Made by a program: the position numbers and the translations under genes. This document shows positions 1-64,000 of a stretch of 64,000 bases of DNA, one piece after another. The notes beneath the pieces were generated by a model. The model saw only the letters and a program-made list of their open reading frames with translations. It did not search any database and was not told the origin of the DNA. This DNA comes from Siphonodentalium dalli (lineage: Eukaryota; Mollusca; Scaphopoda; Gadilida; Siphonodentaliidae): the NCBI GenBank assembly GCA_032622095.1, contig CP136067.1, forward strand, positions 132,249,990 through 132,313,989. Direction: 5' to 3'. Position 1 is the stretch's first letter. Each line of letters opens with the position of its first letter.

Positions 1-241
1 TATTACCTCCAAGTATAGGAGAGATCGATATACATGACATATAATTACAGTTGGATTAAAGTGGGCTCCCCTGGTCAGTGTGGTTGGCCGTTATGTACAA
101 GTATGGAGTGGTTTGGAAACCACGAGAGTGAATCATATATGCACTTGAATGTTCACTACAGCTTTTGTTGCAGGAAAATCTGATTTGTCCAATAGATATG
201 AAAGTTAGTCGTTACAACATGCGTGGGTGTTGAGAAGATAA

Positions 242-640
242 TTACAATGGACGTGACACGGGTTGCTGAACGCCATTCCTGATCACTGTGCTGAGAACGT
301 ACAGGAACTTCGCAGAATATAGTACTAGTTCCTTGAGGCAGTGGGATATGTGTTCTGTTAGGGTTTCCAGAGAACTTCCGAGGAGGGTTGCTACCAAGTC
401 ATCTTTGGCTAACGACGTAAGGTAAAAATATTCGGGTATGCCGAATCGAGAGATAATCCCTTCCCAAAAAGAGTTTCTGATGATGAGAGCGGCCAGAGAA
501 GAGCATACGAACAGGGCCTGGTCGATTTCGTTCGAGTACACTTCGCTGCAGAGATGACACACTAAATTGTTGGCATAAGTTGTCCTGTTGAGAAACAGTA
601 CTAAGTTTTCGAGATATTTCGACATGTAAGCGTTTCCATT
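242..640 (-). pseudogene. LINE ORF2 C-terminal fragment, reverse orientation
   Basis: A 127-residue open frame reads like the end of a non-LTR retrotransposon polyprotein. It begins LNRTTYANN, followed by a C-x2-C pair (VCHLC) and a later acidic/Cys stretch, which matches the frame near 11700-11920 (ILNRTTYDNN, then KHCG) in the larger LINE further on. Both therefore look like the same LINE family, and this is its Cys-rich tail. The reverse transcriptase itself is absent. The fragment butts directly onto an oppositely oriented LINE fragment at about 644. Clade is not resolved; it resembles the CR1/Jockey-like group. It is a dead remnant, not a host gene. Confidence 0.6.
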
Positions 641-643
641 ACT

Positions 644-1622
644 TATCTACGGATCGGAAATATGGGGAGATGGGAATAATACTTTAGTAGAACGGCGCCA
701 CCTTAAATTCTGTAAAATGTTATTAAATCTTAAAACTTCAACTCCTAATTACGTGGTATACGGAGAACTAGGCAGATATCCAATACAAATTGATAAACAA
801 ATTCGCATGTTTAAATTTTGGGCCAAGTTGGTGAATAAACAACGAAGTACCCTCAGTCACAAGATATATAGACTTATATAGACCCTACACGAAGAATCTT
901 TCTTCGAGTCTTCCTGGATTAAAAGTATCAAAAGTACACTTGATAAGTGTGGGATGTCGTACATCTGGCTAAATCGAAATCACGAAATAGATATTAAAAA
1001 AAGTAGAAACAGCCCTGACCAGGAAGTTAAAAGACCAATATATCCAGGAATGGCATGGGTGTATAGACAGATCAACCAGAGGAAATTTGTACAGACTTCT
1101 GAAACGGGAATTTGAAAAAGAAAACCTACATATCTAAGTGCGTTAATTCGTGTGTAATAAATCTAATCCGATTTAGAACAATAATCACCCTTGATTGAAA
1201 CTGGTCGGTGGAATGGTACAGCTAGAAATAACCGAATTTGTTTATTGTGCCAACATGACCGTTTAGGAGACGAATATCATTATATATTCCAGTGCCCATA
1301 TTTTGACAAAGAAAGAGACAGGCTGATACATCGATCATATCGACAATGCCCGAGCATGTCTAAACTCAGAATTTTACTTTCAAATACTAAAATGTCAATT
1401 AACAGGACATTATGTAGATTCATACAATTTGTATGTAAAGAACTCCGAATTATATCCGCATAGCTAACTCATGTTGTTTTCGTGTCTAATTTTATATATT
1501 AATTTGTATGTTGTTCCTTCTCACACTGTTGACTGATATTGTAAAATGTATTGTTTTGTGTTTAGTTTCTCTGCGCCATTATCTGATGGCTTGAGGAAAT
1601 AAATCTATCTATCAATCAAATA
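644..1622 (+). pseudogene. 5'-truncated LINE 3' end (CR1/Jockey-like)
   Basis: Translation from 644 gives YGSEIWG, then HLKFCKMLLNLK, YGELGRYP and FKFWAKL, the conserved order found after the reverse transcriptase in many animal LINEs. The frame is broken several times. A 90-residue piece at 1191-1463 carries the Cys/His tail (ETGRW, CLLC, DEYHYIFQCPYF). The 3' UTR ends in AATAAA followed by a CTAT/CAAT-type short tail at about 1598-1622, as expected of a target-primed LINE insertion. Typical full-length ORF2 is near 900 residues, so most of it is missing. Its 5' edge meets the reversed LINE fragment at 242-640. Confidence 0.75.
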
Positions 1623-2859
1623 TTTACAATAATAAATTTCGCCACTTTCTTGAAATGTGACAAGCGATGCATGGCAATGCAACACCGAACTTGATGCCAA
1701 TCAGACATGCACTGGTTTGTATCTCATTAAATAATCGCTATAGACAAACGCTGGACGTTGGTTTTCTTTGGATTTAAAAAAAACCTGCTACTGTTCGTTT
1801 ATAAACTGGAATTTGTTTATAATTTGATGAATTATTTCAATGCATGTTAATAATTTGCATATGAATTTATTTTTGGTAAGTCACAGACCATTATACATCC
1901 TATGACTAGACGAAGTTACTGAACTGTAATCGCGAGAAAGGACACTCTTGCGATACAATTACTCATGCAGTGCAGCATCGTGCATGCGAATGACAAGGAA
2001 TTTGCCTTTAGAAATCGGACAACAAAACAGTTGTTACAGAGACTGACCAGTGAGGTGTCCAAATGGCCCTACTTTCAGATTGTGAATACACCCGAGCCAA
2101 GGTAATGTCAATATATGTTGCACTGCACACATAGCGGCCTTTCCGTTGCAATATAGCCGGATTTCCGACAGATGCTGTATATGTGTTAAAATTACATTTG
2201 AAGAGGGAATTTTTGCGAGAAAACTATTTTCTGAAGTGATCAAAAGCCGTTTTTATCTATAAAAAAAGAGTCCTTCGCTCAAATGTGTATGTCCAATACA
2301 CAATTACGTTTATATCTGCGGGGAAACCGTCTATCCGGTCTGAAAACTGTTTTTTATGGTGTTGTTTTGATCCTTCTGGAGTATTTATGTTCTAAAAATA
2401 GAATTGTTCGTCTTGGCGAAATCGACTTCCGATTATAATATTATGTTTGTACGGTTTATCCACTGTGATTACATATACCCGTTACACTTGAACCATTGTG
2501 ATGCTTTTTAAATACGCCATACTGTTGCAATCTGAGGAAGTCTATTGGGCTAAACGAGGTTGACATGGGTTTTAACCCCGACATGGGCGAGAATCGGGAC
2601 TGATTGTCACGCTTGATCTGATTTGAGGGACTCTCAATGTGCTATTCTGATCGATATATGTCCATTTCGATACGAAACGAGAAATTGTTCACGCTCACTG
2701 AATTTACCACATATCAATGAACACTCATATTGAGTCGTGCCTCCATAACTCTAATATATATGACAGTACGCACTGTTGATTCATAGGATCATTGTATTGT
2801 CTTAAACATCCACTTGTAAGACAACGATCATTATTCCCGAAAGACACTGATGACATATT
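1623..2859. other. No recognisable feature
   Basis: AT-rich sequence with only short chance frames. No splice-supported exon, terminal repeat or RNA gene was seen. Confidence 0.5.
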
Positions 2860-3024
2860 TGATAAAGTAGTTGTATTACATGACTTTTTATGAAGTAATG
2901 CGTTACATGTATACTGCATTACATGTAATGAAAACAGGACCCATTACAGATTACTTTTCATTACTTGAGAAAAAGTAATGCTTTGTAATGTATTACCATT
3001 ACCATTACCATTACCCCATCACTA
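2860..3024. mobile_element. ATTAC-rich hAT-type element end (fragment)
   Basis: The stretch is dominated by CATTAC/GTAATG motifs and ends in CCCATCACT. The subterminal ends of some animal hAT elements are built of the same motif and finish in CAGTGATGGG on the other strand. Only one end is visible and no 8-bp duplication could be found, so this is a remnant. Similar ATTAC-rich blocks lie near 15770 and 31060. Confidence 0.4.
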
Positions 3025-3679
3025 GATAAAAGTGTTAATATCCAGGGGAAAAAGTGGAATATGAGTGGGTATATTACCGGGACTTTTAACAAGAAATTCA
3101 ATTAATTGAGGAAAAACACCCACTGTCCTGAGTGGTATTGATAAGCTATTGTGGGGGGGGGGGGTCTACCACTTTGCATCGCAAAATAACATGAATGACA
3201 CCAACAGCTTGAATGTGATAATAACCCACCATATATGGTTGATATTCAACCAGGCTGTGCTTAAGTTTCTCAATTGATGACTGATGTACATATACACTAC
3301 ACACAAATAGTAATAACAATTAACGTTGTGATTTTGAAACTAACCATGCTAGAATGTCAATTTTGATTCCCATAGAGATCATCAATGATGTCTATGCGCA
3401 AGGGACCCACGCCAATCTTCTCTGTTGGGATTCCAATTGTTGGCTTATTAAAGATGCACATATGCTGAAGATACAGTCACGCGCAAAACGCGATCCCGTA
3501 TATGTAGGTCGGGTTTTGGCCCCAAGTGAATTAAAATGTCATTGAAATAATCGGTTTCTCCCCATAAACATCCATATATTCAAAATACATGTTTTTGGAG
3601 CAGAATTAGGTACCGGGTAGTCCATATTGGACGCCATCATGGAATTTAATTTTTTTTTTTTAATTTTCAGACATATTTA
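3025..3679. other. Intergenic, one long G run
   Basis: No coding signal was found. A run of about ten G lies near 3152-3163. Confidence 0.4.
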
Positions 3680-3848
3680 TTAGTTATGTGGATGGAGTTA
3701 TAATTAACCTCACATCCTTATATTGGTTATGCGGATGGGGTTATCATTAAACCTCACATCCTTATATTGGTTATGTGGATGGGGTTATCATTAAACCTCA
3801 CATCCTTATATTGGTTATTTAGATGGAGTTATCATTATACCTCACATC
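3680..3848. repeat. Minisatellite, 44-bp unit, about 4 copies
   Basis: The marker CCTCACATCC recurs at 3708, 3752 and 3796, and its start again at 3840, giving an exact 44-bp spacing. Each unit also contains TTATATTGGTTAT and GATGG(A/G)GTTAT. Units differ by a few substitutions. Confidence 0.9.
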
Positions 3849-4039
3849 AGTGTGTTGGGGATTTTGGACCTTGACTTGGGACCTTTGTTTTTTGGTGAGT
3901 TTGAAGCCTGTTTACATTTCGAAATGTTGTCAATTTTGTATCGTCTGCAGCGGAACTCGGCATGTTGAAGCAAAAGTTACAAGGCATTGCACCGTTATGA
4001 TTTTGGCATTGTTGAACAGAAGAGAAATACAGAATACAA

Positions 4040-5310
4040 ATCAGTATCATATGATAAAATGTATATGTAACGAGTCTATAATACAAATGAAAAACGTGGG
4101 TAGGGGTGGGCGATACGGGGAAATATGGGTTGATACCGATATAGATTTGAAGAGCGATAATGACCAATGTTGATATATTATGCACCTCAACTCTATTGTT
4201 GCGACAAGGCTATAACATAGAGGGGGTGTCAGAAACTTACTAGTAGTTATCTCTATATAGTACCAGAATAGTTATTTATCGACTTCTATAGTGGTACAAT
4301 GCAAATTAGAATCAAATTATAAAATATGTATCTAACACAACTATAACGATGAAAAGAAAAATAATAATTTGGGCTGGGATTAGATGTTGGGTTGGTTATA
4401 TGGAGTAAAAGGAGTTCATACGATGAACTGACATAAATTAGTACTAGTAGAGCTACAGCGATCAATGTTGCCATGTAATGCATCGCGACTGTACTGTAGC
4501 GACAATTGTATAACATTTAAGGGGGGCGGGGTCTGAAATTATCTCTATCTCTATAGATGGCACCAGAATTATATAGAAAGGAATAGCAATTGATATACGT
4601 ATACGGCATAGTACGCGTAATACCATACACATAAGTATTGATAAAAATGATAAATGATAAAAATATGTACATAACTCGACTATACCGATGAAAAATGTAA
4701 TAAATTGGACCAGGATTAGAGGTTGGGTTGGTTACATGTGGATAATTGGATATGCAGTTAATACGATAGATGAAAACAGACAGCACTTTCTGATAAGATG
4801 TCCAGCCCTGAATGAAGTCAGAAATCGAACTTTACCACAGATTGAGGACGAATTGAGGGAGTGTCTTGCTGTCAACTACACCAACTTGTCTGAAGACTCC
4901 AAGATGGATGTCATACTAAATGTGGGGATGTGTCCAATCTATCTGAAGATATTCATAACTCCAAAGACATCACCCAGCTGCAGTTCCATACTTCCAGGTT
5001 ATGCTATGCGCTACATATCGAGAGGTACAATAAGCTGTTACTTATGAAAGAGTTCCCAGTCATATACACAGCAACAAAATGTAAATTAGTATTTTTAGAT
5101 CAACTACTGTATATAAACTCACTAAATTGGAAGGTGATGATTATTTTAATACTCATATTGAGGTTGCTCGTACACGGCCAAAGAGAAGAAGAAGTAAGTA
5201 AGTAAGATAGGGGTTGATACGATAGACCGAAATAAACAGACCGAAATAAAATTGTCGAGTGATAGTAACCAATGTTGACGTAAAAAGTAATGCGACTGTA
5301 CTGTCGCACA
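4040..5310. repeat. Degenerate tandem repeat, about 310 bp per unit
   Basis: Blocks near 4020-4260, 4310-4560, 4640-4740 and 5210-5310 share an ordered series of words: TGATAAAAATATGTA, CGATGAAAA, GGTTGGGTTGGTTA, ACCAATGTTG and GCGACTGTACTGT. The copies have diverged strongly. A LINE tail interrupts the last unit. Confidence 0.55.
4750..5050 (+). pseudogene. LINE C-terminal fragment
   Basis: The frame reads DENRQHFLIRCPALNEVR, the His/Cys tail motif after a LINE reverse transcriptase. It then shifts to another frame reading SRLCYALHIERYNKLL, another conserved tail motif. At least one frameshift separates them. No reverse transcriptase core or poly-A tail is attached. It lies inside the degenerate repeat block, so it was probably inserted there or duplicated with it. 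Confidence 0.6.
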
Positions 5311-5312
5311 AT

Positions 5313-5935
5313 TATCAGGTAGAAATTGTCAAATATGTTCCCCGGTGTCCAATATGGAGCACATCAGAAAACATTCGCAGGGCCCTAAAATTTATTTAAG
5401 TTTAACACATGATTTCCCATTCAAATCGATTTATGTCCATAAAATTCTTACTTTTCAAAATTTTAAGCTGAGACTTGGTGTGTCTGCGTGAAATTCTTAT
5501 ATATTCCTAAAATGACAGGTTCCAGCACGCAATTATGTTCTAGATGGCAGAAAGAATTTTTTTTCGATGATAAATTTTAATATAGGATTTGCCATTCAAA
5601 ACGATTTATGTCCATAAAACTCTTATTTTACAAATTTTTTAAGCTGAGACTTGGTATATCTGCGTGGAATACTTATATATTCCTAAAATACCAGGGTCCA
5701 TTACGTAATTATGTTTTAGATGGAAGAAGTGATTTTTTTTCGATGATAAATTTTAACATGGGATTGTCCCATTCAAATCTATTTATGTCGATAAAACTGT
5801 TATTTTTCAAAATTTTAAGCTGAGAGTCGGTGTTTCTGCGTGGAATACTTATATATTCCTAAAACGGCAGGGTTCAGCACGTAATTATCTTTTAGATGGA
5901 AGAAATTGATTTTTTTCGATGATAAAAATCCAGCG
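5313..5935. repeat. Satellite with 175-bp units (3 copies)
   Basis: The words CCATTCAAATCGATTTATG, TTTTAAGCTGAGACT and TCTGCGTG recur at about 5411, 5585 and 5761, giving units of about 175 bp. The lead-in (TATCAGG, then AGGGCCCTAA) and two more units recur at 48070-48515 inside a Helitron-like element. This block is therefore probably the satellite core of a decayed copy of that element. Confidence 0.75.
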
Positions 5936-7039
5936 TGAACCAGCGTAATTTGCCGTAAACAAATTTAACAATAATTTTCCCAAGTGTCGTTTTGGTCAAA
6001 ATATCGCTTTCTCGACGGGGAGATCTGATCCTAACAAAAGCTAAGATGTATTTAGATAGAAATATTGAGAGAATTTGACAGATTATGGTGCATTTTGAGA
6101 GAATTTTAGTGGAGAAAACGTTTGCTTCAAACATGCGAATTCAGCCAGAATCAGATTGACAACACATTGAACAAATGCAGGCCTGAAACTCACCTTTTTG
6201 GAAGGTAAATCCAATAAATTAGATATAAAAACAATCCTCCCTAAGCACATTCAAAGATATCTCGCAAGTTTTTAATATCTTAGGACACAGAAACAGTCCA
6301 AATGAATGAATTTAAATCAGCTTCCGAGACGAAGCGAGACATGTACGTACGATTTGATTTTGATGAGCCTTGTTTACGGTGACGTCATTTGCGTTGCTTC
6401 CCAACCTTAACCCTTTCCACTCTCAACGACATTTCAATTGGTTGAAATTAAAAAGTTCTCAAGTTCCAGCTCAACCTGAATCTAGTTACTCAATTGGTAG
6501 AAATACGTTAGCAGTAATTCTTAGTTTAATGAGTTATAACTCTAATTTTATTGACGATATGAGCTCCACAGCATAATATGAAACAGTTTATGGCGGTGTT
6601 ATCCAAACGTGTGCTTTGATAATGATTATAATTTTATTTTGCGATCAAACGTCAGTGCAGCTCAGCAGAAACGCATAGACACTAGTTCAGTTCAGCAGAA
6701 ACGCATGAGTCCTACGATTATAGCACACCCACTGGACGCGCTTCGCGCGTCGGTCAGTGGGTGAAAAATTCGAAAACACAATTCTCGAGAAATTCATCGG
6801 AATCGCACCAGAATTACCGGTATTTTGTTCTTTATGTCACACTATAAGGATTAGATTAGTAAAAGTGCATAGTAGCATTAAATTTACATCTGCAAAACGT
6901 TTGAACATTTTGACTATTGATACACATCTGGGTTATATCTGTATGCATTTGGTATTTAAGGAAGCCAATTCATTTCCTTTAGTGTTGTAATGTTGTGTAC
7001 CTCTTACTATGTGGTAAGACAATAAGTAAGCAATAATGT
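5936..7039. other. Intergenic with one hairpin
   Basis: No gene was seen. A GC-rich hairpin lies at about 6726-6763, with arms CACCCACTG and CAGTGGGTG around a GCGC/CGCGC loop side. It resembles a Helitron 3' hairpin but no CTRR end follows. Confidence 0.4.
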
Positions 7040-7650
7040 GTGAGAAAAATGGCTGGGAACACACATTTCTCACTGTTAAGAAAACATTTTTCTTGATTTG
7101 AAAACAAAATATTTTCTGAGTGTATTAAAATTTTTATTACCACATACTTCAAATAAGAATGAACTTTACTAAATGTTAGAAACTGCAAGAAACGCATTTT
7201 CTTATATTTCTAGACATTTGAGAATATTTTTTACTTTTGTCTATTTTCGCCTCTCTTAACGTATTAGAAATAATTTCTAAAATTAAGAAATATCTTTTTC
7301 GATACAAGAAAATATTTTTTCTAAGTATACTCCAAAATTTTCTAGTCTTTTCCTGATTTCTAGAAAACGAAAGAACCTATTTTCTGGTGAGAAAACAATT
7401 TCTTGATATTTGAGAAATTATTTCTTATCGTTTTCTAGATAATGAGAAAATTTCATTCTGACTATGAAGAACTCTTGAGAAAAATAATTGGTCCTTCTTA
7501 GAAAATAAAAATAAAATTATTCTCATACTAAGAATTCAAATTTATGTAAGGAAGTTATTTTTCAAACTATTAGAAAATCTAATGCAAGAACATTTTCCAA
7601 GTTTTCTCCCAAGATAATATTTCTGTTTTGTTCTCGAAATAAGATAATCC
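7040..7650. repeat. AT-rich block of AGAAAAT/ATTTTCT words
   Basis: Short words TTTTCTAG, GAGAAAAT and TTAAGAAA recur in both orientations about every 15-40 bp for 600 bp, making the strand highly self-complementary. No termini or target duplication were recognised. Confidence 0.5.
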
Positions 7651-7654
7651 TTTT

Positions 7655-7905
7655 GGCAGTTCGTCGCATGGAAACGTTAGATAATTTTCTACCGATACAA
7701 CAATCTGCTAGAAAGTGTTACCATCGCAGGGACTCGATAAAATAACGTTCTACCGATCCAAACAAAGTTCGGCGAAAAAGTGTTACTGCCGCACGGACTC
7801 GATAAATATAATGTTCTATCTATACAGTGCTCTGCGAAACAGTGTTACCGCCAAACGGACTCGATAAAATATTGTTCTACCTATATTATAACCCTCTGTT
7901 CTGTC
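7655..7905. repeat. Minisatellite, about 70-bp unit, left part
   Basis: Three to four units share GTTCTACC, AAAGTGTTAC and GGACTCGATAAA. The same array resumes at 12213. The LINE between them therefore split one pre-existing array. Confidence 0.85.
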
Positions 7906-8509
7906 TGTCCATTGGAATGATAGAAGATGACTTTTGGCCAATTGGCCTATACTGTAGGCGATGGCGTAAGACAATTACCAAAGTCACACCTAAACCAAAT
8001 TATCATGGCTGACTTTCATAATAATGCAAATTGTCGCACAAATTTGTGCCCTCAAACAAATTTAAATGTATGCACATGGAATGCCACAGGTCTAACTTCG
8101 AGTTTTCTATACCTGACTAGTCTTTTTGAATTAGTCTGAATATGATATAGTGGGTGTCTCAGAACACTGGTTGGGTGCAGATTACTTATCGTCGCTAGAC
8201 CAAATCCACGAAAATTATGCCGGCTTAGGAAAACCTGGTCGTATAATCATTACTGGAGCCCAACACACAAGAGATGGTGTCGCCTTCCTGGTCAACAGGA
8301 AGCATGCCGGTAAAGTATCTACGGTGTTATTTGATTCATGATAGAATCATTGGGGCGAGGCTTCAGATTGACAACAGCGAATATGTTCATTTTTTCCAGG
8401 TATATCTCCCGAACACAAATTACCCTGAACCAGATTTCGTAGCATGTCTAAAAATGTTCCATATAACACCAGCGTTTATACATCCATGATTGATCACATT
8501 GGGACAGAC

Positions 8510-8690
8510 AGGAAGACAGCACTGCTATAGTGTTATGTCTGTCCCAGGCAAAGCGCCTGCAGTCATTGTCATTTATGTGTTTTATATTTTCATTTCATTG
8601 TATTCCAAATTATATTTTTGTATATCAGGGTGTGTCTTGTTCTGTTAATTTGGCATTTTGTAAATAAAGTATCTATCTAACTCATAGGTG
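8510..8690 (+). mobile_element. Short LINE 3' tail nested in the larger LINE
   Basis: About 180 bp splits the endonuclease frame between MIDHIGTD and KSDMVKHVHILD. The insert carries a small hairpin (GGGACAGACAGG against GTCTGTCCCAGG). It ends AATAAAGTATCTATCTAA, a short-repeat LINE tail. Confidence 0.6.
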
Positions 8691-10439
8691 TAAATCAGAC
8701 ATGGTTAAACATGTCCATATATTGGATGATGATTCGCTAAACACATCCAATCATAGACCAACTGTGTGCTCAATGTCCCTTGATATATCAAGACGGCCCC
8801 GTGACTATAATATCAATAGTATAGCATTTATTCCATGGTCAAAGCTAGATGTTGAAGTTTACCATTCGGTTGTAGAACACGAACTCGGTCTGTTGGACAC
8901 AACGATATCCAGTAAATTCGACATTGTTGTGTTATACACCAGGGTGATTGACATTCTCGTCAATGCTGTAAAGAAAGCAAGTCCTAGAAGGACACACAAA
9001 CGCAACATTAAATCATATTGGAATGCGGATTTGAAAGCTCTTCATAAACGTATGCGACAATGTAGGAGGTTCTGGATATCTAAAGGACGTCCAACAGATC
9101 TACCAAATCAATGTTTTCGTGCTTATAGGGATTCCAAAATTTCGTCGATGCCATCGAGCATCAGTCAAATCCCTTAAAGTTCAATCTGAGAAAGAATTGA
9201 ATATTATGCACAATATGACCAGGCATCTTTCTGGAAAGCCATAAAGAGCAATACAAAATATGATATTAACCAAGGCTCTGAAATGAAATTCGGCGACCTC
9301 ATATACAGGGATCCTGAGGATATAGCTAACGGCTGGATGGGCTATTTCCAAAACCACAGCTACCCCAAGTATGAAGCTTACATTTCAAACACTGTCAAAC
9401 AGCTGAAAACTCCCAATACTGTGGACTTAGTATCTGATTTTGAATTCTGTCACCCCGTATCTACCAATGAAATTAGGTCTTGTATTCAAAATCTCAAAAG
9501 GCAGAAAGCTGGAGGGCTCACTCAGATCGTGAATGCGCATTTGATACTCACTCCACCCAAACTATATGATGTCCTTGGAAAGTTATTTTCGTTCATGCTG
9601 GACTTTGAATTCATACCTCGGGACATGAAAGTTGGGGTAACAGTCCCTATCTATAAAGGGAACGCGAAGCCTATCGAAAATCCCGATAGCTATAGGACAG
9701 TCACATTGCTACCTGTCACTCGGCGCTCTTTAAAAATTTCCCGAACAAATTTCCAGAAGGGTGTCGGATGCAATGTAACAACTTTCTTTTTACAGAAAGT
9801 ATAGAGTTTGCACTCAGTAATAGCTCTGCAGTATATGCCGCTTTTCTAGACTCACAAAAGGCTTTCGATTGAGTTTGGCATGATGGCTTGATATATAAAT
9901 TGTACAGAAAAGGTCTCGCGGAACATATACTCAGAGTTATTGCGGACATGTACACCGATATGAAGAGTGTTGTCAGATACAACGGTCTTCATTCTGAGTC
10001 ACTTGATGTAGAACAAGGGACTAGACAAGGCTACGTCATGTAACATTTTCTGTACCTTGTCTATATCGATGACCTTCTAGATACTTTATCCGATGCACCA
10101 GAAGGTATTCACACCGACGCTGTCTCTTGCAGCTGCCCCACCACTGCCGATGATAATATGTTTGTTATCTTATTCTGAATGGGGCTTGAAGAACATGCTA
10201 AGCACGTGCCACAACTATAGTATTACCTGGAAGTTCGAGTACTCTTTTTCCAAAAGCGAGGTAGTTGTCTTCAGGCCAAAACCACGTCACTCAATGCAAG
10301 CTCGAGACAACTCGATGTGGAAACTCGGCGAAAACAAACTCAAAGAAGTGAAGAGCGTGGTACATCTTGGGATACCCCAAAACCAGAAGTCCGATCGTCA
10401 ACCAAATATAGACAGAGCATGTTAACTAATGCGTAAAAC

Positions 10440-11143
10440 CTTTTTCGGTGCGTGCAGGTCGGCCACCACAAAATATCTATCGCCAATATCTCAGCTGATC
10501 ATACCTAAGCACACATTCCCTGATATATGGAACTCATTGGATAAAAATAACAAGATAATAACCTTTCGAAATAGATTTAAAAAGTCATTGACAAAAAGTT
10601 ATATATTGCGATACTCGTCACAAATCAAATGCAACCATTCATTTTGTCAAGATTGTACAGGTACGTCAAATGCACGCCATGAGCCCCGCCATTAAAATAT
10701 ATATACTTGCTATTTTAAACCCTGGTATGTTCACCTTACATTTTGGCTGAAAGATACGCAAAATTAGTCTTTACAATCAACTGAGTAAGGACAAAATGAA
10801 AAGCAACCTTAAAAGACTCTTTCTCTGATCCTGTCTAAAGACATCATACTTCAGCCAGACTCTGCACCTATGATAAAGTAATATTGAGCCCCGTGCATGG
10901 TAAAACCGTCATGAATGTACACAATGCAATTAGTTTGGATACACCATTCCGTCATTTCAAATATATTATCCCACTTCATGTTGTTTTATGACTTGATTTA
11001 CATATATAGGGGCGGCAGGAAGACGGCCCATTTGGCCATGCCGCTCCTGTGCAATATACCTATGTTTCTTTTTGAATATTGTATTGTTACTATATGTCCA
11101 TATATATTGTACAAATAAATACTACTACATACTACTACTACTA
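10440..11143 (+). pseudogene. Nested 5'-truncated LINE 3' end
   Basis: The frame at 10429-10692 changes from the host LINE to FPDIWNSLDKNN, FRNRFKKSLTKSY and CQDC, a typical end of another LINE protein. Near 11010-11060 a GC-rich UTR hairpin follows (GGCGGCAGGAAGACGGCCC, and later its GCCGCTCC complement). The element ends with AAATAAATACTACTAC, a TAC-repeat tail. At about 11144 the host LINE resumes in its own tail domain. The nested copy lacks its reverse transcriptase. Confidence 0.65.
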
Positions 11144-12212
11144 CTAAAGTATGTTGCTCTGCCAAAAGCGTTATATGGCTGTGAGATGTGGTATCAGCTA
11201 TCAGAAGCAAATGTCCTGCAACTCGAACGATCTTACCGCATGTGCTGTCTCAGTGTTTACCAACAAGGACCAGCACGGAAATGATCCTGTCCCTTTTGGG
11301 TCTCAACCCGCTGAGAGTAGAAATTGAGAAAAGGAAACTCATTATCATGGGTACCCTGATAAATTTACCATGCACCGATCGAGAAGCTCTTCGAATTTTT
11401 CTGTTCAATATTCACGGGTACTTACTGTATAATCGCCCTCCTTTTGGGTTTCTGTGAGATATTATACCCATTCTGCGGAAACATAACTTGTATGAGTACC
11501 TGACCACATTTGCAGAAACGGGCTTCTTTCCGAACCAACCACAATGGAAGGCTACAGTGAAACAATATATGACGTCCTCATACGAAACACCTCAAGTGGA
11601 CAATGTAGCTGCTCTAGATTTCTTTCGGAATGTGAAGCTTCGTCGCACGTCCTCCTGGTGGGAGTTATGTTGGACCAATCTTAAATATCTCACAATTTCA
11701 ATTCGAATGGCTAACATCCTCAACAGGACCACATACGACAACAACTCTCTTTACAAACATTGCGGGCAATTGTACCATAATCAAGTAGATCATATGTTCT
11801 TGCACGGCTTCTCTCCGCATATCACTGATCTCAAAAACCACTTCTGGTATCGAATAATCAATATCTTCGATTTATCGACGTTCCTAATTCTGGATCGCCT
11901 ATCGCCACAAGATTTCTTGATGTATTCATTTGGCTGTCAGTCGATGAGTGGGTTGGATTCCTCAACCATAAACAACGAGGGTGAACTTTTTATTGATTGT
12001 TTTTTGTTCATATGCATTTTGTGCACCATTTAATCCTCGTGTGTGTATCATCACACACGTGGAGTGAGAAAAAAGCATTGTTGTTATTGGTATGACACAC
12101 ATGTACATCATGTTATCCTGAATAGCAACCCATCTTATTGTCTCTGTATTATGTAATTGTATGTATTGTTGTATATAACGTCTCCCTTGAATGGAGGAAT
12201 AAACAATCTCTC

Positions 12213-12560
12213 TCTGCCTATACAAACAAAGTTCTGCGTAAAAGAGTTACCGCCGCACTGACTCGATAATTATCTATACATTGTTCTGCGAAAAAGTGTT
12301 ACCGCCACACGGACTCGATAAAATAATGTTCTGCCTACCCAAACAAAGTTCTTCGAAAAAGAGTTACCACCGCACGGACTCGATAATTATCTATACATTG
12401 TTCTGCGAGAAAGTGTTACCGCCACACGGACTCGATACAATAATGTTCTGCCTACCCAAACAAAGTTCTTCGAAAAAGAGTTACTGCCAAACGGAAATGT
12501 TCTACCTATATTATGACGCTCTGCGAAAAAGAGAAGTTGCCGCCGGAAAAAAATGTTTTA
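12213..12560. repeat. Minisatellite, right part (about 70 and 140 bp periodicity)
   Basis: Units contain CAAACAAAGTTCT, AAAGAGTTACC and GGACTCGATAA. Two alternating subtypes make a higher-order unit near 140 bp, for example from 12260 and again from 12380. Confidence 0.85.
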
Positions 12561-12614
12561 CCGCAGCACTGACTCTCAACATGAAAACAGTGTTATCGCC
12601 GTTCTCTATACCTG

Positions 12615-12917
12615 CACATGCAGGGGGGGGGGGGGGGTGAAACAAAAATTTCCGGCACGTATGCCGGGGTGGGTGGGTGGTCAAAGCCACCAACAAGCAA
12701 TTTTTTCGTGTTGTATTTTGTTGCAAATTTTGAAATCCAAGATGGCCGCTGCAAATCTCTGTTTTAGTGTTAAAAGGGTGTCAAAAAATGGTCGGAAAAA
12801 ACTGCCGAAAACGGAAAAAAAATTGGCGGTGGGGGTGGGTGGGTACAAAAAATGATCGAAAGGGAAAAAATGCCATACGTGCCTGAAATTTTTTTCCGAC
12901 CCCCCCCCCGGCACATG
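12615..12917. mobile_element. Palindromic element with G-run termini
   Basis: The left end is ACATG, then CA and a run of 15 G, then AAAAATTTCCGGCACGTATG. The right end is its approximate complement: CATACGTGCC, AAATTTTTTTCC, a C run and GGCACATGT. This is a MITE-like inverted repeat of about 300 bp with a G-rich middle (GGGTGGGTGGG). No target duplication was fixed. A related GTATGCC-GGTGGGTGGGTGG segment occurs at 48960-49010. Confidence 0.55.
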
Positions 12918-12925
12918 TTGTAAAT

Positions 12926-14959
12926 GTTCTGCCAAACAATGTGTTAATCGAGTAAATGTTTCTTCAAGTGGAAACAAACGAGAACGATTGTCAACGCAAT
13001 AGGATGATGAAAAGCGACGAAAACCGCTGATGCATATCGGAAAGAAATACCATCAGAAATAGCAGATTTTGTCTTCTTAGTTTTATCTCGGACTAACCGA
13101 CTCCATCGTTTAATCACAATTACGTTTATATACGAGTCGCAGACAGCAAAAAGTTATCCATGCCAAGTTGCAAAAGTGACCTACGATGCTATATGTTTCC
13201 AAATTACATCTCAGGTTCTCAGCAGCCCCCGTTGTCATCCGAAATCCCGTCGAAGACACCATTACGGTTATTCTAGGGTGTCCCTTTTTCAACACCGAAC
13301 GAATGGAAATGTGCCAATTTACCAAGAGCGGCTGAGTTTATCTTTTCGGAATTCCCGACACCTTGATTAGAGGAATACAATTATCTTTAAAGAGTTCATC
13401 GATGTATAACTGCGACAAACGATCTAAGTATGGTAGAACAATATAAATTCAGGGTATCCATTGTATGACAATTAACCACGAAAAAACAAATCCCAGAAAT
13501 TCCGGTACTGCCACCTCCCACCCGAAAACCATTGCATATGACATGTCGTGTTAATGTACATATATTAATACATTTGTATGATCATGTTTTTTCCTCGCCA
13601 ATTATGAATTTAATTTATGAATAAATGATTGTAAATAGGGAATGAGGCCATGTAGGTTTTTGCAACGTGTCCTTGATTTCTTTCGGTGTGCTTAATTACC
13701 AATAAAATATGTATAAAGCAAAATCGTATGACGCACAACATATTCCTCAAAATAATAATAATAGTTGTGATATGCGCAGATATGTTAGAGCATTCACTCC
13801 AAAGAATTTTACATATGAATGTAATAATGATAAAACATATTTCCGACTTATTGTTAATTTACAGATATTGAACAACGGGATGATGAGGCTAAAGCTTTAA
13901 AAGGCAAAGCTATTGAATAGTATAGCATGTTAATGGACCAAGATCCAAACACAATATTCACCGAAATAATGCGAGCCTTACAAAATAACACCTTCGTTGG
14001 AACACATGGACACGAAACAAACTACAAGTGGAGCATAAATATCTACAGATGTGCGGAAGTTCTCATTCTCACAAAGGGTATGCGCAGAATGGAACAATCT
14101 AACCCCTCCTGTAGATCTATCGCCCATATTAATTAATGCATTTCAAAGAAAACATTGACTTTCATCTAGCACCAAGAAGGTTTGTACACGACCCCAAGGA
14201 CTAAATTTGACATACATCAGAACTGACAATTCCAGTGCGATCCAAAAGAAGTAATAACAAACATATAGGAGATGAATATTATTTTAACTTTATGTATCCT
14301 CTTTTTTTTGTATAATTAGAACCATAAATCCAAACTGTATGTTTCAAATAAATAATATATATAGTGCAGTTAGAATTGTATCAAGCACAACTGGATCCAA
14401 TCAATTTATATCGGTTTTGAGCAGATGCTCTTTAACCATTAGCAACTCAAGCATTTCTAAATTTACGTTTACGCATCAACAAGCTAGTATGCACATGTAT
14501 CAAGCATGTCATGGTAGGGAATCAGGTCGATTTGTGTCAAATATAGTGTTACAAATCTTTCACATACTTTGGCACAAATGTACTCACCGGGCAAATATAT
14601 TATTGTATGTCTATGTGCGATAAATAGGTCGCGTTCCAAATTTGGAAGGGGTGATCGAAGGAACTCCCAAATTCAAAATAAAAATAATAATTTCAGAAGA
14701 CAACTTAAACCAACATTTCCTAACACACAGACAGAAGAGGGTAATAGTGTTCATTCACGCTCACCTTCGCCATATAAACAAATGTCTAATAGACGGTCGC
14801 TAACCCACGTCCATCGAATATTTTATTGCAACTTGACGATGACCACCGCGATCTCAAAGGTGAATCATGCACAAAATATCAAGAGATATTTTAGACAACG
14901 TAAACAATTATTTATTCTAAATCGAACAGAGGTGTATAACTCCGTAACAATCATTGGAC
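12926..14959. other. No recognisable feature
   Basis: AT-rich, with only short frames of no recognisable family. No inverted repeat or RNA-like structure stood out. Confidence 0.45.
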
Positions 14960-15440
14960 CGTGACCAAATTCGAACTTGGCCTGAATGTTCTGAACTTTA
15001 AACCATTGACCAAATATCATGATATTATGTTAAACATTGTTCAAGTATTCATTCGGACAATCTAAACTTGTATTATTTCTTTGTCGCAAAAGGAAACCCA
15101 GAAATTCAGATTCGTATTTTGAAATGTGAATTACATTCCAAATATCAAGCAATACTGTTGACTAAATTCGAACTGGGTGGGTGTTCTCAAATGTCCACTA
15201 TATACCTTATATCCCATGAATTTCTGATAAACATTGTACATATATGATCCGGAGAACCCGGACGGACATACGGACGGACGTGCTGATTGTAGCAATTATC
15301 CGAAAACATTTATTTTGGGGGAGGCCATAACCCCGTCAGATATTTTCCATGTTATTGATCCACATACTTAATTTGAAAGTCATCGGATAATCATAATTTG
15401 AGATATTAACCAGACAAAAACTAATAATCGAATTCCAAGT
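14960..15440. repeat. Degenerate repeat with GGACGGACATACGGAC word
   Basis: Two diverged units share ACCAAATTCGAACTTGG, then a GATAAACATTGT-like word, then a closing GACGGACATACGGACGG at about 15262. A further AAATTTGAACTTGATC occurs at 15450. Family unknown. Confidence 0.45.
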
Positions 15441-16262
15441 CGCATAACTCCAAATTTGAACTTGATCGGGCCATTCTGATATGAAGGCCACAAACAATGA
15501 AAACAAACTAGGATCTTGGTAGAAATTTAAGAAAACTTTCTGAACAATTATAAATTACAACAAAACTTCACAAAAGAAGGACGAACTGCCTCGTGCGGAT
15601 ATATCTCCGTCATCATCTAGGGTCAATACCTCTCGCTGTTTTCTCTGCCGACGATACGGTCAGTGTATGGTAGACTGTCCCTCAATGAAATTTAAAACTA
15701 AATTCAGTTCGGACCGTAAAGGACATAATACGGGTGAATGATAATGCTACAACTTATCAGGGAATGTCCATTACTTTGCAAAGTAATACATAGTCATTAC
15801 AATTACTAGCCATGTTCTATATTATAATTACTATTATCATTACTTTTAAAATGAGAAGTAGTGCGTTACCATTACCATTAGGTTTTAAATTAGAAACTAA
15901 AGTATGTGTTTGTGGTCTCCCTACATACCAAAAGCTCACGCCGATCATAGTTTTTATCCAATTTTCTTCTCTTTTATAATTTATAAATGAGTGTTTGTTC
16001 ATCAACAATCTGAGCTTTCGCTTGTTATAGGGTTCCTTTTGGGAATGAGACAATGGTAGTCACAATTTTCATTAAACGGACATGGCTGATTTGAACCTCC
16101 ATTTTGTTCTACGTATGCGATAGGTCGATAAAGAAACGAACTTTAGATAATAGATATACCGGCTTCATATCCTCTGAAAAACACAGCCATTTTTCAACAG
16201 CTTTCAACTTTTCGCCAGAAGTCAGACAAACGCTCTTTATTGCTACCATATCAGGAATAGAC
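15441..16262. other. Mostly featureless; one ATTAC-rich block
   Basis: The part at 15765-15885 is an ATTAC/GTAAT-rich block like those at 2860 and 31060, probably a hAT end remnant. The rest holds no supported gene. Confidence 0.4.
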
Positions 16263-17025
16263 TACCACGAAACGCTCTTTTCTGTTCCATGTCGTGCAAA
16301 TGGCCGGTTTGTGTTTGGGACCCACAGTTGTGTTTGTCATTACTTCAATCACGCGATCCTTTTCGGATATGGAGGGCCACCTCGTTGGTGTCGATGTTGA
16401 CATCAACGGGGTGGCTTTCCGTCTCCTTTCCTTTTATGGCCCTCAATTCTTTGATCAAGATCGTGAACTAATTTTTCAAACTTTAATTCCCCATTTAGTA
16501 ACTAGTCGCAAGACAATTTTAGGTGGCGACTTTAATTTTATAGTTGATTCTAGATATGATAAAGTTGGTGGTCGGGTTCATATCCCCACTTTCGCCAAAG
16601 ATTGGCACCAAAAATTCATTAGCTTCGGCCTCGTTGATTTTTATAGACATAGTAACCCCACTACTGTACACACCACTCGTCACTCCCCCACCGTGCATAC
16701 ACGCCTAGATAGATTTTATATCTCGCATTCTCTTTTAAATGAACCCCCCAAATATTCCTCCCAAACTTTTCCCCATTCTGACCATGACGTAATTAGTTTG
16801 TATTTTAACAACACTCCCAAATCTACTATTGGTCCCAGCTATTGGAAAGCGAATACTTCTTTGTTTAAAGACACCGATTTTTGTTTGGACTTTGTCGCCT
16901 TTTGGTATGATCGCACCGCTTCTGTGTATGGCAGTGATGTCACACAGACGTGGTGGGATAAAATCAAGGCTGACATTCGGTCTTATATCCAGAATTATGC
17001 TAATACTAAAGCCATAAATAACAGA

Positions 17026-17974
17026 CAGGGGTGGCGCCAGGATTTCCCCGACGGAGGGGCTATGGTCCCCGACAGGGGGGCTAGACCGGTGACCGAAGGT
17101 CATCGGCGGCTGCCGAAGGCAGCCCCGGGGAGAGCACGAGAGGGGTGTCCCCTCTATCACGGGGGGTTTGGGGGACTTCCCCCACGAAAATTTTGAAAAT
17201 ACATAGCCTGAGATCGATTCTGGAGTGTTCTGGTGTCAACATACACACTGTTCTAGGGGATCATAATTGTCACTTTTACTTGAGTATTTGGAAAAAAAAA
17301 TCAGCATATACAATAGTAATGACAATATGGAATTGATCTTAAGTTAACTCACCGTAAATCTTTCGCCACAGGTAGTTGGATCAACTTACAAAGACGGATG
17401 AACCATGAGTCCGTGAACATCATTTAGGAGCGTATAATAGATGTAAATTTGTTCAGGTAACATACGATGTGAAAAATTGATGCAGAAAGCTATTTGAAGG
17501 AGAGAACAAAGTTGGATGAGGATTATCCCATAATCCACTGAATTAAAATTCTATCCAGTCCACAATTTATGTTGTGTTATTATTCTTTAAATCCCTCAAG
17601 TAATAATCTATCCCGGGGAAGTACTAGTAAGCATGATATAATGCATGCAAGGCGAAACACTATCTTTTCAAAGAATAAAATTCATGATGTGACCTGAAAT
17701 CATCTGATAATTAATTGTCAGTAACTGTTGACACATGCCACGTGTGTGAGCATTGCAACACTGATTACCAATCAGATCGCTTTGCTATTGTTGCCACACA
17801 ATAGCGATCTGATTGGTACTCAGTGTTGCTCCTGCACGTGGCATGTGTCACTGACAATTAATTTTATCTCCCCGATGAATTTGGCAGATATCCCCGACGG
17901 GGGGGGGGGGGCTGACCATCCCCGACGGGGGGGGGGCTGTAGCCCCACTGACCCCCCCCTTGGCGCCACCCCTG
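17026..17974. mobile_element. Non-autonomous hAT element, copy A
   Basis: Perfect 13-bp terminal inverted repeats, CAGGGGTGGCGCC and GGCGCCACCCCTG, are flanked by the exact 8-bp duplication ATAACAGA (17018-17025 and 17975-17982). CAGGG termini plus an 8-bp duplication define the hAT superfamily. Its removal restores continuity of the LINE frame. Subterminal CCCCGACGG words are repeated at both ends and are candidate transposase-binding sites. The 949-bp body encodes no transposase. It contains a 150-bp imperfect hairpin at 17711-17861. Confidence 0.9.
17711..17861. repeat. Hairpin inside hAT element (copy A)
   Basis: Arms TTAATTGTCAGT, ACACATGCCACGTG and AATCAGATCGC are mirrored by GCGATCTGATT, CACGTGGCATGTGT and ACTGACAATTAA. 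It may be a small MITE nested in the hAT element. The same hairpin recurs at 20675-20825 in copy B. Confidence 0.7.
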
Positions 17975-19225
17975 ATAACAGAGCCACCCTTCGTAGATTA
18001 GAAAAAGATTATAAACGTTTACTCCAATCCGAAAAAAAAGTTTCCAGGACAATACATTGCTCAACTTGCTCCCCTTCGTGACAGTATTAAATCTTACCAT
18101 GCAGCTAACGCTGAAGGAGCTTATATTAGATCACGCTCTAATGTCTTAAACTCACATGATGGGTCAGCTCAATACTTTCATTCGTTAGAACGCACGCGCA
18201 GTGCAAAAAAAAATAATTTCCTTCATCACAACTGACGGTATTACTTATACCAAAACTCCCGACATCATTTCACAATTTACAAATTATTGGTCACAGTTGT
18301 TCACTCGTGAAGACACAGACTCACAGGCAGCTGACCATTTCTTACATGACCTACCTCAATTATCAGTTTCTGACGCGGACCTCTGTGAAGCCCCCCTTCG
18401 CATTGAAGAATTAAATACCGCTCTTTCCGATATGGCCTCTGGTAAATCCCCTGGTCCCGATGGACTCCCAGCGGAATTTTATAAGACCTTTGCACCCCAG
18501 ATTTTGCCCCGTTTATTACAACTATACATTAACTGTATTCATGATAAACTACCATTATCCCAACGCACATCACTTATTACCATGCTTCCCAAAGACCCCA
18601 CTCATCCTGAAATTGTGTCAAATTTTCGCCCCATTAGTCTGTTAAATGTAGATTACAAAATTTTGTCCAAATCACTTTGTAATCGGCTTAAATCAGTTAT
18701 TGGTTCCATTGTTCATGAAGACCAAACGTGCGGAGTTCCAGGGCGCACCATCTTAGATAATTTACATCTATTACGCAATATTCAGGATTATTGTCAATTG
18801 AAAAATCTACCCTGTGCCTTTGTTAGCTTAGATCAGCAAAAAGCCTTTGATCGGGTAGACCATACATATTTATTTAATACACTTTCTTCCTTTGGATTTG
18901 GGGCAAACTTTATTGCTTGGGTACGACTTTTATATACTGACATTTATTCCAGTCTCTTAATTAACCAGTTTATCACAGATCCATTCCCTGTAACTAGGTC
19001 AGTCCGACAAGGCTGCAGTCTTTCTCCCCTGTTGTACATTTTATGCATAGAACCCCTTTTAAATCATTTTCGCGGTAACCCCTCGATTGTTGGGTTAACG
19101 GTACCTGGAGATCCTATCCCCTTTAAAATGACAGCGTATGCCGATGACGTCACACTAGTTCTTACCACAGACGCTTCCACCGGAGAAACACTGAAAACAT
19201 TAGATCATTTTGGTTCGGCATCTGG

Positions 19226-22200
19226 TACCACGAAACGCTCTTTTCTGTTCCATGTCGTGCAAATGGCCGGTTTGTGTTTGGGACCCACAGTTGTGTTTGT
19301 CATTACTTCAATCACGCGATCCTTTTCGGATATGGAGGGCCACCTCGTTGGTGTCGATGTTGACATCAACGGGGTGGCTTTCCGTCTCCTTTCCTTTTAT
19401 GGCCCTCAATTCTTTGATCAAGATCGTGAACTAATTTTTCAAACTTTAATTCCCCATTTAGTAACTAGTCGCAAGACAATTTTAGGTGGCGACTTTAATT
19501 TTATAGTTGATTCTAGATATGATAAAGTTGGTGGTCGGGTTCATATCCCCACTTTCGCCAAAGATTGGCACCAAAAATTCATTAGCTTCGGCCTCGTTGA
19601 TTTTTATAGACATAGTAACCCCACTACTGTACACACCACTCGTCACTCCCCCACCGTGCATACACGCCTAGATAGATTTTATATCTCGCATTCTCTTTTA
19701 AATGAACCCCCCAAATATTCCTCCCAAACTTTTTCCCCATTCTGACCATGACGTAATTAGTTTGTATTTTAACAACACTCCCAAATCTACTATTGGTCCC
19801 AGCTATTGGAAAGCGAATACTTCTTTGTTTAAAGACACCGATTTTTGTTTGGACTTTGTCGCCTTTTGGTATGATCGCACCGCTTCTGTGTATGGCAGTG
19901 ATGTCACACAGACGTGGTGGGATAAAATCAAGGCTGACATTCGGTCTTATATCCAGAATTATGCTAATACTAAAGCCATAAATAACAGACAGGGGTGGCG
20001 CCAGGATTTCCCCGACGGAGGGGCTATGGTCCCCGACAGGGGGGCTAGACCGGTGACCGAAGGTCATCGGCGGCTGCCGAAGGCAGCCCCGGGGAGAGCA
20101 CGAGAGGGGTGTCCCCTCTATCACGGGGGGTTTGGGGGATCTCCCCCACGAAAATTTTGAAAATACATAGCCTGAGATCGATTCTGGAGTGTTCTGGTGT
20201 CAACATACACACTGTTCTAGGGGATCATAATTGTCACTTTTACTTGAGTATTTGGAAAAAAAAATCAGCATATACAATAGTAATGACAATATGGAATTGA
20301 TCTTAAGTTAACTCACCGTAAATCTTTCGCCACAGGTAGTTGGATCAACTTACAAAGACGGATGAACCATGAGTCCGTGAACATCATTTAGGAGCGTATA
20401 ATAGATGTAAATTTGTTCAGGTAACATACGATGTGAAAAATTGATGCAGAAAGCTATTTGAAGGAGAGAACAAAGTTGGATGAGGATTATCCCATAATCC
20501 ACTGAATTAAAATTCTATCCAGTCCACAATTTATGTTGTGTTATTATTCTTTAAATCCCTCAAGTAATAATCTATCCCGGGGAAGTACTAGTAAGCATGA
20601 TATAATGCATGCAAGGCGAAACACTATCTTTTCAAAGAATAAAATTCATGATGTGACCTGAAATCATCTGATAATTAATTGTCAGTAACTGTTGACACAT
20701 GCCACGTGTGTGAGCATTGCAACACTGATTACCAATCAGATCGCTTTGCTATTGTTGCCACACAATAGCGATCTGATTGGTACTCAGTGTTGCTCCTGCA
20801 CGTGGCATGTGTCACTGACAATTAATTTTATCTCCCCGACGAATTTGGCAGATATCCCCGACGGGGGGGGGGGGGGGGCTGACCATCCCCGACGGGGGGG
20901 GGGGGGGGGGGCTGTAGCCCCACTGACCCCCCCCCCCTTGGCGCCACCCCTGATAACAGAGCCACCCTTCGTAGATTAGAAAAAGATTATAAACGTTTAC
21001 TCCAATCCGAAAAAACAGTTTCCAGGACAATACATTGCTCAACTTGCTCCCCTTCGTGACAGTATTAAATCTTACCATGCAGCTAACGCTGAAGGAGCTT
21101 ATATTAGATCACGCTCTAATGTCTTAAACTCACATGATGGGTCAGCTCAATACTTTCATTCGTTAGAACGCACGCGCAGTGCAAAAAAAATAATTTCCTT
21201 CATCACAACTGACGGTATTACTTATACCAAAACTCCCGACATCATTTCACAATTTACAAATTATTGGTCACAGTTGTTCACTCGTGAAGACACAGACTCA
21301 CAGGCAGCTGACCATTTCTTACATGACCTACCTCAATTATCAGTTTCTGACGCGGACCTCTGTGAAGCCCCCCTTCGCATTGAAGAATTAAATACCGCTC
21401 TTTCCGATATGGCCTCTGGTAAATCCCCTGGTCCCGATGGACTCCCAGCAGAATTTTATAAGACCTTTGCACCCCAGATTTTGCCCCGTTTATTACAACT
21501 ATACATTAACTGTATTCATGATAAACTACCATTATCCCAACGCACATCACTTATTACCATGCTTCCCAAAGACCCCACTCATCCTGAAATTGTGTCAAAT
21601 TTTCGCCCCATTAGTCTGTTAAATGTAGATTACAAAATTTTGTCCAAATCACTTTGTAATCGGCTTAAATCAGTTATTGGTTCCATTGTTCATGAAGACC
21701 AAACGTGCGGAGTTCCAGGGCGCACCATCTTAGATAATTTACATCTATTACGCAATATTCAGGATTATTGTCAATTGAAAAATCTACCCTGTGCCTTTGT
21801 TAGCTTAGATCAGCAAAAAGCCTTTGATCGGGTAGACCATACATATTTATTTAATACACTTTCTTCCTTTGGATTTGGGGCAAACTTTATTGCTTGGGTA
21901 CGACTTTTATATACTGACATTTATTCCAGTCTCTTAATTAACCAGTTTATCACAGATCCATTCCCTGTAACTAGGTCAGTCCGACAAGGCTGCAGTCTTT
22001 CTCCCCTGTTGTACATTTTATGCATAGAACCCCTTTTAAATCATTTTCGCGGTAACCCCTCGATTGTTGGGTTAACGGTACCTGGAGATCCTATCCCCTT
22101 TAAAATGACAGCGTATGCCGATGACGTCACACTAGTTCTTACCACAGACGCTTCCACCGGAGAAACACTGAAAACATTAGATCATTTTGGTTCGGCATCT

Positions 22201-23758
22201 GGTGCCAAGTTAAATATAACTAAATCAGTAGGCCTATTCCTGGGTAGTTGGAGTCGTCGTTCAGACACACCACACCGTACGGTCTCACGTGGTCTAAATC
22301 GCATAAAATTCTGGGTCTGCTTTTTGGTTCTGCAGTCTCCACAGATGACCACTTTCATAATTTATTTCAAAATTTTTCTAAAACTCTACAGTTTGGCCGC
22401 ACCATCAATTTAGCGCAATTTACGAAAGCTTCTTACCTTAATGTTTATTGCTTCAGCAAATTGTGGTATTATATCTCCGTCGTTCCCTTACCAGCCCCTT
22501 ATATTACACTTTTCCAGAGAGCTGCATTTCGCTTCTTTTGGACCGTTAGGATTGAACCCCTCCCTATAGGTCTTTACTTTATGCACCCAAACAGGCAGGT
22601 GGCGCTGATATTGTACATTTACCTTCCAAATGTTACACTATCCATCTTCGCCATATTCAACGACTTATCACCCACCCTACAGTACGTTGGTCCGTTTTTG
22701 CCATTTATTGGATAGGATTTCACTTACGAGACTTTGTTCCTACCTTTGCCGGTCATAACATCGCGCATAGCGATCTGGCGTCCATTCCCCCTTTTTATAA
22801 AGCATGCTTGCGTGCTTTAGTCGCCTTTCGTGATCTCCCGAATTATCCGCATTTACCTGATGTTGACTCTAAGGCTATTTACACTCACTTAATTACTCCC
22901 CACACCTCTCTTCCCAAGATCACCACCCTCTATCCAAAATTACCCCTTACTTTGCTCTGGCTCAATCTTCACCATGAACACATAGACCCCGCTATTCGCG
23001 GTACCCTATATCGCCTCATTCATGGGGTATTGTATACAAGAACTCGCGCACAGCGATTTTTAAGTTACCCTATTTATACTAAATGCCCATTATGCCACAA
23101 GGCACATGAAGACTTACAACATCTTTTTGTAGCGTGTGAGGTCGTTATTCCATTATGGAATACAGTATTTACTTGGATTAATAATCTCATTCCGGTAACA
23201 AATTTCGTACTCATTTAGGCCACATTCGTTTTCTTATAGTCCGAGCACGTAATACCTTACACCGTGCTCTAGCACTCATTTTAATTACGGAAGCTATCGC
23301 TACAATTTGGAATATCCGAAACCCCCTATATTCCTCTCAGAAAACCTCCCAATATCGCATGTCTACTCGAACCGTATACCCCTCACAAATCCCCGTATTA
23401 CGCTTTTTATCACGCATTCGCACCCGGGTCCTAATAGATCAAAATCGATTATCAACACCCAGCTTTAATGAATTGTGGCTTCAATCTGATGACATTTGTG
23501 AGCTTGATGAGAATGACCTACTTTCGTTTAAATTTTAATATGACACCAGTACGTCCCTGTTTTCCATACACTCTGACTTGTTCTAAACCGTTTTTATTTT
23601 AGGTACTTGCTGTGTCTTTGTATACATATGCCTAATTTGTCTTTTTAGTTTCTATTTTCAGGCAGTTTCTGTGCGCCACGTCCACACATGTCTTTTATAT
23701 TTTACAAATTTGTATTGTTAACCTAATCTCTTCCAATTTCAATTAAAAAATAATAAAC

Positions 23759-23795
<37 letters not shown>
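19226..23795 (+). pseudogene. Tx1/L1-like LINE, copy B, reaching the poly-A tail
   Basis: Copy B repeats the endonuclease and reverse transcriptase of copy A, then continues past GSASG into the missing 3' half. A 379-residue frame at 21274-22413 holds the whole reverse transcriptase core, including SLDQQKAFDRV and AYADD. Further broken frames give TLYRLIHGVLYTRTRA and the Cys/His tail CPLCHKAHEDLQHLFVAC at about 23080-23130. The 3' UTR ends with AATAATAAACATT and about 34 A up to 23795. At least three frame breaks lie beyond 22240. A hAT element splits the 5' part. Confidence 0.85.
19990..20952. mobile_element. Non-autonomous hAT element, copy B
   Basis: The termini and flanking ATAACAGA duplication are the same as in copy A. 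It is 963 bp, the difference lying in longer G runs near 20865-20910. It arose by the tandem duplication, not by a second insertion. Confidence 0.9.
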
Positions 23796-23796
<1 letters not shown>

Positions 23797-23798
<2 letters not shown>

Positions 23799-24013
23799 TC
23801 AAAAATTTGAGAAACGATGGACCGTCTTTTGGCCCTTTCGGTCCCACGGACAGTGATGATAGGTCCTTGTATCGCCCGTAACACCCGTCTTATGTATCGT
23901 TGGGCGATCACCGTTAGGACCCTCCTGGTCTTGAGTACTCGTTCGGCCCGCTGACCAGGACTGAGTCCGCCCTCTATAAATAAATACAAAAAAGAAGAAG
24001 AAAAAAAAAAATG
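23797..24013 (+). mobile_element. Retroelement 3' tail following the LINE poly-A
   Basis: A GC-richer 160-bp block (GATGGACCGTCTTTTGG, then GACCAGGACTGAGTCCG) ends in CTATAAATAAATAC and an A/G-rich tail to 24011. It directly follows the LINE poly-A. It is probably a second, strongly 5'-truncated LINE that used the A run as target. Confidence 0.45.
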
Positions 24014-24324
24014 TAGTTCAGATATGTATCGACCTATTTCGATACTGAGAACAATTCAAAGGCGAATAATATTATGTGTAATTTGGAGCACAAATAGCCA
24101 TGTGGCATTAAACAATTCAGTAGCAAAATAAATGATAAACAAGAACAATCCTAACCTATCCTAATTTCTTCCAAGATAAGGCTACATGTTTTAGCCCTAA
24201 GATAAATGACAAAAATCTAATTTCCCATCACAAAATGTTATTTATTATACCAAATAATATTCTCTGTCAATGTAACATGATTGCAGTCAGATACATATGG
24301 GAGGCCAAATTCACATTTAATAAT

Positions 24325-24500
24325 GAATTGCGCTTAAGCGCAATTGATTGCGTTTAAGCGCAATTATTTGCACTTAAGTGCAATGAATTGCGCTTAAGCG
24401 CAAATACCACATATTGTGCTTAAGCACAAATCGGGCATTTACGCTGAAGCGTAAAGAATTGTGCTTAAGCGCAATTAATTGCGCTTAAGCGTAATTGTGA
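24325..24500. repeat. Left subterminal array of GCGCTTAAGCGC palindromes
   Basis: About nine copies of a short palindrome, mostly GCGCTTAAGCGC, GCACTTAAGTGC or TGTGCTTAAGCACA, are separated by 6-12 bp of AT-rich DNA. Variants such as ACGCTGAAGCGT keep the dyad. Likely transposase-binding sites. Confidence 0.75.
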
Positions 24501-24776
24501 CTACTATCTAACCTACCCATAAACTATTGACATGACCTGGTGTATCACCTAGAAACACAAGAGGAGCATACTGGGCTAATTTTAACCTGTTTGAATTAGC
24601 CTGAGTAATCAACAGTCAACTGAGAGTATATCAGCATCCCTATATCCAAAGAATTGATGTCTACTTCCCGGAACTCTAGTAATTTTTTATATGATGTTTT
24701 TTAATGTATTTTTGCACAGATTTGGGCCAGTATTATGGTCATATACTATAGCATGCATGTGATGTCACTGCATGAG

Positions 24777-25164
24777 TATGGAATCCTATTAGGGCCACTT
24801 GCTAATGGCGCTTTCGGCGCACTTTTTGTCGCTTTCGGCACGCGCCGAAACAAACCCTAATGGCGCACTTTTTGTCGCTTCCGGCGCGCGCCATTAGGGA
24901 GTGGACCTAATAGTATGCCTAATGGCGCTTTCGGCGCGCGCCGAAAGCGACAAAAAGTACGCCATTAGTAACGCGCCGAAACATGCGCTAATATCGCACA
25001 TTTTGTGCCGAAAGCGACAAAAAGTGCGCCGAAAGCGACAAATAGTGCGCCGTAACGGCGCATATTTTGTCGCTTTCGGCGCGTTACTAATGGCGCACTT
25101 TTTGTCGCTTTCGGCGCATCGCGCCGAAAGCGCCATTAGCAAGTGGCCCTAATAGGATTCCATA
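24777..25164. mobile_element. 388-bp foldback element nested in the 1.6-kb element
   Basis: Inverted ends run TATGGAATCCTATTAGGG, then CCACTTGCTAATGGCGC, with the matching complement at 25120-25164. CATGAG flanks both sides (24771-24776, 25165-25170), a 6-bp duplication. A diverged relative of the flank without the insert lies at about 25375-25410 (GTGTCACCGAGGGCTTGC). The interior is almost entirely GCGCCGAAAGCGACAAAAAG words in both orientations. Confidence 0.85.
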
Positions 25165-25699
25165 CATGAGGGCTTGCTTACCTCATATGGTTTACTTATT
25201 GACTTAAATCAGGGAAAAAACACATTTTCATATTATCAGCATCCCTGTCCAAAAAAATTGGTGTCTCATTCCTGGAGCTTTGGTGTCTCAGTCCTCGAGC
25301 TCTATTTTTTTCTATTAAATCAGCATCTCTTGCACAAATCTATAGTATTTCCATGATCATATAGTGTGAATGTGGTGTCACCGAGGGCTTGCCTCTTATG
25401 GTGTTCCTGAATACTCGAAAATTGAAGGAAATCAAAGTCGCCTCGACTATATACAAAAAGTAATGCTATTGCGAGTAGCCCCAACTAATATATACCGAAG
25501 ATAATATAATGCTATCACGAGTCGCTCCAACTAAAACAGAAGGTGATACTATTGCGAGTCAGCCATTTTGATAAAGAAGTTGGGCTAGCTCCCTACCCGT
25601 CCAAATCAATGAACACAAGAGGTGATATGTCAATAGGAGTTAAGGTTAAGTTATGGATAAACCTATTTGTTCAACAGGGGTGTTTAGTTACATATAACC

Positions 25700-25870
25700 A
25701 TGAATTGCGCTTAAGCGCAATTGACTGCGCTTAAGCGCAATTGATTACGCTTGACCGCAAATGATTGTGCTTAAGCGAAATTGATGCGCTTACGCGTAAT
25801 TATTTGCGCTTAAGCGCAATTGATTGCGCTTAAGCGTCATTATTTACACTTAAGCGCAATTAATTATTAA
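25700..25870. repeat. Right subterminal array of GCGCTTAAGCGC palindromes
   Basis: Seven or eight copies of the same palindrome as at the left end, with some decayed copies (GCTTGACCGC, GCTTACGCG). It mirrors the left array relative to the terminal repeats. Confidence 0.75.
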
Positions 25871-25897
25871 ATGTGAATTTGGCCTCCCATAGATACA

Positions 25898-26932
25898 CAT
25901 CTCGGTACTCTTACTGGAGAAATGGAGAATAATATTGTTCAAAGATATATATATTTTTTTTTTTTAACAAATTTTATATCTAAATTGACAACATACACCG
26001 TCATTAGATGTATTAATAAAATGCAGTGACTGTCGATGGCGAAATCGTTTCCGTTAGTTTATCACCGATAGATGCGTCCTGAATCGAGTGGTAAATATTT
26101 ACAATTGAGCATAGTTCAGACGATGTTTTTTATGGAGTGGTCCGGTCGATTTGCTTGACGTTTTCGGCGATGTTAGTAGAATGACACATTCCTCCAGTCG
26201 GCATAGCACCTGAATACCAACTTTAAACTCTTTAAAGTCAACTAAAACAGTAGAACTTACTCGAAACCCATATCAAAGGAAACTAGCTCCTTGTGTCAGT
26301 GCAGCCTTATTTTCTAACACACATTAAGAAATTAGGGGATTATGACTTAACAGCTGTTGGTTTAGACAATATAAATCTATCTTATCACCGATGAACTAAT
26401 CAGCCACGCGTCATGGGTTTGTGAAGTCATAACTGTCAGACTGTACAGACATCTACTTTCGTATTTTAATATAGTATACACATTACATATACCAGTTAAA
26501 CTGGAATCCTTGTGCTATTTCCGCTTATTCTCGCGGAAATAAGCTTATATTGAACTTATTTAGATGTAAAATAAGCCATAATTATGAACCTACACGTTGG
26601 TTATTAAAACAACTCTATAAGGGACTATTTCAATATGAAATACACCCATGTTGTGCTTATTTTCTTGAGAACAGGCTGGAAAATAACCAACACACGACTT
26701 ACCAGATTTATGCTCTGTATTATGAGTTTTCTCTGTGGAAACAAAGGTATAAGTCCAATATAGGCTTGTTTAAGAAAATGTTCTCAAATGGAACAAATGT
26801 ATAAGTGTTCTCAAATGGAACAAAGGTAAGTGTTCTCAAATGGAACAAAGGTATAAGTCCAATATAGGCTTGTTTAAGAAAATAATAAGTGCAATATGTG
26901 AATATTTAGGTCGATGGAAATAGGTAGATTAA
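25898..26932. other. Intergenic with a short tandem repeat
   Basis: Nothing was recognised except at 26740-26885, where TGTTCTCAAATGGAACAAA occurs three times and GGTATAAGTCCAATATAGG twice. Confidence 0.5.
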
Positions 26933-27325
26933 CCCTTTACCCAACAGAAGGGCCCTGTGCCAATGCATTCTCTTATATATGCGAGTCGACCATAGGTCGC
27001 CTCGCATATATAAGAGAATGCATTGGCTTAACACATTACAAATTATAAAATTGTTAAAGAATGTAAGAAAAAATGGTAAAAAGTGTTAAAAAAAGGATTA
27101 TTTTTAGGCCAATGCATTCTCTTATATATGCGAGGCGACCTATGGTCGACTCGCATATATAAGAGAATGCATTGGCACAGGGTATAACTGTAACTATCAC
27201 AATGTGGTCAAGGAGCCGGTTCCAATGATATCCATATTTGTATGGTTCTATTGAGACAGACCGAAGATATTTTAGGCTGTTGAAGATTTATTTGGCCGGT
27301 TTTGGCCGGTTTGTTGGGTAAAGGG
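26933..27325. mobile_element. piggyBac-like TTAA MITE, family 1, copy 1
   Basis: TTAA flanks both ends (26929-26932, 27326-27329). The inverted ends are CCCTTTACCCAACA and TGTTGGGTAAAGGG. TTAA duplications with CCC termini are the hallmark of piggyBac. The 393-bp body has no gene. It carries the 67-bp palindrome twice, inverted relative to each other (26960-27026 and 27109-27175), separated by an AT-rich spacer. A subterminal GGCCGGTTTTGGCCGGTTTG lies on one side only. Confidence 0.85.
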
Positions 27326-27329
27326 TTAA

Positions 27330-28380
27330 ACAATGCCAATATGAGCTTATTTCGCTCATTACAATAATCCCAGAACATGCTGACCAAATATACTGTATGT
27401 TGTAAATCCTCCACAGTATAATGCGATGGAACTTATCGTACCATTTTATTTGACATTGGACAGCGATATTCTCAAAATATCCCAGCAAACCAAAACAACC
27501 TCATGTGAGATAACACTATATGTATGTTGGGCCAAGATCCAATGTTATCAAGCTCAAATTGACGTATGTAAATGTATTCTTCAGTTAGAACCAGAGATAA
27601 AATTCAATGTTAACAAACTCTGAAAGTCCAAAAATAGCTAGAGTTATTATAAACCACGATTTCACCTAAATCAGTAGTTTGCTACAGTGCAATATAAAAC
27701 TGCTGCCAACTATGAACACATCATTGAACCAATCTGCATATATAATTTTCAGATTGTTATAAATGAAATAATTACATACCTCCGTGCTCAACGCAGAACA
27801 TGGTCAACATCATACGGAACAGCATCACCACATGACTTTGCACAAAGAACTCCATCGGAACCTAAAGTAGTGTTTTTGCGAATGTCCAACACAAAACCGG
27901 ATACGATACGAATCACTAAAAGTAGATAAGATCGCACATATACTGAATCAAACACGCGGCTTAACTGGCTGAGGCGCTAGTGATTTTTGCGTATCATTCA
28001 AGGTGAACCTACGTATGGGCATGGACAGCGGAACTTGGTAGGCGGGGTTTCCTTTGGGTGCGTGATCGATACCAGCTCCTTGAATGTGTCAATTTACTTA
28101 ACGATCACCTCTTTATACACTGTAAGAATTGTGAAAATTAACGATACGTCTTGTTTGGTCCGGTAAACATTAATATTGAGCATCCTACCCAAGGATCGCC
28201 TGATTTGATAAATTGTATGGTATTTTGATAATACTGGAGACAACTTCGGATATTCGTTTAATTTGTAATTGCATCAAATCTTCCATTGATAATATGTTAC
28301 CACAACACTATCCGGATAAAGTTACCTCTATCTTTTAGGTTGATAATAAACGTTCTTTATTTCTAATTATTAGTGCCTAG
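27330..28380. other. No recognisable feature
   Basis: Only short frames without family resemblance were found. Confidence 0.4.
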
Positions 28381-29110
28381 CTATCCCGTGATATTCCCCT
28401 GGTCATGTGACCCATCTGTACTAATTTCCCAAACACATCGATAAGGAACAATCTTTATTGCCCATATATTAGTCAGTGTTAAAGTCATCTTATTCCATCT
28501 GTGCCTATCCCATGATAATCCCCTGGTCAGGTGACCATTGTGTACCAGTTTTTGTACATATAGTCTAAGCTGATAAGGAACGCTCTTTATTGCTGATATA
28601 TTATAATACAATTATTTTATGTTCCCCTTTTATTTTTTATTAGAGCCCCTTTAAGCCATGTGAGGTAAACGGCACCTATCACATGACACTAATCGGGCCA
28701 ATTTACCCATGTGAATCAATTTTCAACGACCAGATTCAAACCATTTTGGTATATAACGTTAATTAAATTAATTTTAATTATTTTTGTATTAATATTTACA
28801 GACACCTGGTATCAACGGCACAAATCCCATGATACCCTCGTGTCAATTGAGACATGTGTACAAAGTTTCCGTTTATTATTATAGATAAATAAATAAATAT
28901 TAAAATCAGCTATGTATAGAAACCGAAAGTACATTCTGAGAATAGAACCAGTTTTCTATGAACTCGAAACGTTCCTAGCAGGTCGACGTCAAACGAACCA
29001 GAATGACTTACGATCATATAAATTGTCGTTTTACATTTCCCCTTGAAGACATCTGATGTCAACCACACCTATCCCGTGACACTCCCGGGTCAATTGACCC
29101 ATGTGTACAA
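28381..29110. repeat. Degenerate tandem repeat (CTATCCCGTGATA unit)
   Basis: Five diverged units, near 28380, 28500, 28670, 28820 and 29070, share TATCCC(A/G)TGA, then CCTGGTCA-TGACCCATGTGTAC. Some also share GATAAGGAACGCTCTTTATT. Unit spacing varies from 120 to 250 bp. Confidence 0.55.
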
Positions 29111-29637
29111 ATGTCTAGCTCCGAGGGTCCAGTCGTGTGGTCGCCCATAGCCGGACAAACAAAATTTTATTTAATAGTATATATGAGATTTGTGTTTTTT
29201 GATTGCCCAAATATAATGTAACCATGCAGGTTCTCGTTGGCCGAGAAATTCTTTTGGCCAATGTTTTTTTGACCATTTCTGAATTTGTTTGGCCATTGTT
29301 AAGAAAGTTTGACAACATTGAATAACCAAAATATGGGATCGTGAAAACAGAATCTGAATAAAAATATAAAGAATCACGCACTGTTATAACATAATTGAAT
29401 TTGCTATTTGGACAATGAAATTAAGCACGGATGGGAGTCGCTTAAACAGAAATAGGTTTAGTCGGCAACGTATAACAAAATGGTAAATTAACAGTACCAT
29501 AAGACGAAGCAGTCTCATTCCTCTCAACGCGGTGGGCTTGTTTTAGAGCGAGAAATCGCGGTGAATCGCCGACATCCGTTTTTACGCCGCGATTTGAAAC
29601 GACTGCGATTAGCAGTCATTCAGAAAGTGGCTTATAT
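29111..29637. other. No recognisable feature
   Basis: Nothing supported as a gene or element. Confidence 0.4.
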
Positions 29638-29786
29638 AAGGATTAACTGTCATGTGGACTGTTTTTATGGAGATGTAACGGTGAGGTAAGTGGACATAAC
29701 TTGTGTAAAACCCGAACATACAAGTTATGACCACTTACCTCACCGTTAAATCTCCATAAAAATAGTCCACATGACAGTTAATCCTT
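29638..29786. mobile_element. Hairpin MITE, copy 1
   Basis: A near-perfect stem of about 70 bp runs from AAGGATTAACTGTCATGTGG to its complement ending AATCCTT. TATA-rich flanks suggest a TA-type target. There is no coding capacity. A longer second copy lies at 30141. Confidence 0.75.
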
Positions 29787-30140
29787 ATATTTATATACAT
29801 TTAGCGAGAAAGTCACTTTTGTAAATATATTTAAATCGAAAAGTGTATCGTGACAAGATCAGCCCAAAATACCCAATAGCACCCTTGCCAAAAGTTAATA
29901 GGAACAATTTATCTTCATATTGAAACCCGATGATGTATTAAGTCAATCCTGCGCGAGTCCAAATGCGCCCAAAACATTACGCGTTCGTATTTCCAAACCT
30001 AATGACGTATCGATGGTGTTGTTAGCTTGGTGTTATGAGGCGTTACGCATTCACCGAGAAATAACTGCAACTAGCCACGTGGGCGACGACCAATCATAAT
30101 GCTGGATTTAGTGATGACAACACTTAGTGTGTAAATATAT

Positions 30141-30297
30141 AAGGATTAACTGTCATGTGGACTGTTTTTATGGAGATGTAACGGTGAGGTAAGTGGACAT
30201 AACTTGTGTAAAACCCGAAGGGTTTTACATACAAGTTATGTCCACTTACCTCACCGTTACATCTCCATAAAAATAGTCCACATGACAGTTAATCCTT
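30141..30297. mobile_element. Hairpin MITE, copy 2
   Basis: The arms are the same as in copy 1, with a fuller loop side (AAAACCCGAAGGGTTTT), making an almost unbroken 78-bp stem. It was copied with the 503-bp tandem unit. Confidence 0.8.
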
Positions 30298-30652
30298 ATA
30301 TTTATATACATTTAGCGAAAAAGCCGCTTTTGTAAATATATTTAAATCGAAAAGTGTATCGTGACAAGATCAGCCCAAAATACCCAATAGCACCCTTGGC
30401 AAAAGTTAATAGGAACAATTTCTCTTCCTGTTGAAACCCGATGATGTATTAAGTCAATCCTGCGCGGGTCAAAATGCGCCCAAAGCATTACGCGTTCGTC
30501 TTTCCAAACCTAATGACGTATCGATGTTGTTATTAGCTTGGTGTTATGAGGCGTTACGCATTCACCGAGAAATAACTGCAACTAGCCACGTGGGCGCCGA
30601 CCAATCAGAATGCTGGATTTAGTGATGACAACACTTAGTGTGTAAATATATA

Positions 30653-31400
30653 ATTATCGCGGAAATATTCGCCACAAAACGCCGGAACCCTGTAACAACG
30701 CACGAATGGTGTCATATGTCTGTGTGTTCGCGGTTGTTCTGCCCGACCCCTGGACGATTTTAACCAAATTTGGTATGGTGAATCGGGCTACGACGGCAAT
30801 ATTACAAAAAATTATTTAAACAAAAATAAAAAATTAATGTGTTAAATTTAGCACAGTTCAATCTAAACAAAATTAAATACAAAAAGATCAAGATATTTTC
30901 GGAATTTAAGATAGGCCTATACCTAGGGCACCTTGCTAACGTTAACAACATCTATATTACTTTTATTTTAACTTCTTGTGTATAAATAATATAGCATGTT
31001 TTGATCGAGAAGTGTTAGATGGAAGACAATATTCTGTTTGATAATTATGGATGGGTCCATTACTTTGCAATTTAATGCATTACCATTACAATTACTTGAC
31101 ATATGTTTGCACTACCATTACCATTACTTCCAAAATGAAATGTAATACATTTAAAAAGTAATGCATTATATTTACATTACTTCTAGTTTGGTTGGATACA
31201 TTATGACAATCTGAATCGTTATGCGAACTTTATTGTCCGAATCGGCAACTCTGGTTTAGACTAGGTTTTATTCTAGACCAGGTTTAACTCTAGTAAAATT
31301 TAATGTAGTAAAACTTGGTTTTACGGGAGTAAAACTAGGTTGTATTGTAGTTAAACCCAGTTTTACTGATAAACTCAGTCTTAGTTTGTGGAATTCGATC
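30653..31400. other. Intergenic; ATTAC block and GGTTTTAC repeats
   Basis: An ATTAC/GTAAT-rich block lies at 31060-31190, again like a hAT end. The words CTAGGTTTTA and TAGTAAAAC recur between 31230 and 31390 in both orientations. There is no gene. Confidence 0.4.
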
Positions 31401-32701
31401 TCAATTAAAGCTAGATTTTATTGGCGTGGTAAAGTTATGATAATATCACTAATTATTTGTGGTGAATTGTCTATATAATCATCAGGAGACGGTTAGCTAT
31501 ATCTGATTTATACGTACCATACGTCTCTTCTCGAAAATATATCTTTAAATATACTTTGAAAATACATAAAAGTAAACCACCCTGCCCCAGGTTTTACTAA
31601 AACCTAGTTCGGTGGGTGTTATTATTTAGTCGGACTTTTTCGCCCAATATGTATGATATCTTATTACGCCCATAGTATGGGTGTTTACTGCTTCGCTTTT
31701 CTAACCGTGCCATTGGGGCGATGGGGATAACTGGCAGGACAACACATTTCGGGTTTCACGCGATGCGAGTTATTTTAGGAAATTGTATTAAGGCTGATCT
31801 GGCCGTGTCAATGGAGCTATGGAGAGATGGAGATATCTCGCAGGAAAACACATTTCTGGTTTTCGCGGATGTATCTTCGAGGATGCCTCATTGTTGCAGA
31901 ATGTAACTTGTATGGCCGCGTTAATTGTCTTCGATATTTAGGTATGAATAATGGCTGGGCCACTCTTGAATATTTTATTGCGTGCATCAGTCTACCCAGG
32001 GACATGGTGCCTGGGGATGGGGGTGGGTGTCGGTGTCCCACCCCAACTTTGGTCAAAATATTTAACATTTAGAAATATTATACCTGACACATCAGTAGTT
32101 GGAAATTTCTCGCCAAAAATAGGTTAAAAGTGTTCTCGTAGTTTAGCCAGTCAAAACCTGCGATTCAATTGAAAATACAAATAATAAATTTAAAGGTCAA
32201 GGGGGCAATTGGTTTTCTGCAAACTTTGGATTTTGTTTTGGTTCAAGGGGGGGGGGGTGAAGTTATAAATTCCAAGGCATGTTTTTGTTGCTTACGCACA
32301 CATTGTCGCATCGCATGCGCAAATGTGAGATAATATGAATGTAATCATTGGATTGCAGAAAAGGTATTCTGATCTAATAACTATATTCAGCCTATGGTCT
32401 TGGTAACGTATCGTTCGCGAACATAGAAGAACACCGATTCGAATATAACCTCTGTTATGGACATACTCTATGACCACAGTGCCAGTACTTATGCAAATTT
32501 CGCACCTTCGTCGCCATTACAGAAGAATCGGTCACCGAGCGTGTCTCAAAATCATCGCGACGGTAATTCCTTCAGCTCAACCCCGCGCTATCAACATTGC
32601 CCGCGAAGGGTGCTACAATTCAGCTCTCATACCGAAACGCGAGCAGCGAGCATCATTTGTCTCTCAACTCAATCCCAGTCTCGGACCACGATTCGTATGC
32701 A
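31401..32701. other. No recognisable feature
   Basis: A small hairpin lies at 31578-31616 (CCACC and AGGTTTTAC against AAAACCT and GGTGG). A nine-base G run lies near 32250. No gene was recognised. Confidence 0.4.
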
Positions 32702-32704
32702 TTA

Positions 32705-33496
32705 AGCCCCGGTTCCATATCCCCGATTTCCCACCCCGAATGTTCCCGAATGACTCCCGAATCACAATTTTGCAAAAATCGTGGAGTAAGTTCGGGACGA
32801 GTCGGGACAGTGAATTTTTACCCCCGAACATGATCGGGGATATCGGTGCTATCGGGGTCGATTCGGGACAATTCTGGACTCGCTCCCGACAGTTTTGAAA
32901 TGTTCAAAACTATCGGGAACCAAGCCGAATCGCTCCCGATTTGTAAATCGTCGGGAGAAATTCGGGAGCAATTCGGCACCTATTCGGGAGTAGTCGGCAG
33001 TATTCGGCAATATTCGGGTGGATATTCTGGAGTAGTCGGCAGTATTCGGTAGGTTATTCCCGAAATCGCCATGTATGGCTGCTTTTATACTGAGATCCGG
33101 TGTATCTGCAAAATTCGGTATCGATTCGGGACGTTCGGCAGCAATTGAATACCAATTCGGTATCTATTCGGCATCAATTCGGTACCAGTTCGGCATTGAT
33201 TCGGGGTATTCGGCAACAATTCGGTGTAAGTCGGTAGTAATCTGGGCAATTTGGCAGCCACTCGCACGAAAGTTCGGGATAATTCTTGATCATTCGGGAA
33301 GATATTCGGAAGCATTCTGGAATATTCGGCAATGTTCGGGACGATTAAATTTTGTCATAATTCGGCATCAGTTCGGCGGCTTTTTGGAATAAAACTCGTC
33401 CAGAATTCTCTCGAATGCTGCCGATTTGGTCTGGTCCCGAATTTGTGCCGAATATACTAATTCGGGACAGAAAATCGGGAATATGGAACCGGGGCT
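32705..33496. mobile_element. Harbinger-type element filled with ATTCGG repeats
   Basis: Inverted ends AGCCCCGGTTCCATATCCCC and its near complement (ATATGGAACCGGGGCT) are flanked by TTA (32702-32704, 33497-33499). TWA duplications are typical of PIF/Harbinger, so this is the best guess. The 792-bp interior is a degenerate array of TTCGGGA/ATTCGGCA words. Around 33155-33225 ATTCGG recurs at exact 11-bp steps. Several short frames cross it, but they are by-products of the repeat. Confidence 0.7.
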
Positions 33497-33499
33497 TTA

Positions 33500-34186
33500 G
33501 GCAACTCTGCGAACAGTGGATACCAACATCGCATGACCATTACTAATTCACAAGAACGTCGGAGCTTCTATCTGGGAGGCGTTGCATCATACGACACCAG
33601 GGGTCGTATTCACCGAGTGGGTTTATTTTATAAACCAGGTAGTTTATTTGGTAGCGGCTAAACGCACAAGGTGTCTTCGGTATAGCGTTAACGACTCACT
33701 CTATCGATGATGTGATTGACCCAATCTATCAGATTTGCCATTTGTATTTGTCAATGTATTATGACTAAATCTCGAACACTAACCGGCCACAATTAATGAC
33801 ACAAGTAATTTCACATTCTGATCCATATTAAGCTTCCTCTCATAGCGCCAAAACATGCTCTATTTTGTGATTGTATTATTGTGTGAAATTCTTAATTATG
33901 TTAGCAGTAAAGGGTAAAACATAGTAATATTTTAAACTTCTCAAAAATTAGAATAATCCACTGTTTTGTCTTCTTTTAATAGTTGTTCAGATTCTATATA
34001 CAATGAAGATGAGAATTTGTGAAATTCAAGATTTTTCACAACATAATTTATTAGTTGAAAACCTCTTTCAATTTTGCACGGATATATGCAAAACGTGCGC
34101 CTGACCCTTCGTGTAACGATTACTCTTGGTTTATGCTTCGTGTGTGTAAGTTAATTGATCTTTTATAATTATCAAATAATGATACA
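33500..34186. other. No recognisable feature
   Basis: AT-rich. A possible transposon-end word GGGGTCGTATTCACCGAG lies at 33600 without a partner. Confidence 0.4.
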
Positions 34187-34190
34187 TTAA

Positions 34191-34582
34191 CCCTTTACCC
34201 AACAGAACGGCCCTGTGCCAATGCATTCTCTTATATATGCGAGTCGACCATAGGTCGCCTCGCATATATAAGAGAATGCATTGGCTTAATACATTAAAAA
34301 TTATAAAATTGTTAAAGAATGTAAGAAAAAATGGTAAAAAGTGTTAAAAAAAGATTTTTTTTAGGCCAATGCATTCTCTTATATATGCGAGGCGACCTAT
34401 GGTCGACTCGCATATATAAGAGAATGCATTGGCACAGGGCATAACTGTAACTATCACAATGTGGTCAAGGAGCCGGTTCCAATGATATCCATATTTGTAT
34501 GGTTCTATTGAGACAGTCCGAAGATATTTTAGGCTGTTGAAGCTTTATTTGGCCGGTTTTGGCCGGTTTGTTGGGTAAAGGG
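34191..34582. mobile_element. piggyBac-like TTAA MITE, family 1, copy 2
   Basis: Flanked by TTAA (34187-34190, 34583-34586), with the same ends and orientation as the copy at 26933. The palindrome cassettes are at 34218-34284 and 34366-34432. It differs from copy 1 by only a few bases. Confidence 0.85.
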
Positions 34583-34739
34583 TTAATGTTATCTAATATA
34601 TATCTCGAATACTGTATGTATATGTACGACCATTACGGAGAGGAATCGAGTGTGCCTAGCACAGTGTCATCCTCGGACATGACACTATATGAGAGGAGCG
34701 GAGATACACAGAAATTCAATCAGTACGTTTTTCGATGAG

Positions 34740-34954
34740 ATATATCTGTGATTATTTGCTCCTTAAATCGTTTTCAGGGCGCCGGTCGTGGCACGGATGG
34801 TCGATTCATGATGTTCACGCCTCACGATATACTGGGAATGGAGATGGTGAAACGAGGTCCGACGGATAAAAAAAGTCGGATTCGAACCCCCCGACCGTGT
34901 CGAAGTTAATTTCAGAGGTCGGCACACTAACCAACTGAGGTATCCACGTGTCCC
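34740..34954 (-). mobile_element. tRNA-derived SINE
   Basis: On the reverse strand the sequence begins GGGACACGTGGATACCTCAG, then TTGGTTAGTGTGCC, an A-box-like promoter. GGGTTCGAATCC at about 34889-34878 is a strong B box. The spacing is tRNA-like, but the cloverleaf is not intact and the anticodon region is long and altered. A non-tRNA body follows to about 34740. The 3' end is not sharply defined. Confidence 0.65.
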
Positions 34955-35699
34955 GAGCTTCATGCAACAACATGAACATTTGTCTAAATTAAATATACCG
35001 AGCGTATAAAAATATACAAACTTATGTGACCGCACGCATTATATATGTATGTATAATTTTGTATTCAAATGCAATTGCATGTAGTCGTTCATACTGCAAC
35101 CTCACCCCATACATATTTATTATACCGTCGCTGTTACATTTTTTTGTCAGAAACATCTTTCTATATATGAGAATCGATGAGTAGTCAGACCATGATGACA
35201 TTGCATCCGCCTCATGACAGTGTCCCACGAAGTTCTATTTATCATGAAAAACGAATGACTGATGCTGCGCAAATTAAGCAATCTTTTGCTCAAATCTTTA
35301 CAAAATCCAGACTACTCGCTCCAGTGAGAAGTTCAATACACATATACATGGCCAAATCAGTACGCAAGGCCTGGAGTTGTGTTCATAACACATGATGCCG
35401 TTCACCTAACTCGCTTACTGCAGTACAGTTGTCCACTGGCTACATTAGCATACTGCCGTACACCAGAATTCTTTTCCAAGAAAAGTGCCTTATTGATACC
35501 AAATTCGTTATATATAACGCAGATCAAACCATCATCTGTATAGTAGACCCATTTTTTGTTAAATGTATGCGCCATTATTTTCGCTCATATTTTAACAGAA
35601 TTGTGTGATAACTTTTCGTGCGAGTATTCGCCTAAATTGTCAATTGTCGAATAAACCATGTGCACATTGAATATGATAGACCTTGTTCAAGGGTCACAA
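34955..35699. other. No recognisable feature
   Basis: Short frames only; no supported exon or repeat. Confidence 0.4.
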
Positions 35700-35862
35700 C
35701 TTGGCGCGAGATTATTTGAACAGCGTACGATCCGACAATCGGAAATTCGACCAATCCACCGTTGTGTGAAACTCAGTAGTCCACTGGTGATCTGCGAACT
35801 CATCTCGATGTATTGATAGCAAAGACGAGTCGGGCACGCAAACCACTGGACCAAGGAGCTCC
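35700..35862 (-). mobile_element. Second tRNA-derived SINE (diverged)
   Basis: The reverse strand reads GGAGCTCCTTGGTCCAGTGG, then TTTGCGTGCCCGACTCG, matching an A box. GATGAGTTCGCAGATC about 60 bp later is a decayed B box. It differs from the SINE at 34740. Boundaries are approximate. Confidence 0.5.
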
Positions 35863-36955
35863 AATGTAAAGGCTTGAACAGTAACAACCACAGTATGAAA
35901 CATACCCCCCTTTTGAAATAAAATCTGCCATTATGACAACCCAACCCACCCCGCCAACAGAACCACTTCACCCGAACCATGATACTTATGTTAAACGTTT
36001 ACTCTGTATGACTATACATGTATTTAAGGTGTTACAAAATATAGAATTCTAGTGTGAGTCATCTCTTTGGCTATAATATTGATGTTGAAGATATCAACGT
36101 TGAATTAATAATGACAATACTTTAAGTTCCCGGGCCTATATATATATATGGACACTGATACTGAAGCTGTTTTCCCTTTTATTTTCGCTTAAAATTTGGT
36201 CTCATAGTGACTCGTTAGACATTTTAACTTGCTACAAATAACATAATAAGGTGATAAAAAAGGGATGCAACTGCAGTTTGAATGTCGACCGTTTTGGTTC
36301 CATATCAATGAAAGTGTGGCAATTTCGACTAATTTGTTAAACCCAAATGGTTCGTTCGCGCCTGCTAGAATACCATAATTATGGGAATAAGACAAAGCTA
36401 TTTAACCTCAAATTCCATACAACAGGGCATCAAATGAACATGGGATATTTCACAAGTGATTTAAATTGAACATAATTCAGTTATAATGTATGATAACAAG
36501 GTCAGCTGACATATGTCTGACGTTATATGTATAAAGTGACATTTGCACATTTGCAATTTTCAACAGATTACGAAACAATTCTAAATATCAAATGATTCTA
36601 TCTGCAAAAGAAATTACAATGAATTGCAGAGTTGCAACGCACCACGTATATTGAATTTGGATAAATCGACTGCAAATCGTGTTTAAAACGTAATGCTCGT
36701 TAAATTGGTTGGAAATTTTAGTATACTCAACGTGAATTCAACATTCAAAACATCATATTTACTCAACTCTCTGGCTACTCACTTTATTCTCCTACTTTTA
36801 GTTCTAAATTAAACATATTTTAATATATCAACATTATATATACACACATGTATGTATGGGGGGTCTAGTTAATAATCGCAGTAAACAGCAACAATTTATA
36901 TCCATCTGCGAACATTGAGGATGTCAGTGACCACCCTGTGTATCATGAATATTAG
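35863..36955. other. No recognisable feature
   Basis: AT-rich, with short TA runs near 36140 and 36840. No gene was seen. Confidence 0.4.
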
Positions 36956-36959
36956 TTAA

Positions 36960-37203
36960 CCCTTCCATGACTGGTGCTTCTTGAAATTTTGCGAAAACCC
37001 TGTGCCAATGCATTTTCTTATATATGCTAGTCTCCCATGTGGAGCATATATAAGAGAATGCATTGGCCTAGCAATATTTACCTTATTCTTGTAAGCCAGT
37101 ATCTTATATATACAAGGCTCCCTGTGGAGACTCGCATATATAAGAGAATGCACTGGCACAAGATATTCAATTCTGTAGCAACGTAGCTCCCGTCATTAAA
37201 GGG
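36960..37203. mobile_element. piggyBac-like TTAA MITE, family 2
   Basis: TTAA lies at 36956-36959 and 37204-37207. The ends are CCCTTCCATGAC and GTCATTAAAGGG, similar only in the first bases to family 1. The 244-bp body still carries two diverged copies of the 67-bp palindrome (37005-37066, 37096-37156). It also shares the CCCTGTG lead-in. It lies only 56 bp from a family 1 copy. Confidence 0.75.
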
Positions 37204-37259
37204 TTAATAGAGATGAGGCAACCACCTCTACCCCTTAAAATTAGGAATCCGGTATTTAA

Positions 37260-37691
37260 CCCTTTACCCAACAAACCGGCCAAAAACGCCCAAATAAAGC
37301 TTCAACAGCCTAAAATATCTTCGGTCTGTCTCAATAACACCATACAAATATGGATATCATTGGAACCGGTTCATCGACCACATTGTGATGGTTACAGTTA
37401 TGCCCTGTGCCAATGCATTCCCTTATATATGCGAGTCGACCATAGGTCGCCTCGCATATATAAAAGAATGCATTGGCACTTACCATTTTTTCTTACATTC
37501 TTTAACAATTTTATATTTTTTTCTGACATTGTTTAACAATTTTTATAATATTTTTCTACATTCTTTGACAATTTTATCATTTTTAATATGTGTTAAGCCA
37601 ATGCATTCTCTTATATATGCGAGGCGACCTATGGTCGACTCGCATATATAAGAGAATGCATTGGCACAGGGCCGTTCTGTTGGGTAAAGGG
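37260..37691. mobile_element. piggyBac-like TTAA MITE, family 1, copy 3 (reversed)
   Basis: TTAA lies at 37256-37259 and 37692-37695. The orientation is opposite to copies 1 and 2. Cassettes lie at 37410-37476 and 37598-37664. The spacer has expanded through repeated TTCTTTAACAATTTTAT words, making the element 432 bp. Confidence 0.85.
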
Positions 37692-37900
37692 TTAAAGAAG
37701 AGGACATATAATCGAGGATCCAGTTTAAGAATATAACTATAAGGAATAATAATATATATATTTATTTCAGACATATATGTCCATATTATATAGTTGTGTT
37801 TACATAAATTATTAAGGTATATACACCATGTCAATTATAGTGTTAACATGGCATATTGTTGCAAACATTTACTACAGTGGACCTACAGGTATATATACAA

Positions 37901-38494
37901 CTAGAAGGTGACCCGACTTCGTCCGGGCTTTGACCATGAATTGACCATTTTGAAGGTCAAGGTCAGGTGGGGTAACGATTTGACCCGTCCAAAACACTGC
38001 CCGGACAAAAGTACCCGACAAAAGTACCCGCCGAAATCCATCCGGTTTTACCCGATTTGACCTCGAATTGATCATTTTGAAGGTCAATGTCAGGTCGGGG
38101 TTACGATTCTACCCGTCCAATACACTCAGTGGACAAAAGTAACCATACGTATCAAATTTCGTCGAAATCCCATTAAAATTAGCAATTTGACCTTGAATTT
38201 ACCCGATTTCAAGGTCAAGGTCACGTCGCACTGGCAAATTAATATACTTATGAGACTCCCCGGCGAAGGTACCCCCACATACCAAGTTTCATCGAAATCC
38301 CGTGATATTCGGGAGTTTGACCTTGAAATTACCCGGTCACGCCACACACGCAAATTAATAGGCCCATGTCACTCCCCGGCCGAAAATACCCCCACATACC
38401 AAGTTTCATCGAAATCGGGTCGGCCGTTTTCGAGTCCATTGATTACAGACATACACACAGACACACAGACAGATCTTCCAAAATATATAATAGA
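37901..38494 (-). mobile_element. Helitron-like element, array unit 1
   Basis: On the reverse strand it starts TCTATTATATATTTTGG and ends with hairpin GCCCGGACGAAGTCGGGTC, then ACCTTCTAG. A TC start, a 3' hairpin about 8-10 bp from the end and a CTRR terminus are Helitron hallmarks. The outer flank after CTAG is T, as expected for insertion between A and T. The interior holds repeated GGTCAAGGTCA words. No Rep/helicase is encoded. Confidence 0.75.
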
Positions 38495-39109
38495 CTAGAA
38501 GGTGACCCGACTTCGTCCGGGCTTTGACCTCGAATTGTCCATTTTGAAGGTCAAGGTCAAGTGGGGGTCACGATTTGACCAGTCCAAAAACACTGCCCGG
38601 ACAAAAGTACCCGACAAACGTGCCCGTCGAAATCCATCCGGTTTTACCCGATTTGACCTTGAATTGATTATTTTGAAGGTCAAGGTCTGGTCGGGGTCAC
38701 GATTGGACCCGTCCAAAACAATCGGTGAACAAAAGTAACCCCACGTATCAAATTTCGTCGAAATCCCATCAAAATTGGCGATTTGACCTTGAAGTTACCC
38801 GATTTCAAGGTCAAGGTCACGTCGCACGGGCAAATGAATATGCTTATGAGACTCGCCATAAGAAAATACCCCCCACATTCCAAGTTTCATCGAAATCCCG
38901 TGATATTCGGGCGTTTGACCTTGAAATTACCCGATTTCAAGGTCAAGTTGACGTCGCACGGACAAATTAATATGCCTATGTTCGTCCCCGGCCGAAAATA
39001 CCCCCACATACCAAGTTTCATCGAAATCGGCTGGGCCATTTTCGAGTCCATCGATTACAGACACACACACACACACACACACACACAGATCTTCCAAAAT
39101 ATATAATAG
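38495..39109 (-). mobile_element. Helitron-like element, array unit 2
   Basis: The 3' hairpin and CTAG end (38495-38498) are the same, directly abutting the TC start of unit 1. It has an extended CA microsatellite near 39060-39088. At its junction with unit 3 about five bases including CTAG are missing. Confidence 0.75.
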
Positions 39110-39705
39110 AAGGTGACCCGACTTCGTCCGGGCTTTGACCTTGAATTGTCCATTTTGAAGGTCAAGGTCAAGTGGGGTCACGATTTGACCAGTCGAAACA
39201 CTGCCCGGACAAAAGTACCCGACAAACGTGCCAGTCGAAATCCATCCGGTTTTACCCGATTTCACCTTGAATTTATCATTTTGAAGGTCAAGGTCAGGTT
39301 GGGGTCACGATTTGACCCATCCAAAACACTCAGTGGACAAAAGTAACCCTATGTATAAAATTTCGTCGAAATCCCATCAAAATTGACCTTGAATTGACCC
39401 GATTTCAAGGTCAAGGTCACGTCGCACGGGCAAATTAATAGGTTTATGCCATTCCGCGGCCGAAGGTACCCCCACATACCAAGTTTCATCGAAATCCCGT
39501 GATATTCGGGCGTTTGACCTTGGAATTACCCGATTTCAAGGTCAAGGTCACGTCGCACGGGCAAATTAATAGGCCCATGTCACTCCCCGGTCGAAAATAC
39601 CCCCACATACCAAGTTTCATCGAAATAGGCTCAGCCGTTTTCGAGTCCAGCGATTACAGACAGACAGACACACAGACACACATATCTTCCAAAATATATA
39701 ATAGA
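39110..39705 (-). mobile_element. Helitron-like element, array unit 3
   Basis: About 600 bp, closely similar to units 1 and 2, with AAGGTGACCCGACTTCG at its plus-strand left edge. Its TC start at 39705 abuts the CTAG of unit 4 exactly. Confidence 0.75.
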
Positions 39706-40189
39706 CTAGCCGATGAGCCCGACGTTGTCCGGGCTATTCAAAAACCAAATTTCAAGTCGATAGCTCCACCGAGATCCGGTCTGCGCATGCGCGAAGCTGG
39801 CGTCGCACGGGCTCGGCGACCCGACAAAATTCGTATCCGGGGCAAGATACATTCCCATAGCCAATTTCAAGTCGATAGCTCCACCCGTTTCCGAGATCTC
39901 GTCTGCGCATGCGCGAAGCTGGCGTCGCAAGGGCTCGGCGACCTGATAAAATTCGCATCCGGGGCAAGATACATTCACATAGCAAATTTCAAGTCGATAG
40001 CTCCACCCGTTTCCGAGATCTCGTCTGCGCATGCGCTGCACGGGCTCGCCAATAGCACAACGTCCACCGCCTGGTCAAACTACACACACGTACCAAGTTT
40101 CGTCCCGATCGGTCGAGAATCGTAGATTTGTATAAATGACAAACATACAAACATACAAACATACAGAGGTATTCAAAATATATATGAGA
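39706..40189 (-). mobile_element. Helitron-like element, array unit 4 (variant)
   Basis: The 3' end is a variant hairpin, GCCCGGACAACGTCGGGC, followed by TCATCGGCTAG. The 5' end TCTCATATATATTTTG at 40189 is preceded by A on its strand. The interior is three units of about 130 bp with CAAGTCGATAGCTCCACC and TCTGCGCATGCGC, unlike units 1-3. Confidence 0.7.
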
Positions 40190-40204
40190 TAATTCGTTCC
40201 AATA

Positions 40205-40614
40205 TATTATCAGTTCTGAAGTGTATATTATAGCAGATAATTCGACTTGCTCACCCATTCACGAAAACCATACACAAACTTTCGTCTCAACATTGGCATA
40301 GACAACACTCTATCATTTACGAATATACCACTAGCACTGCATCTTCTGCCATAACCCATACATAGTCTAAGTGCATTATTGTGTTTGGGCTTATATAAAG
40401 TACTTTTCTTGAAATTAGACCACAGCTGGCAACAATACAAAGGAGAAATATATCTCTGAAAAAGAAACGATTTAACAGCTTGCGAACATTTGGAACATTT
40501 TCTTGATCATAAATTAGCTCTGAGATAAATAGCCCGACATTGACGTTTTATATCCCCATCGTCAGATAGGCAGTCGTGCATAACGTGTCCGAGATAATTG
40601 GCACTAGCCGGAAT
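40205..40614 (-). pseudogene. LINE reverse-transcriptase C-terminal fragment
   Basis: The reverse translation from about 40595 reads NYLGHVMHDCLSDDGDIKRQ, then CRAIYLRAN, one in-frame stop, SRKCSKCSQAVKSFLFQRY, then YCCQLW. The 70-residue frame to 40228 continues NNALRLCMGYGRRCSASGIF. This order (YLGH, SDD-DI-RQ, CS-VK-LF, LYC-LW) is typical of the region just after the catalytic core in animal LINEs. It has no tail and abuts the Helitron array at 40189. Confidence 0.75.
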
Positions 40615-41349
40615 ACCGGTACATGTATATGAATTATTTATGGGTAAAAATGACATTGTATGACAGGGATATTATTCTTTCCATTTAAAAAAATAATTAA
40701 TTCACGGGGCGTGTTGGTCATTCGGTGAGATCGCTATCCAACAGTGGCAGATAATTTTTCTGCAAGTGTATTATCTTTTAGTCTGTCATCTACTCATATT
40801 TTCTGAACACCCCTCCAGATGGATTATACACCACTCCGATACATGTATATAATATTATAACTGAATGGGAGAAACCATTCAGTACAGAAAGTGTTAATGA
40901 ATTCATTCAAAAAATAAACTGTATTACCATTGGCAAGACCAAGAAATTAAATTAAATTTCATGGCTGAGTTGAGGCTGACAGACACCGATACGATCAGTC
41001 GAACACAAAATACAAATGCAGGAGAGTTCGGAGAATATAGAGGTGGATATAGTGGCATCTTTAGAAACAGTTAAAACCCACCGGCGTGTTATCCCTTTGT
41101 CCGGACACGGCTCTTGTCTGGCAGAACGCTCAGGCGTTTTGATCGCATGAGCATTATGTTAACGCCAACAGTCATTCTTTTTTAAGAATGCCCGTGGGCA
41201 TCATTTTTTAAGAATGCCCGTGGGCATTATTTTTTACGAATACGCGAGGGATTAAATCGATTGAGGGACGTCATTGTGTGGCTCCTCCCCCAATCATGTA
41301 TGTTGAGTCAAGAGCCTGTCGACAAGCTGCATTAAATATCGGAACACTT
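40615..41349. other. Intergenic, holding a fused copy of nearby coding scraps
   Basis: Bases 40793-41075 match two separate nearby segments: the first part resembles 44078-44378 and the second resembles 41605-41790. Near 41175-41235 the word TTTTT(A)AGAATGCCCGTGGGCATT is repeated. Confidence 0.55.
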
Positions 41350-41598
41350 AAAGGTACTCAATCCGATCAGGCCCACATAAATTACTATCTCTTTGGCTTC
41401 GGGGATAAAAAATAATTGACTCGAGACGAGTAAACCTACCTATCAACGCTCATAGTGATCAGATTGTTTTTTGAAGTTTTGTTATTTCTATTGTTTCTGG
41501 CCCAGAAACACGCCGTCAAAAGGATGGTCTCAGTCAAAATTGCGTTATTAATACACTTGATTTTAGAGTTATCCAGCTTCGCATGTTTGAATAAGTGT
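41350..41598. mobile_element. Half copy of a MITE (AAAGGTACTCAA family)
   Basis: It starts TTAAAGGTACTCAATCCGAT and runs parallel to 60345-60590 (GGCTTCGGGG-TAAAA, CAGTCAAAATTGCGTTA, TTTTAGAGTTATCC). The other half and terminal repeat are missing. It supplies the first part of an apparent open frame at 41455. Confidence 0.65.
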
Positions 41599-41604
41599 TT
41601 CTGT

Positions 41605-41796
41605 GAAAAATTCAAAAATAAACTGGATTACCATTGGCAAGACCAAGAAAGTAAATTAAATTTCATGGCTGAGTTGAGGCTGACAGACACCGATACGATC
41701 AGTCGAACACAAAATACAAATGCAGGAGAGTTCGGAGATATAGAAGAAGAATCAGAGGTGGATGTAGTGGCATCTTTTGAAACCAGCGTCCAATAA
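41605..41796 (+). pseudogene. Unknown coding scrap, Asp/Glu-rich C-terminus
   Basis: The frame reads KLDYHWQDQESKLNFMAELR and ends in an acidic stretch, EEESEVDVVASFE, before a stop. A second, diverged copy is at 40900-41075, which shows that the segment was duplicated. I do not recognise the family. The open frame begins upstream at 41455 only because a MITE half happens to be open. Confidence 0.4.
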
Positions 41797-41819
41797 CAAG
41801 ATAAGGTAAGGGTATGCTG

Positions 41820-41820
<1 letters not shown>

Positions 41821-41869
<49 letters not shown>
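41821..41869. repeat. (TA)n microsatellite
   Basis: About 24 TA units at the 3' side of the Penelope-like element. Confidence 0.95.
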
Positions 41870-41870
<1 letters not shown>

Positions 41871-44040
41871 AATAAATTGAAAGCATGGCTTAGAAAAACA
41901 TTATTGTATTGTAACTAGGCCTTTCACAGCTACTGCTGATCTTCAGGTTACACAATGTATAATATCATAATGTATAATGAATATTAACGTCACATCCGAA
42001 TTTTGGTTTCATTATGACGTCACTTCCCTGGATATTTATTCCAGTGATGGTTTTAAGTTTTTTTCTGAATTTAGTTTCGGACGAAGTTTTTTTATCAACA
42101 TTGTTTCCTTCCGAATTCTTTTCAATGGGTCCATTGATAGCATTTTGTATAATGGAAACACTGTGAATGAGCAACCGCCACAAATTTCCAGATGTTCGCT
42201 GAGATCAATTTGTCTCAGCTCTGGTTGTTTGATTTGTTGGCGGTGTATTCTCATGCGCTCACACACAGTGTTGCCCGTCTGTCCCACATAAAACTCATGG
42301 CATCCAGAACATATAATAATATAGATTAAGTTCCGTGATTTGCAGTCCATATCCGCATTGGGTTGAACTACTGTTCCATTTTTAAACTTGAGTTGAGTAC
42401 TAGTAACTATGTTTTTGCATGTACCGCATCTGGAATCTCTACACGTCCGAATTATGTATGTTGTTTCGTTGCTGGTATCGAAACGGGCTCTCGTCAGTAT
42501 TTTCTTCAAATTTGGTGGTTGTCGCTTACTTTGAAGTATATTATCCTCACTGACGAGATATTTCATTTTAGGACTCTTGTGTAGTATTGGTAGCAGTGTT
42601 TTTTGCGGATTGAGTTACATTAGGGTGGCGTGGGTTGTGAGTTGTTACGAGTGGAATGAGATCGGACTCGGCTTGTCTCTCTTTATCTTTTCTCAATTCG
42701 GATTTAGGTGTTTTTAAAGCTTCGTCGATTCCACTTGTTATTAGCTTGCCTGGGTAATGTTGGTCTTGTAAGACAGAGCGCAGTTCTTGTAGCCGAACAT
42801 CTCTAATATCAACATCATCTACAATTGTACAGATACGTCTGGCTAGACAATACGGTATACGTCTCTTCGTATGGGAAGGATGGCAGGAATTAAAATCCAA
42901 GTATTGATGAGTATCTGTACTTTTATAAAATATATCGGTGGTGATGTGTTGTCCAGATTTATTAATTAGGACATCCAAAAATGATAGCTGGTTTCTGTTT
43001 TGTTCCATGGTGAATTTAATTGTCGGATCTAAAGAATTGAGTATTTCGTGAAATGCTGTGAGGTCGGCTAATGGTGACTGCCAAATGATAAAACAGTCAT
43101 CGATGTACGGTTTCCATGCACCTCTGATGTAAGTGCTTTCATTGTTCGGGATTCTGTCCGACAGAATTCCATGAAGTTTTTCTTCTAGATATCCCATGGT
43201 TAAATTAGCATATGTAGGGGCAACTTTTGTGCCCATTGCTGTTCCTATGGTTTGTTTATAATAGTGTCCATCGAAGAAAAAAACATTGCACTCTAGAACA
43301 ATTTGCAGTCCTTCCATGATGAAGCATTTCGGGAATCGTTTATCGAGGATTTCGCTGCACTTAGTTGTCCAATACTCTACAGATTTCAGTCCTAGCTCAT
43401 GATGTATACTACTGTATAAACTCGTGACATCGAAGCTGGCTAGTACTGATTCTGGGTCCACAGTTCTTGAAAGATTTCGAACAAATTCAATATCGTCCCT
43501 CAAGTAACTTGGGATATTAGGTAGTATCGGTTTCAGAATAAGATCTAGAAAGTTACTCAAACGATGGGTCGGACATATAGGTCCGGCAACTATAGGACGC
43601 AGCTTGAGATCACTAGGTTTGAGTATTTCGATTATCTCCGAATTTTGTTGTTCAATGACTTTCTGGATCTCCACTGATTTGTGAATCTTGGGTGGACCAT
43701 ATAAATTGCTACATCGTGATTCGAATATCGTAAGATAGTCCTTCTCTTTGTCTGTTAAACAGTTAGAATGTCGTTTGACGAGTTTTCGTATTTTATTCAA
43801 AATACCTTTGTTCTGATCGTCTTCTACTTCCACGTATGACGAATTGTTTAACAGTAATTTTTCTGCCATTGACTTGTAGTGATCACTGTCCATTACAACA
43901 ACTGCTCCTCCTTTATCTGCTTCCTTGATAATAATTGATTTATCATTTTGAAGTCGTGTTAAAGCGTCTTGTTCTGACTTGGTAGTGTTGTGACGGATTT
44001 TTGCTGATGATGACGTATTCAAAGAGATTCTGGACAAAGT
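41870..44040 (-). mobile_element. Penelope-like element, 5'-truncated, with GIY-YIG endonuclease
   Basis: A 489-residue reverse frame (44037-42568) holds the Penelope-type reverse transcriptase: LRPIVAGPICPTHRLSNFLD, VLASFDVTSLYSSI, IGTAMGTKVAPTYANL, and the catalytic YIDDCFI. A 176-residue frame (42566-42036) continues with a Cys-rich linker (CRDSRCGTCKN) and a GIY-YIG nuclease (LIYIIICSGCHEFYVGQTG, MRIHRQQI). This order is that of endonuclease-bearing Penelope elements. The N-terminal region is missing. There is about one break in the visible coding part. The 3' UTR leads to the TA microsatellite. Confidence 0.9.
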
Positions 44041-44077
44041 GTATATATATTCGTCCAGATGATTATCCCTACCTTTA

Positions 44078-44423
44078 CGTGGTGCTCATATTTTCTGAAC
44101 ACCACTCCAATTCAATTCAATTTATTGTTTTAAACTCATCGTCTAATGTGACATTTATGAGTGTTCATTTGCAATTACAAAATAACATAAATACATACAT
44201 ATCAAATACATATCAAATATGGGGAATACACAGAAGAGAGTATTTACCAATAAAAAATATGGATCCAGGGGGTGTACCCGTACATGTGTATGAGAGCTTT
44301 CATCCAGATGGATTATACACCACTCCGATGGATAATATTATAACTGAATGGGAGAATCCATTCAGTACAGAAAGTGTTAATGTGATGAACTACGTGTCCC
44401 ATAATCGCAAACGCAATGATTAA
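44078..44423 (+). pseudogene. Unknown coding scrap next to the Penelope element
   Basis: The frame ends DPGGVPVHVYESFHPDGLY, then TTPMDNIITEWENPFSTES, and a stop at the edge of a MITE. Part of it (about 44300-44378) is repeated at 40830-40895. The opening ATATTTTCTGAACACC is also repeated at 40797. No family was recognised. Confidence 0.4.
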
Positions 44424-44946
44424 AGATACGGGCGGCGTTGGTGGTGGGCATGCTGTTAAAATATTCACCGCCGTCAAAAACCTACATAAACAGAAAGAAT
44501 AGTAAAATATAGACAGACCTTGTTCTTATACTAATCAGAAATATGACATAAACAGTATGTTATTGTCAATTTGTTTTCCTTTGTTATTTAAACAAAAGCA
44601 AAGCTCGTTACGTTTCCTGGCTTTTGTTTAGATCCGGATATGGTAAACATAAAGAGCGTCATTTGTTACTGTTTTCTTTATATGGAAATATTAAAGAGCG
44701 TTTATATCATTTTTGTGTGATTAACCAATAGAATTGCTCTGTGTTATGTAAATAGAAGCACAACTTCTGTAACACGAACAGGCTCTTGTTTACGTACACA
44801 ATCGTACACCTTGACGACACCATACTATGTACGGGCTGATTATGTTTGGCATATGAACAAATCTATATATATGTTAATATTCCTTCTGGTGATGGCGATT
44901 TGAACAAATATGAATATTTCTGCAACGAACGCCGCTCGCGACTTTA
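44422..44946. mobile_element. MITE, GATACGGGCGGCG family, copy 1
   Basis: The left end AAAGATACGGGCGGCGTT is answered by AACGCCGCTCGCGACTTT. A closely similar element lies at 59610-60133. It is non-coding, about 525 bp. The flanking TTAA/TTTA does not settle the superfamily. Confidence 0.75.
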
Positions 44947-46875
44947 AGGTTAAGTGGTGGGCATTGTCAATACGGAGAAGTGCGGTAGCAGGTGTACCAA
45001 CCAATTCGCCTAAGATAATTGAACAATCATAATGAATCACGAAACTGCCAGTTGGCAGTTGCGTAACAATGAACAGTTAAGATGGATGGATCTTTCGATT
45101 TTTCGTATTCATATGGTACGAATGCAAGAATATAGGTCAATATATTCGCCACCGTGTATATCCTGACACCGAAAATTATGCAGGTAAATTTCATTTGTTT
45201 GCATAACATGCCGATATGTTTTACCGAACATTCGTGATTGTTATAAAACAGGACACATCAGGAAGATAAAATCCCTCTGAATAATTGGTGAGTTTACTAT
45301 ACTTCTAATATATACTATCTATAAATTATAGATATAAATTACGTCCTCATACATCACGATTATTATGTGAAAGTCCACGGATCGTCTGCATCTTGGTCTA
45401 TTATCTTATATACTTAAAAAACGTTTGTATGTTTAAATATTGCTATACACATGAAATAAGAAAGGTCCAAAATTAATTATATAGAACCAAACATGATTTG
45501 TTCGGCTATTTGTTAAATTATTGCCGAAAGACATAATTATTTGGTGTACGGCGAATTGCAGCAGCACTACCGTGAACATTGCAATTCGCTTGATTTGTTA
45601 CTGTATGCATATTGCAAGACGAAAAGAATATCTGCCAATTGTAGGCAAATAATTGGCTTAAAATGAGAGTCATATAATCACACATCATATTATTATGTTT
45701 ATTTCCAGCGCATTGGAACACCATGTGCATGCCAATTATATGGTGACGTATGTTTTGCTTTAAAATCACACTAGAAGGGGCTATATACCAGAAATCTAAA
45801 ATAGGCATGATAAATTTGAAGGTACTCGTTCAAATTTATAACAGACTATCCTATTTGGCGACGGTCATGATACATGTTTCCCCGAAACGTCAAACATTGA
45901 AACGAGCATTAATGATTACAGACTTCCCATTAACTAATGTTTATACCCAGTCTGGCACCATGCAACATAATAACTGATTAGTAACCACATGCCAACAATG
46001 ATTTTATAGATGATACATAAATTATGATGCGAACTATTTGAAGGATGTCTTTGTGTCCTTATAATTGTAAATAGCTGAAGTATATCTTTAACATCTGCAT
46101 CATATCTCGGTCAAAAGAGAAAGTAGATGTTCAGTTTAAAATTAAAAAATTTGCAGGAAGAGAAAATGAAAATGCAAAACATATTCATTAGAGATACTCA
46201 CCTCACTTCTAAGTTTACTTATTGTCGGATGACTGTTGTATCCAACAGCGTCCGTTCGTGTGGGCGCCCACCAGTACGTCCGATTCCTTGTCCGGGCGTT
46301 AACTCCATGCAGTTCAAATTGTCTGATCGAAACGCCATTTAGTATGATGTCAAATTAAGCGAAACCGAACTATTCTCGAAAATGGGCCATAATATGACAT
46401 TTTCACCCCTCGAATTTCTTTCGAATATGGAATAGGGAATGAGTTCCAAAAGTCACGGTCGTCAAGCAGAGTAAGAACCTATGTTGGTGGCGATTGAGTT
46501 TAAAAAAAAAGCAGAATGTAGCACCATTTGAAAATCTTTGCATTTTATTTCAAATAATAATTTAATAATCACACATGTTAGGGTCATGTGGTTTGGCTTT
46601 GAATGTTCATAAATTGTTTACAGATGTATTTATGATTATAATAACAACAACGACAAACATCCAATTTATTACAATTTGGTCCCTTTTATGTTGAAAAATG
46701 ATGCAAACCAAATGTTACATACAACGTAGCTCATTTATACAAATAATATCATTTTCTTATTAAGAAATAATGAACAAAATATTGTTGTTCCTCAAAACGT
46801 AAATTATATGAAATGAAAGGATAGAAAACTCAATATACCAAAATCCAGCCTGAGTTTAGTGTGCATATCATTTGC
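44947..46875. other. No recognisable feature
   Basis: AT-rich; several short frames without family resemblance or splice signals. Confidence 0.4.
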
Positions 46876-46924
46876 AGAATGAGGTCCACAGAGGGTGAAA
46901 TTCCCTCTCTGTGGACCTCATTCT
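46876..46924. repeat. Short hairpin
   Basis: AGAATGAGGTCCACAGAGGG is mirrored by CCCTCTCTGTGGACCTCATT with a short loop. GCGGTCCACAGAGGGTG recurs at 47159, so the arms belong to a dispersed repeat. Confidence 0.6.
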
Positions 46925-47759
46925 CTTAGGCCTCATTTTCTCTGGAAAGTTTGTTTATTCTAAAATTTGTACAGAAACATTTTCACATAGATTCTATTTC
47001 TTTTTTTAGTTTGGTTTCTCTATATCCCCAATTGGCAGACATTGTATAAGCGAGGTTCCCAAATGGGTGTAAATCACAATATTCACCATAAATTTTGCGA
47101 ACTTCAGTCTCAGTCTATGTCTCCCATAGCAGATGATACCATCATTACCATGCATAATGCGGTCCACAGAGGGTGGATTTGGCGATTCTAGCCCGCTATG
47201 CGGGATAGTGTCACTAAATTCACCCGCTGGTGACCCCATTCTGTAAATGTCAGGCACACTCAACTCAAGCTTGACCAATATATAATCTTTCATGTAGCAC
47301 TTCTAGTTTCAAAGAATAGACGTGTGATTTTAAACATTATAGACTCATAATAAGAAGGTAGATAGTTTTCATAAATATTGTCTCGGAGCCCTGACTACAT
47401 CTCTAACAAAAATATAGAAAAGTGGCTTTATCTTAATAGTCTAAACATGTACATGATTGGAAGCTTTAGTTTTAGGGTATAGATATTTGACATTTAATGT
47501 TGGTATCATGCACAGTTAGGGTTGATATACACATGCCGATTCGCCTATATATAACTAGAACCACAACACATCCCTCGAACCGATGGACTGATATGGCACA
47601 ATGAAGATGAATGCATTGTAATTAAACAGCAGCGTATCGCATGGTACTCAGTAGGAGACATATATAATTATGCATGTGGCATGATATGGGACAGTCAGTC
47701 AACATTAATTTTGCAAACTTTCCTGTGCACCTTGAAGCTAGATCTTCATTTATATTGTT
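46925..47759. other. No recognisable feature
   Basis: Apart from the GGTCCACAGAGGG word at 47161, nothing was recognised. Confidence 0.4.
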
Positions 47760-48781
47760 CTAGCAGATTAGTCCGCCACTGGCGGGATTGGTCCCATGGC
47801 TTTGGTCGATCCATTAAATTTTGTTTTTTAAGGTAACCCCGTGCAGGCATATCATATAACCCGACAAAAATATTCCCGTCCCGAGTTGACTATACATAAC
47901 AAATTTCACGTCGATGTCACCACTGACGACCGATATATCGCCCAAGGTCATTTGTGGGTACCCGTTTCAAGGTCAAGGTCACATCAGGCGGACAAACTGA
48001 CCCGACGAAAATCTCCCCCGTCCCTTGGAAGCCCTAAGTACGAAATTGGATATCCCCAGTTTCCAAAAGCAAAAGATATCAGGCAGAACTATTCAAATAT
48101 GGACCCTGGTGCCCAATATGCAGCAGCTCAGAAAACACTCACAGGGCCCTAACATTTATTAACATAGGATTTCCCATTCAAATCGATTTATGTCGATAAA
48201 AGTTTAATTTTTTCTAAATTTTAAGCTGAGACTTCGTGTGTCTGCGTGTAATACTTATATATTCTTAAAATGACAGAGTCCAACACGTAATTATGTGTTA
48301 GATGGAATAAATTAAATATTTTCGATGCTAAATTTTAACATAGGATTTCCCATTCAAATCGATTTATGTCGATAAAACTCTTATATTTCAAAATGTTAAG
48401 CTGAGACATCGTGTGTCTGCGTGTAATACTTATATATTCTTAAAATGACAGAGTCCAATACGTAACTATGTTTTAGATGGAAGAACTTTAATGTTTTCGA
48501 TGCTAAATTTCGAGCGATAACGTTTCGTTGATATTGTAAACAAACGCTCTTTAATTGCGACACGTCATATACAAACGCTCATTAATTATCACGCGATTAA
48601 CCCATCAATCCCCATTGCGGTGGCAGTTGAAGGGTGAAGGAGTGGTCGCACGAATGGTCCGATGACACTGCCCGTGGCTTTTTACCCTTATATAGGAAGT
48701 TGGGCTCAATCGGTGGAGCCGTTTTCGAGTCTATAAAGGACACACATATATATATACGGAAGTCTCAAAATATACAGTAGA
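47760..48781 (-). mobile_element. Helitron-like element with satellite core
   Basis: The reverse strand starts TCTACTGTATATTTTGAG after an A. It shares GACTCGAAAACGGC with the Helitron array at 37.9-40.2 kb. It ends with a hairpin (CCCGCCAGTGGCGGA) 12 bp before CTAG at 47760. The base after CTAG is A, not the expected T, which weakens the 3' boundary. Inside are two 175-bp satellite units (48165-48515) identical in kind to those at 5.4-5.9 kb, and GGTCAAGGTCAC words. Confidence 0.6.
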
Positions 48782-48783
48782 TA

Positions 48784-49289
48784 CCGCGTCGGTCGCACAT
48801 GAAACGTGAGTCCCCGTACATTCCTTGTGTGTGTTCCGCCAAATGTTTTACTGCTAAAAACAGGCCTGCCGCATGTGTCACACTAAATGTCATTTTCAAT
48901 TCGTGTTCGATCCAGCAGATTTAAATGTTGCAAAACAGGTGTATGTGGGTGGGAGAGGGGGTAATAACAAAATTGCAGGAAGGTATGCCGTGGTGGGTGG
49001 GTGGAAAAAAACACTCGTTTTTTACAACCTCACACAATTTGTTTTTACTAAAGACCTTTTGTGCCCATATTTGACATTTGTAACAGTTTAAAACATATTA
49101 TAACTGTAAAAACACCATATTTATGTTACTGGGACCTCATATATGGGCTTCTTGTAGATGACATTAGGCTATGGAATGTTGCGTATGTCACAGTGAGGTG
49201 AAAAACTTCCTCCCCGACACCATTCAGAAAGAAGCTTCGAGAAATGTAAAACTGAAATAAATAAACTTGTCCTGATAAAACGAAGACCT
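48784..49289. other. Intergenic, G-rich word
   Basis: GTATGCC-GTGGTGGGTGGGTGG near 48980 resembles the middle of the G-run palindromic element at 12615. No gene was seen. Confidence 0.4.
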
Positions 49290-49293
49290 TTAA

Positions 49294-49685
49294 CCCTTTA
49301 CCCAACAAACCGGCCAAAACCGGCCAAATAAAGCTTCAACAGCCTAAAATATCTTCGGTCTGTCTCAATAGAACCATACAAATATGGATATCATTGGAAC
49401 CGGCTCCTTGACCACATTGTGATAGTTACAGTTATGCCCTGTGCCAATGCATTCTCTTATATATGCGAGTCGACCATAGGTCGCCTCGCATATATAAGAG
49501 AATGCATTGGCCTAAAATAAATCTTTTTTTAACACCTTTTACCATTTTTTCTTACATTCTTTAACAATTTTATAATTTTTAATGTGTTAAGCCAATGCAT
49601 TCTCTTATATATGCGAGGCGACCTATGGTCGACTCGCATATATAAGAGAATGCATTGGCACATGGCCCTTCTGTTGGGTAAAGGG
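49294..49685. mobile_element. piggyBac-like TTAA MITE, family 1, copy 4 (reversed)
   Basis: TTAA lies at 49290-49293 and 49686-49689. Cassettes lie at 49444-49510 and 49592-49658. The 392-bp element is nearly identical to copies 1 and 2 in reverse orientation. Confidence 0.85.
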
Positions 49686-49833
49686 TTAAGCATTGTGTGC
49701 ATGGAAAATGATCGAGCAACTGTCACAAACAGTAATGTGACTACATGTATCAATGGCTAGAAACTAACGGCCATCAGTGCATCAAGCTACTCAGATAATT
49801 ATTTGCATGTCTATTAACTCAGATGATCTGTTA

Positions 49834-50679
49834 GGGTGGATACACACATGCATGTAATCTCTGTAATTATCGTGTATTTGGCGCTTTACATGGATCATAC
49901 AGACCATATAATATGTGTCCGCTGACAACCCAATCATTGCGGCTATGTTTGACCACAGTGAGTCAAGCTCTGAACGTACATAGAGCCGTTGACTGAAAGA
50001 AGTCGCCAGGCCGCTTAAAATAATTGTTTGCGCGATAACCAAAATGATGGACTTTCTGTTTAAACCATTGTCAGTCTTCTCTTGATTTGTATACAGGTGA
50101 TGGCCCCAGGATTTCCCCAACGCAGGGGCTATAATCCCCAACATGGGGGGGGGGGCAATATTATCAGGATTTCCTGACGCAGAAGCTATATGATCCCCGA
50201 CTTGGAGCTATATGTGATCCCGAAAGCTACCTCGCGGGGTGGCTAACTCTGAGCTATTTAAGTAAAACATATTATATTGTACCTTCTTGCCCAGATTATT
50301 CCGACCGATACATTCAACTAAGTCCCTTAGCGATTTGAAGCTTTCGAAAACTCACGTCAAGCAAGCATCATGGTCGAAAATGTTCTATATCAAGCCTGTA
50401 TACGCCAGGCGTGTCGCTTCTGGTGTTTGTGCATTAATAAAATACCAGATATCACACAGACTTGACTAATTTCCACATCCATAAGAGAAGACATGTTTTA
50501 GACTGGCCTTAAATGTCCCGATAGCAGAGAGTTTGACTTCGCTTATGACTACTCACTTGTCTGGCCTGTTAACAATGAACCGCTCGCGCGCATGTGATCA
50601 ATGTTGTCAATTATTGATGTGGCCATGTAAAATACATGTATTTTACATACAGAGATTACATGCATGTGTGTATCCACCC
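49834..50679. mobile_element. PIF/Harbinger-type element, copy 1
   Basis: The terminal repeats are GGGTGGATACACACATGCAT and its complement, extending to about 33 bp. They are flanked by TTA on both sides (49831-49833, 50680-50682). A 3-bp TWA duplication indicates PIF/Harbinger. The 846-bp interior has no transposase. It carries a segment near 50096-50150 (CCAGGATTTCCCCAACGCAG) that resembles the left end of the hAT element at 17026. Confidence 0.8.
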
Positions 50680-50682
50680 TTA

Positions 50683-51306
50683 CTCCCACAACACATACAG
50701 TATCCATGATCCATGTCTGTTATATATAGTGACTGCATGCTTGTCATGTAGTTTAACATAAGTTGTTCCAGTAGACTAATGCAAGTGGTATGGAATAGTG
50801 CTAGATGGTGGGCTGGTTGATAGACCGATCAGGAAATAGTTAGAAATTATGGAATTGTGTGTATCCTGCACACTTATTATTATTAACTTTTTTTTTAAAG
50901 CGTAAATTCCATATATAAATATGCTCTAAACGCTGCACAAACACACCTAAACGTACACGAATATGAACAAACACATCATCTTAGTTATAGTTATATAATA
51001 GACATACTTACGAAAAAACAAGCAATTTGATTTAGTAGAATAACACACATACAGACTTAGAGCTTGTCATTTACATGTATATGTAGTGGTGCGAGTACAA
51101 TATACTATTTGCTGACATCAATTGCATAATCAATAGTGCTGTGTACTTTATAATAATATTTCCTAAATAAGTGTGTCTTGTGTCTGCCTTTGAACTCAAT
51201 GATGCAATTTATAGAACTCTACACTGTTGATCAATAGTTTTGTTTATCACAAGTTTGTGACTGCAATATAATTTATTGAAAGAAAAAAAAATACTATTTT
51301 CCTGTA
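50683..51306. other. No recognisable feature
   Basis: AT-rich spacer between two Harbinger-type copies. Confidence 0.4.
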
Positions 51307-51309
51307 TAA

Positions 51310-52687
51310 GGGTGGATACACACATGCATGTAATCTCTGTAAATATCGTGTATTTGGAGTTTTACATGGATCATACACACCGTGTAATATGTGTCCGCTG
51401 ACAACCCAATCATTGCGACTGTGTTTGACCACAGTGAGTTAAACTCTGAACCGCTGAAGAGCCGTTGACTGAATGGGACGAAGTCTTCAGGCCGCTTAAA
51501 ATAATTATTCGCGCGATAACTGAAATGGTCGACGTTCTGTTTAAATCATTGTCAGTATTCTATTGATGTTAATACCAGTGATGGCCTCTTCCACAACGCA
51601 GGGGGCTATGACCCCCAACATACACGGGGAGCTATATTATCCCAGAAGCTACCGAATTCACCATTGCATATTTCCTCGACGGGGGGGGGGGGGGGGGGTG
51701 CACACAGCACCCTGAGTCCTGACACCCTGCTTTATAAATATCGAAGTCATGTCTGTCGTGTCTGTTTTCTACGAGTGATTAATCTAATATGCAGCAATTT
51801 ATGCTATTCATATAATTATGAACATATTATACAGCTTTAAATTTGAATGCATGGTGTTGCTGTTTGTCTTCATTCGGCGAAAGGGTTGCCTAGCTACGAG
51901 TTCCCAACTACGTCACCTTTCATCTCTTGTGTTATACAGTTATACATGTATACGCAAAATTTACAACTATGGAATATTTAAGTAAAACATTATATTGTAA
52001 TTCTTGCCCAGATAATCCCGGCTGATACATTCAATTAACTCCCTTAGTTATTGGAAGCTTTCGAGAACCAGCCCCTCCCCCAATCATGGATTATGGTCGA
52101 AAATGTTATAATTCAAGCTTGTGACAGGTAGGAGCTTGTTCAACCTTTGGCTTGAGAAACATATATATAAATGGGGGGGGGGGGGGTGTCACTCTTTTTA
52201 ATTTCAACGCTGTACCTGCATTATTTTTTGGCGCTATAATGAATATTTGCAATCCCAATTGAATTAATGTTATCACATGAGCTCGCTCTCAAATTATCAG
52301 AGAAATCTCAACAAGCCGGTATCGTCCTATAAAAGAATTCTGCATATTTTATTTCTGTTTTGGATGACCCTGTTTCCAAGAAATGACAGAAACAAATCAA
52401 GTATAAAATCGACCGGCTCTAATCCACTTTTCGAAATGAATAATAACTCGTGAAAAACAGCAACATATATCAGACAAGAATTACTCATTTCGGCATCCAT
52501 GAAAGAAGACATGTTTATGACTGGCCTGAAATTTCTTGATGGCAGTTTGTTTGATAATGGCTTATAACTACTCACTGGTGAAATTGACCTCTCGCGCGCA
52601 GTTGATTAATTTGGTCAATTATTCGTGTGGCCATGTAAAATACATGTATTTTACATACAGACATTACATGCATGTGTGTATCCACCC
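51310..52687. mobile_element. PIF/Harbinger-type element, copy 2
   Basis: The termini are the same as in copy 1. TAA lies outside each end (51307-51309, 52688-52690). It is 1378 bp and non-coding. It contains a long G run at 51681 followed by a CACCCTGAGTCCTGACACCCTG-like segment resembling the right end of a hAT element. The inner end holds the palindrome TAAAATACATGTATTTTA. Confidence 0.85.
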
Positions 52688-52690
52688 TAA

Positions 52691-54054
52691 GGGTGGATAC
52701 ACACATGCATGTAATCTCTGTAAATATCGTGTATTTAGCGTTTTACATGGATCATACACACCGTGTAATATGTGTCCGCTGACAACCCAATCATTTCGAC
52801 TGTGTTTAACCACAGTGAGTTAAACTCTGAACCGCTGAAGAGCCGTTGACTGGGACAAAGTAGTCAGGCCGCTTAAAATAATTATTCGCGCGATAACTCA
52901 AATGGTCGACGCTCTGTTTAAATCATTGTCAGTCTTCTATTGATGTTAATACCAGTGATGGCATCTTCCCCAACGCAGGGGGCTATGACCCACAACATGC
53001 ACGGGGAGCTATATTATCCCAGAAGCTACCGAATTCACCGAATTGCATATTTCCTCGACCGGGGGGGGGGGGGTCTGTGCATGCAGCACCCTGAGTCCTG
53101 ACACCCTGCTTTATGAATATCGTAGTCATGTCTGTCGTGTCTGTTTTCTACGAGTGATTAATCTAATATGCAGCAATTTATGCTATTCATATAATTATGA
53201 ACATATTACAGTTTTAAATTTGAATGCATGGTGTTGCTGTTTGTCTTCATTCGGCGAAAGGGTTGCCTAGCTACGAGTTCCCAACTACGTCACCTTTCCT
53301 CTCTTGTGTTATAAATGTATTCGCAAAATTTACAACTATGGATATTTAAGTAAAACATTATATTGTAATACTTGCCCAGATAATCCCGGCTGATACATTC
53401 AATTAACTCCCTTAGTTATTGGAAGCTTTCGAGAACCAGCCCCCCCCCCAATCATGGATTATTGTCGAAAATGTTATAATTCAAGCTTGTGACAGTTAGG
53501 AGCTTGTTCAACCTTTGGCTTGAGAAACATATATATAAATGGGGGGGGGGGAGTGTCACTCTTTTTAACTTCAACGCTGTACCTGCATTATTTTTTGGCG
53601 CTATAATGAATATTTACAGTCCCAATTGAATTAATGTTATCACATGAGCTCGCTCTCAAATTATCAGAGAAATCTCAACAAGCCGGTATCATCCTATAAA
53701 AGAATTCTGCATAATTTATTTTTGTTTTGGATGACCCTGTTTCCAAGAAATGACAGAAACACATCAAGTATAAAATCGACCGGCTCTAATCCACTTTTCG
53801 AAATGAATTATAACTCGTGAAAAACAGCAACATATATCAGACAAGAATTACTCATTTCGGCATCCATGAAAGAAGACATGTTTATGACTGGCCTGAAAGT
53901 TCTTGATGGCAGTTTGTTTGATAATGGCTTATAACTACTCACTGGTGAAATTGACCTCTCGCGCGCAGGTGATTAATTTGGTCAATTATTGGTGTGGCCA
54001 TGTAAAATACATGTATTTTACATACAGACATTACATGCATGTGTGTATCCACCC
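52691..54054. mobile_element. PIF/Harbinger-type element, copy 3, abutting copy 2
   Basis: It starts immediately after the TAA that ends copy 2 and finishes at 54054, followed by TAA (54055-54057). It is 1364 bp and almost identical to copy 2 in the same orientation. The two elements share one TAA at 52688-52690. Confidence 0.85.
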
Positions 54055-54057
54055 TAA

Positions 54058-54423
54058 CCATAAATGATACTTACATTGACATGTTAATTGAGAAGATCCA
54101 AATATACATAACTCATGATGTAGAGCAATTAACGCCCTCCTTATTTTAATTGTTCCGGGGGAGCTGGGGCATCGGGGAAGGGCTTAAAACTTGCAAAAAC
54201 GTGCGCCCTAATCACGTTTGTATATTATATTATAGATATCAAGTTAATTTTCAAGTCAAGCTGGTGCAATTGCTCTCCTTAAAAACCAAGGCTAAAATCA
54301 GTCAGGCTTCGTTTAAGCATATTTTATATTGTAGCGAGTAACTACCAGTACATGAGATCTGAGCACAAGTTTATTTCGTCTCAAATGTAGTCAGTCAATA
54401 GTATTTATCTCATCTGTTGTCCT
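54058..54423. other. No recognisable feature
   Basis: Short spacer without a gene. Confidence 0.4.
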
Positions 54424-54427
54424 TTAA

Positions 54428-54873
54428 CCCTTTCAGTGCCAGGTCCGATTTTTGTATCAACCCATATACCCTGTGCCAATGCATTCTCTTATATATGCGA
54501 GTCGACCATAGGTCGCCTCGCATATATAAGAGAATGCATTGGCCCAACAATTTTTCATCATTTGTTATTATATTTTTTACAATTTTAATAATCTTTTCTT
54601 ATATTCTTTACAGACTTATTTTGTAGGTTTAGTGCCAGGGAATCTTACGTTTTTCATGGGCATCAAAATTATTACTATGAATACTTGGTGATAGTTTTGA
54701 GTTATATCATGCCCCTAAGGTTTTATCCAGTTTGTTTTAAAATTTGCTATAGCATGCTTAAGCATACCCAAAACAAATTCAACCCAAAAAAATCTAAAAG
54801 AAAAAAAATGTTAAGGCCGATTTTACAGACCGTAAATTAGGGCCGATGAGATCGGCCCCTGGCACTGAAAGGG
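54428..54873. mobile_element. piggyBac-like TTAA MITE, family 3
   Basis: TTAA lies at 54424-54427 and 54874-54877. The perfect 16-bp ends CCCTTTCAGTGCCAGG and CCTGGCACTGAAAGGG differ from families 1 and 2 after CCCTT(T). It nevertheless has one full 67-bp palindrome cassette (54476-54542) with the same CCCTGTG lead-in, followed by a TTATATTCTTTACA spacer word. Confidence 0.85.
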
Positions 54874-54877
54874 TTAA

Positions 54878-55702
54878 AGGGAAAACACAGTAACTGTCGA
54901 TGTATGGGCTATCAAGTGTTTCTTTCTATATCGCGACAGCGCCAGTTCGCATGATAATAATATATTGTGATTTGTAATTTGCCGTACCGTGACTATCATG
55001 TAACGTTTAGATGTTTGTGTGCGGATGCTCTTAATTACCATACAAATTTCCACCCGCTCTTCGTTGGTACAATCTCTTCATGAACACATTGATGCCTCAA
55101 GAAAATTTAAGAGGGTGTATTAAATAAGAGTCGTTTCAGATATCACGATAATATTTTACCGTGCAGGAACGCACTTTTATTAAACATTACTCCGTTGCGC
55201 GTTGAAATGTTGAACTCATCGTCGACAATCCACCAAGGCCATTGTATAGCGAACGAATTCAGCGAGATACTTTGTCCAAAATGATTACGCATTATAAATG
55301 AAACTGATAAAATTCTAACAATGATATACTATATCAAGAGGAAAAAATGGATAAAATTCCTGCGTAATTTTCCGGTGTCGGATATACACGGTGATAACGT
55401 GATGTAGAAAGGATATACCACACTCGTTAACAGAACAATTTGTTTCGAGATAGCTATTTCGCAAATAAAATTTACGGATTTATTTACTTTGGTATGTATA
55501 ACATAATTGATCAGTAGTATGATATTATCATGTGCTCTGTTGCTCACCACAATTATTTAAATGATGGTGCGGGAAATCGTTTAACGAGTTCTTGTCAGGA
55601 TCAGCGAAAGTCCCCCTTATCTTTTCGCATGTAGAACCTGGCACCTAAATCATCTGGAGTACACGATGGACTCGTTCCTAGCGCTCAGCTTCCACTATAC
55701 GA
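54878..55702. other. No recognisable feature
   Basis: No gene or repeat was recognised. Confidence 0.4.
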
Positions 55703-55705
55703 TAA

Positions 55706-56840
55706 GGGTCGTTCCACACCGGGCGCGAGCGAGCGATTATAACGGCCGTTTTCTGACGTCCGTAGCAATTAAAAGCGCGCGATTTTATGTTCACACCACA
55801 AGCGACTGAAACGCTTCGTCGCGCGCGCAGGCGTTTGTAATATTTCCACTGTTTTCCTCTCTAGATGTGCCCTGTCCACTGCGAGTTTTTGTTACCTGTT
55901 TGTGGTGTCGGGTGAAATGGTCTCTTAGATTCTTCCACTTGTCTTTACATTGTTGGGCTGTTGAGAAAATAAACAAAAATATGCATTATTTTCAACCATC
56001 ATCACATGTACTGTTTTTCATGACCTATTTAGTGATATCAATAATTCATTTTATGACAACACTAAACGAGTTCTTGATATCACAAAATAGGTAATAAATA
56101 TGAAACTGCGCCACATAGTCTCAAAATTATAACTGAAAATGTAAAAAATAGTTGCAGGCATATGTAATGTAATTGAACATTTGAATATAATATGCTCATT
56201 ATATACATACATGGCATTTTCAAACTCATGTCATTGTCAACTACAATATGTCAAGTGGAATGTGTTAAATGGACATTCTGAATCTCATAGCAATTGCGCT
56301 TAATTGAATTTCATTCTATAATTCCAGTTTGTGAGTTTTTTTTTATCGGGGAGGGGTGGCAGTTCATTCTAATGTGGGCAAAGTGACTTCACAAGCTTGG
56401 TTTGCCTATTTGGAATGGAATTGTGATTTAAAAAACTAACCCGACGATTCTGTTACTCAGGCAATCTCTTCCCATGCAATCTCTCTTCTCTTTATTCTTA
56501 TACTCTTGAGATTTTGTGTCATACAGACACACATGGCGTTGTACTTCGATAATTAGCCTCTCGCTAAAGTCCTCCATTATCGTGGCGACAAATCAGTGTG
56601 CCGTCCTCAAATAGAAAAAATACGGTCGGATAAACACATTACCTGAGAGCGGTCCAATTATCTCGCTGGTTTGCAATAAAGCGATAATTCGGCGAAGCAT
56701 AAAATCACTGCTATAATCGCCTCGTGGTCAGCGAGTCGGTCGCTTGCGGTGTGAACATAAAAATCGCGCGCTTTGAACTGCTACGGACGTCAGAAAACGG
56801 CCGTTATAATCGCTCGCTCGCGCCCGGTGTCGAACGACCT
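55706..56840. mobile_element. Harbinger remnant with MADF gene piece
   Basis: Long inverted ends of about 100 bp open GGGTCGTTCCACACCGGGCG and contain ACGGCCGTTTTCTGACGTCC. TAA lies on both sides (55703-55705, 56841-56843). Long TIRs, a TWA duplication and a MADF/Myb-like protein fit Harbinger, whose second gene encodes such a DNA-binding protein. The transposase is missing, so the 1135-bp element is an internal-deletion derivative. Confidence 0.75.
55791..56577 (-). pseudogene. MADF-domain protein of a Harbinger element (fragment, two exons)
   Basis: On the reverse strand an ATG at 56577 opens MEDFSERLIIEVQRHVCLYD, then TKSQEYKNKEKR, the N-terminal half of a MADF (Myb/SANT-like) domain. A GT donor follows at 56456. 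A good acceptor (TTTTCTCAACAG) ends at 55958. The next exon reads QQCKDKWKNLRDHFTRHHKQV, the C-terminal half. The central Trp motif is out of frame (AWEEIA is readable one frame over), so the copy is damaged. The frame then runs into the terminal repeat. It would bind element ends and assist the transposase. Confidence 0.7.
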
Positions 56841-56843
56841 TAA

Positions 56844-57994
56844 GACGCAACGTTCCGACATCATGTAGCGATTAGTAAGGGCCGACACAGCTTTTCTGGG
56901 GATTACGTCGTTGATATATATATAGCGTCGCCAGAATTCCCCCAGGTAACCAGCACCAGATAGCAGTATAGCTATTACGGCATTAGCTCATAACGTCGTA
57001 TCCGAAAATAGTAGGGTGGTAGCAGACTAGGGTTCATGATCGAATCACCTCTGCACTGTGTCGGCACTCTAGCCCGTGCATTGACGTCATATGACGTCCG
57101 ATCCTGGTTGGCTACTGAAGTATTCCTATTGTATGAACTAGTGTACACGGGGTCGATCAAAACTACAACACACTTGATGTTTTAGGCCCAATGTTATGAG
57201 AACAAAACCGTTATCTCCGACAACATCGTGTTGTAAATTTATAATTTATACCTGGATGTCTTTTTTGACAACCTGGTATCAAATCTCATTTTACCTCCGA
57301 ATTTGCCAGAGATAATTTAATACTTTGAATGCTATTTCCAGTGACATAGAATGCACATATCTTAATAACAATCTAGCAAACATTAAATTGACATTGACTC
57401 AGATGATATATTTGCCCAGGAATTCATCGTATGTGCACTAAGTCTTCTTATCTAGGTGTGAACGGAGATATGATTAGTGCAAACCACTCTAAATCGAATA
57501 AGTCAAAAACTCAGAGCAAACAACAGCGACAACCACTCGACAGCATCCACGATTTGTTTTGTGCACAGCGCGCATGTACACAAAACTATCTCTCGAAAGT
57601 TTAAAAATATAATCCGATATGAAGGGCGCACTGAGGTGGCATGTTACTCTCTTTGACATGTTCCCCAATTATTCTAGATCATCGTGACTTTGATAAGTTT
57701 CAATCCGCTGTGACGAGTCTGTACGGTAAATGCGAGTCGGTGAATAGGAGGTGATATGATCCGGTCCTTTTAGAAATCCTAAAAACGGATCTCTGTTGTG
57801 GTAAGTTCGTAAAAACTTACCTATATCTTTCTCGAGTCTATGATGCAGTGTAATATCTAACACATTTAGCGGTTATTTCTAGATAACCTAAATTTCTTGA
57901 CTGCTTCAAGCCTCAAAAATGACAGCAGCATCGAATGATGTGATCACGCTGTGGTTGGTAGTGTTGTAAAGTTGTTCATGTTATTAATGTTCTA
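56844..57994. other. No firmly recognisable feature
   Basis: A 64-residue reverse frame at 57669-57863 has a balanced composition but no family match or convincing splice acceptor. Confidence 0.4.
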
Positions 57995-57998
57995 TTAA

Positions 57999-58391
57999 CC
58001 CTTTACCCAACAGAAGGGCCCTGTGCCAATGCATTCTCTTATATATGCGAGTCGACCATAGGTCGCCTCGCATATATAAGATAATGCATTGGCTTTACAC
58101 ATTAAAAATTATAAAATTGTTAAAGAATGTAAGAAAAAATGGTAAAAAGTGTTAAAAAAAATATTTGTTTTAGGCCAATGCATTCTCTTATATATGCGAG
58201 GCGACCTATGGTCGACTCGCATATATAAGAGAATGCATTGGCACAGGGCATAACTGTAACTATCACAATATGGTCAAGGAGCCGGTTCCAATGATATCCA
58301 TATTTGTATGGTTCTGTTGAGACAAACCGAAGATATTTTAGGCTGTTGAAGCTTTATTTGGCCGGTTTTGGCCGGTTTGTTGGGTAAAGGG
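57999..58391. mobile_element. piggyBac-like TTAA MITE, family 1, copy 5
   Basis: TTAA lies at 57995-57998 and 58392-58395. Cassettes lie at 58026-58092 and 58175-58241. 393 bp, same orientation as copies 1 and 2. Confidence 0.85.
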
Positions 58392-58419
58392 TTAAAATTT
58401 ACTGCATGGTATATAATTA

Positions 58420-58570
58420 TAAGGAATGACTTGAAGATATTGGGGTCATTGGTTTTGACCGGCAGAGTAATTTAAACATGGGAATTTAAGAATGGGATTC
58501 ACACACTTTGTTTAATTACTCTGCCGGTCAAAATACAATGACCCAAATATATCTTTATGTCATTTCTTAA
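58420..58570. mobile_element. Hairpin MITE, 150 bp
   Basis: The arms TAAGGAATGACTTGAAGATA, GGGTCATTG and TTTTGACCGGCAGAGTAATT are answered by the complement up to 58570. There is a short unique loop and no gene. Confidence 0.7.
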
Positions 58571-59609
58571 ATTAAAACTATATGCGATACTTCCTAGGAT
58601 TTGAAAGGGAATTTCAATGTTGCGTCAAAATTTCTTTGGTATTACTGCCGTTCAAATAACCCTGTACTTCTAACACTCAGTGCACAAGTACCTAGAGAAA
58701 TAAAAAAGACTCGTGCCAGCATTTGCACAGAAATGAAATTGAAACTAACAATTCAGTGATACAGCCATACAAACATTGCGTGAACGGTTGCCACTAACCA
58801 ATTAAAAGCGACGAATCGATGACGTCACTTGATCAATCGATAATTAGATGTCTGAGACAGTATGACGGTTTCAACTTTATGAGTCTTTTCTTCGGAACTA
58901 GATTTTCGCTCGTTTTACTTCTACGTCTCCCGCGAAATGACGGATTAAATTATAAGAAATAACTTTGTTTTGATTAGGGCTATGAGTTATAACTAAAAAG
59001 TATGCAGACAAATTTACACGTTATAGAATTTGTCTTAAAACTGTTGCGTTATAACCTTAATCTAAACAAAAATGTTATGTTTTAAATACGATCATTCGAT
59101 CATCTGTCGATTTCCATACAAACAAAAATGAATTTGATAAACAAAATAATTAGGATTTGCAAAACAAAACAGAACACACATTTCTATCCGTTCGCCGAGA
59201 TGGCTAATTGGGTCCTGATTGGAAGCTTATAATGGATTCGCGGCTTATGCCAACGACTTATTTATATTTATTATATCGCCAGCGCTAACCCTGATATTCG
59301 CCGTGTTAGCACGGTTGCTATTTAAAGGCAACTTTCGATAGCATAGCTATCCACAGCAGCCTTTAGATTACATGAATTTCCAAAAATTATTTCACGGAAT
59401 ATTAGCATGTGGACATTCTATTCTATTATTAAAATATACTACTGATATATATTTTTTGTATATAATTTTTAACATTCAATTTGGAATTATAGGTATATGT
59501 ATACGGTATCACGGATTGTAGGTGGGCTGAACAATAGGGAAAAAAATATCGGGGGACATAACTGCCAGTACAGCCAGTGCTAAATGCGACATTACTAGTT
59601 TGATGGTTT
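58571..59609. other. No recognisable feature
   Basis: AT-rich spacer. Confidence 0.4.
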
Positions 59610-60133
59610 AAGGATACGGGCGGCGTTGGCGGTGGGTATGCTATTAACATATTCACCTCCGTCAAAATCCGCCATAAAAAGAAATAATAGTAAAATATAG
59701 ACCGACGTTGTTCTTATACCAATCAGAAATATGGCATAAACAGTATGTTATTGTCAAATGTTTTTCGTTTGTTATGTAAACAAAAACAAAAACGTTACAG
59801 AACCTGGCTTTTGTTTAGGTCCGGATGTGGTAAATATAAAGAGCGTTATTTGTTACTGTTTTCCTTATATGGAAATAATAAAGAGCGTTTATATCATTTG
59901 TGTGTGATTAACCAATAGAATTACGCTCTGTTATGTAAACAGAAGCAGAACTTATGTAACACGAGCAGGCTCCTGTTTACGTACACCATCGCACGTCTTG
60001 ACGACAATATACTATTTACGCGCTGATTATGTTTGGCATATGAACTAAACTATATATATATTTTAATATTCCTTCTGTTGATGGCGATTTGAACAAATAT
60101 ATATATTTCTGCAACGAACGCCGCCCGTGCCTT
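59610..60133. mobile_element. MITE, GATACGGGCGGCG family, copy 2
   Basis: The termini are AGGATACGGGCGGCGTT and AACGCCGCCCGTGCCT. Alignable throughout with 44422-44946 (for example TATGGCATAAACAGTATG and GGCTTTTGTTTAG). Flanked by TTTA on both sides. Confidence 0.75.
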
Positions 60134-60344
60134 TATTATACAAAGTTGTGAAAGTTAACAAAAAATTCGTATTCAGTGCAGTCCGATTTCTCTCCCTGTC
60201 GAAGTTTATCAGCTGCGCTTGCAAGACAGTATTTTGAATTGCTAGCATAACTTGTTTACTATTGTAAAATGTAAAATTTTAGTTAAAAAATGGTTAAAAC
60301 CGGACGAAATGTGTTTGTAAACCAAGGTATATAACTCATTGATT

Positions 60345-60817
60345 AAAGGTACTCAACCCGATAAAACTCCTCTCAATTACTATTTCAATGGCTTCGGGGG
60401 TAAAACATATTTGATTCGAGTCGAGGAAGTCACCCATCAAAGCTCAGATTTGTTAGATATCGATTTTAGAAATCTATTATTTTTCATTATCGGGAATACT
60501 ATCTGGCCCAGAACTCAGTCAAAATTGCGTTAAAATTACCACTTGATTTTAGAGTTATCCATCCTTGTCTGTTTGAATAGATTTGGAGAACACATCCAGA
60601 GCAGATTACGGCAGTTAGTAGTACTTATCTCGAGTTTATAACAAATTTCAAAAATCAATATCTAATAACTCTGAGCTTTGTTTGATGGGTTCCTCGACTC
60701 GAATCAAATATTTTTTACCCCCAAAGCCAAAGAAATAGTAATATGGGACCCTCCGATCGGATTGTTGTTGTTGGAATCTGTTGAGATGGGGACCCTCTTT
60801 ACGGGTTGAGTACCTTT
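60345..60817. mobile_element. MITE, AAAGGTACTCAA family, complete copy
   Basis: The ends AAAGGTACTCAACCCG and CGGGTTGAGTACCTTT lie within TTA/TAA context. Both arms extend over about 130 bp (GGCTT-GGGGGTAAAA, TTGATTCGAGTCGAGGAA). The right arm has a 50-bp insert with GGGACCCTC words. No gene. A half copy is at 41350. Confidence 0.75.
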
Positions 60818-61304
60818 AATGGTACTAACATACTAAATTAAATAAATTTGTTTACCAACATAGTTGTCTGAAATAAAAAATGAATCGTGTGGCTTATTCC
60901 AAGAATAATGACTCAGCATAAATTTAAAGAACAAAGCGGGGAATGTATTTCTTTGTCCAAATTCTAAGTTGGCTAAAAATGCTGGAAATTGTGTATTGCT
61001 ACATAACGCTTTTGTCAACGCCATATGCTCAGTCGTGGTCAGTATAGATATTCAATTCAATTACACGCTGAGCTGTGGTTTATCGAAAACAAATATCAAA
61101 TAAACATGGCTCATTTGAACCTAAAACTTAATTTGGTAGTATATCGGACAATATATACGCAGTAGTTGAATTCAGGATGTGAACAGGCGTGCCTCGGTCG
61201 ATAGCAGTACGTGGTTTATCAACAACCAAACCCCCCAGCGTTGCAGCCCAGTATTATTTTATTTCGCCATAGATTGATACAGCATTGTGAATACTTGGAG
61301 ACAG

Positions 61305-61494
61305 ATGGCGTTTGCTCCAGATACCGGATGGGCTTGGGTCGTAGCGGCATCGGGATTCTTTATATTTATGCTGTTGGGGTTCCACATCTATGCTGTTGGA
61401 ATCCTGCAGATGGCGTTGCTTGACACATTCCACGGGAGCGTTGCTGAAACATCCACCGTTGTTGCCGTCAGTTCGAGCTTAGTATTCCTAGCAG
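61305..61494 (+). CDS. Monocarboxylate-transporter-like (SLC16) first coding exon
   Basis: The exon encodes 63 residues starting MAFAPDTGWAWVVAASGFFI. Residues 6-13 (PDTGWAWVV) match the SLC16 signature PDGGWGWVV at the start of the first membrane helix. A hydrophobic helix follows, then LLDTFHGSVAETSTVVAVSS, matching the loop and second-helix start where other members read about E-F-x(n)-TSW. A GT donor (GCAG/GTATAT) ends the exon at 61494 in phase 1. SLC16 proteins are 12-helix plasma-membrane transporters for lactate, pyruvate or related solutes; the substrate cannot be told here. Two signature glycines are replaced (T and A). No second exon was found before the window end. Confidence 0.75.
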
Positions 61495-61502
61495 GTATAT
61501 AA

Positions 61503-62853
61503 GTAGATCAGGCCATGAATCTCTATTCCAGCTGACGCCCGTATAGATCATATTCCACCAGTACAAAACCCGGATTTAAAAAAAAAAATTTGACAGGGAA
61601 CCGTATAAAGTCGAAAAAATAACGCGGGGAATGTATTTCTTTGTTCATATATACCAGTTGCTTAATAATTTATTCATCGGTACGTGAAGTTCCCAGCTCG
61701 AGATTACATTGTTTACGTGACTTTTGAGACCCGATTCCGCGATCATTATTTATTTTATTCCCTGTCACGAAATTCATTGTCGTAAGCGACCAAACGCGAA
61801 AGCAATTCTGGGTCAAGCTCCCCCTGCGTAACATTCGCGCTGGAGTAATACACAATCCAATGCGACGGTTGTCTCTGTTATCGGGGGTCGTAGAGTACAA
61901 GTTTCTTCACAAAGGAGACAGATAAAAACGAATCATGCACGAAACAATGTTTTTTATTCCAAATCAATTGCAATATACAGTAGATATAATATATTGTGTA
62001 TTAATCCAGCGTGAGTGTTACGCAGGGGGAGCTTGACCAGTTTTACGAAACCGGTTGCGGGAAGTTATGCTTTTGGCCATCGACCAATCAGAATTGCTTC
62101 CGCGTTTGGTCGCTTAAGACAATGGGAATCACGGAACTAAATGGATTCCCATAGGCGACAGTGTTAACGTTTCGGCCAAATTCACTGAATTTAAGCCTGC
62201 AGGCCATATACGTGATGTTTACCCGGCTAGATTGACACCAGTTGATCACGAAAATGGTAGAAAAATCATAGGTCATGTGTTTACTTTTTAAAATAAATCC
62301 CCAAGTGTACGACAGGGCTATCCCACAGCCAAATTTGATCTGGATAAATCCAGAACTACAGCAGCTAGTTAAATAAATTTCCCGCTCATAAAAATCCATT
62401 CCCCCATTCATTCACCAGTTTAAATTATTTAGATATGATGTACAAATCAAATAAACGCGATGTCATCCTTTAATAACGTGTCGCATGTATCAGGTGAATG
62501 TCGTTCTTCTGTTACCTTCACCTTTAGCTTTCCACGGTGTACTCGCTCCCCGAATCTAGAACACATTTAGCTCCCTGATTCCAATGAATTTCGTGACAGG
62601 GAATAAACTAAATAGTTATCGCGGAATCGGGTCTCAAAAGTCACGTAAACAATGTAATCTCGAGCTGGGAACTTCACGTACCGATGAATAAATCATTAAG
62701 CAACAGGTATGAACAAAGAAATACATTCCCCGCGTTATTTTTTCGACTTTATACGGTTCCCTGTCAAAACTTAAAACAAGTTCCCGGGTTTTGTACTGGT
62801 GGAATATGATCTCTACGGGCGTCAGCTGGAGTAGAGATTCATGGCATGATCTA
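61503..62853. mobile_element. 1.35-kb inverted-repeat element in the transporter intron
   Basis: A left arm of about 280 bp (61503-61785) reads GATCAGGCCATGAATCTCTA, then GCTGACGCCCGTA, and later GGGGAATGTATTTCTTTGTT. It is mirrored with about 90% identity at 62588-62853. A second, inner inverted pair lies at 61783-61860 and 61997-62123 (AAGCGACCAAACGCG, CAAGCTCCCCCTGCGTAAC). No transposase was found. The superfamily and target duplication were not determined. Confidence 0.8.
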
Positions 62854-63058
62854 GTATATAAGCACCGGCTCGAGTACGACTCTTGACAGTGTTTATTTAA
62901 AAATATTATAACCCTTTCTATACTATAAATGGATTCTCCCACTCAGTTATAACAGTATACATTGAAATAGTCTAGTATTAATTTTGGATGGGTGTCAAGA
63001 ATGTATGAGCAGACGACAGCCAGACGGAATGATAATATATGTACAAGTGAAGAAATAG

Positions 63059-63216
63059 AGGATAGCCACACCTTTTCAGTGGATATGGGTTATATCTCAT
63101 GAGTGATGACAAAACATTGAATTTCCACGAGTGGCTTTAGCCACGAGTGGAAATTCAAATGTTTTGTCATCACGAATGAGATTTAACCCATATCCACTGA
63201 AAAAGTGTGGATATTC
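63059..63216. mobile_element. Hairpin MITE, 158 bp
   Basis: A near-perfect stem runs GATAGCCACACCTTTTCAGT, GGATATGGGTTA, AAATTCC and ACGAGTGGC, then the loop TTTA, then the complement to GTGTGGATATTC. There is no coding capacity. Confidence 0.8.
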
Positions 63217-63909
63217 TGTTTGTTATATACTTTAGTTACTTACCTATGGCCCCCAATGAATGTCAATACATCAGAAATTTCAAGCTGATATCACTCATAT
63301 GTCACTGCTAAAACCTTATAATTCATGGGCAAGTATATAATAAGATGTCATATTCATTGGTGGAAAAGGTTTAGCTAATAAGTTCAACAAACGACCTATG
63401 TTGAACTTATTATCTAAACATTTCCTAAGGGAACTACTCGTCACTTACTATTTAGTATAGAAAGGGTTTATTTACATGATCAATGAATTAATATATTTAT
63501 TATAGTGACATTATGTATGATCAACATCCGCCCCATACAAGTAAATTACATTATACTCATTTTAAGTTAATGTACATTTGCGGTTTTGGAAAGATTCTAT
63601 TGTCTTAATGAATGAAATTTTTAAATATAACGGACAGATTGTAAGTGAAATTGAGCTATAAAACAGACATGTAGAATATGGCGTGTAGAATATAGCATAT
63701 ACAATCGTAATAAATTTTGTTTCACACAAAATTATCTACAGTGTAGTGAAATGTTGCTGTTAGCGTGCCAGCCAACACTGTTAGATAAATGCCCGTCGCG
63801 TTATCGGTGTCATATCGCGCAACATCGCTGCCAACCTTGGACCGTTGAATACACGGTCAGACTGCAGCATGTCCCACGGTACAAAACCGATTAAGTTACT
63901 GGCAGACTG
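63217..63909. other. No recognisable feature
   Basis: AT-rich spacer; expected to be intron of the upstream transporter gene if that gene continues. Confidence 0.35.
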
Positions 63910-63912
63910 TAA

Positions 63913-64000
63913 GGGTGGATACACACATGCATGTAATCTCTGTAATTATCGTGTATTTGGCGTTTTACATGGTTCATACAGACCATGTGATATGTGTCCG
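63913..64000. mobile_element. PIF/Harbinger-type element, copy 4 (cut by window end)
   Basis: TAA at 63910-63912 is followed by GGGTGGATACACACATGCAT and CTCTGTAATTATCGTG, matching copy 1 (49834) better than copies 2 and 3. Only the first 88 bp are visible. Confidence 0.8.

Follow-up and report, generated by a model that had tools for sequence, protein, structure and literature searches.

A long palindromic cassette in TTAA elements with three kinds of ends in Siphonodentalium dalli, a candidate transposase-recognition site of piggyBac-type MITEs

MITEs of the piggyBac type are known to carry a terminal CC(C/T)T motif (PMC2872659). In Acropora corals, a group of TTAA MITE families known as CMITEs has been described, which differ in their TIRs but have a conserved 75-nt internal region in common (Wang et al. 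2010, PMC2872659). The authors speculated that this internal region helps transposition and maybe cross-mobilisation, and did not settle where it came from (PMC2872659). In addition, palindromic sites inside the TIRs have been reported for the piggyBac family. PGBD3 binds MER85 mainly via a 16-bp palindrome located 3 bp inside the 5' TIR; replacement of this palindrome resulted in the loss of 80% of the binding and replacement of the TIR in the loss of 60%, while in vivo MER85 copies without the palindrome were never bound and several copies without the 5' or 3' TIR were bound (PMC3459987). A similar palindrome is present 3 and 31 bp inside the TIRs of piggyBac from Trichoplusia ni (PMC3459987). 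In piggyBac and piggyBat, the palindrome is held by the C-terminal domains of the transposase dimer, and the activity of piggyBat is lowered by a third site (PMC11707139). As described in these reports, the recognition palindromes of the family are approximately 14-19 bp long (PMC3459987, PMC11707139).

Here, a 64-kb stretch of DNA from the scaphopod Siphonodentalium dalli (the window) was analysed. Seven TTAA-bounded elements in this window bear a long palindromic cassette, and these elements belong to three families (F1, F2 and F3). F1 is represented by five copies: F1a (26929..27329, plus strand, 401 bp from TTAA to TTAA, 18-nt identical ends including TTAA), F1b (34187..34586, plus strand, 400 bp), F1c (37256..37695, minus strand, 440 bp), F1d (49290..49689, minus strand, 400 bp) and F1e (57995..58395, plus strand, 401 bp). 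F1c is the most divergent of these and has a longer spacer, which contains approximately three copies of a 31-bp tandem unit (37486-37584) that probably account for its greater length. F2 (36956..37207, plus strand, 252 bp) and F3 (54424..54877, plus strand, 454 bp) are each represented by one element. All seven elements start with TTAACCCTT and finish with AAGGGTTAA; TTAA is present at both ends in each of them, and inside it the CC(C/T)T motif is found as CCCTT at the start and AAGGG at the finish. The identical part of the TIR, including TTAA, is at least 18 nt long in all five F1 copies and 20 nt long in F3, and the TTAA-CCCTT ends of F2 are identical for 9 nt only and imperfect beyond, against a criterion of approximately 13 bp or more for MITEs of the piggyBac superfamily. 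Between the families, the ends agree over 9-11 nt only, TTAA included. The 15-nt flanks of the seven elements are mutually different by eye, which is expected of separate insertions. No open reading frame of at least 150 aa starting with ATG, GTG or TTG is present inside the elements, and a Pfam scan of 18 of the 52 stop-to-stop open reading frames of at least 100 aa in the window revealed no transposase. Based on the TTAA, the CCCT termini and the lack of a detected transposase, the seven elements fit non-autonomous piggyBac-type (TTAA) MITEs.

The cassette of F1 and F3 is a 69-nt near-palindrome (33 + 3 + 33 nt) with a CCCTGTG lead-in ahead of it. Thirteen cassettes are present: the five F1 elements and F2 have two each, in mutually inverted orientation, and F3, which has no right-hand cassette, has a single one. 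In F1a, lead-in and cassette are located at 26953..27027 (left, plus strand) and, as an inverted copy, at 27108..27182 (right, minus strand). The left and right cassettes are found at 34211..34285 (plus) and 34365..34439 (minus) in F1b, at 37597..37671 (minus) and 37403..37477 (plus, the element being on the minus strand) in F1c, at 49591..49665 (minus) and 49437..49511 (plus) in F1d, and at 58019..58093 (plus) and 58174..58248 (minus) in F1e. The single cassette of F3 is located at 54469..54543 (plus). Eight of these 11 copies are identical across the 75 nt of lead-in and cassette, and the other three contain four changes in total: two in the right cassette of F1c, one in the lead-in of the left cassette of F1d and one in the inner arm of the left cassette of F1e. 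F3 matches the F1 consensus at every one of these 75 positions. Measured from the outer base of TTAA, the lead-in starts after 24 nt in the left cassette and after 147 nt in the right cassette of all five F1 copies; in F2 these distances are 42 and 44 nt, and in F3 the distance is 45 nt. A search with the 20-nt arm resulted in 25 matches in the window at up to three mismatches and in none in 100 shuffles.

The two F2 cassettes, at 36998..37067 (left, plus strand) and 37095..37163 (right, minus strand), have the arms of F1 with few changes, the inner arm being shortened in the left cassette and decayed in the right one. Their centre is CTCC..GGAG in both, compared with CGACC..GGTCG in F1, and is thus changed on both sides (by eye), and the lead-in of the right cassette reads TCTTGTG. 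Across the three families, the best-kept parts are the outer arm and the greater part of the lead-in, but not the centre. An earlier note on this DNA had placed the palindrome in seven TTAA elements, with terminal repeats that differ between the three families past the first CCCTT and with a conserved cassette and CCCTGTG lead-in, strongly so in F1 and F3. The seven elements, the difference between the ends and the conservation in F1 and F3 are borne out, whereas the number of cassettes is 13 and not seven, and the cassettes of F2 are damaged and have a different centre.

Compared with the known systems, the coral CMITEs show the same kind of pattern, although sequence, length and palindromic form are different here (PMC2872659). 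The likeness consists of TTAA flanks, CC(C/T)T ends and different TIRs combined with one internal region, which in the CMITEs is described as more conserved than the TIRs (PMC2872659). In contrast, CMITEs are approximately 100 bp long against 252-454 bp for the elements described here, which contain a long palindrome, twice and inverted in six of the seven elements, and the 75-nt CMITE region has another sequence (PMC2872659). A 25-nt part of the 60-nt CMITE consensus had no matches in the window at up to three mismatches (PMC2872659). The human MER85 and PGBD3 offer a second parallel: a TTAA MITE has a palindrome close behind the TIR, with a single palindrome in MER85 and three in PGBD3, and the palindrome is the main determinant of transposase binding; however, that palindrome is 16 bp long, has another sequence and is reported from one MITE family, while the cassette is 69 nt long and occurs with three kinds of ends (PMC3459987). 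Subterminal palindromes of the PGBD3/piggyBac type have their counterpart here in lead-ins located 24-147 nt inside the ends, with none on the right in F3. The palindromes of T. ni piggyBac are located at unequal distances from the ends, comparable to the asymmetric F1, and those of piggyBat from Myotis are present on one end only, comparable to F3, but these sites are short, differ in sequence and belong to autonomous elements (PMC11707139, PMC3459987). The earlier note knew of no named module of this kind; CMITEs (PMC2872659) and the palindromic sites of the piggyBac family (PMC3459987, PMC11707139) are precedents as far as these sources describe them, from which the sequence and anatomy of the cassette differ. 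No prior description of these particular elements was found in the literature searched, in which CMITEs, MER85/PGBD3 and piggyBat are closest, and a named Repbase entry may exist; five sequence strings from the window did not occur in that literature either. In viral contigs, a 26-mer and the degenerate 20-mer arm had no matches, and the 20-mer arm had none in prokaryote contigs, both of which say little about eukaryotes. A 16-mer of the centre was found in six viral contigs, none of which contained the second arm (by eye), and was taken as a chance match.

The palindrome is not fully symmetric. At one position, a T is present in the outer arm and a G in the inner arm, each read from its own strand, and this mismatch gives the palindrome a direction, which no copy seen here has reversed with respect to the lead-in. 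It is oriented in the same way in 12 of 12 testable cassettes (all ten of F1, that of F3 and the right one of F2), which represent fewer than 12 independent observations since the F1 copies are mutually related; in the left cassette of F2 the position has been lost. Five of the 13 cassettes were folded as single-stranded RNA. The two cassettes of F1a and that of F3 gave predicted energies of -55.5 (left), -55.7 (right) and -54.3 kcal/mol, with shuffle means of -15.4 to -16.4 kcal/mol. The F2 cassettes are predicted to fold more weakly, at -38.7 kcal/mol for the left and -22.9 kcal/mol for the right, and the F2 centre is paired in the right cassette and unpaired in the left one.

Within F1, the cassette changes clearly more slowly than the spacer, and a slower change than in the ends is only suggested. 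Over all five copies, polymorphic columns amount to 4 of 150 in the cassettes (2 of 75 in each), 15 of 163 in the ends (1 of 20 and 14 of 143) and 24 of 119 in the spacer, where the columns include an insertion found in F1c alone. In Fisher tests, this corresponds to p=0.018 for cassettes versus ends and p=3e-6 for cassettes versus spacer. Much of the polymorphism is supplied by F1c. When this copy is left out, changed cells number 2 of 600 in the cassettes, 6 of 572 in the right end (p=0.17) and 8 of 316 in the spacer (p=0.004). It may also be that an AT-rich spacer simply tolerates or gains more change, which counts against reading the difference as constraint on the cassette.

The similarity between F1 and F3 extends beyond the cassette. 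The sequence that follows the F3 cassette, an AT-rich spacer at 54546..54625 (plus strand), aligns with the F1 spacer read inward from the right cassette, and compared with F1c, 62 of 78 aligned positions are identical and 16 mismatched, with 6 gap positions. Of the 12,262 overlapping window-strand comparisons made outside F1, this alignment has the top score (34), and the highest-scoring place away from F3 reached 25.5. Dinucleotide-shuffled spacers matched the observed score in none of 500 cases for F1c and in one of 500 each for F1a and F1d, and in the opposite orientation no signal was found between these three spacers and F3 (280, 280 and 290 of 500 shuffles for F1c, F1a and F1d, respectively). 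Against F3, the right cassettes of F1 have 0 (F1a), 0 (F1b), 2 (F1c), 0 (F1d) and 0 (F1e) mismatches in 75 nt, while the corresponding spacers have 10/53, 9/57, 16/78, 8/49 and 7/49, with position-level homology that is approximate because the five spacers align in more than one register and F1c contains the 31-bp copies. The difference between cassette and spacer gives p=0.00009-0.0011 per F1 copy, the five copies not being independent, and p=0.0007 for F1c. Judged from these alignments, the unit common to F1 and F3 is lead-in, cassette and spacer, of which the cassette is much the most alike. Constraint on the cassette is most strongly supported by this contrast with the spacer, and the same comparison also shows that F1 and F3 have more in common than the cassette by itself. 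A TIR-like stretch inside F3, near 54624, was considered as a sign of composite origin and set aside, with 5 mismatches in 16 positions and 28 of 500 shuffles equal or better.

By analogy with the piggyBac family, we find it moderately probable that the cassette is a subterminal palindromic transposase-recognition site of piggyBac-type MITEs whose ends are free beyond CCCT. Six of the seven elements have one cassette close to either end, and the cassette faces inward from its CCCTGTG lead-in. A dimer of a piggyBac-like transposase, supplied from another locus, would bind to the palindrome and join the two ends, and cutting would occur at the CCCT tip at TTAA. Palindrome and terminal CCCT would be constrained and the remainder of the end would drift, so that families would come to differ in their ends while having the cassette in common. 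We infer the binding of a protein, its identity and selection as the cause of the conservation. The earlier note had proposed that selection maintains the cassette, a transposase site being one example, which fits its lower divergence relative to the spacer, while the contrast with the F1 ends is weak. The other proposal, that the cassette moves between elements, is weakened for the cassette alone since F1 and F3 also share the spacer and the direction is constant; with no flanking duplication in F3 (by eye) in addition, an independent mobile unit is not favoured. The length of 69 nt exceeds what a dimer should need and counts against a binding site, as does the missing right-hand cassette of F3. 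The extra length could possibly be explained if two dimers bind side by side or if a host protein binds as well. As F2 has another centre, recognition would have to rely on the arms.

The alternative that survives best, though we consider it rather unlikely, is common descent combined with capture, in which F3 is a chimera with an F1-like half (lead-in, cassette and spacer) joined to other TIRs by recombination or template switching, and in which the likeness is due to recency. The equal order and orientation of cassette and spacer in F1 and F3, the one-sided module of F3 and the different centre of F2, which looks like a separate branch, are in agreement with this. However, a recent neutral transfer predicts an equally similar spacer, and in each of the five F1 copies the spacer resembles F3 less than the cassette does, unless a donor of another spacer subtype, outside the window, were to remove this gap. 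Palindromes are hot spots of recombination and replication slippage. Gene conversion or hairpin-templated correction might therefore keep the cassettes alike without selection, as suggested by the similarity of the cassettes at both ends within a family and by the F2 centre, which differs from that of F1 on both sides at once (by eye; paired in the right cassette, not in the left); we regard this as improbable, given the private uncorrected changes in F1c (right), F1d (left) and F1e (left), the decayed F2 arms and the T/G mismatch, which correction is expected to remove and which persists in F1, in the right cassette of F2 and in F3. A role of the hairpin at the RNA level, such as giving rise to small RNAs, as the reason for its conservation is very improbable despite its very stable predicted fold (-55.5 kcal/mol for the left cassette of F1a against its own shuffle mean of -15.8 kcal/mol), as such folding is common to any long palindrome, no Rfam match was obtained at gathering thresholds and a hairpin RNA would not need to keep one orientation towards the ends of the element.

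Under the preferred reading of the cassette as a transposase-recognition site, the locus bears on the question left open in corals, since the kept region is here plainly palindromic, which is the form of site bound by piggyBac-family transposases. If this link holds, the conserved cores in such MITEs would be transposase-binding sites and the end sequence past CCCT would matter less than assumed. A more far-reaching version, which we put forward tentatively and consider doubtful, is that the cassette is an exchangeable module: one transposase would read the palindrome and not the TIR, and elements with different ends would be recruited by acquiring the cassette. If true, the binding site would be separate from the cleavage site in piggyBac-like elements, and this would account for CMITE-like groups generally.

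The remainder of the window contains few long open reading frames, many tandem repeats and retroelement pieces that we take to be of LINE type and Penelope type, at a GC content of 34-42% per 4 kb. Above the curated Pfam cut-offs, RVT_1 and zf-RVT (LINE) and GIY-YIG (Penelope-like) were detected, and below them Exo_endo_phos and the RVT_1 of the Penelope-like open reading frame; scans of the window for tRNAs and for Rfam families (at gathering thresholds) gave no matches. The LINE pieces (16261-17196, 18189-19745 and 20980-22413) contain duplicated segments, with an endonuclease-like part that occurs again after the reverse-transcriptase part within one open reading frame. The Penelope-like piece (42036-44085, minus strand) combines a reverse-transcriptase-like open reading frame, which scores below the Pfam cut-off, with a GIY-YIG domain located after it. 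Two arrays with a similar tandem unit of 175-176 bp are located approximately 42 kb apart (5401-5926 and 48159-48510), and arrays of a 20-bp unit with the palindrome GCGCTTAAGCGC are present at 24322-24496 and 25704-25865. A near-perfect palindrome with 33-nt arms and 1 nt between them is found at 52656-52722, part of which occurs again at 49833-49860 (by eye). Other TTAA-bounded sequences are also present. A related pair of cassette-free hairpins with ends TTAACTGTCATGTGGACT (29643-29781 and 30146-30292) is bounded by TTAA and sits within longer inverted repeats whose arms measure 71 and 85 nt, and a 477-bp stretch at 60343-60819 is bounded by TTAA and has ends TTAAAGGTACTCAACCCG, of which 18 nt, including TTAA, are identical.
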